From: Cinnamomum chago
Taxonomy: Eukaryota > Streptophyta > Magnoliopsida > Laurales > Lauraceae
DNA: 64,000 bases
Direction of reading: 5' to 3'
Assembly (NCBI GenBank): GCA_038049695.1
Contig: CP142460.1
Coordinates: forward strand, 35,250,001-35,314,000
The notes beneath the pieces were generated by a model. It ran no database searches, was not told the DNA's origin, and saw nothing but the letters and a program-made list of their open reading frames with translations. A program made the translations under genes and the position numbers. This document shows, one piece after another, positions 1 to 64,000 of this stretch (positions are counted from its first letter, which is position 1; the number at the start of each line of letters is the position of its first letter).

Positions 1-213
1 AGAAGGAGAGGTGGTCTTTGGGGGGGGTGGCCCCCCAAGGGGCTTCAATCACCTTGTTGAACTTGTTGCAGCAGAGTTTTCTTGAAGGAGCAGGGTTGTA
101 GAGATTTCTCCGAGGATTTTTAAATGATTTTCTGGCGATTTTTCCGGATCCGTGGCGATTTTCTCCGGGTCCTTCTGTGTGTGTCCCCCTTTCAAATGCT
201 TGGAGGGGACTCC

Positions 214-221
214 TATTTATA
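214..221 (-). promoter_or_regulatory. TATA box of the partial family F LTR
   Basis: TATAAATA on the minus strand in the context GGCCTATAAATAGGAG. The same box lies at the equivalent place in the other copy (61880-61887). It is the likely core promoter at the end of U3, firing leftwards. Confidence 0.6.
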
Positions 222-938
222 GGCCTTTAGGTAGCCTTTAGGAGTGATTTATGAGCCTTTATGGTAATAAAGCTCATTAAGGGAGGAGTTACGAGTTTGA
301 TTGCTTTTTGTTTTGTAACTCCTGACCCTTGGATTTCATTGGCCGGAGGAGGGTCATGGGCATTTAATCGCCTTTAATCTCCATTATGTTAGGAGTTTCA
401 TGGCTTGAATGCCATGATTGCTTGGACTTGTAACTCCTGAACGGAGGCTTCTGATTGGGCCGTTCAAGATAATGGGTTAATGACCGCATTAACTTGCCAT
501 AAACGGGCCAATTGATTGCACTAAGTGGCCACCTTGGTAGCTGAAGAGTCGCGGGCCATGTTGCGTCTCTTGGAATTCCCTTTGCGATGATCATCGATGG
601 ATCCTTATGTAAATCAACATCAGATGATCATGTAGTTTCAGACATTGGTTGATACCAGCGGGCCGGCAGCATCTGTCCAGTCGATTTCGCGATCGGGCGG
701 GCAGAAAGTGCACTTTTTGGTTGTTCAGCTGGCGATCAACGAAGTTTTTGAAGTTCTTGGAAGGATTCCTGTGATCTTGGCGAATATCGACGAATTTGGA
801 GCCTCAAAAGTCTGAATCTGGAAAAATCACAGGGACAGAACAACTCGTCTCGCGAAAACGGACGAAACGGGGGGTCCCGGGGCGAAATCGGCGCCCCGGA
901 CCTCCCAGGGTCGCCGGCCCCATGGTCTCCGGCGACCA

Positions 939-968
939 TGGGCCATGGTCGCCGGCGACCATGGCCCA
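939..968. repeat. 30-bp perfect palindrome in family F LTR
   Basis: A perfect palindrome centred on GGTCGCC/GGCGACC with CCATGG on each side. It sits in a GC-rich block (about 890-1030) that holds further partial copies of CCATGGTCGCC and CCCAGGGTCGC. The equivalent palindrome is at 61133-61162. Confidence 0.85.
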
Positions 969-2394
969 GGGTCGCAGGCCTGGCCCAGGGTCGCGGGGCT
1001 CTGCTACCCTGGGGGGGAAAATTGCTTCCCGGGGCCCGTTTCTGGCCGTTTTTCGTCGTTTTTCGCTTCCGTTTTTTTTGTTTGTTTTCTATGACATTTC
1101 TCCACATTTTTGGCTTGATTTCCCTCTGAAAAACATGATGAGAATCCTTGCAAATTGGTTTGCAAAGTTTCCGATTTTCCGGGAAAAGCCGAGCGCAGAA
1201 CTGCTGATTTTCCGCCAGAAGCTGAAACAGGGTCAAACGATGTCGGAATGACCTGAAATTTGAGGTGAAGCTTCTTGAGCATTAAATAAGACCAACCATG
1301 GGCTTTCTTTTGAGTTTTGAAGCCGTTTGGGGTCATGCAAATGCTTGCCTTTGATTTCACTGCGAGGGAAATGCCGAACTTTGACTTTCGGTCAAACGAT
1401 GTCCGATTGACCTGAAATTCGACGTGTGACTCCCTCATCAGTAGTTAAGACCAACCATAGGCTTTCGTTTGAGTTTTGAAGCCATTTGGAGTCATGCAAA
1501 CGCTTGCCTTTGTTTCTCCTGCGAGAGAGATGCCGAGCTTTGACTTTCGGTCAAACGATGTCCGATTGACCTGAAATTTGATGGGGAGCCTATTGGAGTT
1601 ATTTTGAGATGATCCACAAGCTCCGAATTGGGTGCTATGGTCCCGGGGTGCTCAGCTGCCGGGAGCTGCTGCTTAGCTGTTTGGAGAAGTGAAGCTAGGC
1701 CAAATGATATCGAAATGACCCGAAACTTCATGTGTACCTCTCTTTTGGTTCTTTTGAGTGACCTTGCAGTTTTTGTTTGATTCTGACAAGATCTGATGCT
1801 TGAAGTGGCGCCTGCCTATTTTGGTAGGATGCAGCTCCGTGTAGCTTTTGGTGTGAAGAGGCAAAGTGACATTTTTGGTGTCAACAAGAAAGCCCTCCAT
1901 TTGTCTTCATTTCTCTTGTTTGACCTTCTCTAGGTAAGTGCTTCCACTCATATCTTTCATGGAGTTATTTTGGTTCCTCAAGATCATGTTTTTCATGTTT
2001 GCAAACCCTTTTGTTAAAATGGGTTCTTTGGTTCCATTTTGAGTAAGTTGTGTGGTTTTCTCTTGGGTTTTCTTGTAGTGTTGGCTTAGCTTTTGAGTGA
2101 AGTGCTTGGAGAGGATTGTTAGCATTTGGGCAAGGCAAGTAATCTCTATAGGACCATTGTGCATGTGTATTTTAAGCTACAATGTTGTTTTGGAAATTTT
2201 GCATATGAATATGTTTACAAGTTTCATGATCTTGTTTTCCTTGGATTGGAGGTTTGAAATTGAGAAAAATATGTGTTTTATCCCTTGGAGAGCATGTAGG
2301 CTCAGGGAGTGCAAGTGGAATAAGGAACAAGAAGAAGGGAAGAAAGAAATGTGAAAATCTGAACTGGGCTGCATTTCGTGCAGTTCGGTCATCC

Positions 2395-2790
2395 GTCGGT
2401 TGGGTGGCGGCTAACCGAAATCCTCATTTCGGTTAACCGTGAGCTGACCAAGCTCGGCGGTTCCCTTTCCAGTAGCTGGCTTTTCTACAGTGGGTCTCCG
2501 ACCAGCGAGCGGCTAGCCGCCATACCCCATCTCGGCTAACCGCTGGCCAACCTCGCGTTGTCGGTTCCTTTTCCCGAGAGCTACATTTCAGACTGGGTTT
2601 CAGCAGTCAGCTCACGGCTGACCGCCAAGTCTCAGTTCGGCTAACCGTAAGCTAACCGCAGTCAGTTTGGTTCTTTTTCCAGAGGGCTGTGTTGGACCTG
2701 GATTTCCAGCGGTCAGCTCGTCGGTCAGCTGGCGGCTAGCCGCCAGACCTTAGTTCGGCTAGCCGACACCTGACCGCGAGGTGACTGAAT
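2395..2790. repeat. Cluster of GGCTAGCC/GGTTAACC palindromes in LTR A
   Basis: About ten imperfect copies of CGGCTAACCG or CGGCTAGCCG-like motifs, in both polarities, spaced 20-60 bases apart and joined by runs such as GGTTCCTTTTCC. This occupies the position where the related Tekay LTRs carry their TCGCTCGAGCGA cluster, but the core motif is different. Confidence 0.7.
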
Positions 2791-3433
2791 TTGGCAAATT
2801 TCCTGTTTTGAAGAGCTTTTGCAAGAATGAAAAACTAGAACATGTTAGTGGCCTTTAGCCTGATATTATGCACTCGAAACCCGAGATGTCCTTGAACTTC
2901 TGGGGCACCAATTCCGTTTTTATTCCAACATCTGGGCTTCGGCTGCACAACGATCAACCAAAGGTCCTTGCATGAGCTTGATAGGCTTTGTATTCGTACT
3001 TTGGTTTTCGATATGATGAATATCATCGTGTACTCATTTTGAAGTTTAAGTACAAGCTCGTTTTGAAGACGTGTTTCAAGAAAAAGGGGATCACTTCCTA
3101 AGCGTGTTATGCATATTAATTATACCCTTGCTAGTCGTGTTCATCGTGTTTTGATAAGTGATTTCCCCCTTTTTTATCTCGACAAGTTTTGATAGTGTTT
3201 CACGTGTTTTGTGCATTCATGAATTAAGTAAACACCACTGAGCTTAGACTGCCCTTTCAGTTTGATCCACTGTCTGGGGGTCTTTAAACATGTGGACTGT
3301 CTGCAGACTGGTCGTGTATTTATTACACATCGTGCGTGTCCGGTTCCGCGGCCGGAATTCCCATCTTTGTGGGAAATCGTGTCGTGCTTATATTATGTAT
3401 ATCGTGCTTGTCGTGCGTGCTTGCTCTTTTCAT

Positions 3434-3441
3434 TATATAAA
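3434..3441 (+). promoter_or_regulatory. Candidate TATA box of LTR A
   Basis: TATATAAA in plus orientation, matching the orientation of this LTR and about 730 bases before its 3' end. Supported by composition and position only. Confidence 0.4.
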
Positions 3442-4169
3442 TGATAGAGAAATGATAGGCTCCTTGTGGATTGTAACTGTTCATGATATATTATGTAGTC
3501 ATGCTAGTTTGTTTTAATATCTCAGCTCAGTTATCTATTTCTACAAATGTACCTCAGTCATTATAGTGTTTTAAATCAAGGATTTGCTTTTATGTTTTCT
3601 TAAACATTATTGTTCACGCTTGCTCCTAAATTGATTACCTGCCAAACCGTTGTGTTTGACCCTTGTTTGTTGGTGCCCAGGTGCAGGAGACGTTACCTTT
3701 GAGGAGGATTGTCAGGAGGAGGCTTGTGAGCCAACCCCTGTGAGAGAGTGGCAGCCCGACGATGTCATCTAGACGTCGGGCGGGTTTTCGAGTCTCGTCA
3801 TCGTTGTCATAGGGTTCTTTTGGATTATTTTGAAGAGTGTATTGGCCTCTGTTGGCCTCTTATGGAATTGTAACAAAACTTAACTTACTTTTGAATTAGT
3901 CTCATAACTTGAATATTAATGGGAATGCCATGTTAGCTTCTTTCTTTGATACTATGCCTTGTGATTATTTTGTCAAAGCACTTAAAGACTTATTGGTGCT
4001 TATCTTGATGTGTTTTGCTACACGCTTCCGCATATTTGATCGTGTGAGTCAGATTCCGCGTGTCTTTGGGAATCTTCACCGCGGGAACCTGTGAGAAAGT
4101 ATATCTCCAAAAATTGAATGTACAAAAAACAACGTCGCGGGCCCGGGGATCCGTTCCGGGGTCGCGACA

Positions 4170-4431
4170 ATATATTCCCCAACACCTCCAAAAACAGAAA
4201 CTCCTCATCAATCAACCGTATTCTCATGGCACTTCTAAGGCATCAAACACATTATCTCAACTACACATACATGGTATATACACACACACTATACATCTCA
4301 GACCAAATACATACGAGCCCATGCCATGAGCCAAGTACAACATGAATACATGGCCAGTACATATGAATACAATATAGAACAGGGATACACCAGAGATGGA
4401 CACCTAGGACATAAATCGAAGAACGATAGCC
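4170..4431. other. Spacer and probable 3' UTR of the PMD pseudogene
   Basis: AT-rich sequence between the LTR A terminus and the stop codon of the minus-strand PMD pseudogene. It would be the 3' untranslated region. I saw no canonical AATAAA on the minus strand and no primer site next to the LTR. Confidence 0.4.
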
Positions 4432-5721
4432 CTACGAAGCAGCCCTATTATGACGAGCCGACGAAGCAAATGAAGACGGACTAGGGGTACGCTGAGAAAG
4501 AGCTCGCATCGAGTCCGAAAACGCATAACCTCTCTCTTCCGCCCTCTGGTGATATCGATCGAGGCACCTTCGCAGATCAGCAACCACCTCCTCGTGACAT
4601 CGCTCCATGCGATCCATGCGCTCAGCATACTGATCAAGGATAAGAGCCCTCTCCTCACTCAAGCTGAGGCGTGAAGGAATAGAAGCAACGATACCACCTC
4701 TCTACAAGACAATATTTTAAAGAAACATTACATTCAACAAACCTCGCTGCAACAAACATGGAACTTAAAAGGGAGAAAAGACTCTCACCTACACAGAGGC
4801 CTCATAGCTCATGAGCTTGGCACGTAGCTCATTAACCTGCAAATCACAAGATTACAAACCACATCAACAATGGACGACGAATCAAGGTTGACGCTCACAT
4901 GAGTAGGGCTCATACCTGTGCCTCTGAAGAATCTCTCTCTGCAAGCACCCTATTGCACTCGCTACAAGCCTCAACCTGAAAGATCACAAGCACAAACGGT
5001 CGAGGATCAATCGTTATACAAAAGGACAACACAATAAAAGTCTGAGCCTCACTGACCTGCAGTCGGTCCATCTCAACTTGCAATGTCGGAAGCCCGCCCT
5101 CCAATCTAATCCTCGTAGTCTTGCATGCAGCCAAATTCCTATCCCTCTGCACAAGCAATCAGATGTCATAAATCATGATTCGCGATAAGGATTGAGTTAA
5201 TAACCTTTTACCTGATAAGTATCCACCAGTGCATCAATGATGGCGTCGCGCAGCCGTAATTCCTCTCGTAGGTCCCTCTGAACAAAGTAAAGAGAGTCAG
5301 TGAGTTCAGGGCATTATTTTCACAATAGACGAGGGATCCTGATTCCCGTACCTCATTAGCCACAAAGGACGCATGTAGTCCCATCGTCATGGCCTCCTGA
5401 GGTCACAAGGTACACAATGCAGTAAATGAGTACTCTGACACACAACACCAAAAGATAGTACTCCCAATCCCCATGCTACAAATTGAACAGGTATTACCTT
5501 CTCTCTCACCAACTCGGATAGTCGGAGTACCTCCTCCCGAAGGGCTAACTCAGCATCAGACACCGCTCTGGTAGAGGTCCCCTGCCATGAGGCACAATGA
5601 GGATGATTAGAAAGGGAGGATAAAAAACAATATGGTTCATGAACCTGGTGAAATTTACCTCGCCTGAATTATCACCTAACGGACGAGTCTCTGCACACCC
5701 CGTCCCGACTAGGGAAGCCCT
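4432..5721 (-). other. Microexon coiled-coil tail of the PMD pseudogene
   Basis: Eight consecutive exons of 63, 84, 45, 66, 90, 60, 48 and 270 bases, all divisible by three and all phase 0. Most end in CAG, GAG or AAG right before GT. Two open with Arg-Asp (RDLREELRLRDAI; RDRNLAACKTTRI) and the last with Arg. Other peptides are LREEVLRLSELVREK and VEACSECNRVLAERD. Composition is rich in E, R, L and Q with heptad-like spacing, so a coiled coil is predicted. Exon 4789-4836 ends in TAG where sister exons end in CAG, which looks like a point nonsense change at the splice edge. The final exon is an acidic and basic helix ending in a Ser-rich stretch. Confidence 0.7.
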
Positions 5722-8219
5722 CTGAAACAGGAAAACAACATATTGGATCAAATCAAGGATAAGGGACAATATTAAGTCAGATAAGTAGAAAAGATTAAAT
5801 GATTACCCGAAATGAAAGCAACGTCTCCATCACCTCAGTGCAATTTCGGATAGAATAGGAAGATCCGCTGGAATATGACCCAGGCAGTATGTACCGGTGC
5901 GTGATGTCCCTCCAGCGCCACTCATAATCACCCGATGCTTCTTCATCCACACTGAAAATAAGCGCTTGTCCCCCTTTATCCCAATCATCTATCTCAAGCT
6001 GGTGTGGATGGGAGTGACCAAATATTGCTTCGCCCCATCCCCTAAATGAATGACTCATGGCAAGCTCAGGAGGTAAGACGACCTAATGACTACCGAACTA
6101 GGAAGCAACTCGACTCACGACAAGCCTAGAAACAATCTGAGGGGCATGAAGCCATATGTCTCTCGCAAATAAATGCATCCCCTCTCGCACTGCCATAAGC
6201 TCATCATCAGGGCCACCCTGGTAAGGACACCAAACGATCTAAAAAAAAAAAAATTTTGGGAAAGAGCATAACCCCTAAGGATGTCAACCATTAGCAACCT
6301 AAAGAAAAAGGGTAGCCGATTTTGGCCTAATTCCAAAACAAGCTAACAGCTTAAAAGGAAAAGACAGAGGAAGAATGACTTGCCTCCCGGTCCATCAACT
6401 CGTTCAAAATAAAATAGTAGCCCTTCTCAACAGGTCTCACCCTCAAATCTTTAGTTCTTTTTGCCAGCTCTGTAGGTCGGATGTCAGCGAAACCCCGCAC
6501 AGTAGCATTCGGATACCACTGCGCCACCCGGGGAGCAAGGCTTAACCGCACTGGCAAACGCTCGGGGCGACCCTGCAAGATATGCTCCCACACCCACACC
6601 TGTTTCAAAACAGTTAAGTCATTAGTAAGGCAGAATGTTCAAAGCGAAAGGTTAACAAATATGGAAAGCTGATTTACCTGAAGAATTGGGACAAAACCCC
6701 GGAGCCTCCTGTGGCCCCTCTGGACCCGACATCTATCATCTAGACTATGGAAAAGAAAGGCAAGAGTTGCCGCACCCCAGGCATAATCACCTACCCGACT
6801 TAATCATCTACAAACCTGAGTACGGTGCCAGACACTCTGTTGCCCGTAGCATTCACAAATAAACATTTCCTAAAGAAATAAAGGAGGAATGCACGAAGGC
6901 TCTCATCCTCGCCTTGCCTAGCTGACGGCAACCGAGGACGCCTCAATGCAACATCAAGTCGGGTCCCCTTTTTCCTTACCAAATTGACAAAGATCTACAG
7001 TTAATAATACTCATTCCATTTACGAAAAGCAATATTGAGGTCATGACTTACTACTCACTCGTCACATAGAAGGTCTCGTAAGGGATCCCCACTCTCTTCC
7101 GACGAAAGTACCCATCAACGGGTACCTCTCTGCACTCATACTCTACAAATAAAAAAGGCGATTAGAAACGTTAGCCACCCCTCTCATCTCCGCTACCCCC
7201 GTCGTCCATCGGGTCATCACTATCATCAGACGCAAGTAGCTCATCCAGAGGCACTGTATATTCCTCATCATTGGGATCGCTAGCCGCGCCCTCACTCTTA
7301 TCCATTCCGATATCCGGACGAGTAGCTTCCGCCATGCCCGTCCTTGCCCGCTTAGTAGGAGTTAGAGCATGTTCTCTATCTCCACCCCTAACCGGTGAAC
7401 CTCCGGCAGCTGTCATCTGCACCTCATGACCAGCAAAGAACTCTGTCTGATCACTAGTCCAACCTAGATCGCAAAAGAAACAATGATAAGTGAGTGAACA
7501 AATGAATCAAAGGTTACAAGAGCAATGGGAGAATACTCACTGTCTAGAATCTTCGCCCTCGCGGGGCCATGAGCCTCCCATAGCCATTCAATGTCACTCT
7601 GGCTAGAGCCAAGATAAGGCCGTTGCCAAACAAACATTGAAGCAAGGGCCGAATGAGCTTGGGATTAGCGTCAACCGCACCAGTCGAAACCGGCAAACCG
7701 CTCACCCTCAAACCCCAACATCTCGCTATGTCCTCAAGGGTGATGGTCATCTTGCCGGTCAGGAAATGGAAAGAATGAGTCTCGTCCCTCCATCTCTCCG
7801 AAAGTGCTCTAATCAGACAACGATCAACTCGAAAAGCTACAATCAACATGAGATCTCCGAAACCCATGGCTTGGAGACGATCCTTTAAAGTGTCCGGCAG
7901 CTCCGTCCACCACTCTTTCACCTTAAGCCACCCCACCCTCATCCGAGCAAGAGGTACATAATTAAAGACAAGTGATGGTGAGACGCAATACAGAAATGAC
8001 TAGGTGTCATTACCTTGCGGGGTCTTCTTTAGTTCGTTGCTTCTTCCGCCTCTTTCCGGGTCGGACCATGTTCTGCCCCGCCTCGGGCTCCCTAGTAAGT
8101 CCAACTCTGGGGTCCTTCCCTTGCCTATCTAAGGGAACACCCCCACAATCTCCCGACGAACCCTCTCCTAACTCAATCAACGTCAAGGTCCTCTTACTAG
8201 CAAGCCTCGTCTTAGCCAT
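4432..8219 (-). pseudogene. Plant mobile domain (PMD) gene with coiled-coil tail, degraded
   Basis: Exons inferred from reading frame plus GT/AG sites on the minus strand: 8014-8219, 7541-7937, 7179-7463, 7059-7142, 6678-6994, 6384-6599, 6119-6238, 5807-6082, 5659-5721, 5498-5581, 5352-5396, 5212-5277, 5057-5146, 4916-4975, 4789-4836, 4432-4701. Exon 1 starts MAKTRLASKR and is basic. Exon 2 carries the hallmark PMD sequence (MGFGDL, then ERWRDETHSFHF, then TITLEDIARCWGL). Exons 5-8 continue it (RAFLLYFFRKCLF; VGDYAWGAATLAFLF; VWVWEHI; IVWCPYQGGPDDEL). PMD is the domain of MAIL1/MAIN-type plant proteins and is also known inside transposons. Breaks: frame changes inside exon 2 (about 7615-7660), near 6960-6990 and near 6803, and an in-frame TAG at 4789-4791. 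Hence a pseudogene, or less likely an assembly with several indels. It has no retrotransposon pol domain nearby on its strand. Confidence 0.78.
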
Positions 8220-9229
8220 TTTGCACATTCCAAAAAAAAGGGAGAGAGAGCATATATAAGAAACCATGGCTTTAGAAATACATGAGCAAAAGGGGAAGTT
8301 TTAACTTTGAAGATGTCACATAGAAGATTGTACAAAACAACCAAGATGAATCCAGGAGAGACATCAAATTGGAAAACATTGGCCAAACCAATCCGGAAGT
8401 AAATTAATCAAAGAACAAGAGTGAAACCAATAATAATGATAAAATAATGATAATAATGATAATGAGAACAAGTAAGGTGAACCCCATCTCAGCTGAAACA
8501 GCCCCTCTGACTTTTGTCCATTATCCCATCACGACTTGATCATCACACCCCTCCATTATCAAATTTACTCTTCTATGCAAACAAATGAACAAACCAAAAG
8601 AGAGGGGGAGTAAAAGAACAGAAGGTTTTCAACACAGTTACAGATATAAAAGGCAGCATAAAATACATCATTGTTTTATTAGAAACAAGACTAAACAAGC
8701 ACTCCACGAATTTAAGCAAATCCCTGAATAACAATAACAGAAAAATAAAAACAAAAAAAATACCCAAACTGCCCCTGCAATGGCCAGGATGTATGTCAGG
8801 AGTCCAAAATCATATTCACTACATTCTCATTTAAGGCCAACAGAAAAGTCCAATAAACTCAACAATCTTCACTATACCCGTTAGTTTCCATGGGTGACAC
8901 CAAACTTCACTCATCATCAATCCCAACTAGTTACAACTAAATGCCCATTTTCCACCCAAACTGATCTTGCCAAAGGATTCCCACTGTGCAACCTTTCACA
9001 TTTAAATCACAAGGGCTGGGATTGCCAACCTCACAACAGAGACAACTCTACTTTTTTTTCCCTCATTAAAATCCACCATTCTCCTAGCTGCCTTCAACCA
9101 AAACTAGGCTCAGCACCTCATTTCAGCAACATTCCAAAACGACAGCAACATACAAAAAAAAAAAAAAAACAGAGAGAGAAAGAGGATGGAAATAAAAAAG
9201 GGGGGGGGGGGGGGTTGGAGCACAGATAT
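8220..9229. other. Non-coding flank upstream of the PMD pseudogene
   Basis: AT-rich sequence with short ATAATG-type runs near 8430-8470 and an A-run at 9153-9168, then a G-run at 9199-9213. It would hold the promoter and 5' UTR of the PMD gene. I recognise no coding region, LTR end or RNA gene here. Confidence 0.4.
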
Positions 9230-9791
9230 CTGGCTCTCTCTCTCCTCCCTACTCCCCCTCTGCTACCCCCACTTCTTGCACTCGTCTTTCACCTGTAAAC
9301 AACAGGCAGTAGCTTTAAAAAAAAAAAGAAACAGAGAGAGAGAAAGCAAGAGAGGAAATGGAGAATAAAAAATATAGGTGAATAAAATCATACCTGACCT
9401 CCTCTCTCCTCCCTTTCCTTTCTCCTTCCTCCTCTCTGTTTTCTTTACTCTTCCCCCACTCGGCCTCCACCTGTAGATAACAGCAGGGGATAATAAAAAA
9501 AAAAGGGGATAGAAAAGGGGAATAAAAAAGAATGAATGAATGAAACACATACCTGACATCCTCTCTCCTCCCTTTCTTTTCTCCTTCCTCCTCTCTATTT
9601 TCTTTTCTCTTCCTCCACTCGTCCTTCACCTGAAATGGCAGCAGCATGATTCAAAAAAAAAAAAGAGGGGTGAAGAGAGAATGGAAGCAGGGGAAGGGAC
9701 AGGTCAGCCTACCTGGGCGCCAGCAAACCTGCGCTGCACCTCCTCCTTTCCTCTTCTTTATCCACTCCGTCCATCACTCTTCTGTCTCCAC
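9230..9791 (-). repeat. Four tandem exon-like modules, period about 160-180 bases
   Basis: On the minus strand, blocks at 9713-9791, 9553-9629, 9394-9470 and about 9230-9292 each start right after an AG preceded by a pyrimidine-rich or CAG context. The first three stop right before GTA. Blocks 2 and 3 are both 77 bases and could encode related charged peptides (VKDEWRKRKENREEE; VEAEWGKSKENREEE). Spacers hold A-runs and AGAGAG. Block lengths are not multiples of three and block 1 has a stop in the matching frame, so the modules do not chain into one clean frame. Either decayed duplicated coiled-coil exons or a purine-rich minisatellite. Confidence 0.5.
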
Positions 9792-10217
9792 CTGAACTCA
9801 TGCCCAAGAGAAAACAGAACAAAAGAAAGAAAAGGAGGGAAACAAAGAATGAAACGAAAGAGAAAAAAAAAACCCAGCCACCATACCCTAAAAACGCCCA
9901 AGGCTGGGCACAGGATGGCCTAGCCCCATCACGCGGTGGGGTTCCTCTCTAAGAAGGGCCCACCTAAAGCACAACCATGTGTCCCTCACAAATAAATAAA
10001 TAAAAGAAAAAAAAAGAGAGGGAAGGATTAATTAAGAAACTTAAGCATCCCCCATAATCATGAACCCCATTATAATAAAAGAATCCATAACAGTAGTTGA
10101 CCATCATCCATTCATCGTACATTAATAATTCATGATCAAATCTCATAACTCATTGTTAATAATGCCACAATAATGAGATGTCGCCGCTATGATTAAACAC
10201 TAAACATCACCACAAAA

Positions 10218-10256
<39 letters not shown>

Positions 10257-10503
10257 ACGAATGAAAGAGGAGAAAGGAATTATGAAATTTAAATTGGCCT
10301 TTATTAAATGTTCGATAGAGTCACTTAACAGTGAATAGAATAATAAATTAAACCAACTAGCCTAGGCACTGAGTAAAAAGTAAGGAGAGGTAATCACTTT
10401 TGCCTCCAAACCCCATTTGAGGCCTATAACTAGTATTATTGGTCCTAATGACCCAACCTCTCAATCAAAACCTAGCCTAAAATAAGGACCCCTAGTGAGT
10501 CAT
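9792..10503. other. AT-rich intergenic stretch with AAAT microsatellite
   Basis: Low-complexity sequence with many A-runs. No gene seen. The microsatellite at 10215-10257 is listed separately. Confidence 0.5.
10215..10257. repeat. (AAAT)n microsatellite
   Basis: About ten uninterrupted AAAT units. Simple repeat of the kind often polymorphic in length. Confidence 0.9.
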
Positions 10504-11294
10504 CTAGAACGGGTGAATCATGCCATTGAAGACTGGGAAGCGAGCCATCCGTGCCTCCATTCCTACGACGTGAGCCTCGAGCCACCCTCGTATTTCTTTG
10601 AAATCATTTAAAGGATTCTGAAGAGCATCGCAAATCTCTCGGATCTGTAGGGATTCATCCTGAAGAGTTGTGTACACTGGGTGAATGAGCGCTGAAAGCG
10701 TAGTGTTCTGCATCTCGAAGTATTTTCTATAGCGCCTTGGAATGCATGCCTCACCTTCGTGGGGGCAGGACATGGTCATGGGCTCCAACTGATCCATCCG
10801 TCTTTGTAGTGTATTAAAGTCATAGATTGGAGCCCTTTCATTAGTAGTCTTGGTGGCTTCCCAAACCTCAAGCATTGCCCTGAGGTCCATCAAACTCCAT
10901 AAGAGGAACTGAAGTACCTCGCTGACAAAACCCGAAAAGTATTCCACGAGCCCAGTGTAACCACATAACCTACCGAGAGCAATCTTTCCGACGAGGCATA
11001 AGTCTCCATATAGCCTGCAAATTCTCTTATATTTCATAACTAGAAGATTGTACGTCCCACGCTTGGCCTCAGCGAGACGTTGATCTATTATATCCTCAAA
11101 TTCGAACGCGCAATCATAAGTAGCGGGCATGGACGACTCATGCTCAAGATAAAATTCCGCTCGCTCCTCAGAGTCGTGATAACCTATCCTCTCAATCCCA
11201 GGAGACTAAATTCGTCTCTTGGCACATAAGGTTTGCAACTGCCAGGACCCGCACCACCATCGATAGTAAATGAAAAGACCGGGAAACCAGCCAT
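10504..11294 (-). pseudogene. Unknown helical protein, frame broken near its N-terminus
   Basis: The main open part (11130 down to 10504) is 208 codons, starting MPATYDCAFEFEDII. In the same frame it extends up to 11205 (PGIERIGYHDSEERAEF). A second frame starts with ATG at 11294 (MAGFPVFSFTIDGG) and runs through YVPRDEF until about 11205, where a one-base frame change would join the two into one protein of about 260 residues. An AG preceded by TTTGTATGC lies just before the ATG and could be a 5' UTR splice acceptor. The protein looks mainly helical and ends FNGMIHPF. I recognise no family. It lies upstream of, and on the same strand as, the PMD pseudogene. Confidence 0.5.
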
Positions 11295-12189
11295 TGAACG
11301 AAATCAAACCTGCATACAAATACACCCAGCCTTAGAGACTCTCCACATGAATGATGGTATAAATAGGAATTGAGCCAAAAAGAAATGGAAGATCACTTGG
11401 GCGCACCAGTGGTGGCGCCCAAGTCCATCTCAGGGATTTCATCCCATGTGGGTCCAGTTTAGCCCAAAACTATTCATCAAAGCCCCTGAAATTCGTGAGG
11501 CAAATACCCCGAGGGTACTGACAGGTCGCTTTAAGGTCTGTAGAAAACCAAAAACATGATTCCTTTGCTAAAGCAAGACTTAATCATGCAATACAACATC
11601 TTAACAACAAACAAAAAACATTAAGAATTACAAAAGAGAAATCTAAGAGACATGAGGAATAAATCAAAAACCTATTGGTGTTCAATCAAATAATGAAATT
11701 CCAATCTTAAAACTACAATCCAAGTTTGGACTAAAAAAAATCATCACCATTCAATGATGAGTAAAACAAAGAACTACAAATCTGAAATAAAAGAAAGACA
11801 TCATAAAATCTTTTAGTAGTTCATAGGACATGACATAAACACAAACGAACATCATAACATCAGCATAAAAAAAGAGAGGAAAGAAATACCTTTATTTTGA
11901 AAAAAAGAAGAGAAAGAGAAAAAGAATGAAGAAGATGACCTAGTCTAAGAAAAGAAACAAAAGCATAGCATGGCTAAAACCAAAACCCAATATGAGATTG
12001 AAACATAAAAAGAACATCCCATCATGTCTCAAAGAAGAGCAAAGCAACTAGAAAGCATGATGTATACCTCAAGACCAAAAGAGAGAAAAGAGTGCTTACT
12101 TGAAGACAAAAGGGAGACCAAAGACCCTGGAACATGAAGTTTGAGGAGTAGAAAACGTGGAGAAACCCATAGGCAACCCTTCCTTATAT
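11295..12189. other. Non-coding stretch left of copia-1, with TATA-like box and hairpin
   Basis: A-rich sequence without a gene I can support. TATAAATA in plus orientation lies at 11358-11365, and 30 bases further on is a hairpin (11395-11424) of the same type as the array at 32.8-35.9 kb. After removal of copia-1 and the Tekay element, this sequence continues into 21419-21703 and 32710 onward, so all three are pieces of one older unit. Confidence 0.5.
11395..11424. repeat. Hairpin motif ACTTGGGCGC...GCGCCCAAGT
   Basis: Arms ACTTGGGCGC and GCGCCCAAGT flank ACCAGTGGTG, which is nearly self-complementary as well. Related hairpins recur at 32851-32880, 33868-33905, 34076-34109, 34278-34310, 35450-35522, 35699-35731 and 35818-35851. 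Confidence 0.8.
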
Positions 12190-12194
12190 AGGTT

Positions 12195-13956
12195 TGTTAG
12201 TTTTATGGTCTCAATACCAAGGGTATATGATGTAATAAATTGATTCATTTCTTTATTTATCAATACAATCATGCTTTCCTTTCATGAGATGAATGGTGTT
12301 TCATTATATACTTGCACATAACCAATACAAATGACATAATGGTTCATGAGATGAACCGGAGTCCACAAGTATACTCGATGTAATACATGTGTATGGATGA
12401 GATCCACATACAGGATATATGTATTGCAAATCTTATACTTAAATATCTTCACAACCAGTGATGAGATTGAACATCTCATCTGACAAGGTTGCAGCACTTT
12501 GATCACTATGAGATAGTGTGATTTGTCTCGATCATCGGAATGTAAGATTCTGGATCATGGTGCGGTACATTGGATGTATTGAAGGACCATGAGAAGCACC
12601 TTATACACACTGTCTTTACTTTAAGGTCTGCTCTCATAATTCCTTAGCAATAGGCTCATAATCCTGAGACATTAATGAACTCAAGTTTCTATCTATGCAT
12701 TTGCTTTGAGTCACCAATGAGTGAGGCCAATTGTAAGTCAACACCTCGGTGATTTGGGTATGTGGTCGTAGAGCTGTGGGAACATTCAATGGTCAAGTTG
12801 GAATCTATCTTTAATATCCCCTTGTGCCAATTAATGGATTTATCATTGGTAAGTGCGCACCCATTCCAATTAAGAGTTAATTGGATCGGTGCCAAATGAT
12901 CATTATAATTAATTGGGGCTCAAGGATAATAAGATATGGATCTAATTTGGTGGACAGGTCCATTTGATCCATGGATATAGATGGAGGGGCCTACTTGTGG
13001 TAATGTGGAAGTTTAGGGTCTTCATTATAATTTATTCCTAAGACTAGAGTACAATTGCATTTATATAGTGGAGTTATTTGCAATTAACTGTGGGCCCGGA
13101 TTACACATGAGATGTGGGGTCGCGTGTCCCAGTTGGAGCCAGCTTTCTAAGGAATCCCTAGTGGTCCCCACGCTAGCCCAAATTATTAGAAAGATAATAA
13201 TTCTACTCGAACTCTAAAAGGAAGGTTACTATTTCTATTTGAAGTGAGACTTCTAATAGTGGTAATGGTAAGCTACTAATTATTAATGGAAGTAGGACTT
13301 CTATTTTAATTAGAAAGGAGAAAGCTACTAATTATTGTGGAAGTGAGACTTCTATAGCAACTAGCAAGGGAGAAGTTTACTATTTTGTAATAGGAGTTAA
13401 AGTTCTATTTCAAATAGGAAAAGAGGTGGATTGGAGGGCTATAGAAAGAGGAATAAACTCCTCTTGGTTGTGCATAATACATAGAACAAGTCCAGCCCCT
13501 TTGTGCAAGTGTTGCACAAGTTCTCTTCCTCTCTAAGTTCTCCTCTCTTTCACCTTTAGTTCCTTAGAGTTACTAGTTGGGTTTTCTCTTGAAGATTCCA
13601 CCATCTTCTTGAGAAAAGAGATCTAATATGGGCCATAGCGTGGAAGATCAAAAGGTGTTGGAGAATTTGAATTGGATTGTGAAGGTGTTCATCATCAAAG
13701 TAAAGAACTCAAATTCTCCATTAGAGCACAACAAAGCTCCAAAGGTATATCTACATCCTTGTATGCTGTAGAATTCGTGGTTGCATGTTTATATGCGATT
13801 TTCTATCTTCTAGATAGGTTATGTTGCTGTATATGGTTTATGAGATTGAGGGATTGCTTCCTGGATTGGGTTTAATGCTTCTAGATTATTGATCCCTGCA
13901 TCAAGTAGGTCAAAAGTTTTTGAAACCTGTCTGGAAGGCCAACCTATATTCCTACA
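12195..13956 (+). repeat. Copia-1 5' LTR
   Basis: 1762 bases, from TGTTAGTTTT to TTCCTACA. It is followed at once by the primer site. It contains an alternating block near 13200-13400 of 'gaagT(G)AGACTTCTA' style repeats. Annotated open frames in it are repeated in the 3' LTR and are not genes. Confidence 0.95.
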
Positions 13957-13958
13957 AT

Positions 13959-13970
13959 TGGTATCAGAGC
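13959..13970 (+). other. Copia-1 primer binding site (initiator Met tRNA)
   Basis: TGGTATCAGAGC, two bases after the 5' LTR end. This is the standard plant copia primer site complementary to the 3' end of initiator Met tRNA. Confidence 0.95.
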
Positions 13971-15708
13971 CATACCTCATCTCTAATCATGTTAGATCAG
14001 CAAGCTTGCTCAAATCTTTGCATGGGATGCTAAGAAGATGAAGCAAGGGCTATGTAAGGATCAATTTTGATGAATTTACTTGGTTTGATAGTAGATTCAT
14101 GTTTGGATAGTCACAAAAGGGTTTAATAATGATGGAAGGATAATAGGAAGCCATTGGAACACTTAGGAAGTGATTTGGGGAAGAATGGACACGAAATAGA
14201 AAACCCGTGTTGCAGGTTTTCGTCAGTCCGGTCGACCTGGCCCCGTGCTCGGTCAACCGGCTGACTTGCAGGTCGGTCGACCGAGCCCCCTGGCCGGTCG
14301 ACTGAGCCTTCTGCACAGCAGGTTGTAGAAACTGTTTTTTCAGTTTCGGGTCTTCTCTTACATCCTATTTTTCCAGCATTATTTGGCATCCTATTTTTGT
14401 GATTTGTATGGTTGTATGAGATACTAACTTGCAGATGATAATGTCCTCTCCATATGGCCCACAAGTCTTTTGCTTTCTATTTATGGTGATTGGTTTATTT
14501 AAGGCTAAATGTAAAGGGCGTCATGGTTTCCTTGGTTTCCCGTGAAAGGTCATGGCATGATGAATTTCCCTATAGCCTTTTTATTTCCATGTTTAGATTA
14601 CCATGTAAGTCTCATAATCGAGGCATAGGAATTTATGTAATTTTTCTAAATTTGTAAATTCTGCCAATGTCCGAGACAAAGAAGGAAAGCGATGTTGGAC
14701 TCCTAATCAAAGAGTTTGAAGATTACCAAAAGTGTTTTGGAGTTGCCCAAAGAGTTTGATGAACTCCAGAAGTTTTGGAAAGTCTAGAAGTCCAAGAAGT
14801 CTATTCCGCTTGCGCCATATGGAGGAGAGGACTAGTTTCTATTTTTTGCAATTTCTATTTATGGATGCATGCTTAATTTAGAATATTTCCAGATCTGATC
14901 CAAACATAGCAAGTTACTAAAATTGGTCAAATCAAATTAATTTTTGGAAAGAGTTCTAATTAGTGTTGATGACCCATGAGATGGACACATTGGTAACACT
15001 AATTTAGAAACTGGACTTTCCTTAAAATAACTTGACTTGGAACCAATTTTAGATCATATCATGAGATGATTTGATGTTCATATGTATACATGTGGGCCCT
15101 AATACCTTACAAAGAAATCCTCAATTCTAAAATATTAAGTGGGAGAGGGGCATTTATATTTAGAAATCCCCATGGTTTTTCACCATAGGTCCATCGTAAG
15201 GAAAGTATTAGCCTCACACCATTTTGAGAATGGTCGTTCCCCACGGAGGGCTTTTATTAGTCTGGTTACTAGATATGGATCTCCTATGGATAGTGTTGGT
15301 GAGACGGGGCGGGGGCCCACTCCCCAAGGAGGAGCTGCTCGCAACGGTTGTCATGCAATGCTAGTTGGTGGGTCACACTTAACTAAAATAATGATGTAGT
15401 ATCCCCAAGGATTTGCCTCATTTATTTTTGAAACCGAAGTTAATCGGGAGTCATTCATTATTTGATATAAGATACCTAGATAATAATGAATGAAGGGGAT
15501 CATGGAAAGTTAGTCTTAATCCTAATTTTGACCAACTATGATCCGCACCAATCCAGGTGGTATTAGCACTCCCCAAGGAGGCATACCCCGGGGATTGGGA
15601 TTCCGATGTATTCTGAATTTAGTGGTTATGAGGATTCCATATAAATTTGGTAGAATACTAAACCCTAATGTCATTTAAACTCATTAATTGTGCTACAATA
15701 TTTCAAGC
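13971..15708 (+). other. Copia-1 leader, with GGTCGACC palindrome cluster
   Basis: Untranslated leader of about 1.7 kb between the primer site and gag. A block at 14228-14310 has repeated GGTCGACC and GGTCAACC motifs separated by 15-25 bases, the same core as in LTR family E. No other coding region is supported; the open frame at 15139-15399 has no recognisable similarity. Confidence 0.7.
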
Positions 15709-18700
15709 ATGAATTCAAATACTTTCAATCCACTTGCGACCATCCTCAACCAAAATAAGTTGGTGGGATCCAATCATGTAGACTGCAAACAGAACCTGGA
15801 TATAGTCCTGACAGCTTCAGGATATAAATATGTCCTTACCAAACCCCCCCTAGATGAGCCATTGCCGGAAGCATCACAGGAAGAAAAGGAACTTTACACC
15901 AAGTGGGTCAAAGACGATGAGATGGCCAGATGTTATATACAGGCATCCATGTCTAGTGTTTTGCAACACCAACATCAATCCTTTAAGACTGCATATGATA
16001 TTATATCAAACTTAAAGGAGATGTTTGCGGAACAAGGTAGGCCTGCTAGACAGGCTGCTATGAGGGTGCTTATAAGCACCAAGATGGCTGAAGGCACACC
16101 AGTACAAGACCACATGTTGAAAATGATGGACTCATTGAATGAGTTAGATGTACTGGGGGCTGCAATTGATGCAGAATCACAGATTGACATAATCCTTGAG
16201 TCACTACTAGAGTCATTCAACAATTTCAAGGTCAACTACAATATGAATAAGATGAATTTGACTCTAGCTGAGCTTTCTAGCCAGCTGGTGGTGACTGAAG
16301 GGATTATGAAGAAGAAGCCAACTGCCCTAATGACAGAAAAGTCATTTGCCAAGTCCAAGCCGAAAGGCAAAGGGCGGAAAGGCAAGAAGAAATCAGTTCC
16401 GAAGGGTCCTAAGGTGGAGAGTGGTCCAAATGGTGGTGTTGGCAAGGCTAAGGGGTCAGAGACAAAAGGAAAGTGTTTCCATTGTGGTATGACAGGACAT
16501 TAGAAGAGGAATTGCCCAGAATATCTATCTAAGAAGAAGACCTCAGGTATGATTGAGTCACTTGTTTCTGAAGTTAGTTTTGCAACTGGTACTTCAGAAT
16601 CTTGGTGTGTGGACTTCGGGGCAACTAATCACATATGTAATTCGTTGCAGGGGTTCAAGGAAACCAGGAAACTCAGTGACGACGAAATCATTGTCAACCT
16701 AGGATTTGATGCTAAGGCGGATGCGGTCTCAGTAGGAGTTATTACTTTATGTTTTCAAGATAATAAGTTTGTTTTGTTAGATACTCTATATGTATCATTT
16801 TTAAGGCATAATTTAATTTCAGTTTCTAGTTCGGTGAATAAAAGTTATTCTATTACTTTTGGTACTGAAGTTGTCATAAAGAGGAACGGTACTTTTATAT
16901 GTTCTGGTAAGGTAACCAATGGGCTTTATCTGTTAACTCCTACAATGTATGAGATACATGATACCGAAATAAAAAATAGGCCATCATTAAAGAGAAGGTC
17001 ACCTTCATCGGATCCAACAAAACTTTGGCACTTGAGGCTAGGTCATATAAACCTAAATAGGATTGACAGGCTAGTGAAAGATGGTATCTTACCTTCATTG
17101 GTGGTAGAACCAATGCCTATCTGGAAGGCAAAATGACCAAAAGACCATTTTCATCCAAGGGCAATAGGGCCAAAGATTTATTGGAATTAGTGCATACTGA
17201 TGTGTGTGGACCCATTAATGTCAAAGCCAGAGGAGGATATGAGTGCTTCATCACTTTCACAGATGACTACTCAAGATATGGATACATATACCTTATGCAC
17301 CGCAAGTCCGAGGCTTTTGAAAAGTTCAAAGAATTTCGAGCGGAAGCGGAAAAGCAATTAGGTAAAAGTATCAAGACTCTTCGATCAGATCGAGGAGGGG
17401 AATATCTCTCTGGTGATTTTATGGGACACTTATCAGAAAATGGGATTCTATCCCAGTTGTTTGCTCCTGGTATGCCTCAACAAAATGGAGTAGTGGAAAG
17501 AAGGAACCAGACTCTTTTAGATATGATTAGGTCTATGTTGAGTTTCTCAGGATTACCTATATCCTTTTGGGGATATACCTTGGATACTGCGATGTACATA
17601 CTAAACCTCGTACCATCTAAGTCTGTACCTAAGACTCCCTAGGAGTTGTGGTCTGGGCGAAAGCCTAGTCTACAACATTTACACATTTGGGGTTGTCCGG
17701 CACACGTGCTGAATGTAAAGACGGATAAGTTGGAAACGAAGTCGGAAGTATGCACGTTTGTAGGATATCCTAAAGAAACTAAAGGTTGGTTATTCTATAA
17801 TCCCAAAGAGTAGAAAGTGCTGGTAAGCACCAATGCGATTTTTCTAGAGGAAGATTATATGATGGACCGGAAATCTTTAGCAAATGTGATCTTGGAAGAG
17901 ATTCAAGAACAATCAATTCCAAATCCAAGTATGACCGAACTTGAGGAAGAACCGCCCCTACCAGACCCAGTAGTTACACCAGTGCCTCGTCGTAGTGGGA
18001 GAATAATTAGGCCCCCTGATAGGTTCTTGTTCTTGGGAGAGTCTTACGAGGCAATCCCTAAAGAACTGGAACAGGATCCCTGTAACTATAATGAAACAAT
18101 TAATGACATAGATTCGGGACATTGGCAAGATGCTATGAAAGCTGAGATGGAGTCTATGTAATCTAATTAGGTCTGGACACTTGTGGACTTGCCTGCCAAT
18201 ATCAAACCTATAGGGTGCAAGTGGGTCTACAAAAGAAAAAGAGGACCAGATGGAAGAGTTGAGACCTTTAAGGCCAGGCTTGTAACGAAAGGGTATACTC
18301 AGAAAGAGGGTATCGATTATAAGGAAACCTTCTCGCCGGTAGCCATGCTCAAGTCCATCCGGATACTCTTATCCATTGCGGCTCATCTCGATTACGAGAT
18401 TTGGCAAATGGATGTCAAGACGGCGTTTCTCAATGGCCATCTTGAGGAAGACATCTATATGATGCAGCCAGACGATTTTATAGCAAGTAACAAAAAGCAA
18501 AGAGTTTGCAAGCTGCAGAAGTCCATTTATGGACTGAAGCAGGCATCCCGAAGCTAGAACATCCATTTTGACTGGGCAATCAAATCATTTGGTTTTAGTC
18601 AAAATCCGGATGAGTCATGTGTGTACATGAAAAATGAAAGTGACAGGGTAGTTTTTCTGATTTTATATGTCGACGACATCCTTCTCCTTGGGAAAGATAT

Positions 18701-19652
18701 AGGAATGTTGTCAACAGTAAAAGTATGGTTAGCAAAGACTTTTGATATGAAGGACTTGGGAGAAGCTAGTTACATCCTAGGGATCAAACTCCATCGAGAC
18801 CGGAAAAATAGGATGATTGGCTTATCTCAAGCTGCTTACATAGATAAGGTACTGGTACGGTTTGCTATGCAAGACTCCAAGAAGGGTATCACACCTTTCA
18901 GGCATGGAGTGTACCTTTCCAAGGATCAGGGTCCCAAGACCCCAGAGGAAAAGGAGCAAATGAGAGCAATTCCATACGCTTCGGCTGTTGCTAGCCTCAT
19001 GTATGCTATGCTATGTACTAGACCGGATATCTGTCATGCAGTGGGCTTAGTCAGCAGATATCAGTCTAACCCAAGTCCTGACCATTGGACTGCTGTAAAA
19101 TGTATCCTCAAGTACTTGAGAAGAACTAGAGATTACATGTTGATTTACGTTAGTGATGAGCTGATTCCAGTCGGATACACAGATTCTGACTTCATGTCAG
19201 ATAAGGATTCCAGGAAATCCACCTCTGGTTATGTGTTTATGCTTGGCGGAGGAGCTATCAGCTGGAGGAGTATTAAACGAGAATGTACTGCTGATTCCAC
19301 TTCTGAGGCTGAATATGTAGCGGCTTTTGAAGCAGCTAAGGAAGCAGTATGGCTGAAAAGATTCCTTTTGGAACTTGGAGTGGTACCTTTGGCGCGACAG
19401 CCGCTCACAATTTACTGTGATAGCAGCGGGGCAGTCGCTCAGTCCAAGAAACCCAGGAGCCATAAAAGCCAAAAGCATGTACAGAGAAAGTATCACTTGG
19501 TCAGAGAGATTGTGCAGAGAGGTGATATTGCTATCACCAAGATAGCCTCTGCGGAAAATCTGGCAGATCCCTTTACTAAGCCTTTGACCACCAAGGTTTT
19601 TGAGCAGCATGTAGACGGGATGGGCATGAGATGCAATCCTGATTGGCATTGA
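15709..19652 (+). pseudogene. Copia-1 gag-pol polyprotein, degraded
   Basis: Start chosen at ATG 15709 (MNSNTFNPL), which aligns with copia-2 gag. Domains in order: gag; CCHC knuckle broken by TAG at 16501-16503 (CFHCGMTGH, then the stop); protease with VDFGATNHIC, where the usual catalytic DSG reads DFG; integrase with HLRLGH, then a short deletion near 17120 that removes the zinc-finger CxxC pair and shifts frame; integrase core (TDVCG, SDRGGEY, PQQNGVVERRN); reverse transcriptase with YVDD at about 18670; RNase H (YTDSDF). Further stops at 17640-17642, 17811-17813, 18159-18161, 18168-18170 and 18555-18557. The RT and RNase H part from 18621 to the end is open. Not functional. Confidence 0.93.
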
Positions 19653-19656
19653 GCCT

Positions 19657-19667
19657 AAGTGGGAGAT
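19657..19667 (+). other. Copia-1 polypurine tract
   Basis: AAGTGGGAGAT directly before the 3' LTR. Copia-2 has the same tract (AGTGGGAGAT) at the same place. Confidence 0.85.
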
Positions 19668-21413
19668 TGTTACTTTTATGGTCTTAATACCAAGGGTATA
19701 TGATGTAATAAATTGATTCATTTCTTTATTTATCAATACAATCATTCTTTCCTTTCATGAGACGAATGGTGTTTAACTATATACTTGCACATAACCAATA
19801 CATAAGACATAATGGTTCATGAGATGAACCGGAGTCCACAAGTATACTAGATGTAATACATGTGTATGGATGAGATCCACATACAGGAGACATGTATTGA
19901 AAATCTTATACTTAAATATCTTCACAACCAGTGATGAGATTGAACATCTCATCTGACAAGGTTGCAGCACTTTGATCACTATGAGATAGTGATATTTGTC
20001 TCGATCATCGGAATGTAAGATGCTGGATCATGGTGCTGGTACATTAGATGTATTGAAGGACCATGAGAATCACCTTATATACACTGTCTTTACTTTAAGG
20101 TCTACTCTCATAATTCCCTAGCAATAGGCTCATAATCCTGAGACATTAATGAATTCAAGTTTTTATCTATGCATTTGCTTCCAGTCACCAATGAGTGAGG
20201 CCAATTGTAGGTCAACACCTCGGTGATTTGGGTACGTGGTAGTAGAGCTGTGGGAACGTTCAATGGTCAAGATGGAATCTATCTTTAATATCCCCTTGTG
20301 CCAATTAATGGATTTATCATTGGTAAGTGCGCACCCATTCCAATTAAGAGTTAATTGGATCGGTGCCAAATGATCATTATAATTAATTGGGGCTCAAGGA
20401 TAATAAGATATGGATCTAATTTGGTGGACAGGTCCATTTGATCCATGGATATAGATGGAGGGGCCTACTTGTGGTAATGTGGAAGTTTAGGGTCTTCATT
20501 GTAATTTATTCCTAAGACTAGAGTACAATTGCATTTATATAGTGGAGTTATTTGCAATTAACTGTGGGCCCAGATTACACATGAGATGTGGGGTCGCGTG
20601 TCCCCGTTGGAGCCAGCTTTCTAAGGAATCCCCAGTGGTCCCCACGCTAGCCCAAATTATTAAAAAGATAATAATTCTACTCGAACTCTAAAAGGAAGGT
20701 TACTATTTCTATTTGAAGTGAGACTTCTAATAGTGGTAATGGTAATCTACTAATTATTAATGGAAGTAGGACTTCTATTTTAATTAGAAAGGAGAAAGCT
20801 ACTAATTATTGTGGAAGTGAGACTTCTATAGCAACTAGATTTTGTTATAGGAGTTAAAGTTCTATTTCAAATAGGAAAAGAGGTGGATTGGAGGGCTATA
20901 GAAAGAGGAATAAACTCCTCTTGGTCGTGCATAATACATAGAGCAAGTCCAGCCCCTTTGTACAAGTGTTGCACAAGTTCTCTTCCTCTCTAAGTTCTCC
21001 TCTCTTTCACCTTTAGTTCCTTAGAGTTACTAGTTGGGTTTTCTCTTGAAGATTCCACCATCTTCTTGAGAAAAGAGATCTAATACGGGCCATAGCGTGG
21101 AAGATCAAAAGGTGTTGGAGAATTTGAATTGGATTGTGAAGGTGTTCATCATCAAAGTAAAGAACTCAAATTCTCCATTAGAGCACAACAAAGCTCCAAA
21201 GGTATATCTACATCCTTGTATGCTGTAGATTTCGTGGTTGCATGTTTATATGCTATTTTCTATCTTCTAGATAGGTTATGTTGCTGTATATGGTTTATGA
21301 GATTGAGGGATTGCATCCGGGATTGGGTTTAATGCTTCTAGATTATTGATCCCTGCATCAACTGGGTCAAAAGTTTTTGAAACCTGTCTGGAAGGCCCAC
21401 CTATTTTCCAACA
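19668..21413 (+). repeat. Copia-1 3' LTR
   Basis: 1746 bases, TGTTACTTTT to CCAACA, followed by the AGGTT target duplication. It lacks a segment of about 17 bases present in the 5' LTR around 13366-13386. Confidence 0.95.
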
Positions 21414-21418
21414 AGGTT

Positions 21419-21703
21419 GGTGTCCTAGTTTCAAAAGAGGACAGAATGCCACTTGGGCGCACTACTTAGTTCGACGATTCATTGAAAATTGTGAGAGAAA
21501 CGGCCAAATCGCGTCTCGATCTCGAGTTCAACCTGCTATTCAAACAAGGAATGGACTGCAACACTATCCAAGCCCCTTCCAGACTACATAGAACACACTC
21601 AGTTTTCCCCTAAAGAAATTACACTAGTTTGCTTAAGTGCGATACGATTAGTACGAATTGGGAGATTAGAATCATTGGTCCAAGTATCCTTTACTTTTCC
21701 TGA
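21419..21703. other. Older host segment between copia-1 and the Tekay element
   Basis: Sequence continuing from 12189 once copia-1 is removed. It holds a half hairpin motif (ACTTGGGCGCACTAC, 21451-21465). The open frame 21346-21591 crosses the LTR junction and is not a gene. Confidence 0.5.
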
Positions 21704-21708
21704 CCTGT

Positions 21709-24700
21709 CGTCGCGACCCCAGACCGGGGATCCGGGATCGGGACACTAAATGATGATGATCCACAACTGTTTAAATGATAACATACATTTATTTAATTTC
21801 CCACAGGTGTCCGCGGTGAGGATCTCACAACCATAAATGAATATTTCTATTAAGTGCGGAAGCGTGTAGCAAATCAACTAGTCAAACCATCCTTGGTCAT
21901 CAAGACAATAACACGAGTCTAAAAATATAGTATCAGAATGAGCAATGAACATTTAGCATGTTACCCAAAGTAGGTTAAAGTTTATACAATTAACATTTAA
22001 TTACATTTCCCAAAAAAAAATAGAGGCCCACAAGGCCAATATGACAAAATACCAATCCAAAGAATGGTTAAACAGTTTCCCCAAAATGATAAGTCTCTCA
22101 TAGAAACCGAACGTCTACATGACGTCATCAACACGCCACTCAACTAACTGCTGCGGTTCTACGACAGCCTCCTCAAGCTCCTCCTCGGGATAACCGACAA
22201 CGGGATCTGCGTACCAAAGAGTAGGTCAAACACGGCGGTTTGGCAAATGGAGGAAAAACACAATAGCAATATGAAAATAAATGAAATTTCCTTCAAAACA
22301 TGTAAACCTGTTTAAATAACAATTTCTCTAAACAAGATAAAACATTTATTCCAAATACACGTATGCAATGTAAAACATGTAAGGTGACCAAGGAGACGAG
22401 AAACAATCAAGATGGCAACCACACGAAGCTAAGTCCTCTATCACTAAGGTGATAGAGCAATAACTAGGCACTGATCTCAGTCACTCGAGGTGAGGAGAAA
22501 CAGTGGATCTCATATAAATACATATACATATACAATACTATACATGACCATGGTAGCGAGCCGGGCATCGGGGACCACAGTAGCAATCTGCGGCATCGGG
22601 ACAAGACCACGGTAATGACCGGGTAGCGGGATCCAAACTGCAGCTGGTGGGACAAGAGGGGGATCTCCAAGTAGGTGGATCAGACCAACAGGGTTATCCA
22701 AGCTTAGTGGTGCCGACTCATAGGTCAAATACAATCGAGACATATGCAAGTAAATCAAGTACAAATACATAAACAAACGGGCAAGACGGGGGTGCTCAAG
22801 GGCACACTATCATATCAAGTGGTGCAATGCACTTCGGGTCAAGTAACTGTTTCAAGTGTAATTCTATACTCTCGGGAAAACGAGACATGTAGTATAAATC
22901 TCGGGATCAAATAAGGTACAATAAACAATTGGAATTTATGGTAAAGTATCGGGTTCAAAATTCGTTTAAAGTGGATAGGGACCCCCGTATGTCATTCTAA
23001 TCACCATTTGGTACTCTTTGAGTTTGGGGACATTCCGGGTTCCTTATACACTTTGGATTTTCAAAACTTCAGTTGAAATCTTTTTGATATGGTTTCTTCC
23101 TCAAATGGACTCATACAATGCCTAATTAAATCTCCTTGAAGTAGAGGGGTTCCCAAAGAGTAGTCCCAAACCATTAAAACAGTCCATCCTTGTCGCAACA
23201 TAGTCCTGCCCAACGGGCCCCATCGCTCGAGCGGACTGGAGGGTTCGCTCGAGCGAGTCGCTCTCTGGAATGGTTGTCTGGATGTGTTCACTCGAGCGAA
23301 GTTGAGGTCCTTCAGCGAACTCATTGGGTCGAGCGAATATTTAAATGCGTCCGAGCGAACAACTCTCTGGAATGAGTTCTGGGATGTCCGCCCGAGCGAC
23401 CAAGCTACTGGAAAGCTCCGAACCGTTCTCTGGACAGGTCGCTCGAGCGAAGTGTCTTGGTCGCTCGAGCGAACTGTCCAGAAACCAACTCCGGACCAGT
23501 TCAGCTCCTCCATAACTCTTCCTTTTTACAACCTCCTTTTATCCCACCTTACACATCAAATGAGGAGTATAAATCTCCATTCAAACCACCTCAAATCTCT
23601 AACAACATCCATCCCATTCTCCTCCATCAACAACGCATTCAATATAAGAGAAAAGGAGAAGGAAACCATTTCACACAATATACATATTTTCAACAAAACA
23701 AGGAGACATTAATTGCTATGAACTAACACCTCTCATAGACATAAATGCACCATTAATACTTCCATGAACATTTATTTCAAAGGGGAGCAATAAATAGGCA
23801 TGAGTGACATTTAACAAAACAAACCACATCTCTCATAAAAACATTGAAAGCTCATAAAAGATCATGACATCCACTTGCCTTAAGTCTTCAAATCAAGTAA
23901 ATCAAGCTCTAACAAGTCTTCCAAGCAAGGAATCCAAGCTATGACAAAAATCCCCAAAACAAACAAACCCTAAAATGGTCAAACAATGAAATAACAAGGA
24001 AACCTTCTAATAATCAAGGTGAAGCTTCTCTAAGGCCAAAGGAGTACAAATCTAGAAGATGAACGGGATTACTTACTTGCAAAGTCCTCTAATGGCAATG
24101 ATAAGCTCAAAGAAAGTCTTGGAAATGGAGGCTTTTCCCCACAAAACTATTGAAAGAAAGCTCTCAATGAGGTGAAGAAGATGATGGCCTCTAGTCTCCT
24201 CTTGGTGCAAGCTTGGGGGTGGGTTGAGGATGAAGAAGCAAGAGCAAGAAGAAGAAGGCAATGAAACCCTAGGTTCTCACTCTCTTGTGCTGGAAAAAGG
24301 AGAGGGAAGGGAAATGAAGAAGGGGGTTTCCCTTTGTTAACAAATGGGGGTTGGGTCCCACAACTTAAGGAACTAGTTTGGTTGAAATCATCTCTTTTGG
24401 GACCTCGGATGAATTCGACGAAGAAGGAAGAAATGATCGTCGAAATTTCTAGTTTCCAAAAAGTATATGTTCCATGGGTTTCGGGAATATCAAGTTTTGG
24501 GTACAGATTTCGTGTGCAATCACTGTTTTGCCCTCACGGCCAAGAATTCGGGTTTCGGGATCTCAAATGGACACGGGATCAACATGAAAGTTGAATGGAA
24601 TAACAATACCAATAAAACGGGATTAAAACCATGAATGTAAAAATCTCCGATAAATCCTCAAGCAAATGCAATGTCATGAAAAGGAACCCCCAAAGGGTCC

Positions 24701-24844
24701 CACTAATCACAAGACAACCAAAACTCCCCAAAACTAGAATCAAAGCTATTCCGAACCCACCTAAGCCAAAATCACTAATCAAGCTTAGCACTAACACACA
24801 ACTTAATTAGTACTAATCGGGTTCACTCGGGTCGGGGTCTTACA
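21709..24844 (-). repeat. Tekay 3' LTR (copy B)
   Basis: 3136 bases. Its 5' end (minus strand) is TGTAAGACCCCGACC at 24844 and its 3' end is GGTCGCGACG at 21709, where the last base has changed from A, so the canonical CA end is lost on this copy. It contains a TCGCTCGAGCGA cluster at 23220-23475. Confidence 0.92.
23220..23475. repeat. TCGCTCGAGCGA palindrome cluster in Tekay 3' LTR
   Basis: About nine copies of CGCTCGAGCGA or one-base variants within 255 bases, separated by short conserved phrases such as CTCTCTGGAATG. Equivalent clusters lie at 31080-31335 and, split by copia-2, at 40068-40246 plus 50125-50160. Open frames through these clusters appear on both strands because of the palindromes and are not genes. 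Confidence 0.85.
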
Positions 24845-24857
24845 TCCTCCACCCCTT
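24845..24857 (-). other. Tekay polypurine tract overlapping the pol stop codon
   Basis: AAGGGGTGGAGGA on the minus strand, directly before the 3' LTR. The pol stop codon (TAA, 24856-24858) overlaps its first bases. Confidence 0.85.
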
Positions 24858-27800
24858 AAGGCATTCGGTCCTCCAAATGAAACATAAGACTCACCTCAGG
24901 TAGAAGATGTGGATACTTCCTCTGAACTTGGTCTCGTAATTCCCACGTTGCCTCTTCCGGTCCATGGTTCTCCCACAGTACCTTTACCCACTGAATAGTC
25001 CGAGTCCTCAACTCTTGTTCCTTTGCATCGATGATCTCAACGGGCTTCTCAACATAGGTAACATCCTCTCGAATCTCCAATGGCTCGTGCCGGAGTACAT
25101 GCGAAGGATCGGGAACGTACTTCTTCGACATAGACACATGGAAGACGTCGTGTACGCCAGATAGCTCGGGTGGTAAAGCTAATCTATAAGCCACGTCACC
25201 GATCTTGCTCACAATGTCATATGGTCCAATGTATCTCCGTGATAGCTTGCCCTTCTGTCCAAATCTCAATGTTCCCCTTGTAGGTGACACTTTCAAGAAA
25301 ACCTTATCTCCTTCCTTGGACTGTAAATCTCTGCGGTGGGAGTCTGCATAGCTCTTCTGTCTACTCCGGGACACTTTCAGACGCTCTTGAATCAACTTGA
25401 TCTTGTCGCTGGTCTCACTAACAATAGTCGGTCCGTGGAAACTGCGAGCGCCGACTTCTTCCCAACATACAAGTGTCCTACACCTCCTGCCATACAGGGC
25501 CTCAAAAGGAGCCATCCAAATGCTCGAATGGTAGCTGTTGTTGTAAGCGAACTCAATCAACGGTAGAGTCTCATCCCACTGAGTCTTGAAATCTAACACA
25601 CAAGCATGGAGCATATCCTCTAGGGTCTGAATCGTCCTCTCTGACTGACCATCTGTCTGCGGGTGATACGCTGTGCTAAACTGTAGTCTCGTGCCCATAG
25701 ACTCATGTAGGGTCTTCCAGAATCTCGAGACGAATCTGCTGTCTCTGTCAGAAGTGATAGAAACTGGCTGCCCATGACGACTGACAATCTCGCTGACAAA
25801 CAACTCTGTCAAAGGTAGCATGTGCATCTTCTTCCCTATCTTCATAGCAAGGAAATGCGCTGACTTAGTGAGACGGTCTACAATGACTCATATCGCATCG
25901 TTGCCTCTGCTAGTCCTCGGTAATCCCAAAATAAAGTCCATGGTAATGTGCTCCCACTTTCATTCTGGGATCTCTAATGGCTGTAACAATCCTGGAGGCC
26001 TCTGATGCTCTGCTTTAATCAACTGACAAGTCATGCAACGAGAGACAAACACTGCAATCTCTCTCTTCATATTGTTCCACCAAAATCTGCCCTTCAAGTT
26101 CTGATACAAGTTCGTGCTGCCAGGATGCATCGAGTACTTCGTGCTATGAGCCTCAGTCATGATGTCATTTCTCAAATCTTCGATGTTAGGCACACACAGA
26201 CGGTCACGGTAGTATAAAACTCCATCAACAAAACGGAAGTCGGGACGTTCTGCTATATGCTATGAAATCTTGGCCAACTCTGGATCTTGCAACTGACTAT
26301 CCTTGATCTTCTGAATGAAAGAAGGTTCTGACACCGTCATGTTAGCTAACAAAACACCCTTCCTCAATGGCTGAAGATCTAAACTCAACTCTTCAAATTG
26401 CTCAAAGATACAAGTGCCACTTAGATTTGCCAAGCCTACTGATTTCCTACTCAAGGCATCGGCAACTACATTGGCCTTCCCCGGGTGGTACTTGATTGGA
26501 AAGTCATAGTCCTTGATATATTCCATCCATCTTCTCTGCCTCATGTTCAATTCTTTCTGAGAAAACAAGTACTGTAAGCTGCGGTGATCGGAGTGGACTT
26601 CGAACTTCTCTCCATAGAGGTAGTGTCTCCACATTTTCAACGCGAAGACGACCGCTGCTAACTCAAATGGTAAAACCGCCACTTCCAGATGGTAACGTAA
26701 GGACTGGTGCTGTAGTCAATCTCTTATTTAGCTCTTGGAAACTCTCTTCACACTGATCTGTCCACACATATGGTGCATTTTTCCTTGTCAACTCTGTCAA
26801 TGGTGACGCAATCGACGAAAAACCTTGCACAAACCTCCGATAATAGCCTGCCAAACCCAGAAAACTTCTGATCTCTGTTGCATTCTTCGGTCTTTCCCAA
26901 CTCATAACTGCTTCAATCATGGATGGATCCACTGATAGTCCTTCTTTTGAGATGATATGCCCCAAAAATGCTACTTGCTCCAACCAAAATTCACACTTGT
27001 TGAGCTTCGCATACAGCTGATTCTCTCTCAAGAGTTGCAATGCTATCCTCAAGTACTCTTCTCTGGTCTTGGAGTACACCAAAATGTCATCTATGAACAC
27101 TACAAAAAACTGATCTAAATACTCTGCAAATATCTTGTTCATCAAAGCCATGAACACTGCCGGTGCATTTGTCAATCCAAATGGCATCACTAGAAACTCA
27201 TAGTGGCCATATTTTGTCCGGAAAGGTGTTTTCAACACATCTGGTTCTCTAACTCTAAGCTGATGGTAACCGGATCTCAAATCAATCTTCGAAAATTATG
27301 ATGCACCTTGCAGCTGATCAAACAATTCATTTATTCTTGGCAATGGGTATTTGTTTTTAATGGTCATTTGATTCAATCTTCTGTAATCTATACACATTCT
27401 CATCAAACCATCCTTCTTCTTGACAAACAAAACTGGAGCTCCCCATGGTGAAACACTCGGTCTCACAAAACCTTTGTCCAACAACTCTTGCAACTGAGTC
27501 TTCAACTCTCCCAACTCCGCTGGAGCCATTCTATATGGTACAATAGATATCGGAGCGGTCCCTGGTAACAACTCAATGGTGAAATCAATCTCTCTGATGG
27601 GTGGTAAACCTGGAATCTCCTCCGGAAAAACATCCGGGAATTCCCAAACAATTGGGATCTCCTCCGCCCCTTGGGACCGTTTATCCTTCGTGATAAACGC
27701 CAAATATGCTTCACAACCATTTCTCAAAAGTATATCAGCCTTCAATGCTGAGAGAAACCCTGCATGAGGACTTCTCCTCTCTCCCTGAAACAACACCCCT

Positions 27801-29491
27801 GCTGGTGTCTCATCTAACTTGAAAGTCAGGGTCTTATGGAAACAATCCATTGTGGCATGGTATCCTGCCAGCCAATCCATCCCTAGGATGACATCAAAAT
27901 CGAACATCTCTAAAAGAATGAGATATGCGGTTAAAACCACTTCTCCTATCTGGACTGTGCAACTAGGATAATATGTACTACAAATAATTTTTTTGCCTAC
28001 TGGGGTTGCCACAGTCAAAATAAACTCAAGTTCTCTAGCGTGCATATCAATCAACTTAGCAAATTCATGGGATAAGAATGAATGGGTAGAACCAGGGTCA
28101 AATAAAATCTTAGCTTTCATCCCACAAACAAGACGTGTACCTTCCACTACATTTCCCGCTGCCTCTGCATCCACTCTATTGACTCCGTAGATCTGGCCTC
28201 GCTGTTGTGGCCTATTCTTTGCCGGTTGTGGTCTGCCATGGGGTGCATTCCTATGCTGCTGTGGTGCACGTTGATTTGGGCTGTGTCCCTGCTGACGAGC
28301 CCGTTGTTGTTGTTGCTGTGGTCTATGCTGCTGCTGTGATGGTGCTTGTTGCTGTAGGGGCCTTGCCTGATTCTGAACAACAATTGCATTCTGTGGTGCT
28401 GGTGGTCGTTGTACCCCTTGCTACTGCTGCTGATTCTGCTTATTCTGTCTTGGACAGTCTCTCATCTGATGAGCCAAGGAGCCACATCTGAAGCATGCTC
28501 CTGTGAGTGTTCGACACTGTGCACTCTCATGGTTCTTCCCACAATGGGTACAAATCAATGGACCTTGAGCAATCGGTTCTGTCCTCAGTCTCTTGTTCTG
28601 ATGGTTCCTTTGCTGGTGGTTCTGCTGCTGAGCTTGTCCCTTGCCTTGGACTCTGAGGATCTTGTTGTGGAAGTTCTCAAACTTGTAGGCCCTCTTGATT
28701 GCCTCATCAAAAGTAGCAGGTGGTACTACCCCGGTGGCATCTCTTTCAATGACGGGATTAAGTTTGGCAATTTTCTTCTTCACCGTATCCACCAACTCCG
28801 GAGCATATCTAGGCAATCTCTCGAACTGTTTGAGATATTCTAAGACTGTCATACTCCCTTGGACAAGCTGTTGAAATTCTATGGCCTTTTGCTTCTTGAT
28901 ATGAGCAGGTACATATTTGTCATGGAATTGCCTCTTGAAGTTTGCCCAAACCTCTGCATCAGCCATGGTTCTATATTCTTCCCTAACCGTTTTCCACCAT
29001 CTGTCCGCTAAACCAACAAAGAGCGATGATGCTAGCTTCACTCTATCTCCCCCTTTACACTGGAAAATCTCAAAGATGTTCTCCGTGTGTTCCAACCATT
29101 CATCTGCAGCCAATGGGTCTTCTATTCCCAGAAATTCCTTCGGAGCTCTCTTCCTGAATCGCACAAACAAGGCATTAGGATCATGTTGCCTCTGGTTCAT
29201 GACTATAGCTGGTTGAGGTTGAACCGGTTCTGGTCTTCTCTGTAGGACCTCAAGTAATTGCCTTTGCATCTCTGCCATTTCCCTAGCATGGTCTTCTTCC
29301 CTCTTGAGCATCTGTTCTTGCAATCTAGCTTGGTTCTCATTGGCTTGACGTTGCTGGTCAAGCATCGCTTACATCATTTCCTGAAACTGGTTTGGTGGGT
29401 TGTTCTCAACCATATCTTCTTCTACTAGCCCGGTGTGATCACTGTTACTCCCAGATGGAATGCCATTTACTGTTCTCTTACGGGGATGCAT
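24856..29491 (-). pseudogene. Tekay gag-pol polyprotein, degraded
   Basis: Start at ATG 29491 (MHPRKRTVNG). Domains: gag, ending in two knuckle-like motifs (CTHCGKNHESAQC; CFRCGSLAHQMRDC); Gln-rich linker; protease with FDPGSTHSF, where the usual DSG reads DPG; RT with [10 protein letters not shown] near 27080; RNase H; integrase with H-H-C-C zinc finger (HSTKYSMH, CMTCQ) and DRDSRFV and QTDGQSERT core motifs; chromodomain. Breaks: TAA near 29369, TAG 28421-28423, TAA 27296-27298, a frame change with loss of about 30 codons near 26670 that removes the first part of RNase H including its first catalytic Asp, TAG 26260-26262, TGA 25960-25962 and TGA near 25886. The last 329 codons are open. Not functional. 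Confidence 0.93.
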
Positions 29492-29634
29492 GATGCTGCA
29501 AAACCAATTGTTAGCACATAATAATATAAAGGGTCACACATTGCTCACACGATACTAGCTAATGAAAGATCTAACGAATCATCGCCACGTCCTTAGGATT
29601 TCTAGTTTCTTTTTAATTGCTTGAAACACGTCTC

Positions 29635-29646
29635 GCTCTTATACCA
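29635..29646 (-). other. Tekay primer binding site
   Basis: TGGTATAAGAGC on the minus strand, three bases inside the 5' LTR. It matches the initiator Met tRNA site TGGTATCAGAGC with one difference. Confidence 0.88.
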
Positions 29647-29649
29647 GTC

Positions 29650-32600
29650 TGTCGCGACCCCGGACCGGGGATCCGGGATAGGGACACTAAATGATGATGA
29701 TCCACAACTGTTTAAATGATAACATACATTTATTAAATTTCCCACAGGTGTCCGCGGTGAGGATCTCAAAACCATAAATGAATATTTCTATTAAGTGCGG
29801 AAGCGTGTAGCAAATCAAATAGTCAAACCATCCTTGGTCATCAAGACAATAACACAAGTCAAAAAATACTGTATCAGAATAAGCAATGAACATTTAGCAT
29901 GTTACCCAAAGTAGGTTAAAGTTTATACAATTAACATTTAATTACATTTCCCCAAAAAAAATAGAGGCCCACAAGGCCAATATGACAAAATACCAATCCA
30001 AAGAATGGTTAAACAGTTTCCCCAAAATGATAAGTCTCTAAACATGTAATGCTCCTCCTCGGGATAACCGACAACGGGATCTGCGTACCAAAGAGTAGGT
30101 CAAACACGGCGGTTTGGCAAATGGAGGAAAAACACAATAGCAATATGAAAATAAAGGAAATTTCCTTCAAAACATGTAAACCTGTTTAAATAACAATTTC
30201 TCTAAACAAGATAAAACATTTATTCCAAATACACGTATGCAATGTAAAACATGTAAGGTGACCAAGGAAACGGGAAAGAATCAAGACGCCAACCACACGA
30301 AGCTAAGTCCTCTATCACTAAGGTGATAGAGCAATAACTAGGGACTGATCTCAGTCACTCGAGGTGAGGAGAAACAATGGATCTCATATAAATACATATA
30401 CATATACAATACTATAATGACCACGGTAGCGAGCCGGGCATCGGGGACCACAGTAGCAATCTGCGGCATCGGTACAAGACCACGGTAATGACCGGGTAGC
30501 GGGATCCAAACTGCAGCTGGCGGGACAAGAGGGGGTTCTCCAAGTCGGTGGATCAGACCAACAGGGTTATCCAAGCATAGTGGTGCCGACTCATAGGTCA
30601 AATACAATCGAGACATATGCAAGTAAATCAAGTACAAATACATAAACAAACGGGTAAGATGGGGGTGCTCAAGGGCACACTATCATATCAAGTGGTGCAA
30701 TGCACTTCGGGTCAAGTAACTATTTCAAGTGTAATTCTATACTCTCGGGAAAACGAGACATGAAGTATAAATCTCGGGATCAAATAAGGTACAACAAACA
30801 ATTGGAATTTATGGTAAAGTATCGGGTTCAAAATTCGTTTAAAGTGGATAGGGACCTCGTATGTCATTCTAATTACCATTTGGTACTCTTTGAGTTTGGG
30901 GACATTCCGGGTTCCTTATACACTTTGGATTTTCAAAACTTCAGTTGAAATCTTTGTGATATGGTTTCTTCCTCAAATGGACTCATACAATGCCTAATTA
31001 AATATCCTTGATGTAGAGGGGTTCCCAAACCTTTAAAACAGTCCATCTTTGTCGAAACATAGTCCTGCCCAACGGGCCCCATCGCTCGAGCGAACTGGAG
31101 GGTTCGCTCGAGCGAGTCGCTCTCTGGAATGGTTGTCTGGATGTGTTCGCTCGAGCGAAGTTGAGGTCGCTTGAGCGAACTCATTGGGTCGAGCGAATAT
31201 TTAAATGCGTTCGAGCGAACAACTCTCTGGAATGAGTTCTGGGATGTCCGCTCGAGCGACCAAGCTACTGGAAAGCTCCGAACCATTCTTTGGACAGGTC
31301 GCTCAAGCGAAGTGTCATGGTCGCTCGAGCGAACTGTCCAGAAACCAACTCCGGACCAGTTCAACTCCTCCATAACTCTTCCTTTTTACAACCTCCTTTT
31401 AGCCCTCCTTACACATCAAATGAGGAGTATAAATTTCCATTCAAACCACCTCAAATCTCTAACAACATCCATCCCATTCTCCTCCATCAACAACACATTC
31501 AATATAAGAGAAAAGGAGAAGGAAACCATTTCACACAATATACATATTTGAAACAAAACAAGGAGACATTAATTGCTATGAACTAACACCTCTCATAGAC
31601 ATAAATGCACCATTAATACTTCCATGAACATTTATTTCAAAGGGGAGCAAGAAATAGGCATGAGTGACATTTAACAAAACAAACCACATCTCTCATAAAA
31701 ACATTGAAAGCTCATAAAAGATCATGACATCCACTTGCCTTAAGTCTTCAAATCAAGTAAATCAAGCTCTAACAAGTCTTCCAAGCAAGGAATCCAAGCT
31801 ATGACAAAAATCCCCAAAACAAACAAACCCTAAAATGGTCAAACAATGAAATAACAAGGAAACCTTCTAATAATCAAGGTGAAGCTTCTCTAAGGCCAAA
31901 GGAGTACAAATCTAGAAGATGAACGGGATTACTTACTTGCAAAGTCCTCTAATGGCAATGATAAGCTCAAAGAAAGTCTTGGAAATGGAGGCTTTTCCCC
32001 ACAAAACTATTGAAAGAAAGCTCTCAATGAGGTGAAGAAGATGATGGCCTCTAGTCTCCTCTTGGTGCAAGCTTGGGGGTGGGTTGAGGATGAAGAAGCA
32101 AGAGCAAGAAGAAGAAGGCAATGAAACCCTAGGTTCTCACTCTCTTGTGCTGGAAAAAGGAGAGGGAAGGGAAATGAAGAAGGGGGTTTCCCATTGTTAA
32201 GAAATGGGGGTTGGGTCCCACAACTTAAGGAACTAGTTTGGCTGAAATCATCTCTTTCGGGACCTCGGATGAATTCGACGAAGAATGAAGAAATGATCGT
32301 CGAAATTTCTAGTTTCCAAAAAGTATATGTTCCGCGGGTTTCGGGAATATCAAGTTTTGGGTACAGATTTTGTGTGCAATCACTGTTTTGCCCTCAAGGC
32401 CAAGAATTCGGGTTTCGGGATCTCAAATGGACACGGGATCAACATGAAAGTTGAATGGAATAACAATACCAATAAAACGGGATTAAAACCATGAATGTAA
32501 AAATCTCCGATAAATCCTCAAGCAAATGCAATGACATGAAAAGGAACCCCCAAAGGGTCCCACTAATCACAAGACAACCAAAACTCCCCAAAACTAGAAT

Positions 32601-32704
32601 CAAAGCTATTCCAAACCCAACTAAGCCAAAATCACTAATCAAGCTTAGCACTTGCACGCAACTTAATTAGTACTAATCGAGTTCACTCGGGTCGGGGTCT
32701 TACA
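29650..32704 (-). repeat. Tekay 5' LTR (copy C)
   Basis: 3055 bases, minus-strand ends TGTAAGACCCC (32704) and GGTCGCGACA (29650). Compared with copy B it lacks about 75 bases near 30045 (the part around 22097-22185 of B) and a few bases near 31030. Palindrome cluster at 31080-31335. Confidence 0.92.
31080..31335. repeat. TCGCTCGAGCGA palindrome cluster in Tekay 5' LTR
   Basis: Same arrangement as in copy B. Several motifs are intact here that are mutated there, for example the site near 31148 where B reads TTCACTCGAGCG, and vice versa. Confidence 0.85.
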
Positions 32705-33171
32705 CCTGTAACCATTATGATGTATGGACGAAAATATTCTACGTTCCGAGAGCTTTCCGACGATATATAGAACGTCCAAATCGGACAAACGGATCAAAAG
32801 ATATGGCCCTCGGAAGATTGCCCTAAGGGCCCCGCTAGAAACACACCTGTACTTGGGCGCGCACACAGGTGCGCCCAGGTCCCCAGCTGCCCTAGAAAAG
32901 CACTTGAATGCATACTTAGGTGGGTTTCGCTCTATCTTTCGCAGTTCCGACCCGACCTCAGCCCAAAAATAATCTGAAACCGAACCCTATATCCATTAAG
33001 CCTTGAAGTTAGACATGGGCGCCACCATGTGTGCGCCTAACTCATGGGACCCACCTGTGCGCACCTGTGTGTGCGCCCAAGTCACCCAAAACCCTAGGTT
33101 GGCTTTGGTTTGCATGAAACTTCTAAAAGTTCGTGCAAACAGCAGCCCTAGCGCCTTCTCCATGAGAAAAC

Positions 33172-33183
33172 CCTTATATAAGG
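33172..33183 (+). promoter_or_regulatory. Candidate TATA box CCTTATATAAGG
   Basis: Self-complementary TATA box following a region of LTR-like phrases and preceding an A/G-rich leader, as in LTR promoters. It is palindromic, so orientation is uncertain; plus is favoured by the flanks. Confidence 0.4.
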
Positions 33184-33689
33184 ATCTCTTATACCATTTG
33201 CAAAAGGAGGCAACCAAAAAAATAGAAAAAGAGAGAAGTCAAAGGCAGAGAAAGGAGAGAGTATCCACCATAGAGAAAGCCTTGGATCTAGAAGAAAGGA
33301 GAAGAGGAGCCTTCTGGTTTCCAAGATCAGCAATGGAGAAGGTTTCCAAAAGCCATGGACTTGTGCAAAAGCTTCATTCTAGGACTTGAAGAATACAACC
33401 CAAACCAGTAATTCTAGATCTAGTTCTTTCCTATTGATATTCAGCATCATTAATGCTAAGAAACATGCTTAGGATCATACATACATTGTAGATCTACTTT
33501 AATAGTAGTGTTTTTCAATAGATCTAATACTTAGTAGTCATTCATCATTAGTAACATGCTTAGGATCATTCTTAGTCCATAGATCTGCATCATTTTCACC
33601 ATCTTGAACTCGTGATTAGGATAGGTTTACATTCATATCATTTTAATAGGAAAAATCCGAGTTTGAGGAAGAAAGAGTGCAACAGAGAG

Positions 33690-34510
33690 TTACGCCCAAG
33701 TCCCTACATGGGATTTTAACCCCAACTTTCATATCGTGTGCACTTCGTTTCTCAGATCCGAATTCATTCTTATACATATTGATATCGGGACCTTCGGATC
33801 TGTAACTTTATGTTTGAAATCATGCGAAAAGCATTGGAAAAAGGGAGTGAAAGAGGAAAAAAGTGCAGCAATGCACTAGGGCGCAGCTGTAGGTGCGCCT
33901 AAGTCCCTACATGGGATTTTGACCCCGATTTTCATATTGCATATATTTCATTCCTTAGATCTGAATTCATTCTCAAACTAACTGCTATCAGGACCTCGGA
34001 TTCGTGACTTTGTAATCAAAACCACGCGAAAAGCATTGAGAAAAGAAGTAAAAGAAAGGAAAAGGTGCAGGAAAGCACTTGGGCACCCCTACAGGTGCGC
34101 CCAAGTCCAAAGTTAGGATTTCGACCCCCAATTATCTGTTCCGCGTACATTTTGCTTCTTAGATCTAAATCCATCCTCATATACATTGATATCAAAGCCT
34201 TCGGATCCATAAAAATCATTAAAAGAATCAAAGGAATACCAAAACCTATTACCAAAATGTAAAGAAAAAAAGACAGTGTACTTGGGCCCCACTGTGGGTG
34301 CGCCCAAGTCCCTGCCAAAGAGATCCGCCTCTTGAACTTTGGTCCTCGTGTCATTGCTTTCAAATTCGAAGGTTGTTATATCAATAATTCATATTAGGAC
34401 CTTATATTTAGTCAGGAGGTGTCGAAAATCGTGTTAGAAATTGCATTGGAATATCGCTAAAAATTGGAAGTGCATCACAACCCGCAGAGGAGACACAGTG
34501 GGGCCCAAGT
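33690..34510 (+). repeat. Tandem repeat of about 205 bases, each unit with a hairpin
   Basis: Four degenerate units starting near 33692, 33898, 34106 and 34308. Each has an ACTTGGGCGC...GCGCCCAAGTCC-type hairpin or half-hairpin, then 'ggattttgaccccgattttcatat', 'cttagatctgaattcattctc', 'atcaggacctcggat' and 'catgcgaaaagcattgg' variants. Units diverge by perhaps 20-30 percent. Confidence 0.8.
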
Positions 34511-35439
34511 CCTGTAGAGAAAAGTCTCTGGATTAATTTCTGGCCCACATTTTCCACATCTTCGCATTCCATTTAGGTTGATGTTTAATCTTTGTGATGA
34601 TTTCAATTGACTACTGAACTTCTAGACTTCGAATCATCGAATCATCATCATTTTAGGTTAGGATAAATTGCATAAAAGTCCAAAAAAAAATATAAAATCA
34701 TAAAACACTTCCCTTCTCATCTTGCTCTTTAATAATTAGAGAAGAGAACAAAAAGATTAAAAGAAGTAGAAAAGTCCACAAAGAAGAAAAACAATAGACA
34801 CTAAGTAGATGATCATAATTCACACTTTAAGTTAGGTTACATAAATATTGCATAAAACACCAAAAAAATCACAAAAGCATAAAACTCTTCCCTTCTTATC
34901 TTACTCTTTAGTAATTAGAGAAGAGAACCAAAAAAAAAATTTAAAAGAACTATAAAAATAATAGATATTAGGTAGATAATCCTAGGTTATTCTATTCGTG
35001 CCTAAGCGAGTTAATCAATCCTAATAAAATACTTTAACTAAAACCCCTAATTAAAAACTTTAAGCAATCCCTAATCAACAAAACTATAATCAAAACCCTA
35101 ATTAATAAACCTTAATCACTCAAAGATCCAATTAAAATCTCAATTGATAAATTTAAACAACAAACCTTTAATTCAAGCCTTAATTTAGAAAGTCAAATTA
35201 ATAAAATCATAACCTGAACTTCAAACTCAAATCAAACTTTAATTCAAACCTTAACCAACACAATTATAATTGACAACCCCCACCTAAATTCAAACTTTAA
35301 GACGCTAGTCAAGATCTAATTAAAACAATAGACAATTCACACCTAAAGAATAAAGACATCCCTCAATCAAGGAACAAATTGGAATACCCGAATCCGACTT
35401 AGAAACGCTCTAGAATTGGATGAACTCGAAATCACCCAA

Positions 35440-35855
35440 CAGACAAAGACTTGGGCACCCCTACAGGTGCGCCCAAGTCACCCCAGAAACTTGGGCGCAC
35501 ACAGAAGTGCGCCAAACTCCCTGCTCCAATCCCGAAGCGCATTTCGATTGCGTTTCAATTCCCGAACACAAACCACTGCCACGTTTAAGGTTTATAGACT
35601 CAAGATCAACCCGAGATATAGATTTATTAACATAGAGCATCTGAAAACCCAAGTTTAAGTGAATGAATCCTGGAAAGCATTAAAACCCAAGCACCAGACA
35701 CTTGGGCGCAACCACAGGTGCGCCTAAGTCCATCTCCATTCCCTGATAAATAGAAACCCTAAGAACTCCGAAGATCAAGTCGATTCATCATCACCAGCCA
35801 AGCCACACGAGACCTGGCACTTAGGCGCAACCACAAGTGCGCCCAAGTCCTATGT
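35440..35855. repeat. Four further GGGCGC/GCGCCC hairpins
   Basis: Hairpins at 35450-35480, 35488-35522, 35699-35731 and 35818-35851 with loops of 6-10 bases, for example ACTTGGGCGCAACCACAGGT followed by GCGCCTAAGTCC. Here they are not in an obvious long tandem unit. Confidence 0.75.
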
Positions 35856-36489
35856 CGTCCTATTTCACCGATTTCGACATCTTTTCATCATTTGAAGTAA
35901 AACCTGAAATTATAGAACCTTCAACAACTAAAACAGAACCTTAATATATTGAAAAACACATTAATCAAAACCTTAATACATCCCTAAATCACTCTTACCA
36001 ACCTTCAACATAAATCAAAACAAACCAAATCAATTAAGACCATACTCAACCAAATTGTTTAGGCATAGCAATTATCAAAGTTAGGCTATTAGCACCCTAT
36101 GAATAAATCGGACTTCTCTCATTAGAAAGGTAAGAGCATTAGGCTTCGTCCCATCTCTTTTCCTGTTCCGCTAAGGGACCGGGAGAGCTGATGTGGGCGG
36201 TCTAGGACCTTAGGTTAGGGTTAATCCGATGATCAATAATAAAGCACTAATCACGTAAATCCAAGTAAAATCCCCTAGTTAGGCCCTTCTAGCCCAATAT
36301 AAAAAATCCCTAAAAACTACAAAACCTACAAAATAAACCCAAAAAGATTTTTCCCTTATTTCTTCTTCCACCTCAAGTGCTGGATATTTAATTGAACTTA
36401 ATGATAAAGGGGAATAAAGAACTGATTTCTAAAATTGAATAAATGAGAATAATAAGATGGGATGAGTGATTTCGCACAGTTTGCATAAT

Positions 36490-36605
36490 TTTATTTCGGC
36501 CCATCGGCCACCTCTAAATCAATCACGGCCCATCGGCCCCCTTTAAAACAGACACCGACCCATCGTCCACCTCCAATCAATTATAGCTCATCGGCTTTTC
36601 GCTAT
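36490..36605 (+). repeat. Short tandem repeat CGGCCCATCGGCCACCT
   Basis: Four imperfect units of about 36 bases built on 'cggcccatcggccacctctaaatcaatca', decaying along the array. Confidence 0.8.
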
Positions 36606-37139
36606 TTTTTTCAATCGTGTATCGTACACGAAAAACACAGAAATCAGAAGTCAAAGTCTCATTTGCATCATCATTTTGATTTGAAAAGTCAGCCTTTAAA
36701 CTCTATTTTGCCAAGGGATTGGAAGGGAGTACCCGAGAACGGGGCCGATCCTCTTCTAAAATATTTGGTAACTCCCCCCTTTTTATTTTCTTTATTTTAA
36801 TTATTTTATTTTACTTCGATACACTATGATTTTGCCATGTGAGGATTAACCTTATTTGGACTTTGACTCATAACCCTGAATTAACCCTATATTAAAGAGA
36901 TCCAAATTAATGTGATAGGAAAACCGTCGTGTGTTACCGGCAGCACATTAGACGAGAGGAAGAACCCACCCATTTATTCTCTCCCCACATTTCTTCGGCT
37001 TTCGTCGAAGAACGGTGTTACAGCCGTTACCGTAGCTGGCGATCGTGATCCGTCGATTTTGAGGGTAGTCGAAATCCTCATTTTCGATGTAAAATTTAAA
37101 TAGCGGACATAGATGAATGGCGATTTCCTTCCTCGGGGG

Positions 37140-37405
37140 GATCAAAATTCACATCCGACAATCCCCGCAAGGTCTCCTCTCTCCTTCTATCCTACATGGC
37201 CTAAATGCGGCTCTTAAGCCCGTTTACTCGGTTTTTCATTCGATATTGGACCTCCCCTTGGTCTTTATCCTCTAAATAATTGAGGTTCAGGCCAAGCCAA
37301 AGAATTAAAGCATCAAGCGTTCTCATCTGAAGGACGATGGCGGAGTCCATACATGACTTGCGACCGTCGATCTGAACGAGTTCTCGCAATCTCCTGAGAA
37401 GTCAG
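37140..37405 (+). mobile_element. Tat-like LTR fragment, left part (interrupted by LTR E)
   Basis: 37170-37400 aligns with 62090-62318 of the family F LTR: CTCTCCTTCTATCC.ACATGG, TAGGACCT-like, 'tctcatctgaaggacgatggcggag', 'catgac.cgcgacc.tcgatctgaacgag'. It stops at the GTCAG duplication of LTR E and resumes at 52067, so both pieces belong to one older element. Confidence 0.8.
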
Positions 37406-38579
37406 TGTTAGGGATTTTGTGTTGTTGCAATTTGATGGATGCATTATCATATTAGCATCATTTGAATTTACACACTTGCATTGATTTAGAAAATCTTGAA
37501 ATCTTGATTTTCACATGCATTGCTTTTAAGTCTTTTAGAATTCATGTTTTATGCATGTTGTGTTTTTAATATTGGATGCAATTGTATTTGAAAAGAGTTT
37601 TATCAAATCAAGCAAGCCATTGGATTTTAAGTTTTGAATCATTTTAGGCTTTTTGTGTTTCATGTTTTTAAACCACTTAGTTTCATTTAAATCATGTTTC
37701 CAAGCTTGATTTAGTGGCCCAAAAATCCCCACAAAGAAATACCTTTAAATATGCATTTTTGGGGAAATTTTGGTCCTAGGGGGTCGACCTGCAGTGTGGC
37801 CCCCAGGGGACCCGGTCGACCGGCCACACTGCAGGTCGACCGGGGCAAAGTGCCGTTGGCTCTTCCAACGGTCATTTTTCTGACCGTTTGAAGGCCAGGT
37901 CGACCGGGCACTCGCAGAAACCCACTTTTTGGGTATAAATTGTAGTTCAATCCTTTTCAAAAGTTGGAGATTTTGAAGACACTTTTGAGGTGCTTTAAGA
38001 CAAAGAAAAGGGGATGAACTAAGAGAGACCAAAGAGTCATTTGGAGAGCTAAAGCTTGGATTAATGAAGTTAAATCTCAAAGTAAGCTCTACCTCTCTTA
38101 ATCATAGTTTATATGCTTTGTTTAAGTTATTGGAAAATGATTTTGAGCATGATAATTATGATGTGTTGAATCCATTCTTCTCTTATTCTTTGATCTAATT
38201 AAGATTGGATTCTTCACTTTGTTTTCATTCCAAGTTGTTTTTAAATCTTCCTTAATCATGCTTAGCCTAAATCTTTGATTTCTTTTATATAGCATGATTC
38301 ATTTTCTTGGTTGAAACATTACTTGTTGTTTTCATTCATTTAAACCTTAGTCAAATTTATTTGTTTTTGAAAACAACATTGCACATGCATCACGTGTTCT
38401 AAGTTAGTCATTTTCATACAACTTGTGAAGCTCTTGTCTTTCATGTCATTAACAAGTTGTTTTTCATACATGTGATTTGCATCAAACTTCAATCAAATCT
38501 TTTATGTGCCTTAAACTTTGAAATGCTTTAAGCATATATTTGATTGAGCCTTCTTTTTAAACTTGATTGAAGTTATCAC
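37406..38579 (+). mobile_element. Solo LTR E, left part
   Basis: Begins TGTTAGGGATTTTG after target duplication GTCAG (37401-37405). The right part is 51511-52061, ending CTTTCA and followed by GTCAG (52062-52066). Combined length is about 1.7 kb with no internal region, so it is a solo LTR left by LTR-LTR recombination. A minus-strand relative is at 59072-60225. The 3' end (CACCCTATTCACCCCCCC, then CTCTAGGG) resembles some copia LTRs of SIRE type; that lineage call is tentative. Confidence 0.85.
37782..37841. repeat. Hairpin with 20-base perfect arms and a central CCGGTCGACCGG
   Basis: Left arm 37782-37801 and right arm 37822-37841 are exact reverse complements. The loop and edge hold CCGGTCGACCGG (37812-37823). 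Another AGGTCGACCGGG lies near 37892. The cluster sits in LTR E; the E copy at 59072-60225 has a matching but mutated version at 59770-59925. Confidence 0.9.
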
Positions 38580-40246
38580 TATCGCGACCCCGGACCGGGC
38601 CCCCACGAAGGAACCACTCCGGAGTCGGGACATTATGACGATCCACGTCACATCTGTTTAAATGATAACATACGTTTATTTAATTTCCCACAGGTGTCCG
38701 CGGTGAGGATATCATAACCATCAATGAACATTTCTTTTAAGTGCGAAAGCATGTAGCAAATCAAATAGTCAGACTATCTCTAGTCATGAAGACAATAACA
38801 TCAAGTATCATTACTATATCAGAATGAGCAATGTTCTATAGCATGTTTACCCAAAGTAAGTTAAGGTTTAAACAAGTAACATTTAATTACATTTCCCAAA
38901 ATTAGAGGCCAACCAAGGCCAATATAAACAAAACAATAACCCAATGAATGGTTAAATAGTTTTCCCCAAAATGAAACGCCTCTCTTAGCAACCCGATGTC
39001 TACATGACATCGTCGGCACGCCACTCGACGAGAGGTTGCGGCTCACCTACCGCCTCCTCCGGCTCCTCCTCAAGGAAACTGGCAACGGGACCTGAGTACC
39101 AAAGCAAATGGGTCAGACACGACGGTCTGGCAAGAAAGTAAAAAGATACAACAACATATAATAGAGGAAATATCTTGAAAAGCATAGAAATCTGTTTAAA
39201 CAAGAACTCTCATAAAGTAAATAAATCATTTGCTAGAAAACAGGTAAACAAGATAAAACATAAAAAGGTAACCAAGGGATCGGGAACTAACAAGATGGCA
39301 ATCACATGAAGCTAAGTCCTCTGTCACTAAAGTGACAATAGTATAACGGGACGTTGATCTCAGTCACAAAAGGTGAGGAGATTCAACGCAAATCATATAT
39401 ACAATATAAATATACGGGACGGGACTACGGTAGCGAACCGGGTATCGGGACGGGACCACGGTAATGGACCGGGTATCGGGATCCGAACTGCAGCTGGCGG
39501 GACGGGAGAGGGATCTCCAAGTCGGTGGATCAAACCGACAAGGTTATCCAAGCTTAGGGATGCCGACTCATAGGTCAAATAACAAATCGAGACATATGCA
39601 AGTAAATCAAGTACAATAAATAACGAGCAAAACGGGGGTGCTCAAGGGCACACTGTCATTTCATGTCGGGCAATACATTTTGGGACAATTAACTGTTACT
39701 AGTGTAACTATGATGCTTTCGGGAAAACAAATCATATAGTATAATCTTGGAATGAAGTGAACCACTGAATTATAACAATCTCAAGTAAAAATACTGGTTT
39801 CAAGATCTATTTAAGTGAATATGGGTCCCGTATGTCGATTATAATAAAGACTTGGTACTCTTCAAATTTGAAGACATTCCGGGCTCCTTATGCACCTTGA
39901 AGTTTCAAAACTTCGAATGAAATCTTGGTGATATGGTTTCTTCCTCAAATGGCCTCATACAGTGCTTAATAAATCTCCTTGACATAGAGGGGTTCCTAGA
40001 GAACAGACCCAACCATTGAAACAGTTGAACATTGTCCCAAACATAGCTGATGCCAGACGAACCGCATCGCTCAAGCGGACTGGAGGGTTCGCTCGAGCGA
40101 GTCGCTCGCTGGAATGGTGGTCTGGGTGGGTTCGCTCGAGCGAAGTGGAGGTCGCTCGAACGAACTCATTGGGTCGAGCGAATATTTAAATGCGTTCGAA
40201 CAAACAACTCTCTGGAATGAGTTATGGGATGTCCGCTCGAGCGACC
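38580..40246 (-). mobile_element. Tekay solo LTR D, left part
   Basis: Begins TATCGCGACCCC (second base changed from G) after target duplication ATCAC (38575-38579). The right part is 50084-51505, ending GGGGTCTTACA and followed by ATCAC (51506-51510). The joined LTR is about 3.08 kb, in line with copies B and C, with no internal region, so it is a solo LTR. It was inserted into LTR E and later split by copia-2. Confidence 0.93.
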
Positions 40247-42267
40247 TGAAAGTTTATGCATATCAGATCTGAAAGGAGACTAATCATGGCTGATATGAGT
40301 TTTCAGAGTTTTTAAAACTAGAAATCAGATCTGATTCCAGCCATGTAACCATGCATAAAAGTCCATGAAATCATGATCAACATGTGTCTAAATCAAGGAT
40401 AAGATAGAAGACTATTACCTTGATGATTTGTATGCTTTAAATCTCTGAAAGAAGAAGCTTCAAAGATCTGAAATCAGCTAGCAGAAGACAGCACAGGTGC
40501 AGAAATCTTTGTGCAGGAATTTCCTGCAACAATGCTCCTTTTAGTCTTCTCCTCTATTCCCCTTTCTACAATCTGATTGGCTATTGCTGGTGGGAACAAA
40601 CTAGGCTTCCTCCTAACTGTTTTCCCTTGATTTTATGTGAGAAAACCAGACCTGATATGGTCTTTCTCTAGGAGTAAAAACGTGGACCAGCAGGGACACT
40701 TTTCTTGTGCAAGATGACAATGGACGTCCAAGGATGGTGCTGGCTGTTTTCTTTCTCACTCACGCCCAAAGGGTTTCTCTCCTACTTAATGCTCAAATCC
40801 CCTCTTTCACGCCCAAGGGAAACCCCTTTATATAATGGCTGAAAACTTGGAGAGAAAGACTCTTGATATAACTAGGAAACCAAGAGAGAAACTAGGAACT
40901 TTCCAAAAAAGGAAACCAACTTCATCATGGACGTCCAGCCCTCTTTCCTTACTAGTTTAGTTTCTAAATAAAATTAGAAGCCTACTAAACTTAAGGAGAA
41001 CTTGCACAAAAAAAGAAATCCTTCCAAGTGATAGGACCTACACAACCTTGGGACCCACATACTAGGGACCACATTGGTTAGCCCACACATACTATGGTCT
41101 ATGTACCAAATAATTTTTCTAGAGTTGTAACCCATGTATGCCATAATAGGCCTATTTGAATTTACACTCAAAATTATTTCTCCACACATTTAAACAATTT
41201 AGGAAACCTTGCCAATCTAGGAAAGTGGCTAGAGAAGGGACCAAAAGACATATTTGCCCTTGGCTCCCAAAATGACCAAAATGTCCATGCTAACCCCATA
41301 GCAACATTAAGATCATTTTAACCCTAACTCATTCCACTAGAGAGTTATGGTTGCACTCCAGGGACAAATATTAAATTGCAAATAAGCTCATCATAAAAAG
41401 ACGATTGTCTTTGACCTACCAAGTAAAATGACCATAATGCCCCTCTACGTAACATCCATAATCAAGTAGGTTAACCGATGTACTATCTACCTTCTTGATT
41501 ACATCTCAACCTTAGAACTTCATACCCTTGACTTAATCATCATCCGGATATCATTCTCTTGATCCAGGGAGCGACCCACAAGTTCAATATCCATATGGAA
41601 CATCCATATACTAAGATCTTAGATTCTGATGATTAATCGGATAATTCTAAGGGGACGATCATTCCATCATGTGATGGCATAGATTCCATGTTGCATTTGC
41701 ACGTCCCAACTAATCAAGCCCAAGCACCCAAAACACAGAGCTGTTGACCCATGAACAGGATCTCACCCATAGTGAATTAAAGCACAAGAACTTGACTTCG
41801 TCAGTTCATCCACAAATGCTCAAGATTAAGAGCACTGGTCACTCAGTAGCAAGAGGTGATTTGATCTCTCTCTGTGATAGTACTATTTTAGAGATCACAC
41901 CTACAAGTGGTCCTGTTCAATGCATGACACATGCACTAATGAGATAAATCCGGAAAGACCTCCTTGACTAAGGTAAGTCACCCTGAATACAGGAGAGTAT
42001 CTCATTATAACTTATACCAGGATGAAGTGCCCAACTCCATCTCTCGGTTATGAACAAGTTTATTGTTTCAAGTGTCCATGACTCAGACCTAACTGTGTAT
42101 AGCCACTACACACCTAAGTCATTACTAGAAAACAATGGGCCTTACACAACCATACATATACACAAGTATAAAGAGAAAGAAGTCATTCCATTAAATAACC
42201 AATAAATATCCAGTTACAAAGATGAGAGTGCAGTCAGTGGGCTTTAGGGCATACACCTATCCCAACA
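40247..42267 (-). repeat. Copia-2 3' LTR
   Basis: 2021 bases; on the plus strand TGAAAGTTTATG to CCCAACA, so minus-strand ends are TGTTGGG and CTTTCA. Small open frames here (40974-41189, 41744-41947) recur identically in the other LTR and are not genes. Confidence 0.95.
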
Positions 42268-42277
42268 ATCTCCCACT
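42268..42277 (-). other. Copia-2 polypurine tract
   Basis: AGTGGGAGAT on the minus strand directly next to the 3' LTR, a few bases from the end of the coding frame at 42282. Confidence 0.85.
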
Positions 42278-42281
42278 TGCA

Positions 42282-45200
42282 CTAAAGATCACTACGACCT
42301 AACCTAACTCCCATAGACTCAACATGTGAAGTAAAGACTTTCTCAGTAAGAGTCTTAGTAAATGGGTCAGCTAAGTTATTTGCTGAGGCAATCTGCTCTA
42401 CCACTATTTCTCCATCCTGAACGAATTCCCGGATTAAGTGGTACTTTCTCTGAATGTGCTTGCCTTTCTTGTGATTCCTGGGCTCTTTGCAGTTAGCTAC
42501 TGCACCAGTATTGTCGCAGTACATGACAATCGGTTTTTGCACAGCAGGAACTACTCCCAATTCCAAAAGGAATTTTCTGAGCCATACTGCTTCCTTTGCA
42601 GCTTCCGATGCCGCCACATACTCTGCTTCCATGGTAGAATCAGCGGTACAATCTTGCTTGACACTTCTCCATGATATAGCCCCTCCTGATAGAGTAAACA
42701 CGTATCCCGAGGTAGACTTTCTGCCATCTACATCCGACTGGAAATCAGAATCTGTATACGCCAGTGGCGTTAGATCATCTGCTCGGTAGGTTAGCATATA
42801 ATCTTTCGTTCTCCGAAGATACTTGAATATATGCTTAACAGCTGTCCAGTGCATTGGTCCAGGGTTTGATTGATATCTACTAACCATGCCAACGGCAAAG
42901 CAGATATCTGGTCTAGTACACAACATTGCATACATGAGGCTTCCAACAGCTGAAGCATATGGTACTCTCCTCATGCTTTCTATCTCCTCGGGTGTCTTCG
43001 GACATTGATTCCGAGATAGTGGTACTCCATGTCTAGAAGGTAGCAAGCCCTTCTTGGAGTCATGCATGTTATACTTGACCAATATCTTCTCAATATACGA
43101 AGATTGGGATAAGGCTAACATCTTGTTCTTGCGATCTCGCATAAGCTTGATCCCTAAGACATAGCTTGCCTCACCCAAATCCTTCATTTGAAATTGAGAT
43201 GATAACCAAACCTTTGTAGACGACATCATGCCAACATCATTTCCAATGAGTAATATGTCATCCACATACAGGACTAAAAATGCAACTGCGTTTCCACTCC
43301 CTTTCTTATACACACATGGTTCATCAATGTTTTGATCAAAGCCAAAGGATTTGACTGCCTGATTAAACTTGATGTTCCATGCCCTAGATGCTTGCTTAAG
43401 TCCATAAATGGACTTCTTAAGCTTACAGACCATGTTCTCTTGGCCACTAGCAATGAATCCCTCTGGTTGCATCATATAGATGCATTCGTCAAGACTTCCA
43501 TTAAGAAAAGCTGTCTTGACATCCATCTGCCATATCTCGTAGTCATAATGACATGCGATGGCTAAGAGAATCCTAATGGATTTAAGCATAGCCACTGGTG
43601 AAAAGGTTTCCTCATAATCGATACCCTCTTTCTGAGTATATCCTTTCGCCACCAGTCTTGCTTTGAAGGTTTCAACCTTCCCATCCACTCCTCTCTTTCT
43701 CTTGTAGATCCACTTGCACCCTATGGGTTTGATCCCTTCAGGTGCATCCACAAGTTCCCAGACTTGATTGGAATACAGAGAATCCAATTCAGATTTCATC
43801 GCTTGCTGCCACATGTCAGCATCTATATCCGTTACTGCTTCATCGTAACTAGTAGGATCCTCAACCAAATCCTCGGAGTCTGTCATAAAAGACACTCCTA
43901 GGTATCTATCTGGCGGTCTAGAAATTCTCCCACTACGACGAGGCTCCGGAGTGTTAAAAGGAATGTCTTGATTTTCTACAGTCTCAGGTTCTGGCACAGA
44001 TGTTGCAGGAGTTTCTGAAAGAATCTCCTCAATGGTTTCCTTACAACCAAGCTCTTGGCGCATCATGCAATCATCCTCCAAGTATCTAGCATGAGTGCTG
44101 ATAAGCACCTTTTGCTCCTTTGGATGATAAAAGATGCCTCCTCTCGTTCCCTTAGGATACCCAATGAAGTAGCACATTTCCGATCTGGGTTCTAGCTTGG
44201 TAGCTTTATCATTCAGTACATAGGCTGGACAACCCCAAATGTGAATATGTCTTAAACTGGGTTTTCGACCTGTCCACATTTCTTGAGGTGTCCTAGGTAC
44301 TGATCTAGAAGGTACCAGATTCAAAATGTATGCTGCTGCTTCTAGGGCATATCCCCAAAATGATATGGGTAGGGTTGCATGACTCATCATGGACCTTACC
44401 ATATCTAGAAGGGTACGGTTTCTTCTCTCTGCTACACCATTTTGCTGGGGTGTACCCGGTGCAGACAACTGAGACACAATCCCATGTTGTGTGAGGTACT
44501 CCTTGAACTCACCCAGGAGGTACTCGCCACCTCGATCAGATCGAAGAGCTTTGATATGTTTTCCTAGTTGTAGCTCCGCCTCAGCCTTGAATTGTTTGAA
44601 CTTATCAAACGCTTCAGACTTGCGTCGCATTAGGTACACATATCCATACCTAGAGTAATCATCGGTGAAGGTGATGAAATACTCATAACCTCCTCTAGCT
44701 AGTTTGTTCATAGGACCACACACATCAGTGTGAACCAATTCTAACAACTCCTTTGACCTCAGTCCCTTTGCAGAGAATGACCTTTTGGTCATCTTTCCCA
44801 TGAGACAAGATTCACACTGAGGTAAAGGTTCGAGATCTAATGAGCTCAAAGGCCCATCCTCTACCAACCTCTGAATCCGTTTTAGGTTAATGTGACCCAA
44901 ACGTAAGTGCCAAAGATAAGTGTCATTGGTCGAAGATACCTTCCTCTTATGGGAAGCTGAGCTTTCTAGTTGTACATTGTGCAGTGAGGGAGCAATAGGA
45001 TATATATAAAATAAGTTATCATGCATTCTACCGGAACATATAATATTTCCATCTCTACCGATATCAACACCAGAATGGAAAGAAACTGAATAATTAAATT
45101 CAATGAGTCTGGAAACTGAAATTAAATTCTTCCTTATGTCCGGAACATAGATAACATTGTTTAAAACTAATATCCTATTTTGCGGAAAATGTAAGGTAAC

Positions 45201-46214
45201 TGCTCCCACTGCAACAGCCCATATCTTTGCTCCATTTCCAACTCTAAGGTCAAATTCTCCTTTCTCAAGCCTTTTCATTATCTGAAACCCCTGCAATGAA
45301 TTGCATATGTGATTAGTGGCTCCAGAGTCTACTATCCATGAATCAGTAGAATCAACCACATGACAGGTTTCAATGTAATAGGAAAGAGATATACCTTTCT
45401 TATCTGAGCCTAGGAGCTTGGGACAATCTTTCTTCCAGTGACCTTTGAGGCCGCACTTGAAGCATTCCCCTTTGGGCTTTTCTCCTGTGCCTTTATCCTT
45501 CTTACCAGCATTGCCTTTTTTCGGCCCTTTTCCCTTACCTTGCTTCTTCTTGAACTTTTTCCCTTTCGGGTTCAGTTTAGAGGAAGACTGGGAAAAATGA
45601 GCTTGGCCTTTAGGCTTCACGATGGCCTCTGCCGCCTGGAGTTCTTTCATTAACTCAGAGAGAGTCATGTCCAACTTGCTCATGTTGAAGTTGAGCTTGA
45701 ACTGGTTGAAAGACTCCGGTAGAGTTTCGAGAATCATATCAGTCTGACTCCCTGCATCAATCTCAGCCCCTAGGATCTCAGCTTCATTGAAACAATCCAT
45801 CATCTTGAGCATATGCTCTCTGACAGGTGTTCCCTCAGCCATCCTAGTATTCATGATTGTCCTTAAAGCAGCTTGCCTAGCTGGCCTGCTTTTGTCTGCG
45901 AACATCTCAGACAAGGACAACATGATGTCTACAGCTGTGTCCATTTGCTCATGCTGCGTTTGCAACACGTTGGACATGGAAGCAAGCATATAGCATTTGG
46001 CCATGCTATTAGCCTTTTTCCATTTCTTTTCAGCCTCTAGCTGGTCATCTGTAGAATAATCATCAACGGTAGGACAGGGTTCCGACAGAACATACTTGTA
46101 CTCCTCAGCGGTGAGTACTATGTTCAGGTTTCTTTTCCAGTCTACGTAATTAGGGCCAGTCAATTTGTTCTCACGCAGAATACTCATCAATGGGCTAAAA
46201 GAGTCCTTCCCCAT
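42282..46214 (-). CDS. Copia-2 gag-pol polyprotein, uninterrupted
   Basis: The open frame runs to 46304, but ATG 46214 (MGKDSFSPL) is chosen: the 30 residues before it are hydrophobic leader translation and the other copies align from here. That gives 1310 residues. Counting from the 46304 ATG: gag to about 280; CCHC knuckle 281-294 (CFKCGLKGHWKKDC); aspartic protease VDSGATNHIC near 325; integrase zinc finger HLRLGH near 466 and CESC near 497; integrase catalytic Asp in TDVCG near 527, Asp in SDRGGEY near 590, Glu in VAERRN near 626; RT with YVDD near 1014; RNase H with TDSDF near 1185, EAEY near 1227, YCDN near 1264 and a final Asp near 1313. All catalytic residues I checked are present. 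The product cuts itself and copies and inserts the element's DNA. Lineage within copia (perhaps Bianca- or TAR-like) is uncertain. Confidence 0.96.
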   Translation of the reverse strand: MGKDSFSPLMSILRENKLTGPNYVDWKRNLNIVLTAEEYKYVLSEPCPTVDDYSTDDQLEAEKKWKKANSMAKCYMLASMSNVLQTQHEQMDTAVDIMLSLSEMFADKSRPARQAALRTIMNTRMAEGTPVREHMLKMMDCFNEAEILGAEIDAGSQTDMILETLPESFNQFKLNFNMSKLDMTLSELMKELQAAEAIVKPKGQAHFSQSSSKLNPKGKKFKKKQGKGKGPKKGNAGKKDKGTGEKPKGECFKCGLKGHWKKDCPKLLGSDKKGISLSYYIETCHVVDSTDSWIVDSGATNHICNSLQGFQIMKRLEKGEFDLRVGNGAKIWAVAVGAVTLHFPQNRILVLNNVIYVPDIRKNLISVSRLIEFNYSVSFHSGVDIGRDGNIICSGRMHDNLFYIYPIAPSLHNVQLESSASHKRKVSSTNDTYLWHLRLGHINLKRIQRLVEDGPLSSLDLEPLPQCESCLMGKMTKRSFSAKGLRSKELLELVHTDVCGPMNKLARGGYEYFITFTDDYSRYGYVYLMRRKSEAFDKFKQFKAEAELQLGKHIKALRSDRGGEYLLGEFKEYLTQHGIVSQLSAPGTPQQNGVAERRNRTLLDMVRSMMSHATLPISFWGYALEAAAYILNLVPSRSVPRTPQEMWTGRKPSLRHIHIWGCPAYVLNDKATKLEPRSEMCYFIGYPKGTRGGIFYHPKEQKVLISTHARYLEDDCMMRQELGCKETIEEILSETPATSVPEPETVENQDIPFNTPEPRRSGRISRPPDRYLGVSFMTDSEDLVEDPTSYDEAVTDIDADMWQQAMKSELDSLYSNQVWELVDAPEGIKPIGCKWIYKRKRGVDGKVETFKARLVAKGYTQKEGIDYEETFSPVAMLKSIRILLAIACHYDYEIWQMDVKTAFLNGSLDECIYMMQPEGFIASGQENMVCKLKKSIYGLKQASRAWNIKFNQAVKSFGFDQNIDEPCVYKKGSGNAVAFLVLYVDDILLIGNDVGMMSSTKVWLSSQFQMKDLGEASYVLGIKLMRDRKNKMLALSQSSYIEKILVKYNMHDSKKGLLPSRHGVPLSRNQCPKTPEEIESMRRVPYASAVGSLMYAMLCTRPDICFAVGMVSRYQSNPGPMHWTAVKHIFKYLRRTKDYMLTYRADDLTPLAYTDSDFQSDVDGRKSTSGYVFTLSGGAISWRSVKQDCTADSTMEAEYVAASEAAKEAVWLRKFLLELGVVPAVQKPIVMYCDNTGAVANCKEPRNHKKGKHIQRKYHLIREFVQDGEIVVEQIASANNLADPFTKTLTEKVFTSHVESMGVRLGRSDL

Positions 46215-48049
46215 CTCTCTGGATATATAACAGGTTATAATTAGACAGGCAGTATATATGTAATATGTATATGGTGCTTGTAGTAAAAGGAAAAACATGC
46301 ACAAGACTTTTTACATTATATAACCCTAATAATAATGTATCAGTGTCTCAACCTCCTCATAGACCCTCCATCGAAGGGATGGCCGAGCCTACAGTCACGT
46401 TGAGTTAAGCCTAGCTTATTTGGATCATCACTGTCTGGATACGCATACCCAGTGATAACCCAATCACTGATTGGTTTGGCCTCATATGACAAATAACACT
46501 AACTCCTAGGGAGAGGTTATTACCGTCTTATGTCAAGTGTATTACCATCTCTTATGAACGTTCCCAGAATGTCTATGACTTAAGTCCTTCGAAGGGAAGA
46601 GACTTTAATCCAATCTAGAAGTGATCTTTAGTAAAGAGCTCCACCGAAGGGATGGCCGCTCCCACCAACGCTTCATTGACATTCTATAGAAGTGATCTTT
46701 AGTAAAGAACTCCACCGAAGGGATGGCCGCTCCCACTAACACCTCATTACGAATATTCACATTAGTTCACCTACTAATTCATCAAAGTGATCTTTAGTAA
46801 AGAACTCCACCGAAGGGATGGCCGCTCCCACTAACACTCCAATGAGTTAGCATGAACCGAAATTGGAAGGCCGTGGGATTTTTCCAAATCCCTCTCCCAC
46901 TTGATTATTAATCACTAGGGTTATGGGCCCACTTTGGTATCAACATATTAGATTTTAGTTTGGCCTCTTTTGGAAACTAAGGGTACCAAGGTAAACTAAA
47001 CCCTATCCAATTTTAAACCTTAGACAAATAGAAGGTGCTGGTCTAAGATCCGTTTAAAAACAATTTGCCAAACAAAAACAATCCAATATAGAAAGATGCC
47101 AATTTTAAGAACCTAGTGGTGGCCATGTTTCTAGGTGATAAACATAGCAATTATATAAAGCATTCAACCATGCATTCCATATATAAAAGCAAATTTAAAG
47201 AATGCAATCCTTGATGGCTCCCTGCTCTTTGGACTTCAAATCCTTTTCCAATTAGGAAACTTGGTAAAGAGTCCTTCTTGCGCTAGGAAACCTCCGTTGC
47301 CTTCGTCACCATGGGACCCGTTTTGTTGCAACCTTCCTCGCTTGAAACTTTCCTTTTCTTGCTTGTTACAATAAATCAAAATTTATACAAGCAGCTCAAT
47401 GAAAAACAAAAACCCAAAATCACATTGGAGATTCCTATGCTTTTCAAGAAAGCTTACATCAAGACTAGTTGAAATAAAAGTAAGGAAATAATTACAACTT
47501 CCTATGATTGCTAACCGCGCAATCGTACATTTATCAACTAATAAAAACATCCAAATCCACACACATACATGCGAACCATCAAGGATGCAATATATGGCTG
47601 CAAACAAAGAGGTTAGTGCATGCAATTGTGCTTGGTACAGCACTATATAGTGGTCTGAAATTTTTTCAGCACCCTGGAAAAATATTCCTGCACACTTTTA
47701 TGCAATCAGCTGTGCTCTATGTAATTCCAGCAGCATGGAATAGATTTCTGCACACTATTATGCAATCAGCTGTGCTCTATGTAATTCCAGCAGCATGGAA
47801 TAGATTTCTGCACACTTAATCTGATGTAAACTGAGTTCAGAAAAAAATTCCAGCAGCCTGGACTGATTTCTGCACTCCTAATCTGATGTAAACTGAGTTC
47901 AGAAAAAATTCCAGCAGCCCAGGAAAAATTCCTGCACACAACCTTTGCAGGAAACTCCTTGAAGCATCATCCTAAAGGGCGCCACCATGCCCTTAATTAA
48001 TCTAGGAATGAAAACCACACAACATGGGATCATGATATCACATGGAGTG
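46215..48049 (-). other. Copia-2 leader with two tandem repeat blocks
   Basis: Untranslated leader of about 1.8 kb. Block 1: three near-identical copies of 'gtgatctttagtaaagaactccaccg' plus 'aagggatggccgctcccac' at 46621-46667, 46692-46738 and 46787-46831, with a degenerate fourth near 46363. Block 2: a 60-base unit repeated at 47701-47760 and 47761-47820, followed by shorter 'aattccagcagc' pieces to 47940. Copia-3 has the same two blocks in diverged form. No gene is supported here. Confidence 0.85.
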
Positions 48050-48061
48050 TCTCTGATACCA
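48050..48061 (-). other. Copia-2 primer binding site
   Basis: TGGTATCAGAGA on the minus strand, one base from the 5' LTR. It matches the initiator Met tRNA site except at the last base. Confidence 0.9.
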
Positions 48062-48062
48062 A

Positions 48063-50083
48063 TGAAAGTTTATGCATATCAGATCTGAAAGGAGACTAAT
48101 CATGGCTGATATGAGTTTTCAGAGTTTTTAAAACTAGAAATCAGATCTGATTCCAGCCATGTAACCATGCATAAAAGTCCATGAAATCATGATCAACATG
48201 TGTCTAAATCAAGGATAAGATAGAAGACTATTACCTTGATGATTTGTATGCTTTAAATCTCTGAAAGAAGAAGCTTCAAAGATCTGAAATCAGCTAGCAG
48301 AAGACAGCACAGGTGCAGAAATCTTTGTGCAGGAATTTCCTGCAACAATGCTCCTTTTAGTCTTCTCCTCTATTCCCCTTTCTACAATCTGATTGGCTAT
48401 TGCTGGTGGGAACAAACTAGGCTTCCTCCTAACTGTTTTCCCTTGATTTTATGTGAGAAAACCAGACCTGATATGGTCTTTCTCTAGGAGTAAAAACGTG
48501 GACCAGCAGGGACACTTTTCTTGTGCAAGATGACAATGGACGTCCAAGGATGGTGCTGGCTGTTTTCTTTCTCACTCACGCCCAAAGGGTTTCTCTCCTA
48601 CTTAATGCTCAAATCCCCTCTTTCACGCCCAAGGGAAACCCCTTTATATAATGGCTGAAAACTTGGAGAGAAAGACTCTTGATATAACTAGGAAACCAAG
48701 AGAGAAACTAGGAACTTTCCAAAAAAGGAAACCAACTTCATCATGGACGTCCAGCCCTCTTTCCTTACTAGTTTAGTTTCTAAATAAAATTAGAAGCCTA
48801 CTAAACTTAAGGAGAACTTGCACAAAAAAAGAAATCCTTCCAAGTGATAGGACCTACACAACCTTGGGACCCACATACTAGGGACCACATTGGTTAGCCC
48901 ACACATACTATGGTCTATGTACCAAATAATTTTTCTAGAGTTGTAACCCATGTATGCCATAATAGGCCTATTTGAATTTACACTCAAAATTATTTCTCCA
49001 CACATTTAAACAATTTAGGAAACCTTGCCAATCTAGGAAAGTGGCTAGAGAAGGGACCAAAAGACATATTTGCCCTTGGCTCCCAAAATGACCAAAATGT
49101 CCATGCTAACCCCATAGCAACATTAAGATCATTTTAACCCTAACTCATTCCACTAGAGAGTTATGGTTGCACTCCAGGGACAAATATTAAATTGCAAATA
49201 AGCTCATCATAAAAAGACGATTGTCTTTGACCTACCAAGTAAAATGACCATAATGCCCCTCTACGTAACATCCATAATCAAGTAGGTTAACCGATGTACT
49301 ATCTACCTTCTTGATTACATCTCAACCTTAGAACTTCATACCCTTGACTTAATCATCATCCGGATATCATTCTCTTGATCCAGGGAGCGACCCACAAGTT
49401 CAATATCCATATGGAACATCCATATACTAAGATCTTAGATTCTGATGATTAATCGGATAATTCTAAGGGGACGATCATTCCATCATGTGATGGCATAGAT
49501 TCCATGTTGCATTTGCACGTCCCAACTAATCAAGCCCAAGCACCCAAAACACAGAGCTGTTGACCCATGAACAGGATCTCACCCATAGTGAATTAAAGCA
49601 CAAGAACTTGACTTCGTCAGTTCATCCACAAATGCTCAAGATTAAGAGCACTGGTCACTCAGTAGCAAGAGGTGATTTGATCTCTCTCTGTGATAGTACT
49701 ATTTTAGAGATCACACCTACAAGTGGTCCTGTTCAATGCATGACACATGCACTAATGAGATAAATCCGGAAAGACCTCCTTGACTAAGGTAAGTCACCCT
49801 GAATACAGGAGAGTATCTCATTATAACTTATACCAGGATGAAGTGCCCAACTCCATCTCTCGGTTATGAACAAGTTTATTGTTTCAAGTGTCCATGACTC
49901 AGACCTAACTGTGTATAGCCACTACACACCTAAGTCATTACTAGAAAACAATGGGCCTTACACAACCATACATATACACAAGTATAAAGAGAAAGAAGTC
50001 ATTCCATTAAATAACCAATAAATATCCAGTTACAAAGATGAGAGTGCAGTCAGTGGGCTTTAGGGCATACACCAATCCCAACA
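48063..50083 (-). repeat. Copia-2 5' LTR
   Basis: 2021 bases, essentially identical to the 3' LTR. It holds the promoter for the element (see 48643-48650). Confidence 0.95.
48643..48650 (-). promoter_or_regulatory. Copia-2 promoter TATA box
   Basis: TATATAAA on the minus strand (CCATTATATAAAGGGG context) in the 5' LTR; the same box in the 3' LTR is at 40828-40835. It would drive the genomic RNA leftwards. Confidence 0.6.
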
Positions 50084-51505
50084 CGACCAAGCTACTGGAA
50101 TGCTCCGAACCCTTTCCTGGACAGGTCGCTCGAGCGAAGTGTCATGGTCACTCAAGCAAACTGTCCAGAAATCAACTCCGGACCAGTTCAGCTCCTCCAT
50201 AACTTTTCCTTTTTACAACCTCTTTTTGCCCTTCTTATACATCAAATGAGGAGTCTAATACTCTATTCAAACTACATCAATTCCTCATCAAATCCATCCC
50301 ATTCTCCTCCATCAACAACACATTCAATACAAGGGAAAAGGAGAAGGAAACCATTTCACCCAATATACATATTTGAGACAAAACAAGAAGACATTAATTG
50401 CTATGAACTAACATGTCCTTATGACCATAAATGCATCCTTTAATACTCCAACAAGATCATTTATTTCATCAATAAACACATGAATGAAAGCATAAAAATC
50501 CATAAAATGCTTCACCAACCATTTAAAACTTAAAACACCCAATCATCCACTTGCCTTATGTCCAAGCTAGCCAAAAATCAAGCCTCTATCACTTCTTAAG
50601 CTCACTTCCAAGCTACAATAAAAAACCCCCAAAACAACCCTAAAATGGGTTACACAAAGAATGAAATTGAAAGAACTACCCATAATGCACATGGAGCTCA
50701 TCAAGGGCTAGGAGACAACAAATCTAAAAGATGAAAGGGATTACTTACTTGCAAGGTCCTCTAATGGCAATGGTAAGCTCAAAGGAAGTCTTGGAATGGA
50801 AGGATTTCTTCACAAAACTATCAAGAGAAAGCTCTCAAGGAGGTGAAGAAGAAGATAACCTCAACTCTCCTATTAGTGTAAGCTTGGGAGTGGATTGAGG
50901 ATGAAGAAGCAAGAAGAAGAAAGAGTTGTTCACAAAACCCTGGGTTTTCACTCTCTTGTGCTGGAAAAAGGAAATGAAGAAGAAGAAGGGTCTCCTTATA
51001 AACAAGTGGGGAGTGGGCTCCACCATTAGAATTCTAATTGGGCTGAAATCATCTCTTTCGGGACCTCGGATGAATTGACGAAGAAGGAAGAAATGATCGT
51101 TGAAATATCTAGTTTCCAAAAAGTATATGTTTCATGGGTTTCGAGAAAACAAGTTTCGGGGTACAGATTTTGTGTGCAATGACTGTTTTGCCCTCAAGGC
51201 TATGAAATCGGTTTTCGGGATCTCAAATGGACACGGGATCAACATGAAAGTTGTAGAGCTTATCAATACCAATAAAACGGGATCAAAACAATGAATGCAA
51301 AAATCTCCGATAAATCCTCAAACATATGCAATGTCATGAAAAGGAACCCCCAAAGGGCCCTACTAGTTACCAAAGCATTCAAAGTAGCCCAAAATTAGAA
51401 TCAAAGCTATTCCAAGCCCAACGTAGCCAAAATCACGAATCAAGCTTAGAACTAACACACAACTTAATTAGCACTAATCGGGTTGACTCGGGTCGGGGTC
51501 TTACA
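50084..51505 (-). mobile_element. Tekay solo LTR D, right part
   Basis: Resumes at CGACCAAGCTACTGG, the exact continuation of LTR copies B and C after 'gagcgac', and ends GGGGTCTTACA before ATCAC. The first five bases are the copia-2 target duplication. Confidence 0.93.
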
Positions 51506-51510
51506 ATCAC

Positions 51511-52061
51511 ACACACACATCATGAGCATACACATTTGCATTCATATAATGTTTGTGTGAGTTTGATTTTCACTTTCATATTAGCCTATTTAAGAGGCAA
51601 TTCCATTGAGCTTTAATTGTATCTCATAGAGTGTTCTTGCATAGACACCTTCTTTGAGAAATCTCTCATTTGTAAAGGTTATTGCTTAGCCTAAGAAAAG
51701 CATTGTGTAAAGGTTATTGCTTAGCCTAGAAAAGCATCTTGTAAAGGTTGTTGTTAAGCCTAGAAAAAACAACATTGTAAAGGTTATTGCTTAGCCTAGT
51801 AAAAAGCATAATTAGTGGAAATCCGGTGGGGTGATTAGATCACAAGCCGGTAGTGGATGTAGGCATTGAGGCCGAACAACTATAAATCATTGTGTGGTGG
51901 TGAATGTGTTGTGGTGATTGTTTTAGCTTCCACATTTTGTTTGTTTATCATCACTTGTGACTAGTTTATTTTTAAGAAGTTAAATTTGGACATAATTGGT
52001 CACATCTTGTAGCTCACCCTATTCACCCCCCCCCTCTAGGGTTAGGATCCCAGGACTTTCA
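51511..52061 (+). mobile_element. Solo LTR E, right part
   Basis: Continues LTR E after the ATCAC duplication of D. It ends CAGGACTTTCA, followed by GTCAG. It contains a 35-base tandem repeat (51671-51808). Confidence 0.85.
51671..51808 (+). repeat. 35-base tandem repeat in LTR E
   Basis: Four units of 'tgtaaaggttattgcttagc' followed by 'ctagaaaagcat', with small changes, in the 3' part of LTR E. This is likely in the transcribed R/U5 zone. Confidence 0.85.
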
Positions 52062-52066
52062 GTCAG

Positions 52067-54039
52067 ATCCCTTTTCTTACTTTTCTGTTGTATTTTGTAT
52101 TTTTTGTAAGGAGACAAAAAAACCACATTTCTTGCCTTTCATTATTGATGAGATTTGTAAATCGCCTATCATCTTCTCAGCCTTCGTCTCCTGAAACTGT
52201 GACGTCGAAACTCAAGCCTCTTCTGACGGATCATCTTGAAGAAGCTCCTGCCAATGAAGCCTTCTTCAATGAAAATCCAGTCAATTGGTCCCAGATACCC
52301 GACCTCATATGTGATGTCTGGACAGATAAACTACTCAACGAAGAAGAGAAGTTGCTGGATGTTGTTCAGGACTTGTTCCCAGAAAATGCTCCGTGCAACG
52401 CGATCACTGAAGACGGCAATACTGCTACAGAGACGTCTTTAGCAAATGACAAGGATCAACCGCTTGATCCCGAGATTGATCTTACAAAAGAAGACCCTTC
52501 TCCAGAAGCTCTTGATGTTGGTAGAGGTACCCTCTCTGGCCGGGATTACCACAACAAAAACTACAACCAACCTTCTTCTTCCTATCTAAATCCTTCGAGA
52601 AAACAAATTGTAAACGCCTCAAGTGGCAACAATAATGAAAATGGAGGTCCGAAGGAGGCTTTCAAGTACGACTTGATTGAGCACTTCAAACACATACTTG
52701 CACGACTGCACATCCTTGACTTATTACGAATGTCTCCACAAACTCGTGATAGTCTCATTTTAGAACCGCAGAGGCTGAATGCGGATGTCAACAAACATGC
52801 CCCACAAGTCCTACAAATTGAAATGGACTAAATGGTCAAAAAATCATATACTTCCTTACAGGGAGAAAAGAAGAAAACTGAGGGATCAAGCATCGAATGC
52901 CTCTCAGTTCAAAAGGCAGCAAGTGCAAAAATTTCCTTCAATAAGGATGACCTCCTGCTAGGCGAGACAAAGCACAACCGACCCTTGTACTTCACAGGGT
53001 ATGTCAAAGAAATGCCAATCACAGAGTCCAGATTGACCCAGGTTCTGCACTCAACCTCATTTCTACTTCGGTACTCGAAGAGCTGGGTATCCCACCTAGC
53101 AAGCTGACTCACACGTCTGTATCCATCTTTGGATACGATGGGAGCGCTCAAACGCCTATCGGCAAAATCAGGTTCAAATTGCAAATCGGTGATCTTATCT
53201 CTGAAGTCACTGTGTACGCAATAAGAACCCCTTCGTGCTACAATATCCTCCTTGGACCCCCCCTGGATACATGAGAATTGTGTCGTCCCTTCAACTCTAC
53301 ATTAGTGCATCAAGTTCGTTGGCAACGACGGCTTAATACATCGAGTGTTTGCACATAAAAATCCCTTCAAAGGCAAAGACGTCCATCTTGCAAATGCTCA
53401 GATGTACAAGGATGAAGAAGAAGGAAAGGAGGAAGAAACAACACCCTTTGCCAAAAATCTCAAGAAAGATAAAAACAATGCTCCTCAGCAATCATCGGAA
53501 TAAAACAAACCTTTCGGAAAAATCGAAGAAAAATTCATTCTCCTTTCGTTGTCTCCCTCAAACCTTCAAAGCCTTTGGTAATCACCACCAAAGCAAAGAA
53601 GACAAAACAAAAGTCTGGGGGCAAGTTCACTGTCTCCTTCATGTCCATTTTGCAAGACACGGACTCGGATTCAGAGCCAGAAGACGATACATCGTCAAGC
53701 CAAGTTGATACTCAGCAAGTTCAGCCTGCTTTCACTCCATTGGAGACACCTGTCGACGTAGAAGACCCTACGTCTGTTTCCTTCGTCATTCTGGCGACTT
53801 CGGCAGAAGAAAAGACAATCTTCTTCCACAAATCGGAAGCCGCTTCACCAAAATCTTCGCTTGAACCTTTCAAAAATGAAGGTATGCCTCAATTATTCCT
53901 GTATAATCTAATGACGCAAGCTATCATGAAGAAAATGGGGTATGATGCTCAAAATCCAATCGGTTTGGGAGGCGGCCGTGGTATTCTCACACCATTGGAA
54001 CCCACCCTGACCAAAAGTCAACTGGAGGATTGGAAACTA
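52067..54039 (+). mobile_element. Tat-like gypsy fragment, right part
   Basis: 52067-52160 continues the LTR-like sequence interrupted by E and aligns with 62322-62425 (CTTACTTTTCTGTTG, 'gagacaaaaaaa.cacat.tcttg.ctttcattattgat', 'agatttgtaaatcgcct'). Near 52163 it changes abruptly into coding sequence upstream of a protease, so the rest of the LTR, primer site and most of gag are deleted. It is cut at 54039 by copia-3 sequence. Confidence 0.8.
52163..54039 (+). pseudogene. Tat-like gypsy pre-protease, protease and G-patch remnant
   Basis: Segments: acidic linker (52163-52650); helical piece AFKYDLIEHFKHILARLHIL near 52660, a motif I recall from Tat-type elements; in-frame TAA at 52829-52831; DDLLLGETKHNRPLY near 52945; frame change near 53025; aspartic protease with IDPGSALNLISTSVLEELG (active-site DSG or DGG replaced by DPG) and later YNILLG; a run of seven C near 53260 shifts the frame before the expected conserved end; then an open frame from 53575 holding a G-patch motif (MKKMGYDAQNPIGLGGGRG) near 53935. 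G-patches next to protease are known in Tat/Ogre-type elements. The downstream RT, RNase H and integrase are absent. Confidence 0.78.
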
Positions 54040-55148
54040 AGTCTGGAAACTGAAATTAAATTCTTCCTTATGTCCGGAACATAGATAACATTATTTAAAA
54101 CTAATGTCCTATCATGCAGAAAATGTAAAGTAACAACTCCCACTGCAACAGCCTAAATCTTTGCTCCATTTCCAACTCTAAGGTCAAACTCCCCTTTCTC
54201 AAGCTTTTTCATTATCTGAAACCCCTGCAATGAATTGCAGATATGATTAGTGGCTCCAGAGTCTACTATCCATGAATCAGTAGAATCAACCACATGACAG
54301 GTTTCAATGTAGTAGGAAAGAGGTATACCTTTCTTATCTGAGCCTAGGAGCTTGGGACAATCTTTCTTCCAGTGACCTTTGAGGCCGCACTTGAAGCATT
54401 TCCCTTTGGGCTTTTCACCTGTACCTTTGTTCTTCTTTCCAGCATTGCCCTTTTTCTGTCCTTTTCCCTTACCCTGCTTCTTCTTGAACTTTTTCCCTTT
54501 CGGGTTCAGTTTAGAGGAAGACTGGGAAAAGTGAACTTGGCCTTTAGGCTTCATGATGGCCTCTGCCACCTGGAGTTCTTTCATTAACTCAGAGAGAGTC
54601 ATGTCCAACTTGCTCATGTTGAAGTTGAGCTTGAACTGGTTGAAAGACTCCGGTAGAGTTTCGAGAATCATATCGGTCTGACTCCCTGCATAAATCTCAG
54701 CCCCTAGGATCTCAGCTTCATTGAAACAATCCATCATTTTGAGCATGTGTTCTCTGACAGGTGTTCCCTCAGCCATCCTAGAATTCATGATTGTCCTTAA
54801 AGCAGCTTGCCTAGCTAGCCTGCTTTTGTCTGCGAACATCTCAGACAAGGACAACATGATATCAGAAGCTGTGTCCATTTGCTCATGCTGCGTTAGCAAC
54901 ACGTTGGACATGGAAGCAAGCATGTAGCATTTGGCCATGCTATTCGCCTTTTTCCATTTCCTTTCAGCCTCTAGCTGGTCATCTGTAGAATAATCATCAA
55001 TCATAGGACAGGGTTCCGACAAAACATACTTGTACTCCTCAACGGTGAGTACTATGTTAAGGTTTCTTTTTCAGTCTACGTAATTTGGGCCAGTCAATTT
55101 GTTCTCACGCAGAATACTCATCAACGGGCTAAAAGAATCCTTCCCCAT
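54040..55148 (-). pseudogene. Copia-3 gag and protease start, truncated
   Basis: Starts at ATG 55148 like copia-2. A TGA near 55068 replaces a Trp codon of copia-2. The frame is then open from 55022 to 54153 and includes the CCHC knuckle (CFKCGLKGHWKKDC) and protease VDSGATNHIC. A TAG at 54153-54155 again replaces a Trp codon. The coding similarity stops at 54040. Confidence 0.92.
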
Positions 55149-57036
55149 CTCTCTGGATATATAACAGGTTATAATTAGACAGGCAGTATATATGTAACAT
55201 GTATATGGTGCTTGTAATAAAAGGAAAAACATGCACAAGACTTCTTACATTATTTAACCCTAATTATAATGTATCAGTGTCTCAACCTCCTCATAGACCC
55301 TCCATCGAAGGGATGGCCGAGCCTACAGTCACGTTGAGTTAAGGTCTGCTTATTTGGATCATCACTGTCTGGATACGCATATCCAGTGATAGTCCAATCA
55401 CTGATTGGTTTGGCCTCATATGACAAATAACACTAACTCCTAGGGAGAGGTTATTACCGTCTTATGTCAAGTGTATTACCATCTCTTATGAACGTTCCCA
55501 GAATGTCTATGACTCAAGTCCTCCGAAGGGAAGTGACTTTAATCCAATCTTGAAGTGAACTTTAGTAAAGAACTCCACCGAAGGGATGGCCGCTCCCACC
55601 AACACTTCATTGACATTCTATAGAAGTGATCTTTAGTAAAGAACTCCACCGAAGGGATGGCCGCTCCCACTAACACCTCATTACGAATATTCACATTAGT
55701 TCACCCACTAACCCATCAAAGCGATCTTTAGTAAAGAACTCCACCGAAGGGGTGGCCGCTCCCACTAATACTCCATTGAGATAGTATGAACCGAAAATGG
55801 AAGGCCGTGGGGTTTTTCCAAACCCCTCTCCCACTTGATTATTTAACACTAGGGTTTTGAAAAACTCTTTTGACCTTAGTATCGTTAGTTACTCAAAAAA
55901 TCTTTTTAAATCTAGCAAACTTAGTTAATTAAATTCATGACTCAATGACTTAAGTCATCTTGAACATAAATAACTTTTGCTTTAAAATATTTGAGCAAAA
56001 CACTTTAAAGGTTCAAATTTCCTAACTTGGGACCAATGGGTTATGGGCCCACTAAGGTAGCAACATATTAGATTTTAGTTTGGCCTCTTTTGGAAACTTA
56101 GGGTACCAAGATAAACTAAACCCTATCCAATTTTTAAACCTTAGACAAATAGAAGGTGCTGGTCTAAGATCCGTTTAAAACAATTTGCCAAACTAAAAAC
56201 AATCCAATATAGAAAGATGCCAATTTTAAGAACCTAGTGGTGGCCATGTTACTAGGTTATAAACATAGCAATTATATAAAGCATTCAACCATGCATTCCA
56301 TATATAAAAGCAAATAAAAGAATGCAATCCTTGATGGCTCCCTGCTCTTCGGACTTCAAATCCTTATCCAATTAGGAATCTTGGTTAAGAGTCCTTTTCG
56401 CACTAGGAAACCTTCGTTGCCTCCACCACCATGGAATCCAGTCTGTTGCAACCTCCCTTGATTCGAATTTTCTTCTTCTTGCTTGTTACAATAAATAAAT
56501 TTTATACAAGCAAACCCATGAAAAACAAAACCAAAGATTACATTGGATATACCTATGCTTTTCAAGAAAGCTTACATCAAGACTAGTTGGAATAAAAATA
56601 AGGAAACATTACAACTTCCTATGATTGCTAAACGCGCAATCGTACAATTTCCAACTAATTAAAAACATCCAAATCCACACACATACATGCGAACCATCAA
56701 GGATGCAATTATATGGCTGCAAACAAAGAGGTTAGTGCATTCAAAGTGCTTTGTCCAGCACTACACAGCATGCTGAAATTATTCCAGCAGTCTGGAAAAA
56801 AAATTTGCACACTATTTATGCAGTAAACAGCATTCTGGAATTATTCCAGCAGCCTGGAAAAAATTCCAGCACACTATTTATACAGTAAACAGCATTCTGG
56901 AATTATTCCAGCAGCCTGGGAAAAATTCCTGCACACTATTTATACAGTAAACAACATCCTAAAGGGCGCCACCATGCCCTTGATTGATCTAGAATTGATA
57001 TCCACACAACATGGGATCATGATTAATCATGGTGTG
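55149..57036 (-). other. Copia-3 leader
   Basis: Untranslated leader matching that of copia-2, with three copies of the 'ctttagtaaagaactccaccgaagg' unit (55557, 55627, 55729) and a block of 'ttattccagcagcctgg' units (56775-56950). It has an insertion of about 170 bases near 55855-56035 not seen in copia-2. Confidence 0.85.
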
Positions 57037-57048
57037 GCTCTGATACCA
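57037..57048 (-). other. Copia-3 primer binding site
   Basis: TGGTATCAGAGC on the minus strand, one base from the LTR; a perfect initiator Met tRNA site. Confidence 0.93.
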
Positions 57049-57049
57049 C

Positions 57050-59066
57050 TGAAAGGAAGTGCGATTCAGATCTGAACTCTTAATGAAACAAAGAGTTCTA
57101 TGGCTGCAATTTAAAACTTTTTACTAGGATCATATTTAGAAAGTAAATCAGCCATCAAAATTGCACTAGAAACACCATGAAACCAAGACCAACTTGTGTG
57201 TAATCAAATTAGATACAATGGAGAAGACATACCTGATGTTCTTGGGCTGAATAAACTCCAAGATCTGAACTTGAAGATCAGATCTACTGCCTTTAAATTC
57301 TTGCACACCTTGCTGGAATTTCTTGCAATAGTTTCCTTCTAGTCTTCTTCTCTATTCCTCTTTCTCCAAATCTGATTGGTTAGTGTTGGTGGGAACACAA
57401 TAGGCTTCCTTCTTCTTGTTTTTCTCTTGATCTTATGTGCAAAGACCAGGTCTGATATGGGTTTTCTTTAAGAAGAAAAAAAGGACCAGCAGGAACTTCT
57501 ACTTGTGCAAAGATGCCTAGGACGTCCAAAGGCTTTTTGTGGCTGGTTTTTCCCTCACCAATGTAACCCACGCCCCAAGGTGTTTCTCTCCTCTTTTTTA
57601 ATGTTGATTCACGCCCAAGGGAGGGAACTACCAGCTATAAATAATAGCTGAAACCCTTTTAGAGAAGACCTTTCCTTAAAGAATAAGGAAACCAAGAGGA
57701 CTTTCTAAAAAAGGAAACAAACACATGTGGACGTCCAGCCCTCTTCCCTTTTCTTGTTTAGTTTCTTAATAGAATTAGAAAGCTACTAAACTTTAGGAAA
57801 ACTTACACAAAGAGAACTCCTTCCAAGTAATGGGACCTACACAAACTTGGGACCCACATACTAGGGACCGCTTTGACTAGCCCACACTTACTATGGCCCA
57901 TGTACCAAATAATTTATCTAGAGTTGTAATTCATGTATGCCATCATGGGCCTATTTGAATTTACACTCAAAATTATTTCTCCACACATTTAAACAATTTA
58001 GGAAACCTTGCCAATCTAGGAAAGTGGCTAGAGAAGGGACCAAAAGACATATTTGCCCTTGGCTTCCAAAATGACCAAAATGTCCATGCTAACCCCATAG
58101 CAACACTAGGATCATTTTAACCTTAACTCATTCCACTAGAGAGTTACGGTTGCACTCCAGGGACAAATATTAAATGCAAATTAAGCTCATCATAAACCGA
58201 CGATTGTCTTTGACCTACCAAGTACAATGACCACAATGCCCCTCTATGTAACATCCATAATCAAGTAGGTTAACCGATGTACTATCTACCTTCTTGATTA
58301 CATCTCATCCTTAGAACTTCATACCCTTGACTTAATCATCATCCGATTATCATTCTCTTGATCCAGGGAGCGACCCACAAGTTCAATATCCATATGGAAC
58401 ATCCATATACTAAGATCTTAGATTCTGATGATTAATCGGATAATTCTAAGGGGACGATCATTCCATCACACGATGGCATAGATTCCATATTGCATTTGCA
58501 CGTCCCAACTAATCAAGCCCGAGCACCCAAAACACAGAGCTGTTGACCCATGAACAGGATCTCACCCATAGTGAATTAAAGCACAAGAACTTGAATTCGT
58601 CAGTTCATCCACAAATGCTCAAGATTAAGAGCACTGGTCACTCAGTAGCAAGAGGTGAATTGATCTCTCTCTGTGATAGTACTATTTTAGAGATCACACC
58701 TACAAGTGGTCTTGTTCAATGCATGACACATGCACTAATGAGATAAATCCGGAAAAGCCTCCCGTGACTTAGGTAAGTCACCCTGAATACAGGAGAGTAT
58801 CTCATTATAACTTATACAAGATGAAGTGCCCAACTCCATCTCTCAGTTATGAACAAATTTATTGTTTCAAGTGTCCATGACTCAAACCTTACTGTGTGTA
58901 GCCACTACACACCCAAGTCATTACTAGAAAACAATGGGCCTTACACAACCATACATATACACAAGTAATAAGAGAAAGATGTCATTCTATTAAATAACCA
59001 ATAAATATCCAGTAACAGAGATGTGAGTGCAGTCAGTGGGCTTTAGGGCATACACCAATCCCAACA
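57050..59066 (-). repeat. Copia-3 5' LTR
   Basis: 2017 bases; plus-strand ends TGAAAGGAAGTG and CCCAACA. It aligns with the copia-2 LTRs throughout, most strongly from 57840 to the end. The first 750 bases are clearly more divergent. Confidence 0.93.
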
Positions 59067-59084
59067 CAACCAAGTATATGAATC

Positions 59085-59590
59085 ATGTTACATTTTTCAT
59101 TAACATGATCTACTTAGATTTACCAAAGATAAAGTACTACTTGGATTGAATCAAATGGTGATTCATCCAAAACAATAGAACTATTCAAAGTATAAAACAT
59201 GCTAAGGATACAACACATCATAGTTTATCATGTTGCTAAAGATTTACCTACGATAAAACAAAACATGAAAACATATGATTTGTAAAGAGGTTGAGTCCAA
59301 AACATAAGATAGTTTTGAAAGTGATTTTCTTATGATGGAAAACAACAACCAAAGATTCAACCAAGTATAGGAATCATGTTACATATAATTTCAAAGGTTC
59401 TTTCATTAACATGATCTACTTAGATTTACCAAGATTAAGTACTACTTGGATTGAATCATATGGTGTTGTATCCAAAACAATAAATCAACTCAAAACATAA
59501 AACATGTTAAGGACACAACACAAACATAGTTTAACATGCTAGAAATGATTTACCAAAAATAAAACAAAGCATGAAAACATATGATTAAGG
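59085..59590. repeat. Tandem duplication of about 260 bases in LTR E fragment
   Basis: 59069-59295 and 59347-59590 share 'caaccaagtata.gaatcatgttac', 'cattaacatgatctacttagattt', 'gtactacttggattgaatca' and 'aaaacatatgatt'. Such a duplication is not evident in the E copy at 37406. Confidence 0.75.
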
Positions 59591-59769
59591 AAAGTAAAGC
59601 CTACTTGGTGATTTAACTTCATTAATCCAAGCTTTAGCTTTCTTAATGCTCCCCTTCATCCCTTGGTTCTTTTCCCTTGAATATGCCTCAAAACCTCTCA
59701 AGGAGGGGCTTAAAATTCCCAACTTTTGGCAAAGGAAAGAACTCATATTTATAGCAAAAAGTGCCCAAC

Positions 59770-59925
59770 GGCTAGTCCTCGGTCGACCGGCAAACAGGTC
59801 TCGGTCGACCGGGATCACACAACGGTCGGATTTCTGACCGTTGGTGCGCCAGGCCATTTCTGCCTTGCAGTGTTCCCGGTCGACCGGGACCTCTGCGCCG
59901 GTCGACCGGCGACACTGCAGTGGCC
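59770..59925. repeat. GGTCGACC palindrome cluster in LTR E fragment
   Basis: Four GGTCGACCG-type motifs, two of them inside an inverted repeat whose arms are TGCAGTGT...GGTCGACC-like, matching the hairpin at 37782-37841 but with changes in arms and loop. Confidence 0.85.
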
Positions 59926-61132
59926 AAAAATCCCAACTTTGCAAAAATGAAAGATTTTCTAGATGGAACTTTTTGGGCCAATTAATCAAGCTTAAAAGCA
60001 TGTTAAAAATCATTCTAAGGGTTTTAAAACATGGAACATAAAAAGCCTAAAACATTTTGAAAGATTTAAAACTCATAGGCTAGCTTGATTTTCTAAAACT
60101 CTTTTCAAATCAAATGCATCCAAGATTAAAAACAAATCATGCATAAATCAATACTTTTACAAATCTTAAAAACAATGCATGAATAAAACAAGATTTCAAG
60201 ATTTCTTAAATCAATGCATATGTGTTGTTGACACCAAAAATGTCACTTTGCCTCTTCACACCAAAAGCTACATGGAGCCGCATCCTACCAAAAATAGGCA
60301 GGCGCCACTTCAAGCATCAGATCTTGTCAGAATCAAACAAAAACTGCAAGGTCATTCAAAACAACCAAAAGAAGAGGTACACATGAAGTTTCGGGCCATT
60401 CCGACATCATTTGGCCTAGCTTCACTTCTCCAACAGCTAAACAAGCGCTCCCGGCGGCGACAGAATCGGAGACACCAAATCTTCGATCAGGGCCTATGGA
60501 TGTTCTCAAAATATGTCCAAAAGGCTCCATGTCAAGTCTCAAGTCAAACCAGCAATGTTTGACCCATCATCAACTCTCCAACGGCTGAATCAAGCCTACC
60601 AGCGGCAGAGCACCCCGGGACCATGGCACCCAATTCAGAGCTTGCGGATCATCTCAAAATGACTCCAATAGGCTCCTCGTCGAATTTCAGGTCAATCGGA
60701 CATCGTTTGACCAGAAGTCAAAGCTCAGCATCTCTCTCGCAGGAGAATCAAAGGCAAGCATTTGCATGACCCCAAACGGCTTCAAAACTCAAAAGAAAGC
60801 CCATGGTTGGTCTTATTTAATGCTCAAGAAGCTTCACCTCAAATTTCAGGTCATTCCGACATCGTTTGACCCTGTTTCAGCTTCTGGCGGAAAATCAGCA
60901 GTTCTGTGCTCGGCTTTTCCCGCAAAATCGGAAACTTTGCAAACCAATTTGCAAGGATTCTCATCATGTTTTTCAGAGGGAAATCAAGCCAAAAATGTGG
61001 AGAAATGTCATAGAAAACAAACAAAAAAAACGGAAGCGAAAAACGACGAAAAACGGCCAGAAACGGGCCCCGGGAAGCAATTTTCCCCCCAGGGTCGCAG
61101 AGCCCCGCGACCCTGGGCCAGGCCTGCGACCC

Positions 61133-61162
61133 TGGGCCATGGTCGCCGGCGACCATGGCCCA
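61133..61162. repeat. 30-bp perfect palindrome in family F LTR
   Basis: Same palindrome as at 939-968, centred on GGTCGCC/GGCGACC, within a GC-rich block at 61065-61215 with several partial copies. Confidence 0.85.
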
Positions 61163-61879
61163 TGGTCGCTGGAGACCATGGGGCCGGCGACCCTGGGAGG
61201 TCCGGGGCGCCGATTTCGCCCCGGGACCCCCCGTTTCGTCCGTTTTCGCGAGACGAGTTGTTCTGTCCCTGTGATTTTTCCAGATTCAGACTTTTGAGGC
61301 TCCAAATTCGCCGATATTCGCCAAGATCACAGGAATCCTTCCAAGAACTTCAAAAACTTCGTTGATCGCCAGCTGAACAACCAAAAAGTGCACTTTCTGC
61401 CCGCCCGATCGCGAAATCGACTGGACAGATGCTGCCGGCCTGCTGGTATCAACCAATGTCTGAAACTACATGATCATCTGATGTTGATTTACATAAGGAT
61501 CCATCGATGATCATCGCAAAGGGAATTCCAAGAGACGCAACATGGCCCGCGACTCTTCAGCTACCAAGGTGGCCACTTAGTGCAATCAATTGGCCCGTTT
61601 ATGGCAAGTTAATGCGGTCATTAACCCATTATCTTGAACGGCCCAATCAGAAGCCTCCGTTCAGGAGTTACAAGTCCAAGCAATCATGGCATTCAAGCCA
61701 TGAAACTCCTAACATAATGGAGATTAAAGGCGATTAAATGCCCATGACTCTCCTCCGGCCAATGAAATCCAAGGGTCAGGAGTTACAAAATAAAAAGCAA
61801 TTAAACTCGTAACTCCTCCCTTAATGAGCTTTATTACCATAAAGGCTCATAAATCACTCCTAAAGGCTACCTAAAGGCC

Positions 61880-61887
61880 TATAAATA
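61880..61887 (+). promoter_or_regulatory. TATA box of family F 5' LTR
   Basis: TATAAATA in GGCCTATAAATAGGAG context, conserved with the left copy. It would drive the element's RNA rightwards, with R/U5 of about 0.8 kb. Confidence 0.65.
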
Positions 61888-62736
61888 GGAGTCCCCTCCA
61901 AGCATTTCAAGGAAAGGGGGGACACACACAGAAGGATCCGGGAAAATCGCCACAGATTCGGAAAAATCGCCAGAAAATCATTCAAAAGTCCTTGGAGAAA
62001 TCTCTACAACCCTGCTCCTTCAAGAAAACTCTGCTGCAACAAGTTCAACAAGGTGATTGAAGTCCCTTGGGGGGCCACCCCCCCTAAAGACCACCTCTCC
62101 TTCTATCCAACATGGCTAGATGCGGCTTTTCAGCCCGTCTACTCAGTTTTTTACCGGATATAGGACCTTATCTTGGTCCTTATCCTCTAAAAATCTGAGG
62201 TTGGAGCCAAGCCAAGAAATCAAGCACTATGTTCTCATCTGAAGGACGATGGCGGAGCCCATACATGACTCGCGACCATCGATCTGAACGAGCCCTCCCA
62301 CAATCGCATGAGAAGTTAGATTCCTTTTTCTTACTTTTCTGTTGTAAATTGTATTTTTCTAAAGAGACAAAAAAAATCACATCTCTTGTCTTTCATTATT
62401 GATAAGATTTGTAAATCGCCTTTCATGGCAAAATCGCCTCCAACGGCACCAAACCGCCTTCTACGGCACAAAAACGCCTTTCACGGCATTCAAACAAAAC
62501 TGTCTCTTTTATTAAAATATGTATGCAATGGAAAACTAGAAAAAAAGTTTCATTTCCCTTTTTACTTGTGAAGGTGGATCTCCGGATCACCATTTCTAAA
62601 TTCCAAGTATTAAAGAGAAATTGGCATACCCGTACAAAAAAACTGATGCCCGCTTTTCCTTTTTCCCTCCACCATACCCCGTCAGCCCCGGGGCGGAGGC
62701 AGTTTTGGAAAAAGACAAAAGCCGGGACCATCAAGC

Positions 62737-62754
62737 TGGCACACCCGGTGGGAC
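62737..62754 (+). other. Probable primer binding site of the family F element
   Basis: TGGCACACCCGGTGGGAC, three bases after the proposed LTR end. It resembles the TGGC...GGTGGGAC start of internal regions that I recall for Tat/Grande-type gypsy elements. I did not match it to a specific tRNA. Confidence 0.5.
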
Positions 62755-64000
62755 TCGTTCATTTGATGAACATGTGCTTAGATTCCTTTTGGCTCCTTTT
62801 TAGTTGGTGGCCTATATTGGATCTTGCATCTAAAAAAAAACACATGAGATGGGATTCTTGGAAATTTCTTCTTTTGAGTTTATTTCCAGTCTTTCTTGTT
62901 TCTAAAAAAAATCAAAAACAAAATCTGATTTACAAAAAATTTTCAGATTTTCCTCTTTTGGGTTTAAGCTGAGAAACTTTGGTTTCTTCCTTTTCGGACT
63001 TCGGGATCGCAGAAATGTTGAACCCATTTTCGGAATGGAACACCATTCGCTCTCTTCTATGAATCCATAAAAAAAATCAAAAACAAAATCTGATTTAAAA
63101 AAAAAATTTCAGATTTTTCTCTTTTGGGTTTAAGTTGAGAAACTTTGGTTTTTTCCTTTTCGGACTTCGGGATCGCAGAAATGTTGAACCCATTTTCGGA
63201 ATGGAACACCATTCGCTCTCTTCTATGAATCCATAAAAAAAAATCAAAAACAAAATCTGATTTAAAAAAAAAAATTTTCAGATTTTCCTCTTTTGGGTTT
63301 AAGTTGAGAAACTTTGGTTTCTTCCTTTTCGGACTTCGGGATCGCAGAAATGTTGAACCCATTTTCGGAATGGAACACCATTCGCTCTCTTCTATGAATC
63401 CATAATAATAAAAAAATCTTTAAAAAAAAAAGCCACTAAGGTTGCACCAATTGCGTTCTTTGACCAAAGTGGATCTAAGAAAAGCCTTGTCCAGAGTGTG
63501 GAGACAGCTAGACTGTTCTAGGCAAGGGTCCTCCAAACGGGTTCATTAAGTAATCCTACCCTTACCTGGGGGCTGATCTATCAACTGAGGTTTCATAAGA
63601 TCGAATTGGAGATCTATGTGAACTCTTAAAAAAAAAAAAAAAATCTTCAAAAAAAAAAGAAAAAAAAAACTTCTGTCATTTTTGGATTCATATTTGAGAA
63701 ATCCTGGTTCCTTCCTTTTCGGACTTCGAGATCGCAGAAATGTTGAACTCATTTTCGGATTGGAATACCATTTGCTCTCTTCTATAAAGTCCAATCTTGA
63801 CACTTTCAAAAAAAAAAAAAAACTTCCGTCACTTTTGGATTCACATTTGAGAAATCCTGGTTCCTTCCTTTTCGGACTTTCGAGCTCGCAGAAATGTTGA
63901 GCTCATTTTCGGATTGGAATACCATTTGCTCTCTCCTATGAATCCAATCTTGACCTTTCAAAAATCCCATCTCGTGTCCTTTCCAAGGATGCGATTTGCA
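62755..64000 (+). other. Family F element leader with tandem repeats
   Basis: Leader after the primer site. From about 62880 it holds five repeat units keyed on CGGACTTCGGGATCGCAGAA at 62995, 63161, 63330, 63720 and 63873 (spacing 166, 169, 390, 153). Units are joined by long A-runs and 'tctgattt' words. A non-repeat insert lies at 63410-63650 (contains 'ccttgtccagagtgtgg'). Open frames here result from the repeats; gag is not reached before the window end. Confidence 0.75.

Follow-up and report, generated by a model that had tools for sequence, protein, structure and literature searches.

Arrays of symmetric dyad sites in copia and gypsy LTR elements of Cinnamomum chago, candidate targets of dimeric DNA-binding proteins

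Repeated protein-binding enhancer boxes occur in the U3 of Tnt1 and in the leader of Drosophila copia. The arrays reported here resemble them, by description only, as repeats in the U3 or leader of LTR retrotransposons; to our knowledge, those boxes are not known as swapped palindromic arrays. Sirevirus LTRs, according to passages of a comparison of Ty1/copia elements (PMC2829016), carry high-copy palindromic repeated motifs (RMs), nearly all with a CGG-CCG core and clustered upstream of the TATA box; the motif is termed Sirevirus-specific there. Other Sirevirus hallmarks are an LTR/primer junction of CA/ATTGG followed by TATCAGAGC, multiple polypurine tracts, an inverted repeat at the PPT/3′LTR, and a large gag. 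In passages on maize Sireviruses alone (PMC5311732, PMC10760457), the regulatory portion of the LTR carries palindrome clusters, and these palindrome-rich LTRs are described as small-RNA hotspots; the arrays here, likened from sequence alone, share the clusters in the regulatory LTR, the fast sequence change and the strong predicted secondary structure. The VANC targets of VANDAL elements, in the parts of PMC5735166 and PMC10398659 that describe them, are likewise short, noncoding, repeated motifs whose sequence varies from one related element to another, but VANDAL elements encode the binding protein, and the motifs YAGTATTAY and AGTTGTCC are non-palindromic.

The window analyzed is a stretch of 64,000 nucleotides from contig CP142460.1 of C. 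chago. A sequence-only reading had proposed that unrelated LTR families in it each carry a family-specific cluster of short palindromes. The palindromic sequences are present where that reading placed them, and the arrays are real and found in both copia and gypsy elements. The claim of family specificity fell, since E and Copia-1 have CGGTCGACCG in common and, at the level of form, CGG-N4-CCG is common to A, E, and Copia-1.

E appears to be a Sirevirus-type LTR, judging from the features of its two LTRs in the window, a solo one (E1) and a truncated one (E2). The E1 array of GGTCGACC (37782..37910, + strand) lies directly upstream of TATAAAT in a solo LTR at ~37406-52061 that is flanked by the target duplication GTCAG and has D inserted within it, and the E2 array of CGGTCGACCG (59770..59925, − strand) lies upstream of the TATA box of a second, diverged LTR. 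Both contain CGGTCGACCG, a palindromic repeated motif with the CGG-CCG core, which is the published Vitis Sirevirus motif letter for letter (motif as given in PMC2829016). A TATA box follows soon after the motif cluster in 22/22 E-type LTRs (E1, E2, and 20 fetched out of 39 other copies listed), at 31-32 bp from the last palindrome center in 20 of them and at 95-96 bp in two. The polyC-rich signal near the LTR 3′ end is represented by a run of nine C in E1 (52026-52034) and by a longer run in L109, an E-type element at 65-66% to E1 and E2. The junction of L109 reads CA/ATTGG and then TATCGGAGC, one mismatch from TATCAGAGC, and one of its frames holds a zinc knuckle below the Pfam cut-off.

Copia-1 (12194..21414, + strand) has LTRs at ~12194-13957 and 19667-21414 that are 96% identical, along with gag, IN, and RT matches. 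Its junction is of the Sirevirus kind as well (...TACA/ATTGGTATCAGAGCC at ~13953-13971, i.e., CA/ATTGG plus TATCAGAGC). The RM cluster and polyC signal that Sireviruses have inside the LTR are absent from its LTR at 12194-13957, where we found no palindrome of length 12 or more and no C run at the end; instead, four CGGTCGACCG-type sites, two of them decayed, sit in the untranslated leader (14228..14310, + strand), ~270 bases past the primer-binding site (13959). Of 20 further copies, 3 retain three sites, and the remaining 17 retain four with no more than one mismatch.

Arrays were also found in gypsy-type LTRs. The A array (2386..2790, + strand) consists of CGG-N4-CCG sites (CGGCTAGCCG, CGGTTAACCG, CGGCTAACCG, and CGGCTGACCG) in a gypsy-like LTR at ~1888-4180, and its CGGCTARCCG fits the core CGGCTWRCCG of a Citrus Sirevirus motif quoted in PMC2829016. 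Arrays of CGCTCGAGCG make up B (23220..23475), C (31080..31335), and D, all on the − strand. We rejected the view of these as three families: B and C are the 3′ and 5′ LTRs of one gypsy element (~21703-32707), and D belongs to the same family. D is a solo gypsy-like LTR (38580-51505, target duplication ATCAC) whose array is split into two parts (40068..40246 and 50084..50160) by G1, a copia element at 40247-50083 with the target duplication CGACC. Although the B/C array resembles an RM array, its element was rejected as a Sirevirus by gene content: the Pfam domains (Retrotrans_gag, Ty3_capsid, RVP_2, and SH3_Tf2-1) are not those of Ty1/copia. A and D are LTRs only and were placed with this element by similarity.

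The proposal that A differs from B, C, and D by a motif replaced at a kept position proved correct and extends to a third motif. One gypsy LTR position holds CGCTCGAGCG, CGGYTARCCG, or TCCGATCGATCGGA (the last read at one locus), and four array types occur there, the three motifs plus one mixed array. Between the separate insertions C and D, 21/256 array sites differ versus 564/2,713 elsewhere (Fisher, 1.7e-7), while between C and B, the two LTRs of one insertion, the figures are 9/255 and 70/2,808 (p 0.30). Thus, the gypsy array is less diverged than the rest of the LTR between insertions but not after insertion; the C/D difference is nonsignificant when the array is set against the four other LTR bins with the lowest divergence (20/255 versus 63/502, p 0.064).

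Two further features took a different form. F, described earlier as a palindrome cluster, has a single 30-base palindrome, not an array; it lies in the F LTR at 939..968 (− strand), where a 23-base tandem unit spans 919-979, and at 61133..61162 (+ strand) in a second copy (60228-62104), with TATAAATA (61880) ~720 bases downstream. In the 32.7-36 kb tract, ACTTGGGCGC and GCGCCCAAGT are present as had been reported, but as the halves of a dyad with a 10-base gap rather than as loopless palindromes. This tract, H, holds ten dyads like ACTTGGGCGC-N10-GCGCCCAAGT at 32851..35848 (+ strand; at most 2 mismatches per arm, spacer always 10), and an eleventh, perfect one lies outside it at 11395..11424 (+ strand). 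The spacer is 10 in all 11 dyads of the window when 0-30 is allowed, and genome-wide, with 5-13 allowed, it is 10 in all 50 matches listed of 2,001, all on contig C1. Those 50 contain 34 distinct spacers with a mean difference of 4.1 of 10 bases.

The comparison with composition-matched shuffles that the sequence-only reading had called for upheld an excess in A, B, C, D, E1, and E2. Palindromes were counted by minimum arm length against 300 dinucleotide shuffles per interval. With arms of at least 5, no shuffle reached the counts in A (4 versus 0.35 expected), B (4 versus 0.32), C (5 versus 0.38), D (4 versus 0.23), or E2 (5 versus 0.17). For E1, 4 palindromes with arms of at least 4 (0.49 expected) were reached by 1/300 shuffles, and 1 with arms of at least 5 (0.13 expected) by 36/300. 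The signal is weak in Copia-1 (arms of at least 4, 2 versus 0.41, 16/300; arms of at least 5, 1 versus 0.11, 34/300); the copy in the window is decayed. Loopless palindromes in F are not above chance (reached by 78 and 80 of 300 shuffles), but its gapped inverted repeats are (17 versus 0.43, 0/300). In H, loopless palindromes with arms of at least 5 show a modest excess at 32840-34320 (5 versus 1.42, 3/300) and are absent at 35440-35860 (0 versus 0.26 expected). A scan of 637 windows without preset places flagged A, B, C, D, E1, and E2, along with 401-800, 20001-20400, 46401-46800, and 47801-48400.

Genome-wide, five motifs gave 1,862 to 20,150 matches versus 0 to 21 for reversed controls: CCGGTCGACCGG, 11,616 versus 21 (the reversed word is also a palindrome); TCGCTCGAGCGA, 20,150 versus 5; TCCGATCGATCGGA, 4,013 versus 2; GGTCGCCGGCGACC, 1,862 versus 0; and ACTTGGGCGC-N5..13-GCGCCCAAGT, 2,001 versus 0. 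Half-site geometry in the window is rigid, with CGG and CCG standing 4 apart 23 times versus 2-7 times at any of the remaining gaps between 0 and 8, and CGC..GCG peaking at 18 versus 0-6 at other gaps. Helical phasing of the sites is only partly supported. It was positive for 51 gaps from nine arrays, some of them related (0/5,000 jittered sets), for 26 gaps from independent families (0/5,000), and for 21 gaps over 25 bp (5/5,000), but absent for 8 gaps over 25 bp from independent families (2,523/5,000) and for 15 distinct exact-site gaps (1,697/5,000).

We reasoned that each array is probably a set of symmetric dyad sites, located in an LTR-element control region and bound by dimeric proteins. 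Among the candidate roles put forward earlier, that of dimeric-factor sites is preferred because the half-sites are rigidly spaced, the loopless motifs stay palindromic down to their central four bases, and the last E site keeps its distance to the TATA box in 20/22 LTRs. The proteins would probably be host transcription or chromatin factors, bound directly upstream of the TATA box in Sirevirus-type LTRs, mid-LTR in gypsy elements, and in the untranslated leader of Copia-1. Multiple sites, often 20-24 bp apart, would allow joint binding of neighboring dimers, which could raise transcription, or lower it if the factor were a repressor. Modules of a site plus its spacer are added to and dropped from arrays, and a lineage can exchange the sequence of most sites in its array, leaving different dyads at one LTR position in different subfamilies. 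The occurrence of CGGTCGACCG in E, Copia-1, and the published Vitis Sirevirus suggests that unrelated elements answer to a shared trans-acting factor. Several findings count against the dyad-site reading: the array place differs by family (U3, mid-LTR, or leader); CGG-N4-CCG is not outstanding in 200 kb of other genome (23 at gap 4 and 6-23 at others), and four LTR-bearing stretches show a second peak at gap 7 (19) beside gap 4 (28); the C/D constraint weakens against the least diverged bins, and between E1 and E2 the array shows no more conservation than its flanks.

Strong RNA folding also counts against it, with arrays folding more stably than shuffles in 8/8 stretches (z −3.2 to −9.7), and so do the inverted, covarying site-plus-spacer arms of E, which simple binding sites would not need. 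Both would be expected of hairpins, i.e., palindromes acting as folded RNA or extruded DNA and serving as sources or targets of silencing host small RNAs, as has been put forward for maize Sireviruses, a lesser rival that we hold to be rather unlikely. E-type arrays form nested inverted repeats that take in the spacers, and long-arm cells are 92.6% paired versus 20-41% when slid. Arm compensation, the check proposed earlier, gave a divided answer: gypsy copies show 67 one-sided and 0 two-sided changes relative to the majority (23 rows), the pattern expected from post-insertion decay, whereas three long-arm pairs of E differ on both sides between two Sirevirus subfamilies (5/12 rows each). The E covariation score was reached by 0/500 shuffles, but shuffles matched the counts of both-sided pairs and of pair types (reached by 389/500 and 498/500). 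Passages of the papers citing palindrome-rich Sirevirus LTRs as small-RNA hotspots fit hairpins too. Strong folding, on the other hand, follows automatically because the words are repeated and self-complementary; the innermost four palindromic bases would be an unpaired loop; and in many E-superfamily sites (L111, L112) the outer pairs are mismatched and only the 8-base core is kept, which is not long enough to form a stable hairpin. The peak at gap 4 in the window speaks against hairpins, and the H spacer, 10 in every listed example and free in sequence, counts for protein sites, since hairpin loops would not need it. Mutation without selection, in which near-palindromes are made perfect by the inverted duplication of modules and by template switches in reverse transcription or repair, would produce symmetry and covarying arms in one step. 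E copies have visibly gained and lost site-plus-spacer modules whose arms are inverted copies of each other, and the both-sided differences fall in neighboring pairs, as left by one conversion event. We nevertheless consider this origin improbable, for it leaves unexplained the TATA-adjacent place, the CGG-N4-CCG form found in both superfamilies, the spacer of constant length (10) but free sequence, and the lower gypsy array divergence between, not after, insertions.

It is still less probable that the arrays bind an element-encoded protein that keeps the element unmethylated, like VANC of the Arabidopsis VANDAL transposons. The likeness of the motifs to VANC targets, short and changing between related elements (in the parts of PMC5735166 and PMC10398659 cited above), is in its favor, as is the low variation at CpG positions of the 23-row gypsy array, which differ little more than others (0.033 versus 0.022). 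However, no VANC-type anti-silencing gene was found among 17 element frames (16 of them distinct), a subset of all frames, where Pfam matches were to ordinary retrotransposon domains and 4 frames had none, the single exception being a marginal zinc-finger match (E 0.072) on the L109 zinc knuckle; the CGG-N4-CCG form is common to elements of two superfamilies, and the word "palindrom" is absent from PMC5735166. Palindromes would also suit the pairing of two genomic RNAs of one family for packaging, and the Copia-1 array does lie within the transcript leader. Such RNA dimerization is very unlikely: E arrays lie upstream of the TATA box, so that the transcript includes them only toward its 3′ end, a motif common to E and Copia-1 would mix families, and rigid spacing would not be needed.

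The kind of array is already known, as arrays are described for Sireviruses in the passages of PMC2829016, and the novelty is less than the earlier proposal implied. Unlike the RMs in those passages, the arrays here also occur in Ty3/gypsy LTRs and in a copia leader, include the further motifs CGC-N4-GCG and CCG-N6-CGG, and are swapped at one LTR position. What appears to be new is the presence of similar arrays in Ty3/gypsy LTRs with motif exchange at one position, the CGGTCGACCG array in a copia leader, and the rigid half-site geometry of CGG-N4-CCG and ACTTGGGCGC-N10-GCGCCCAAGT. The arrays may have arisen by convergence, as first proposed, or, given that CGG-N4-CCG recurs in A, E, and Copia-1 as well as in the Vitis and Citrus motifs of the literature, by descent from one ancestral array.

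A tentative and rather doubtful extension is that a single plant factor, or a small family of related dimeric ones, recognizes CGG-N4-CCG along with variant forms and works on copia and gypsy elements alike, unrelated as they are. LTR lineages would then swap the whole array in a fixed slot, by escape or changed allegiance, in an arms race of which the four array types at that gypsy LTR position would be the trace. If the same or interchangeable dyads do serve across superfamilies, common trans-acting factors would probably be at work, and one binding screen could identify them. The array swaps at one LTR position are natural replicates for testing whether elements change regulator to gain expression or to evade a repressor. 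With thousands of copies per motif, these elements may have scattered putative ready-made binding sites through the genome.

The window (G000:C10:35250001-35314000), part of a 1.06-Gb genome in 14 contigs, was found by self-comparison and Pfam searches to consist of nested plant LTR retrotransposons. A gypsy element flanked by LTRs B and C lies on the minus strand at ~21703-32707, Copia-1 on the plus strand at ~12194-21414, and the gypsy-like LTR A at ~1888-4180; the gypsy elements were tested to the Ty3/gypsy level only, "Tekay" being the label of the sequence-only reading. The solo LTR E1 (~37406-52061, target duplication GTCAG) hosts D, a solo gypsy-like LTR (38580-51505, target duplication ATCAC), which in turn hosts the copia element G1 (40247-50083, minus strand, target duplication CGACC). 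Since G1 retains an unbroken 1340-aa gag-pol frame (42282-46304) and LTRs that are 99.95% identical, it is a very recent insertion. Its insertion split D's palindrome array at one border of a CGCTCGAGCGACC site (40242-40246 and 50084-50088; CGACC). The second E-type LTR, E2, is located at ~59075-60227 on the minus strand, and two copies of another LTR, F1 and F2, are present, F2 at 60228-62104. Downstream of F2 (62903-63964), a 166-base tandem repeat in three copies is accompanied by a related 153-base repeat. Several F palindromes among the matches listed on contig C1 are paired ~21 kb apart, which suggests a very long element.

The palindromes noticed in the sequence-only reading are real and mostly as described. 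That every family carries a cluster of them held in part: tested against dinucleotide shuffles, palindromes greatly exceeded chance in A, B, C, D, and E2, and the excess in E1 was clear at arms of at least 4, but the window copy of Copia-1 gave a weak signal and F gave none, by which F was ruled out as a palindrome cluster. In H (32851-35848), loopless palindromes showed a modest excess, confined to the first part of the tract; H is instead composed of gapped dyads, of which the window holds 11 (one of them at 11395). The leaders of G1 and G2 contain tandem repeats of 60-62 bases (47660-47940 and 56758-56957) in which TTCCAG/CTGGAA half-palindromes occur; they showed no palindrome excess over shuffles and were rejected as a further array case.

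For genome-wide counts, exact matches were scored and each word read backwards served as the control. The words CCGGTCGACCGG, TCGCTCGAGCGA, and GGTCGCCGGCGACC were matched 11,616, 20,150, and 1,862 times versus 21, 5, and 0 for their backward controls, TCCGATCGATCGGA 4,013 times versus 2 (a count of sequence matches, whatever element holds them), and ACTTGGGCGC-N5..13-GCGCCCAAGT 2,001 times versus 0. Comparable clusters were sought in a 200-kb sample of six contigs, drawn as 20 stretches of 10 kb at round coordinates. By the strict test, palindromic 8-mers occurring thrice in 500 bp numbered 2 versus 9 mirror-symmetric controls among 822, a scarcity that rules out palindrome clusters everywhere. 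A softer search of the same sample yielded 13 same-core palindrome pairs versus 4 mirror pairs, compared with 28 versus 1 in the window. Four further stretches, selected by position with repeats in mind, all carried arrays, with 26 same-core pairs to 2 of mirror type. Within the 200-kb sample, further candidate arrays lie at L010:4650-4850, with TTTCCGCGGAAA twice plus degenerate relatives, and at L013:6250-6300, with a nested GGCCGTACGG repeat.

For each family, the list of copies comprised the 40 top-scoring of 913 to 3,900 candidates, and from these lists were fetched 20 of 39 for E, 20 of 39 for Copia-1 leaders, 20 of 38 for further gypsy copies, 16 of 39 for A together with four places of the CGCTCGAGCG motif, and 12 of 39 for the type of locus L110. 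A TATA box was present in 22/22 E-type LTRs (E1, E2, and the 20 fetched copies), and the last palindrome centre lies 31-32 bp upstream of it in 20 of them; the remaining two LTRs carry two mismatches in this final site, over the limit of one. L109, a related E-type element, has a C run near the LTR end, as does E1, and a CA/ATTGG junction followed by TATCGGAGC. In PMC2829016, a TATA box after the palindromes, a C run, and a CA/ATTGG junction are given as Sirevirus features, and its Table 3 provides palindromic motifs for 13 Sireviruses, among which the Vitis motif CGGTCGACCG is identical to the E motif and the core of the Citrus motif, CGGCTWRCCG, fits A. By our own reading of that table, Vitis, Citrus, and Usier have a CGG..CCG gap of 4, and most other entries one of 5 (PMC2829016). 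A subfamily change shows in L110, where the base pair adjoining GGTCGACC is A-T at four of six sites, in place of C-G. The gap-5 Sireviruses are grass elements. The E-type LTRs also contain an inverted pair of AACGG boxes (37864-37890 and 59820-59845; TCCAACGGTCA...TGACCGTT in E1), which we take to resemble the mitosis-specific activator element; by eye, AACGGTCA is kept in 18/20 of the copies fetched from the best-scored list. One E-type LTR (L109:6159-6193) has a long inverted repeat, CTTTTAGCGGCGG...CCGCCGCTAAAAG, where the distal sites of the array would otherwise lie.

Flank anchoring placed different arrays at one position of the gypsy LTRs, bearing out the proposal that position is kept while the motif is replaced. 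This common position is occupied by CGCTCGAGCG in B, C, and D, by CGGYTARCCG in A, L011, and L112, by both motifs in L111, and by GTCCGATCGATCGGAC at a single locus, L021. L021 agrees with C at 73-74% in either flank of the array, and L011, which is related to A at 71%, is likewise anchored on both sides; for A, L111, and L112, only the 3' side is anchored to C. The leader of Copia-1 carries a CGGTCGACCG array, the same motif as in E, and at one mismatch or fewer, four sites are kept in 17 and three in 3 of the 20 other copies from the best-scored list. An A-type array in tandem-repeat form was observed at L112:7336-7718 and L017:1229-1493, where CGGCTAACCG sites are paired 23 bp apart with a period of 115-118 bp.

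Conservation of the arrays beyond their flanks was apparent in gypsy LTRs but not in E1 versus E2, whose array is no better kept than its flanks. Between C and D, which are separate insertions, the array differs by 8.2% (21/256) versus 20.8% elsewhere (564/2,713; Fisher 1.7e-7), and no other bins of the LTR have diverged as little as the two spanning it, although the difference from the four next least diverged bins is marginal (p 0.064). No array effect was seen between C and B, the LTRs of one insertion (9/255 versus 70/2,808, p 0.30), and F1/F2 are uninformative on palindrome conservation, the whole kilobase round the palindrome being ~1% different throughout. Across 23 gypsy rows (20 fetched plus B, C, and D), variation was 0.027 in motifs, 0.041 in spacers, and 0.084 and 0.087 in flanks, figures tilted towards conservation because the copies were ranked by similarity to an array-containing query. 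Compensated arm changes did not materialize within gypsy copies (67 one-sided, 0 two-sided).

The E arrays exhibit module turnover. Covariation of their spacers and strong RNA folding in 8/8 stretches would fit palindromes acting as a folded structure. The covariation was scored in 12 rows with full structure (7/11 E1-type and 5/12 L110-type stretches), picked for orientation, length, and distinctness. In the long inverted arms, 92.6% of cells are paired versus 20-41% when slid, three pairs changed on both sides in 5 rows, and the covariation score was reached by 0/500 shuffles; the both-sided and pair-type counts, which 389 and 498 of the 500 attained, are no higher than in shuffles. The local palindrome is 97.9% paired with two both-sided pairs, its score again reached by 0/500 shuffles and its two counts not above them (365 and 500 of 500). 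The five rows carry a single change by descent rather than five independent ones. A hairpin is nevertheless an unlikely explanation, and features of the candidate sites favor a dimer on double-stranded DNA instead, because the innermost four bases of the loopless motifs, which would be an unpaired loop in a hairpin, are palindromic; because the H gap is fixed while the spacer sequence varies; and because, in the window, half-sites are most often separated by a gap of 4. In H, the gap is exactly 10 in 11/11 window dyads with 0 to 30 allowed, and in 50/50 matches listed of the 2,001 genome-wide (all on contig C1), whose 34 distinct spacers differ at a mean of 4.1 of their 10 bases. CGG..CCG with gap 4 occurs 23 times in the window versus 2-7 at every other gap from 0 to 8; it is also the highest in the four further stretches (28), where gap 7 also reaches 19, and does not stand out in the 200-kb sample (23 versus 6-23).

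Neighboring sites are frequently 20-24 bp apart. A helical phase of ~10.5 bp was positive for 51 gaps from nine partly related arrays and for 26 gaps from independent families (0/5,000 jittered sets each), as well as for 21 long gaps (5/5,000). Since it was absent from 8 long gaps of independent families and from 15 distinct exact-site gaps, phasing is not relied upon as a firm claim.

Among open-licence PubMed Central papers, neither palindromic arrays in Ty3/gypsy plant LTRs nor array swaps at one LTR position were found, which does not prove their absence, and no relevant paper appeared, by title or abstract start, among the matches listed for the motif letters. Arrays of this kind are already known from Sireviruses, and the present variant is new in that gypsy elements carry it, motifs are swapped in place, and half-site geometry is rigid. 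We propose CGGTCGACCG, CGCTCGAGCG, CGGCTAGCCG, TCCGATCGATCGGA, and ACTTGGGCGC-N10-GCGCCCAAGT as putative dyad sites for a dimeric factor, which would probably be the host's own, given the sharing between unrelated elements.
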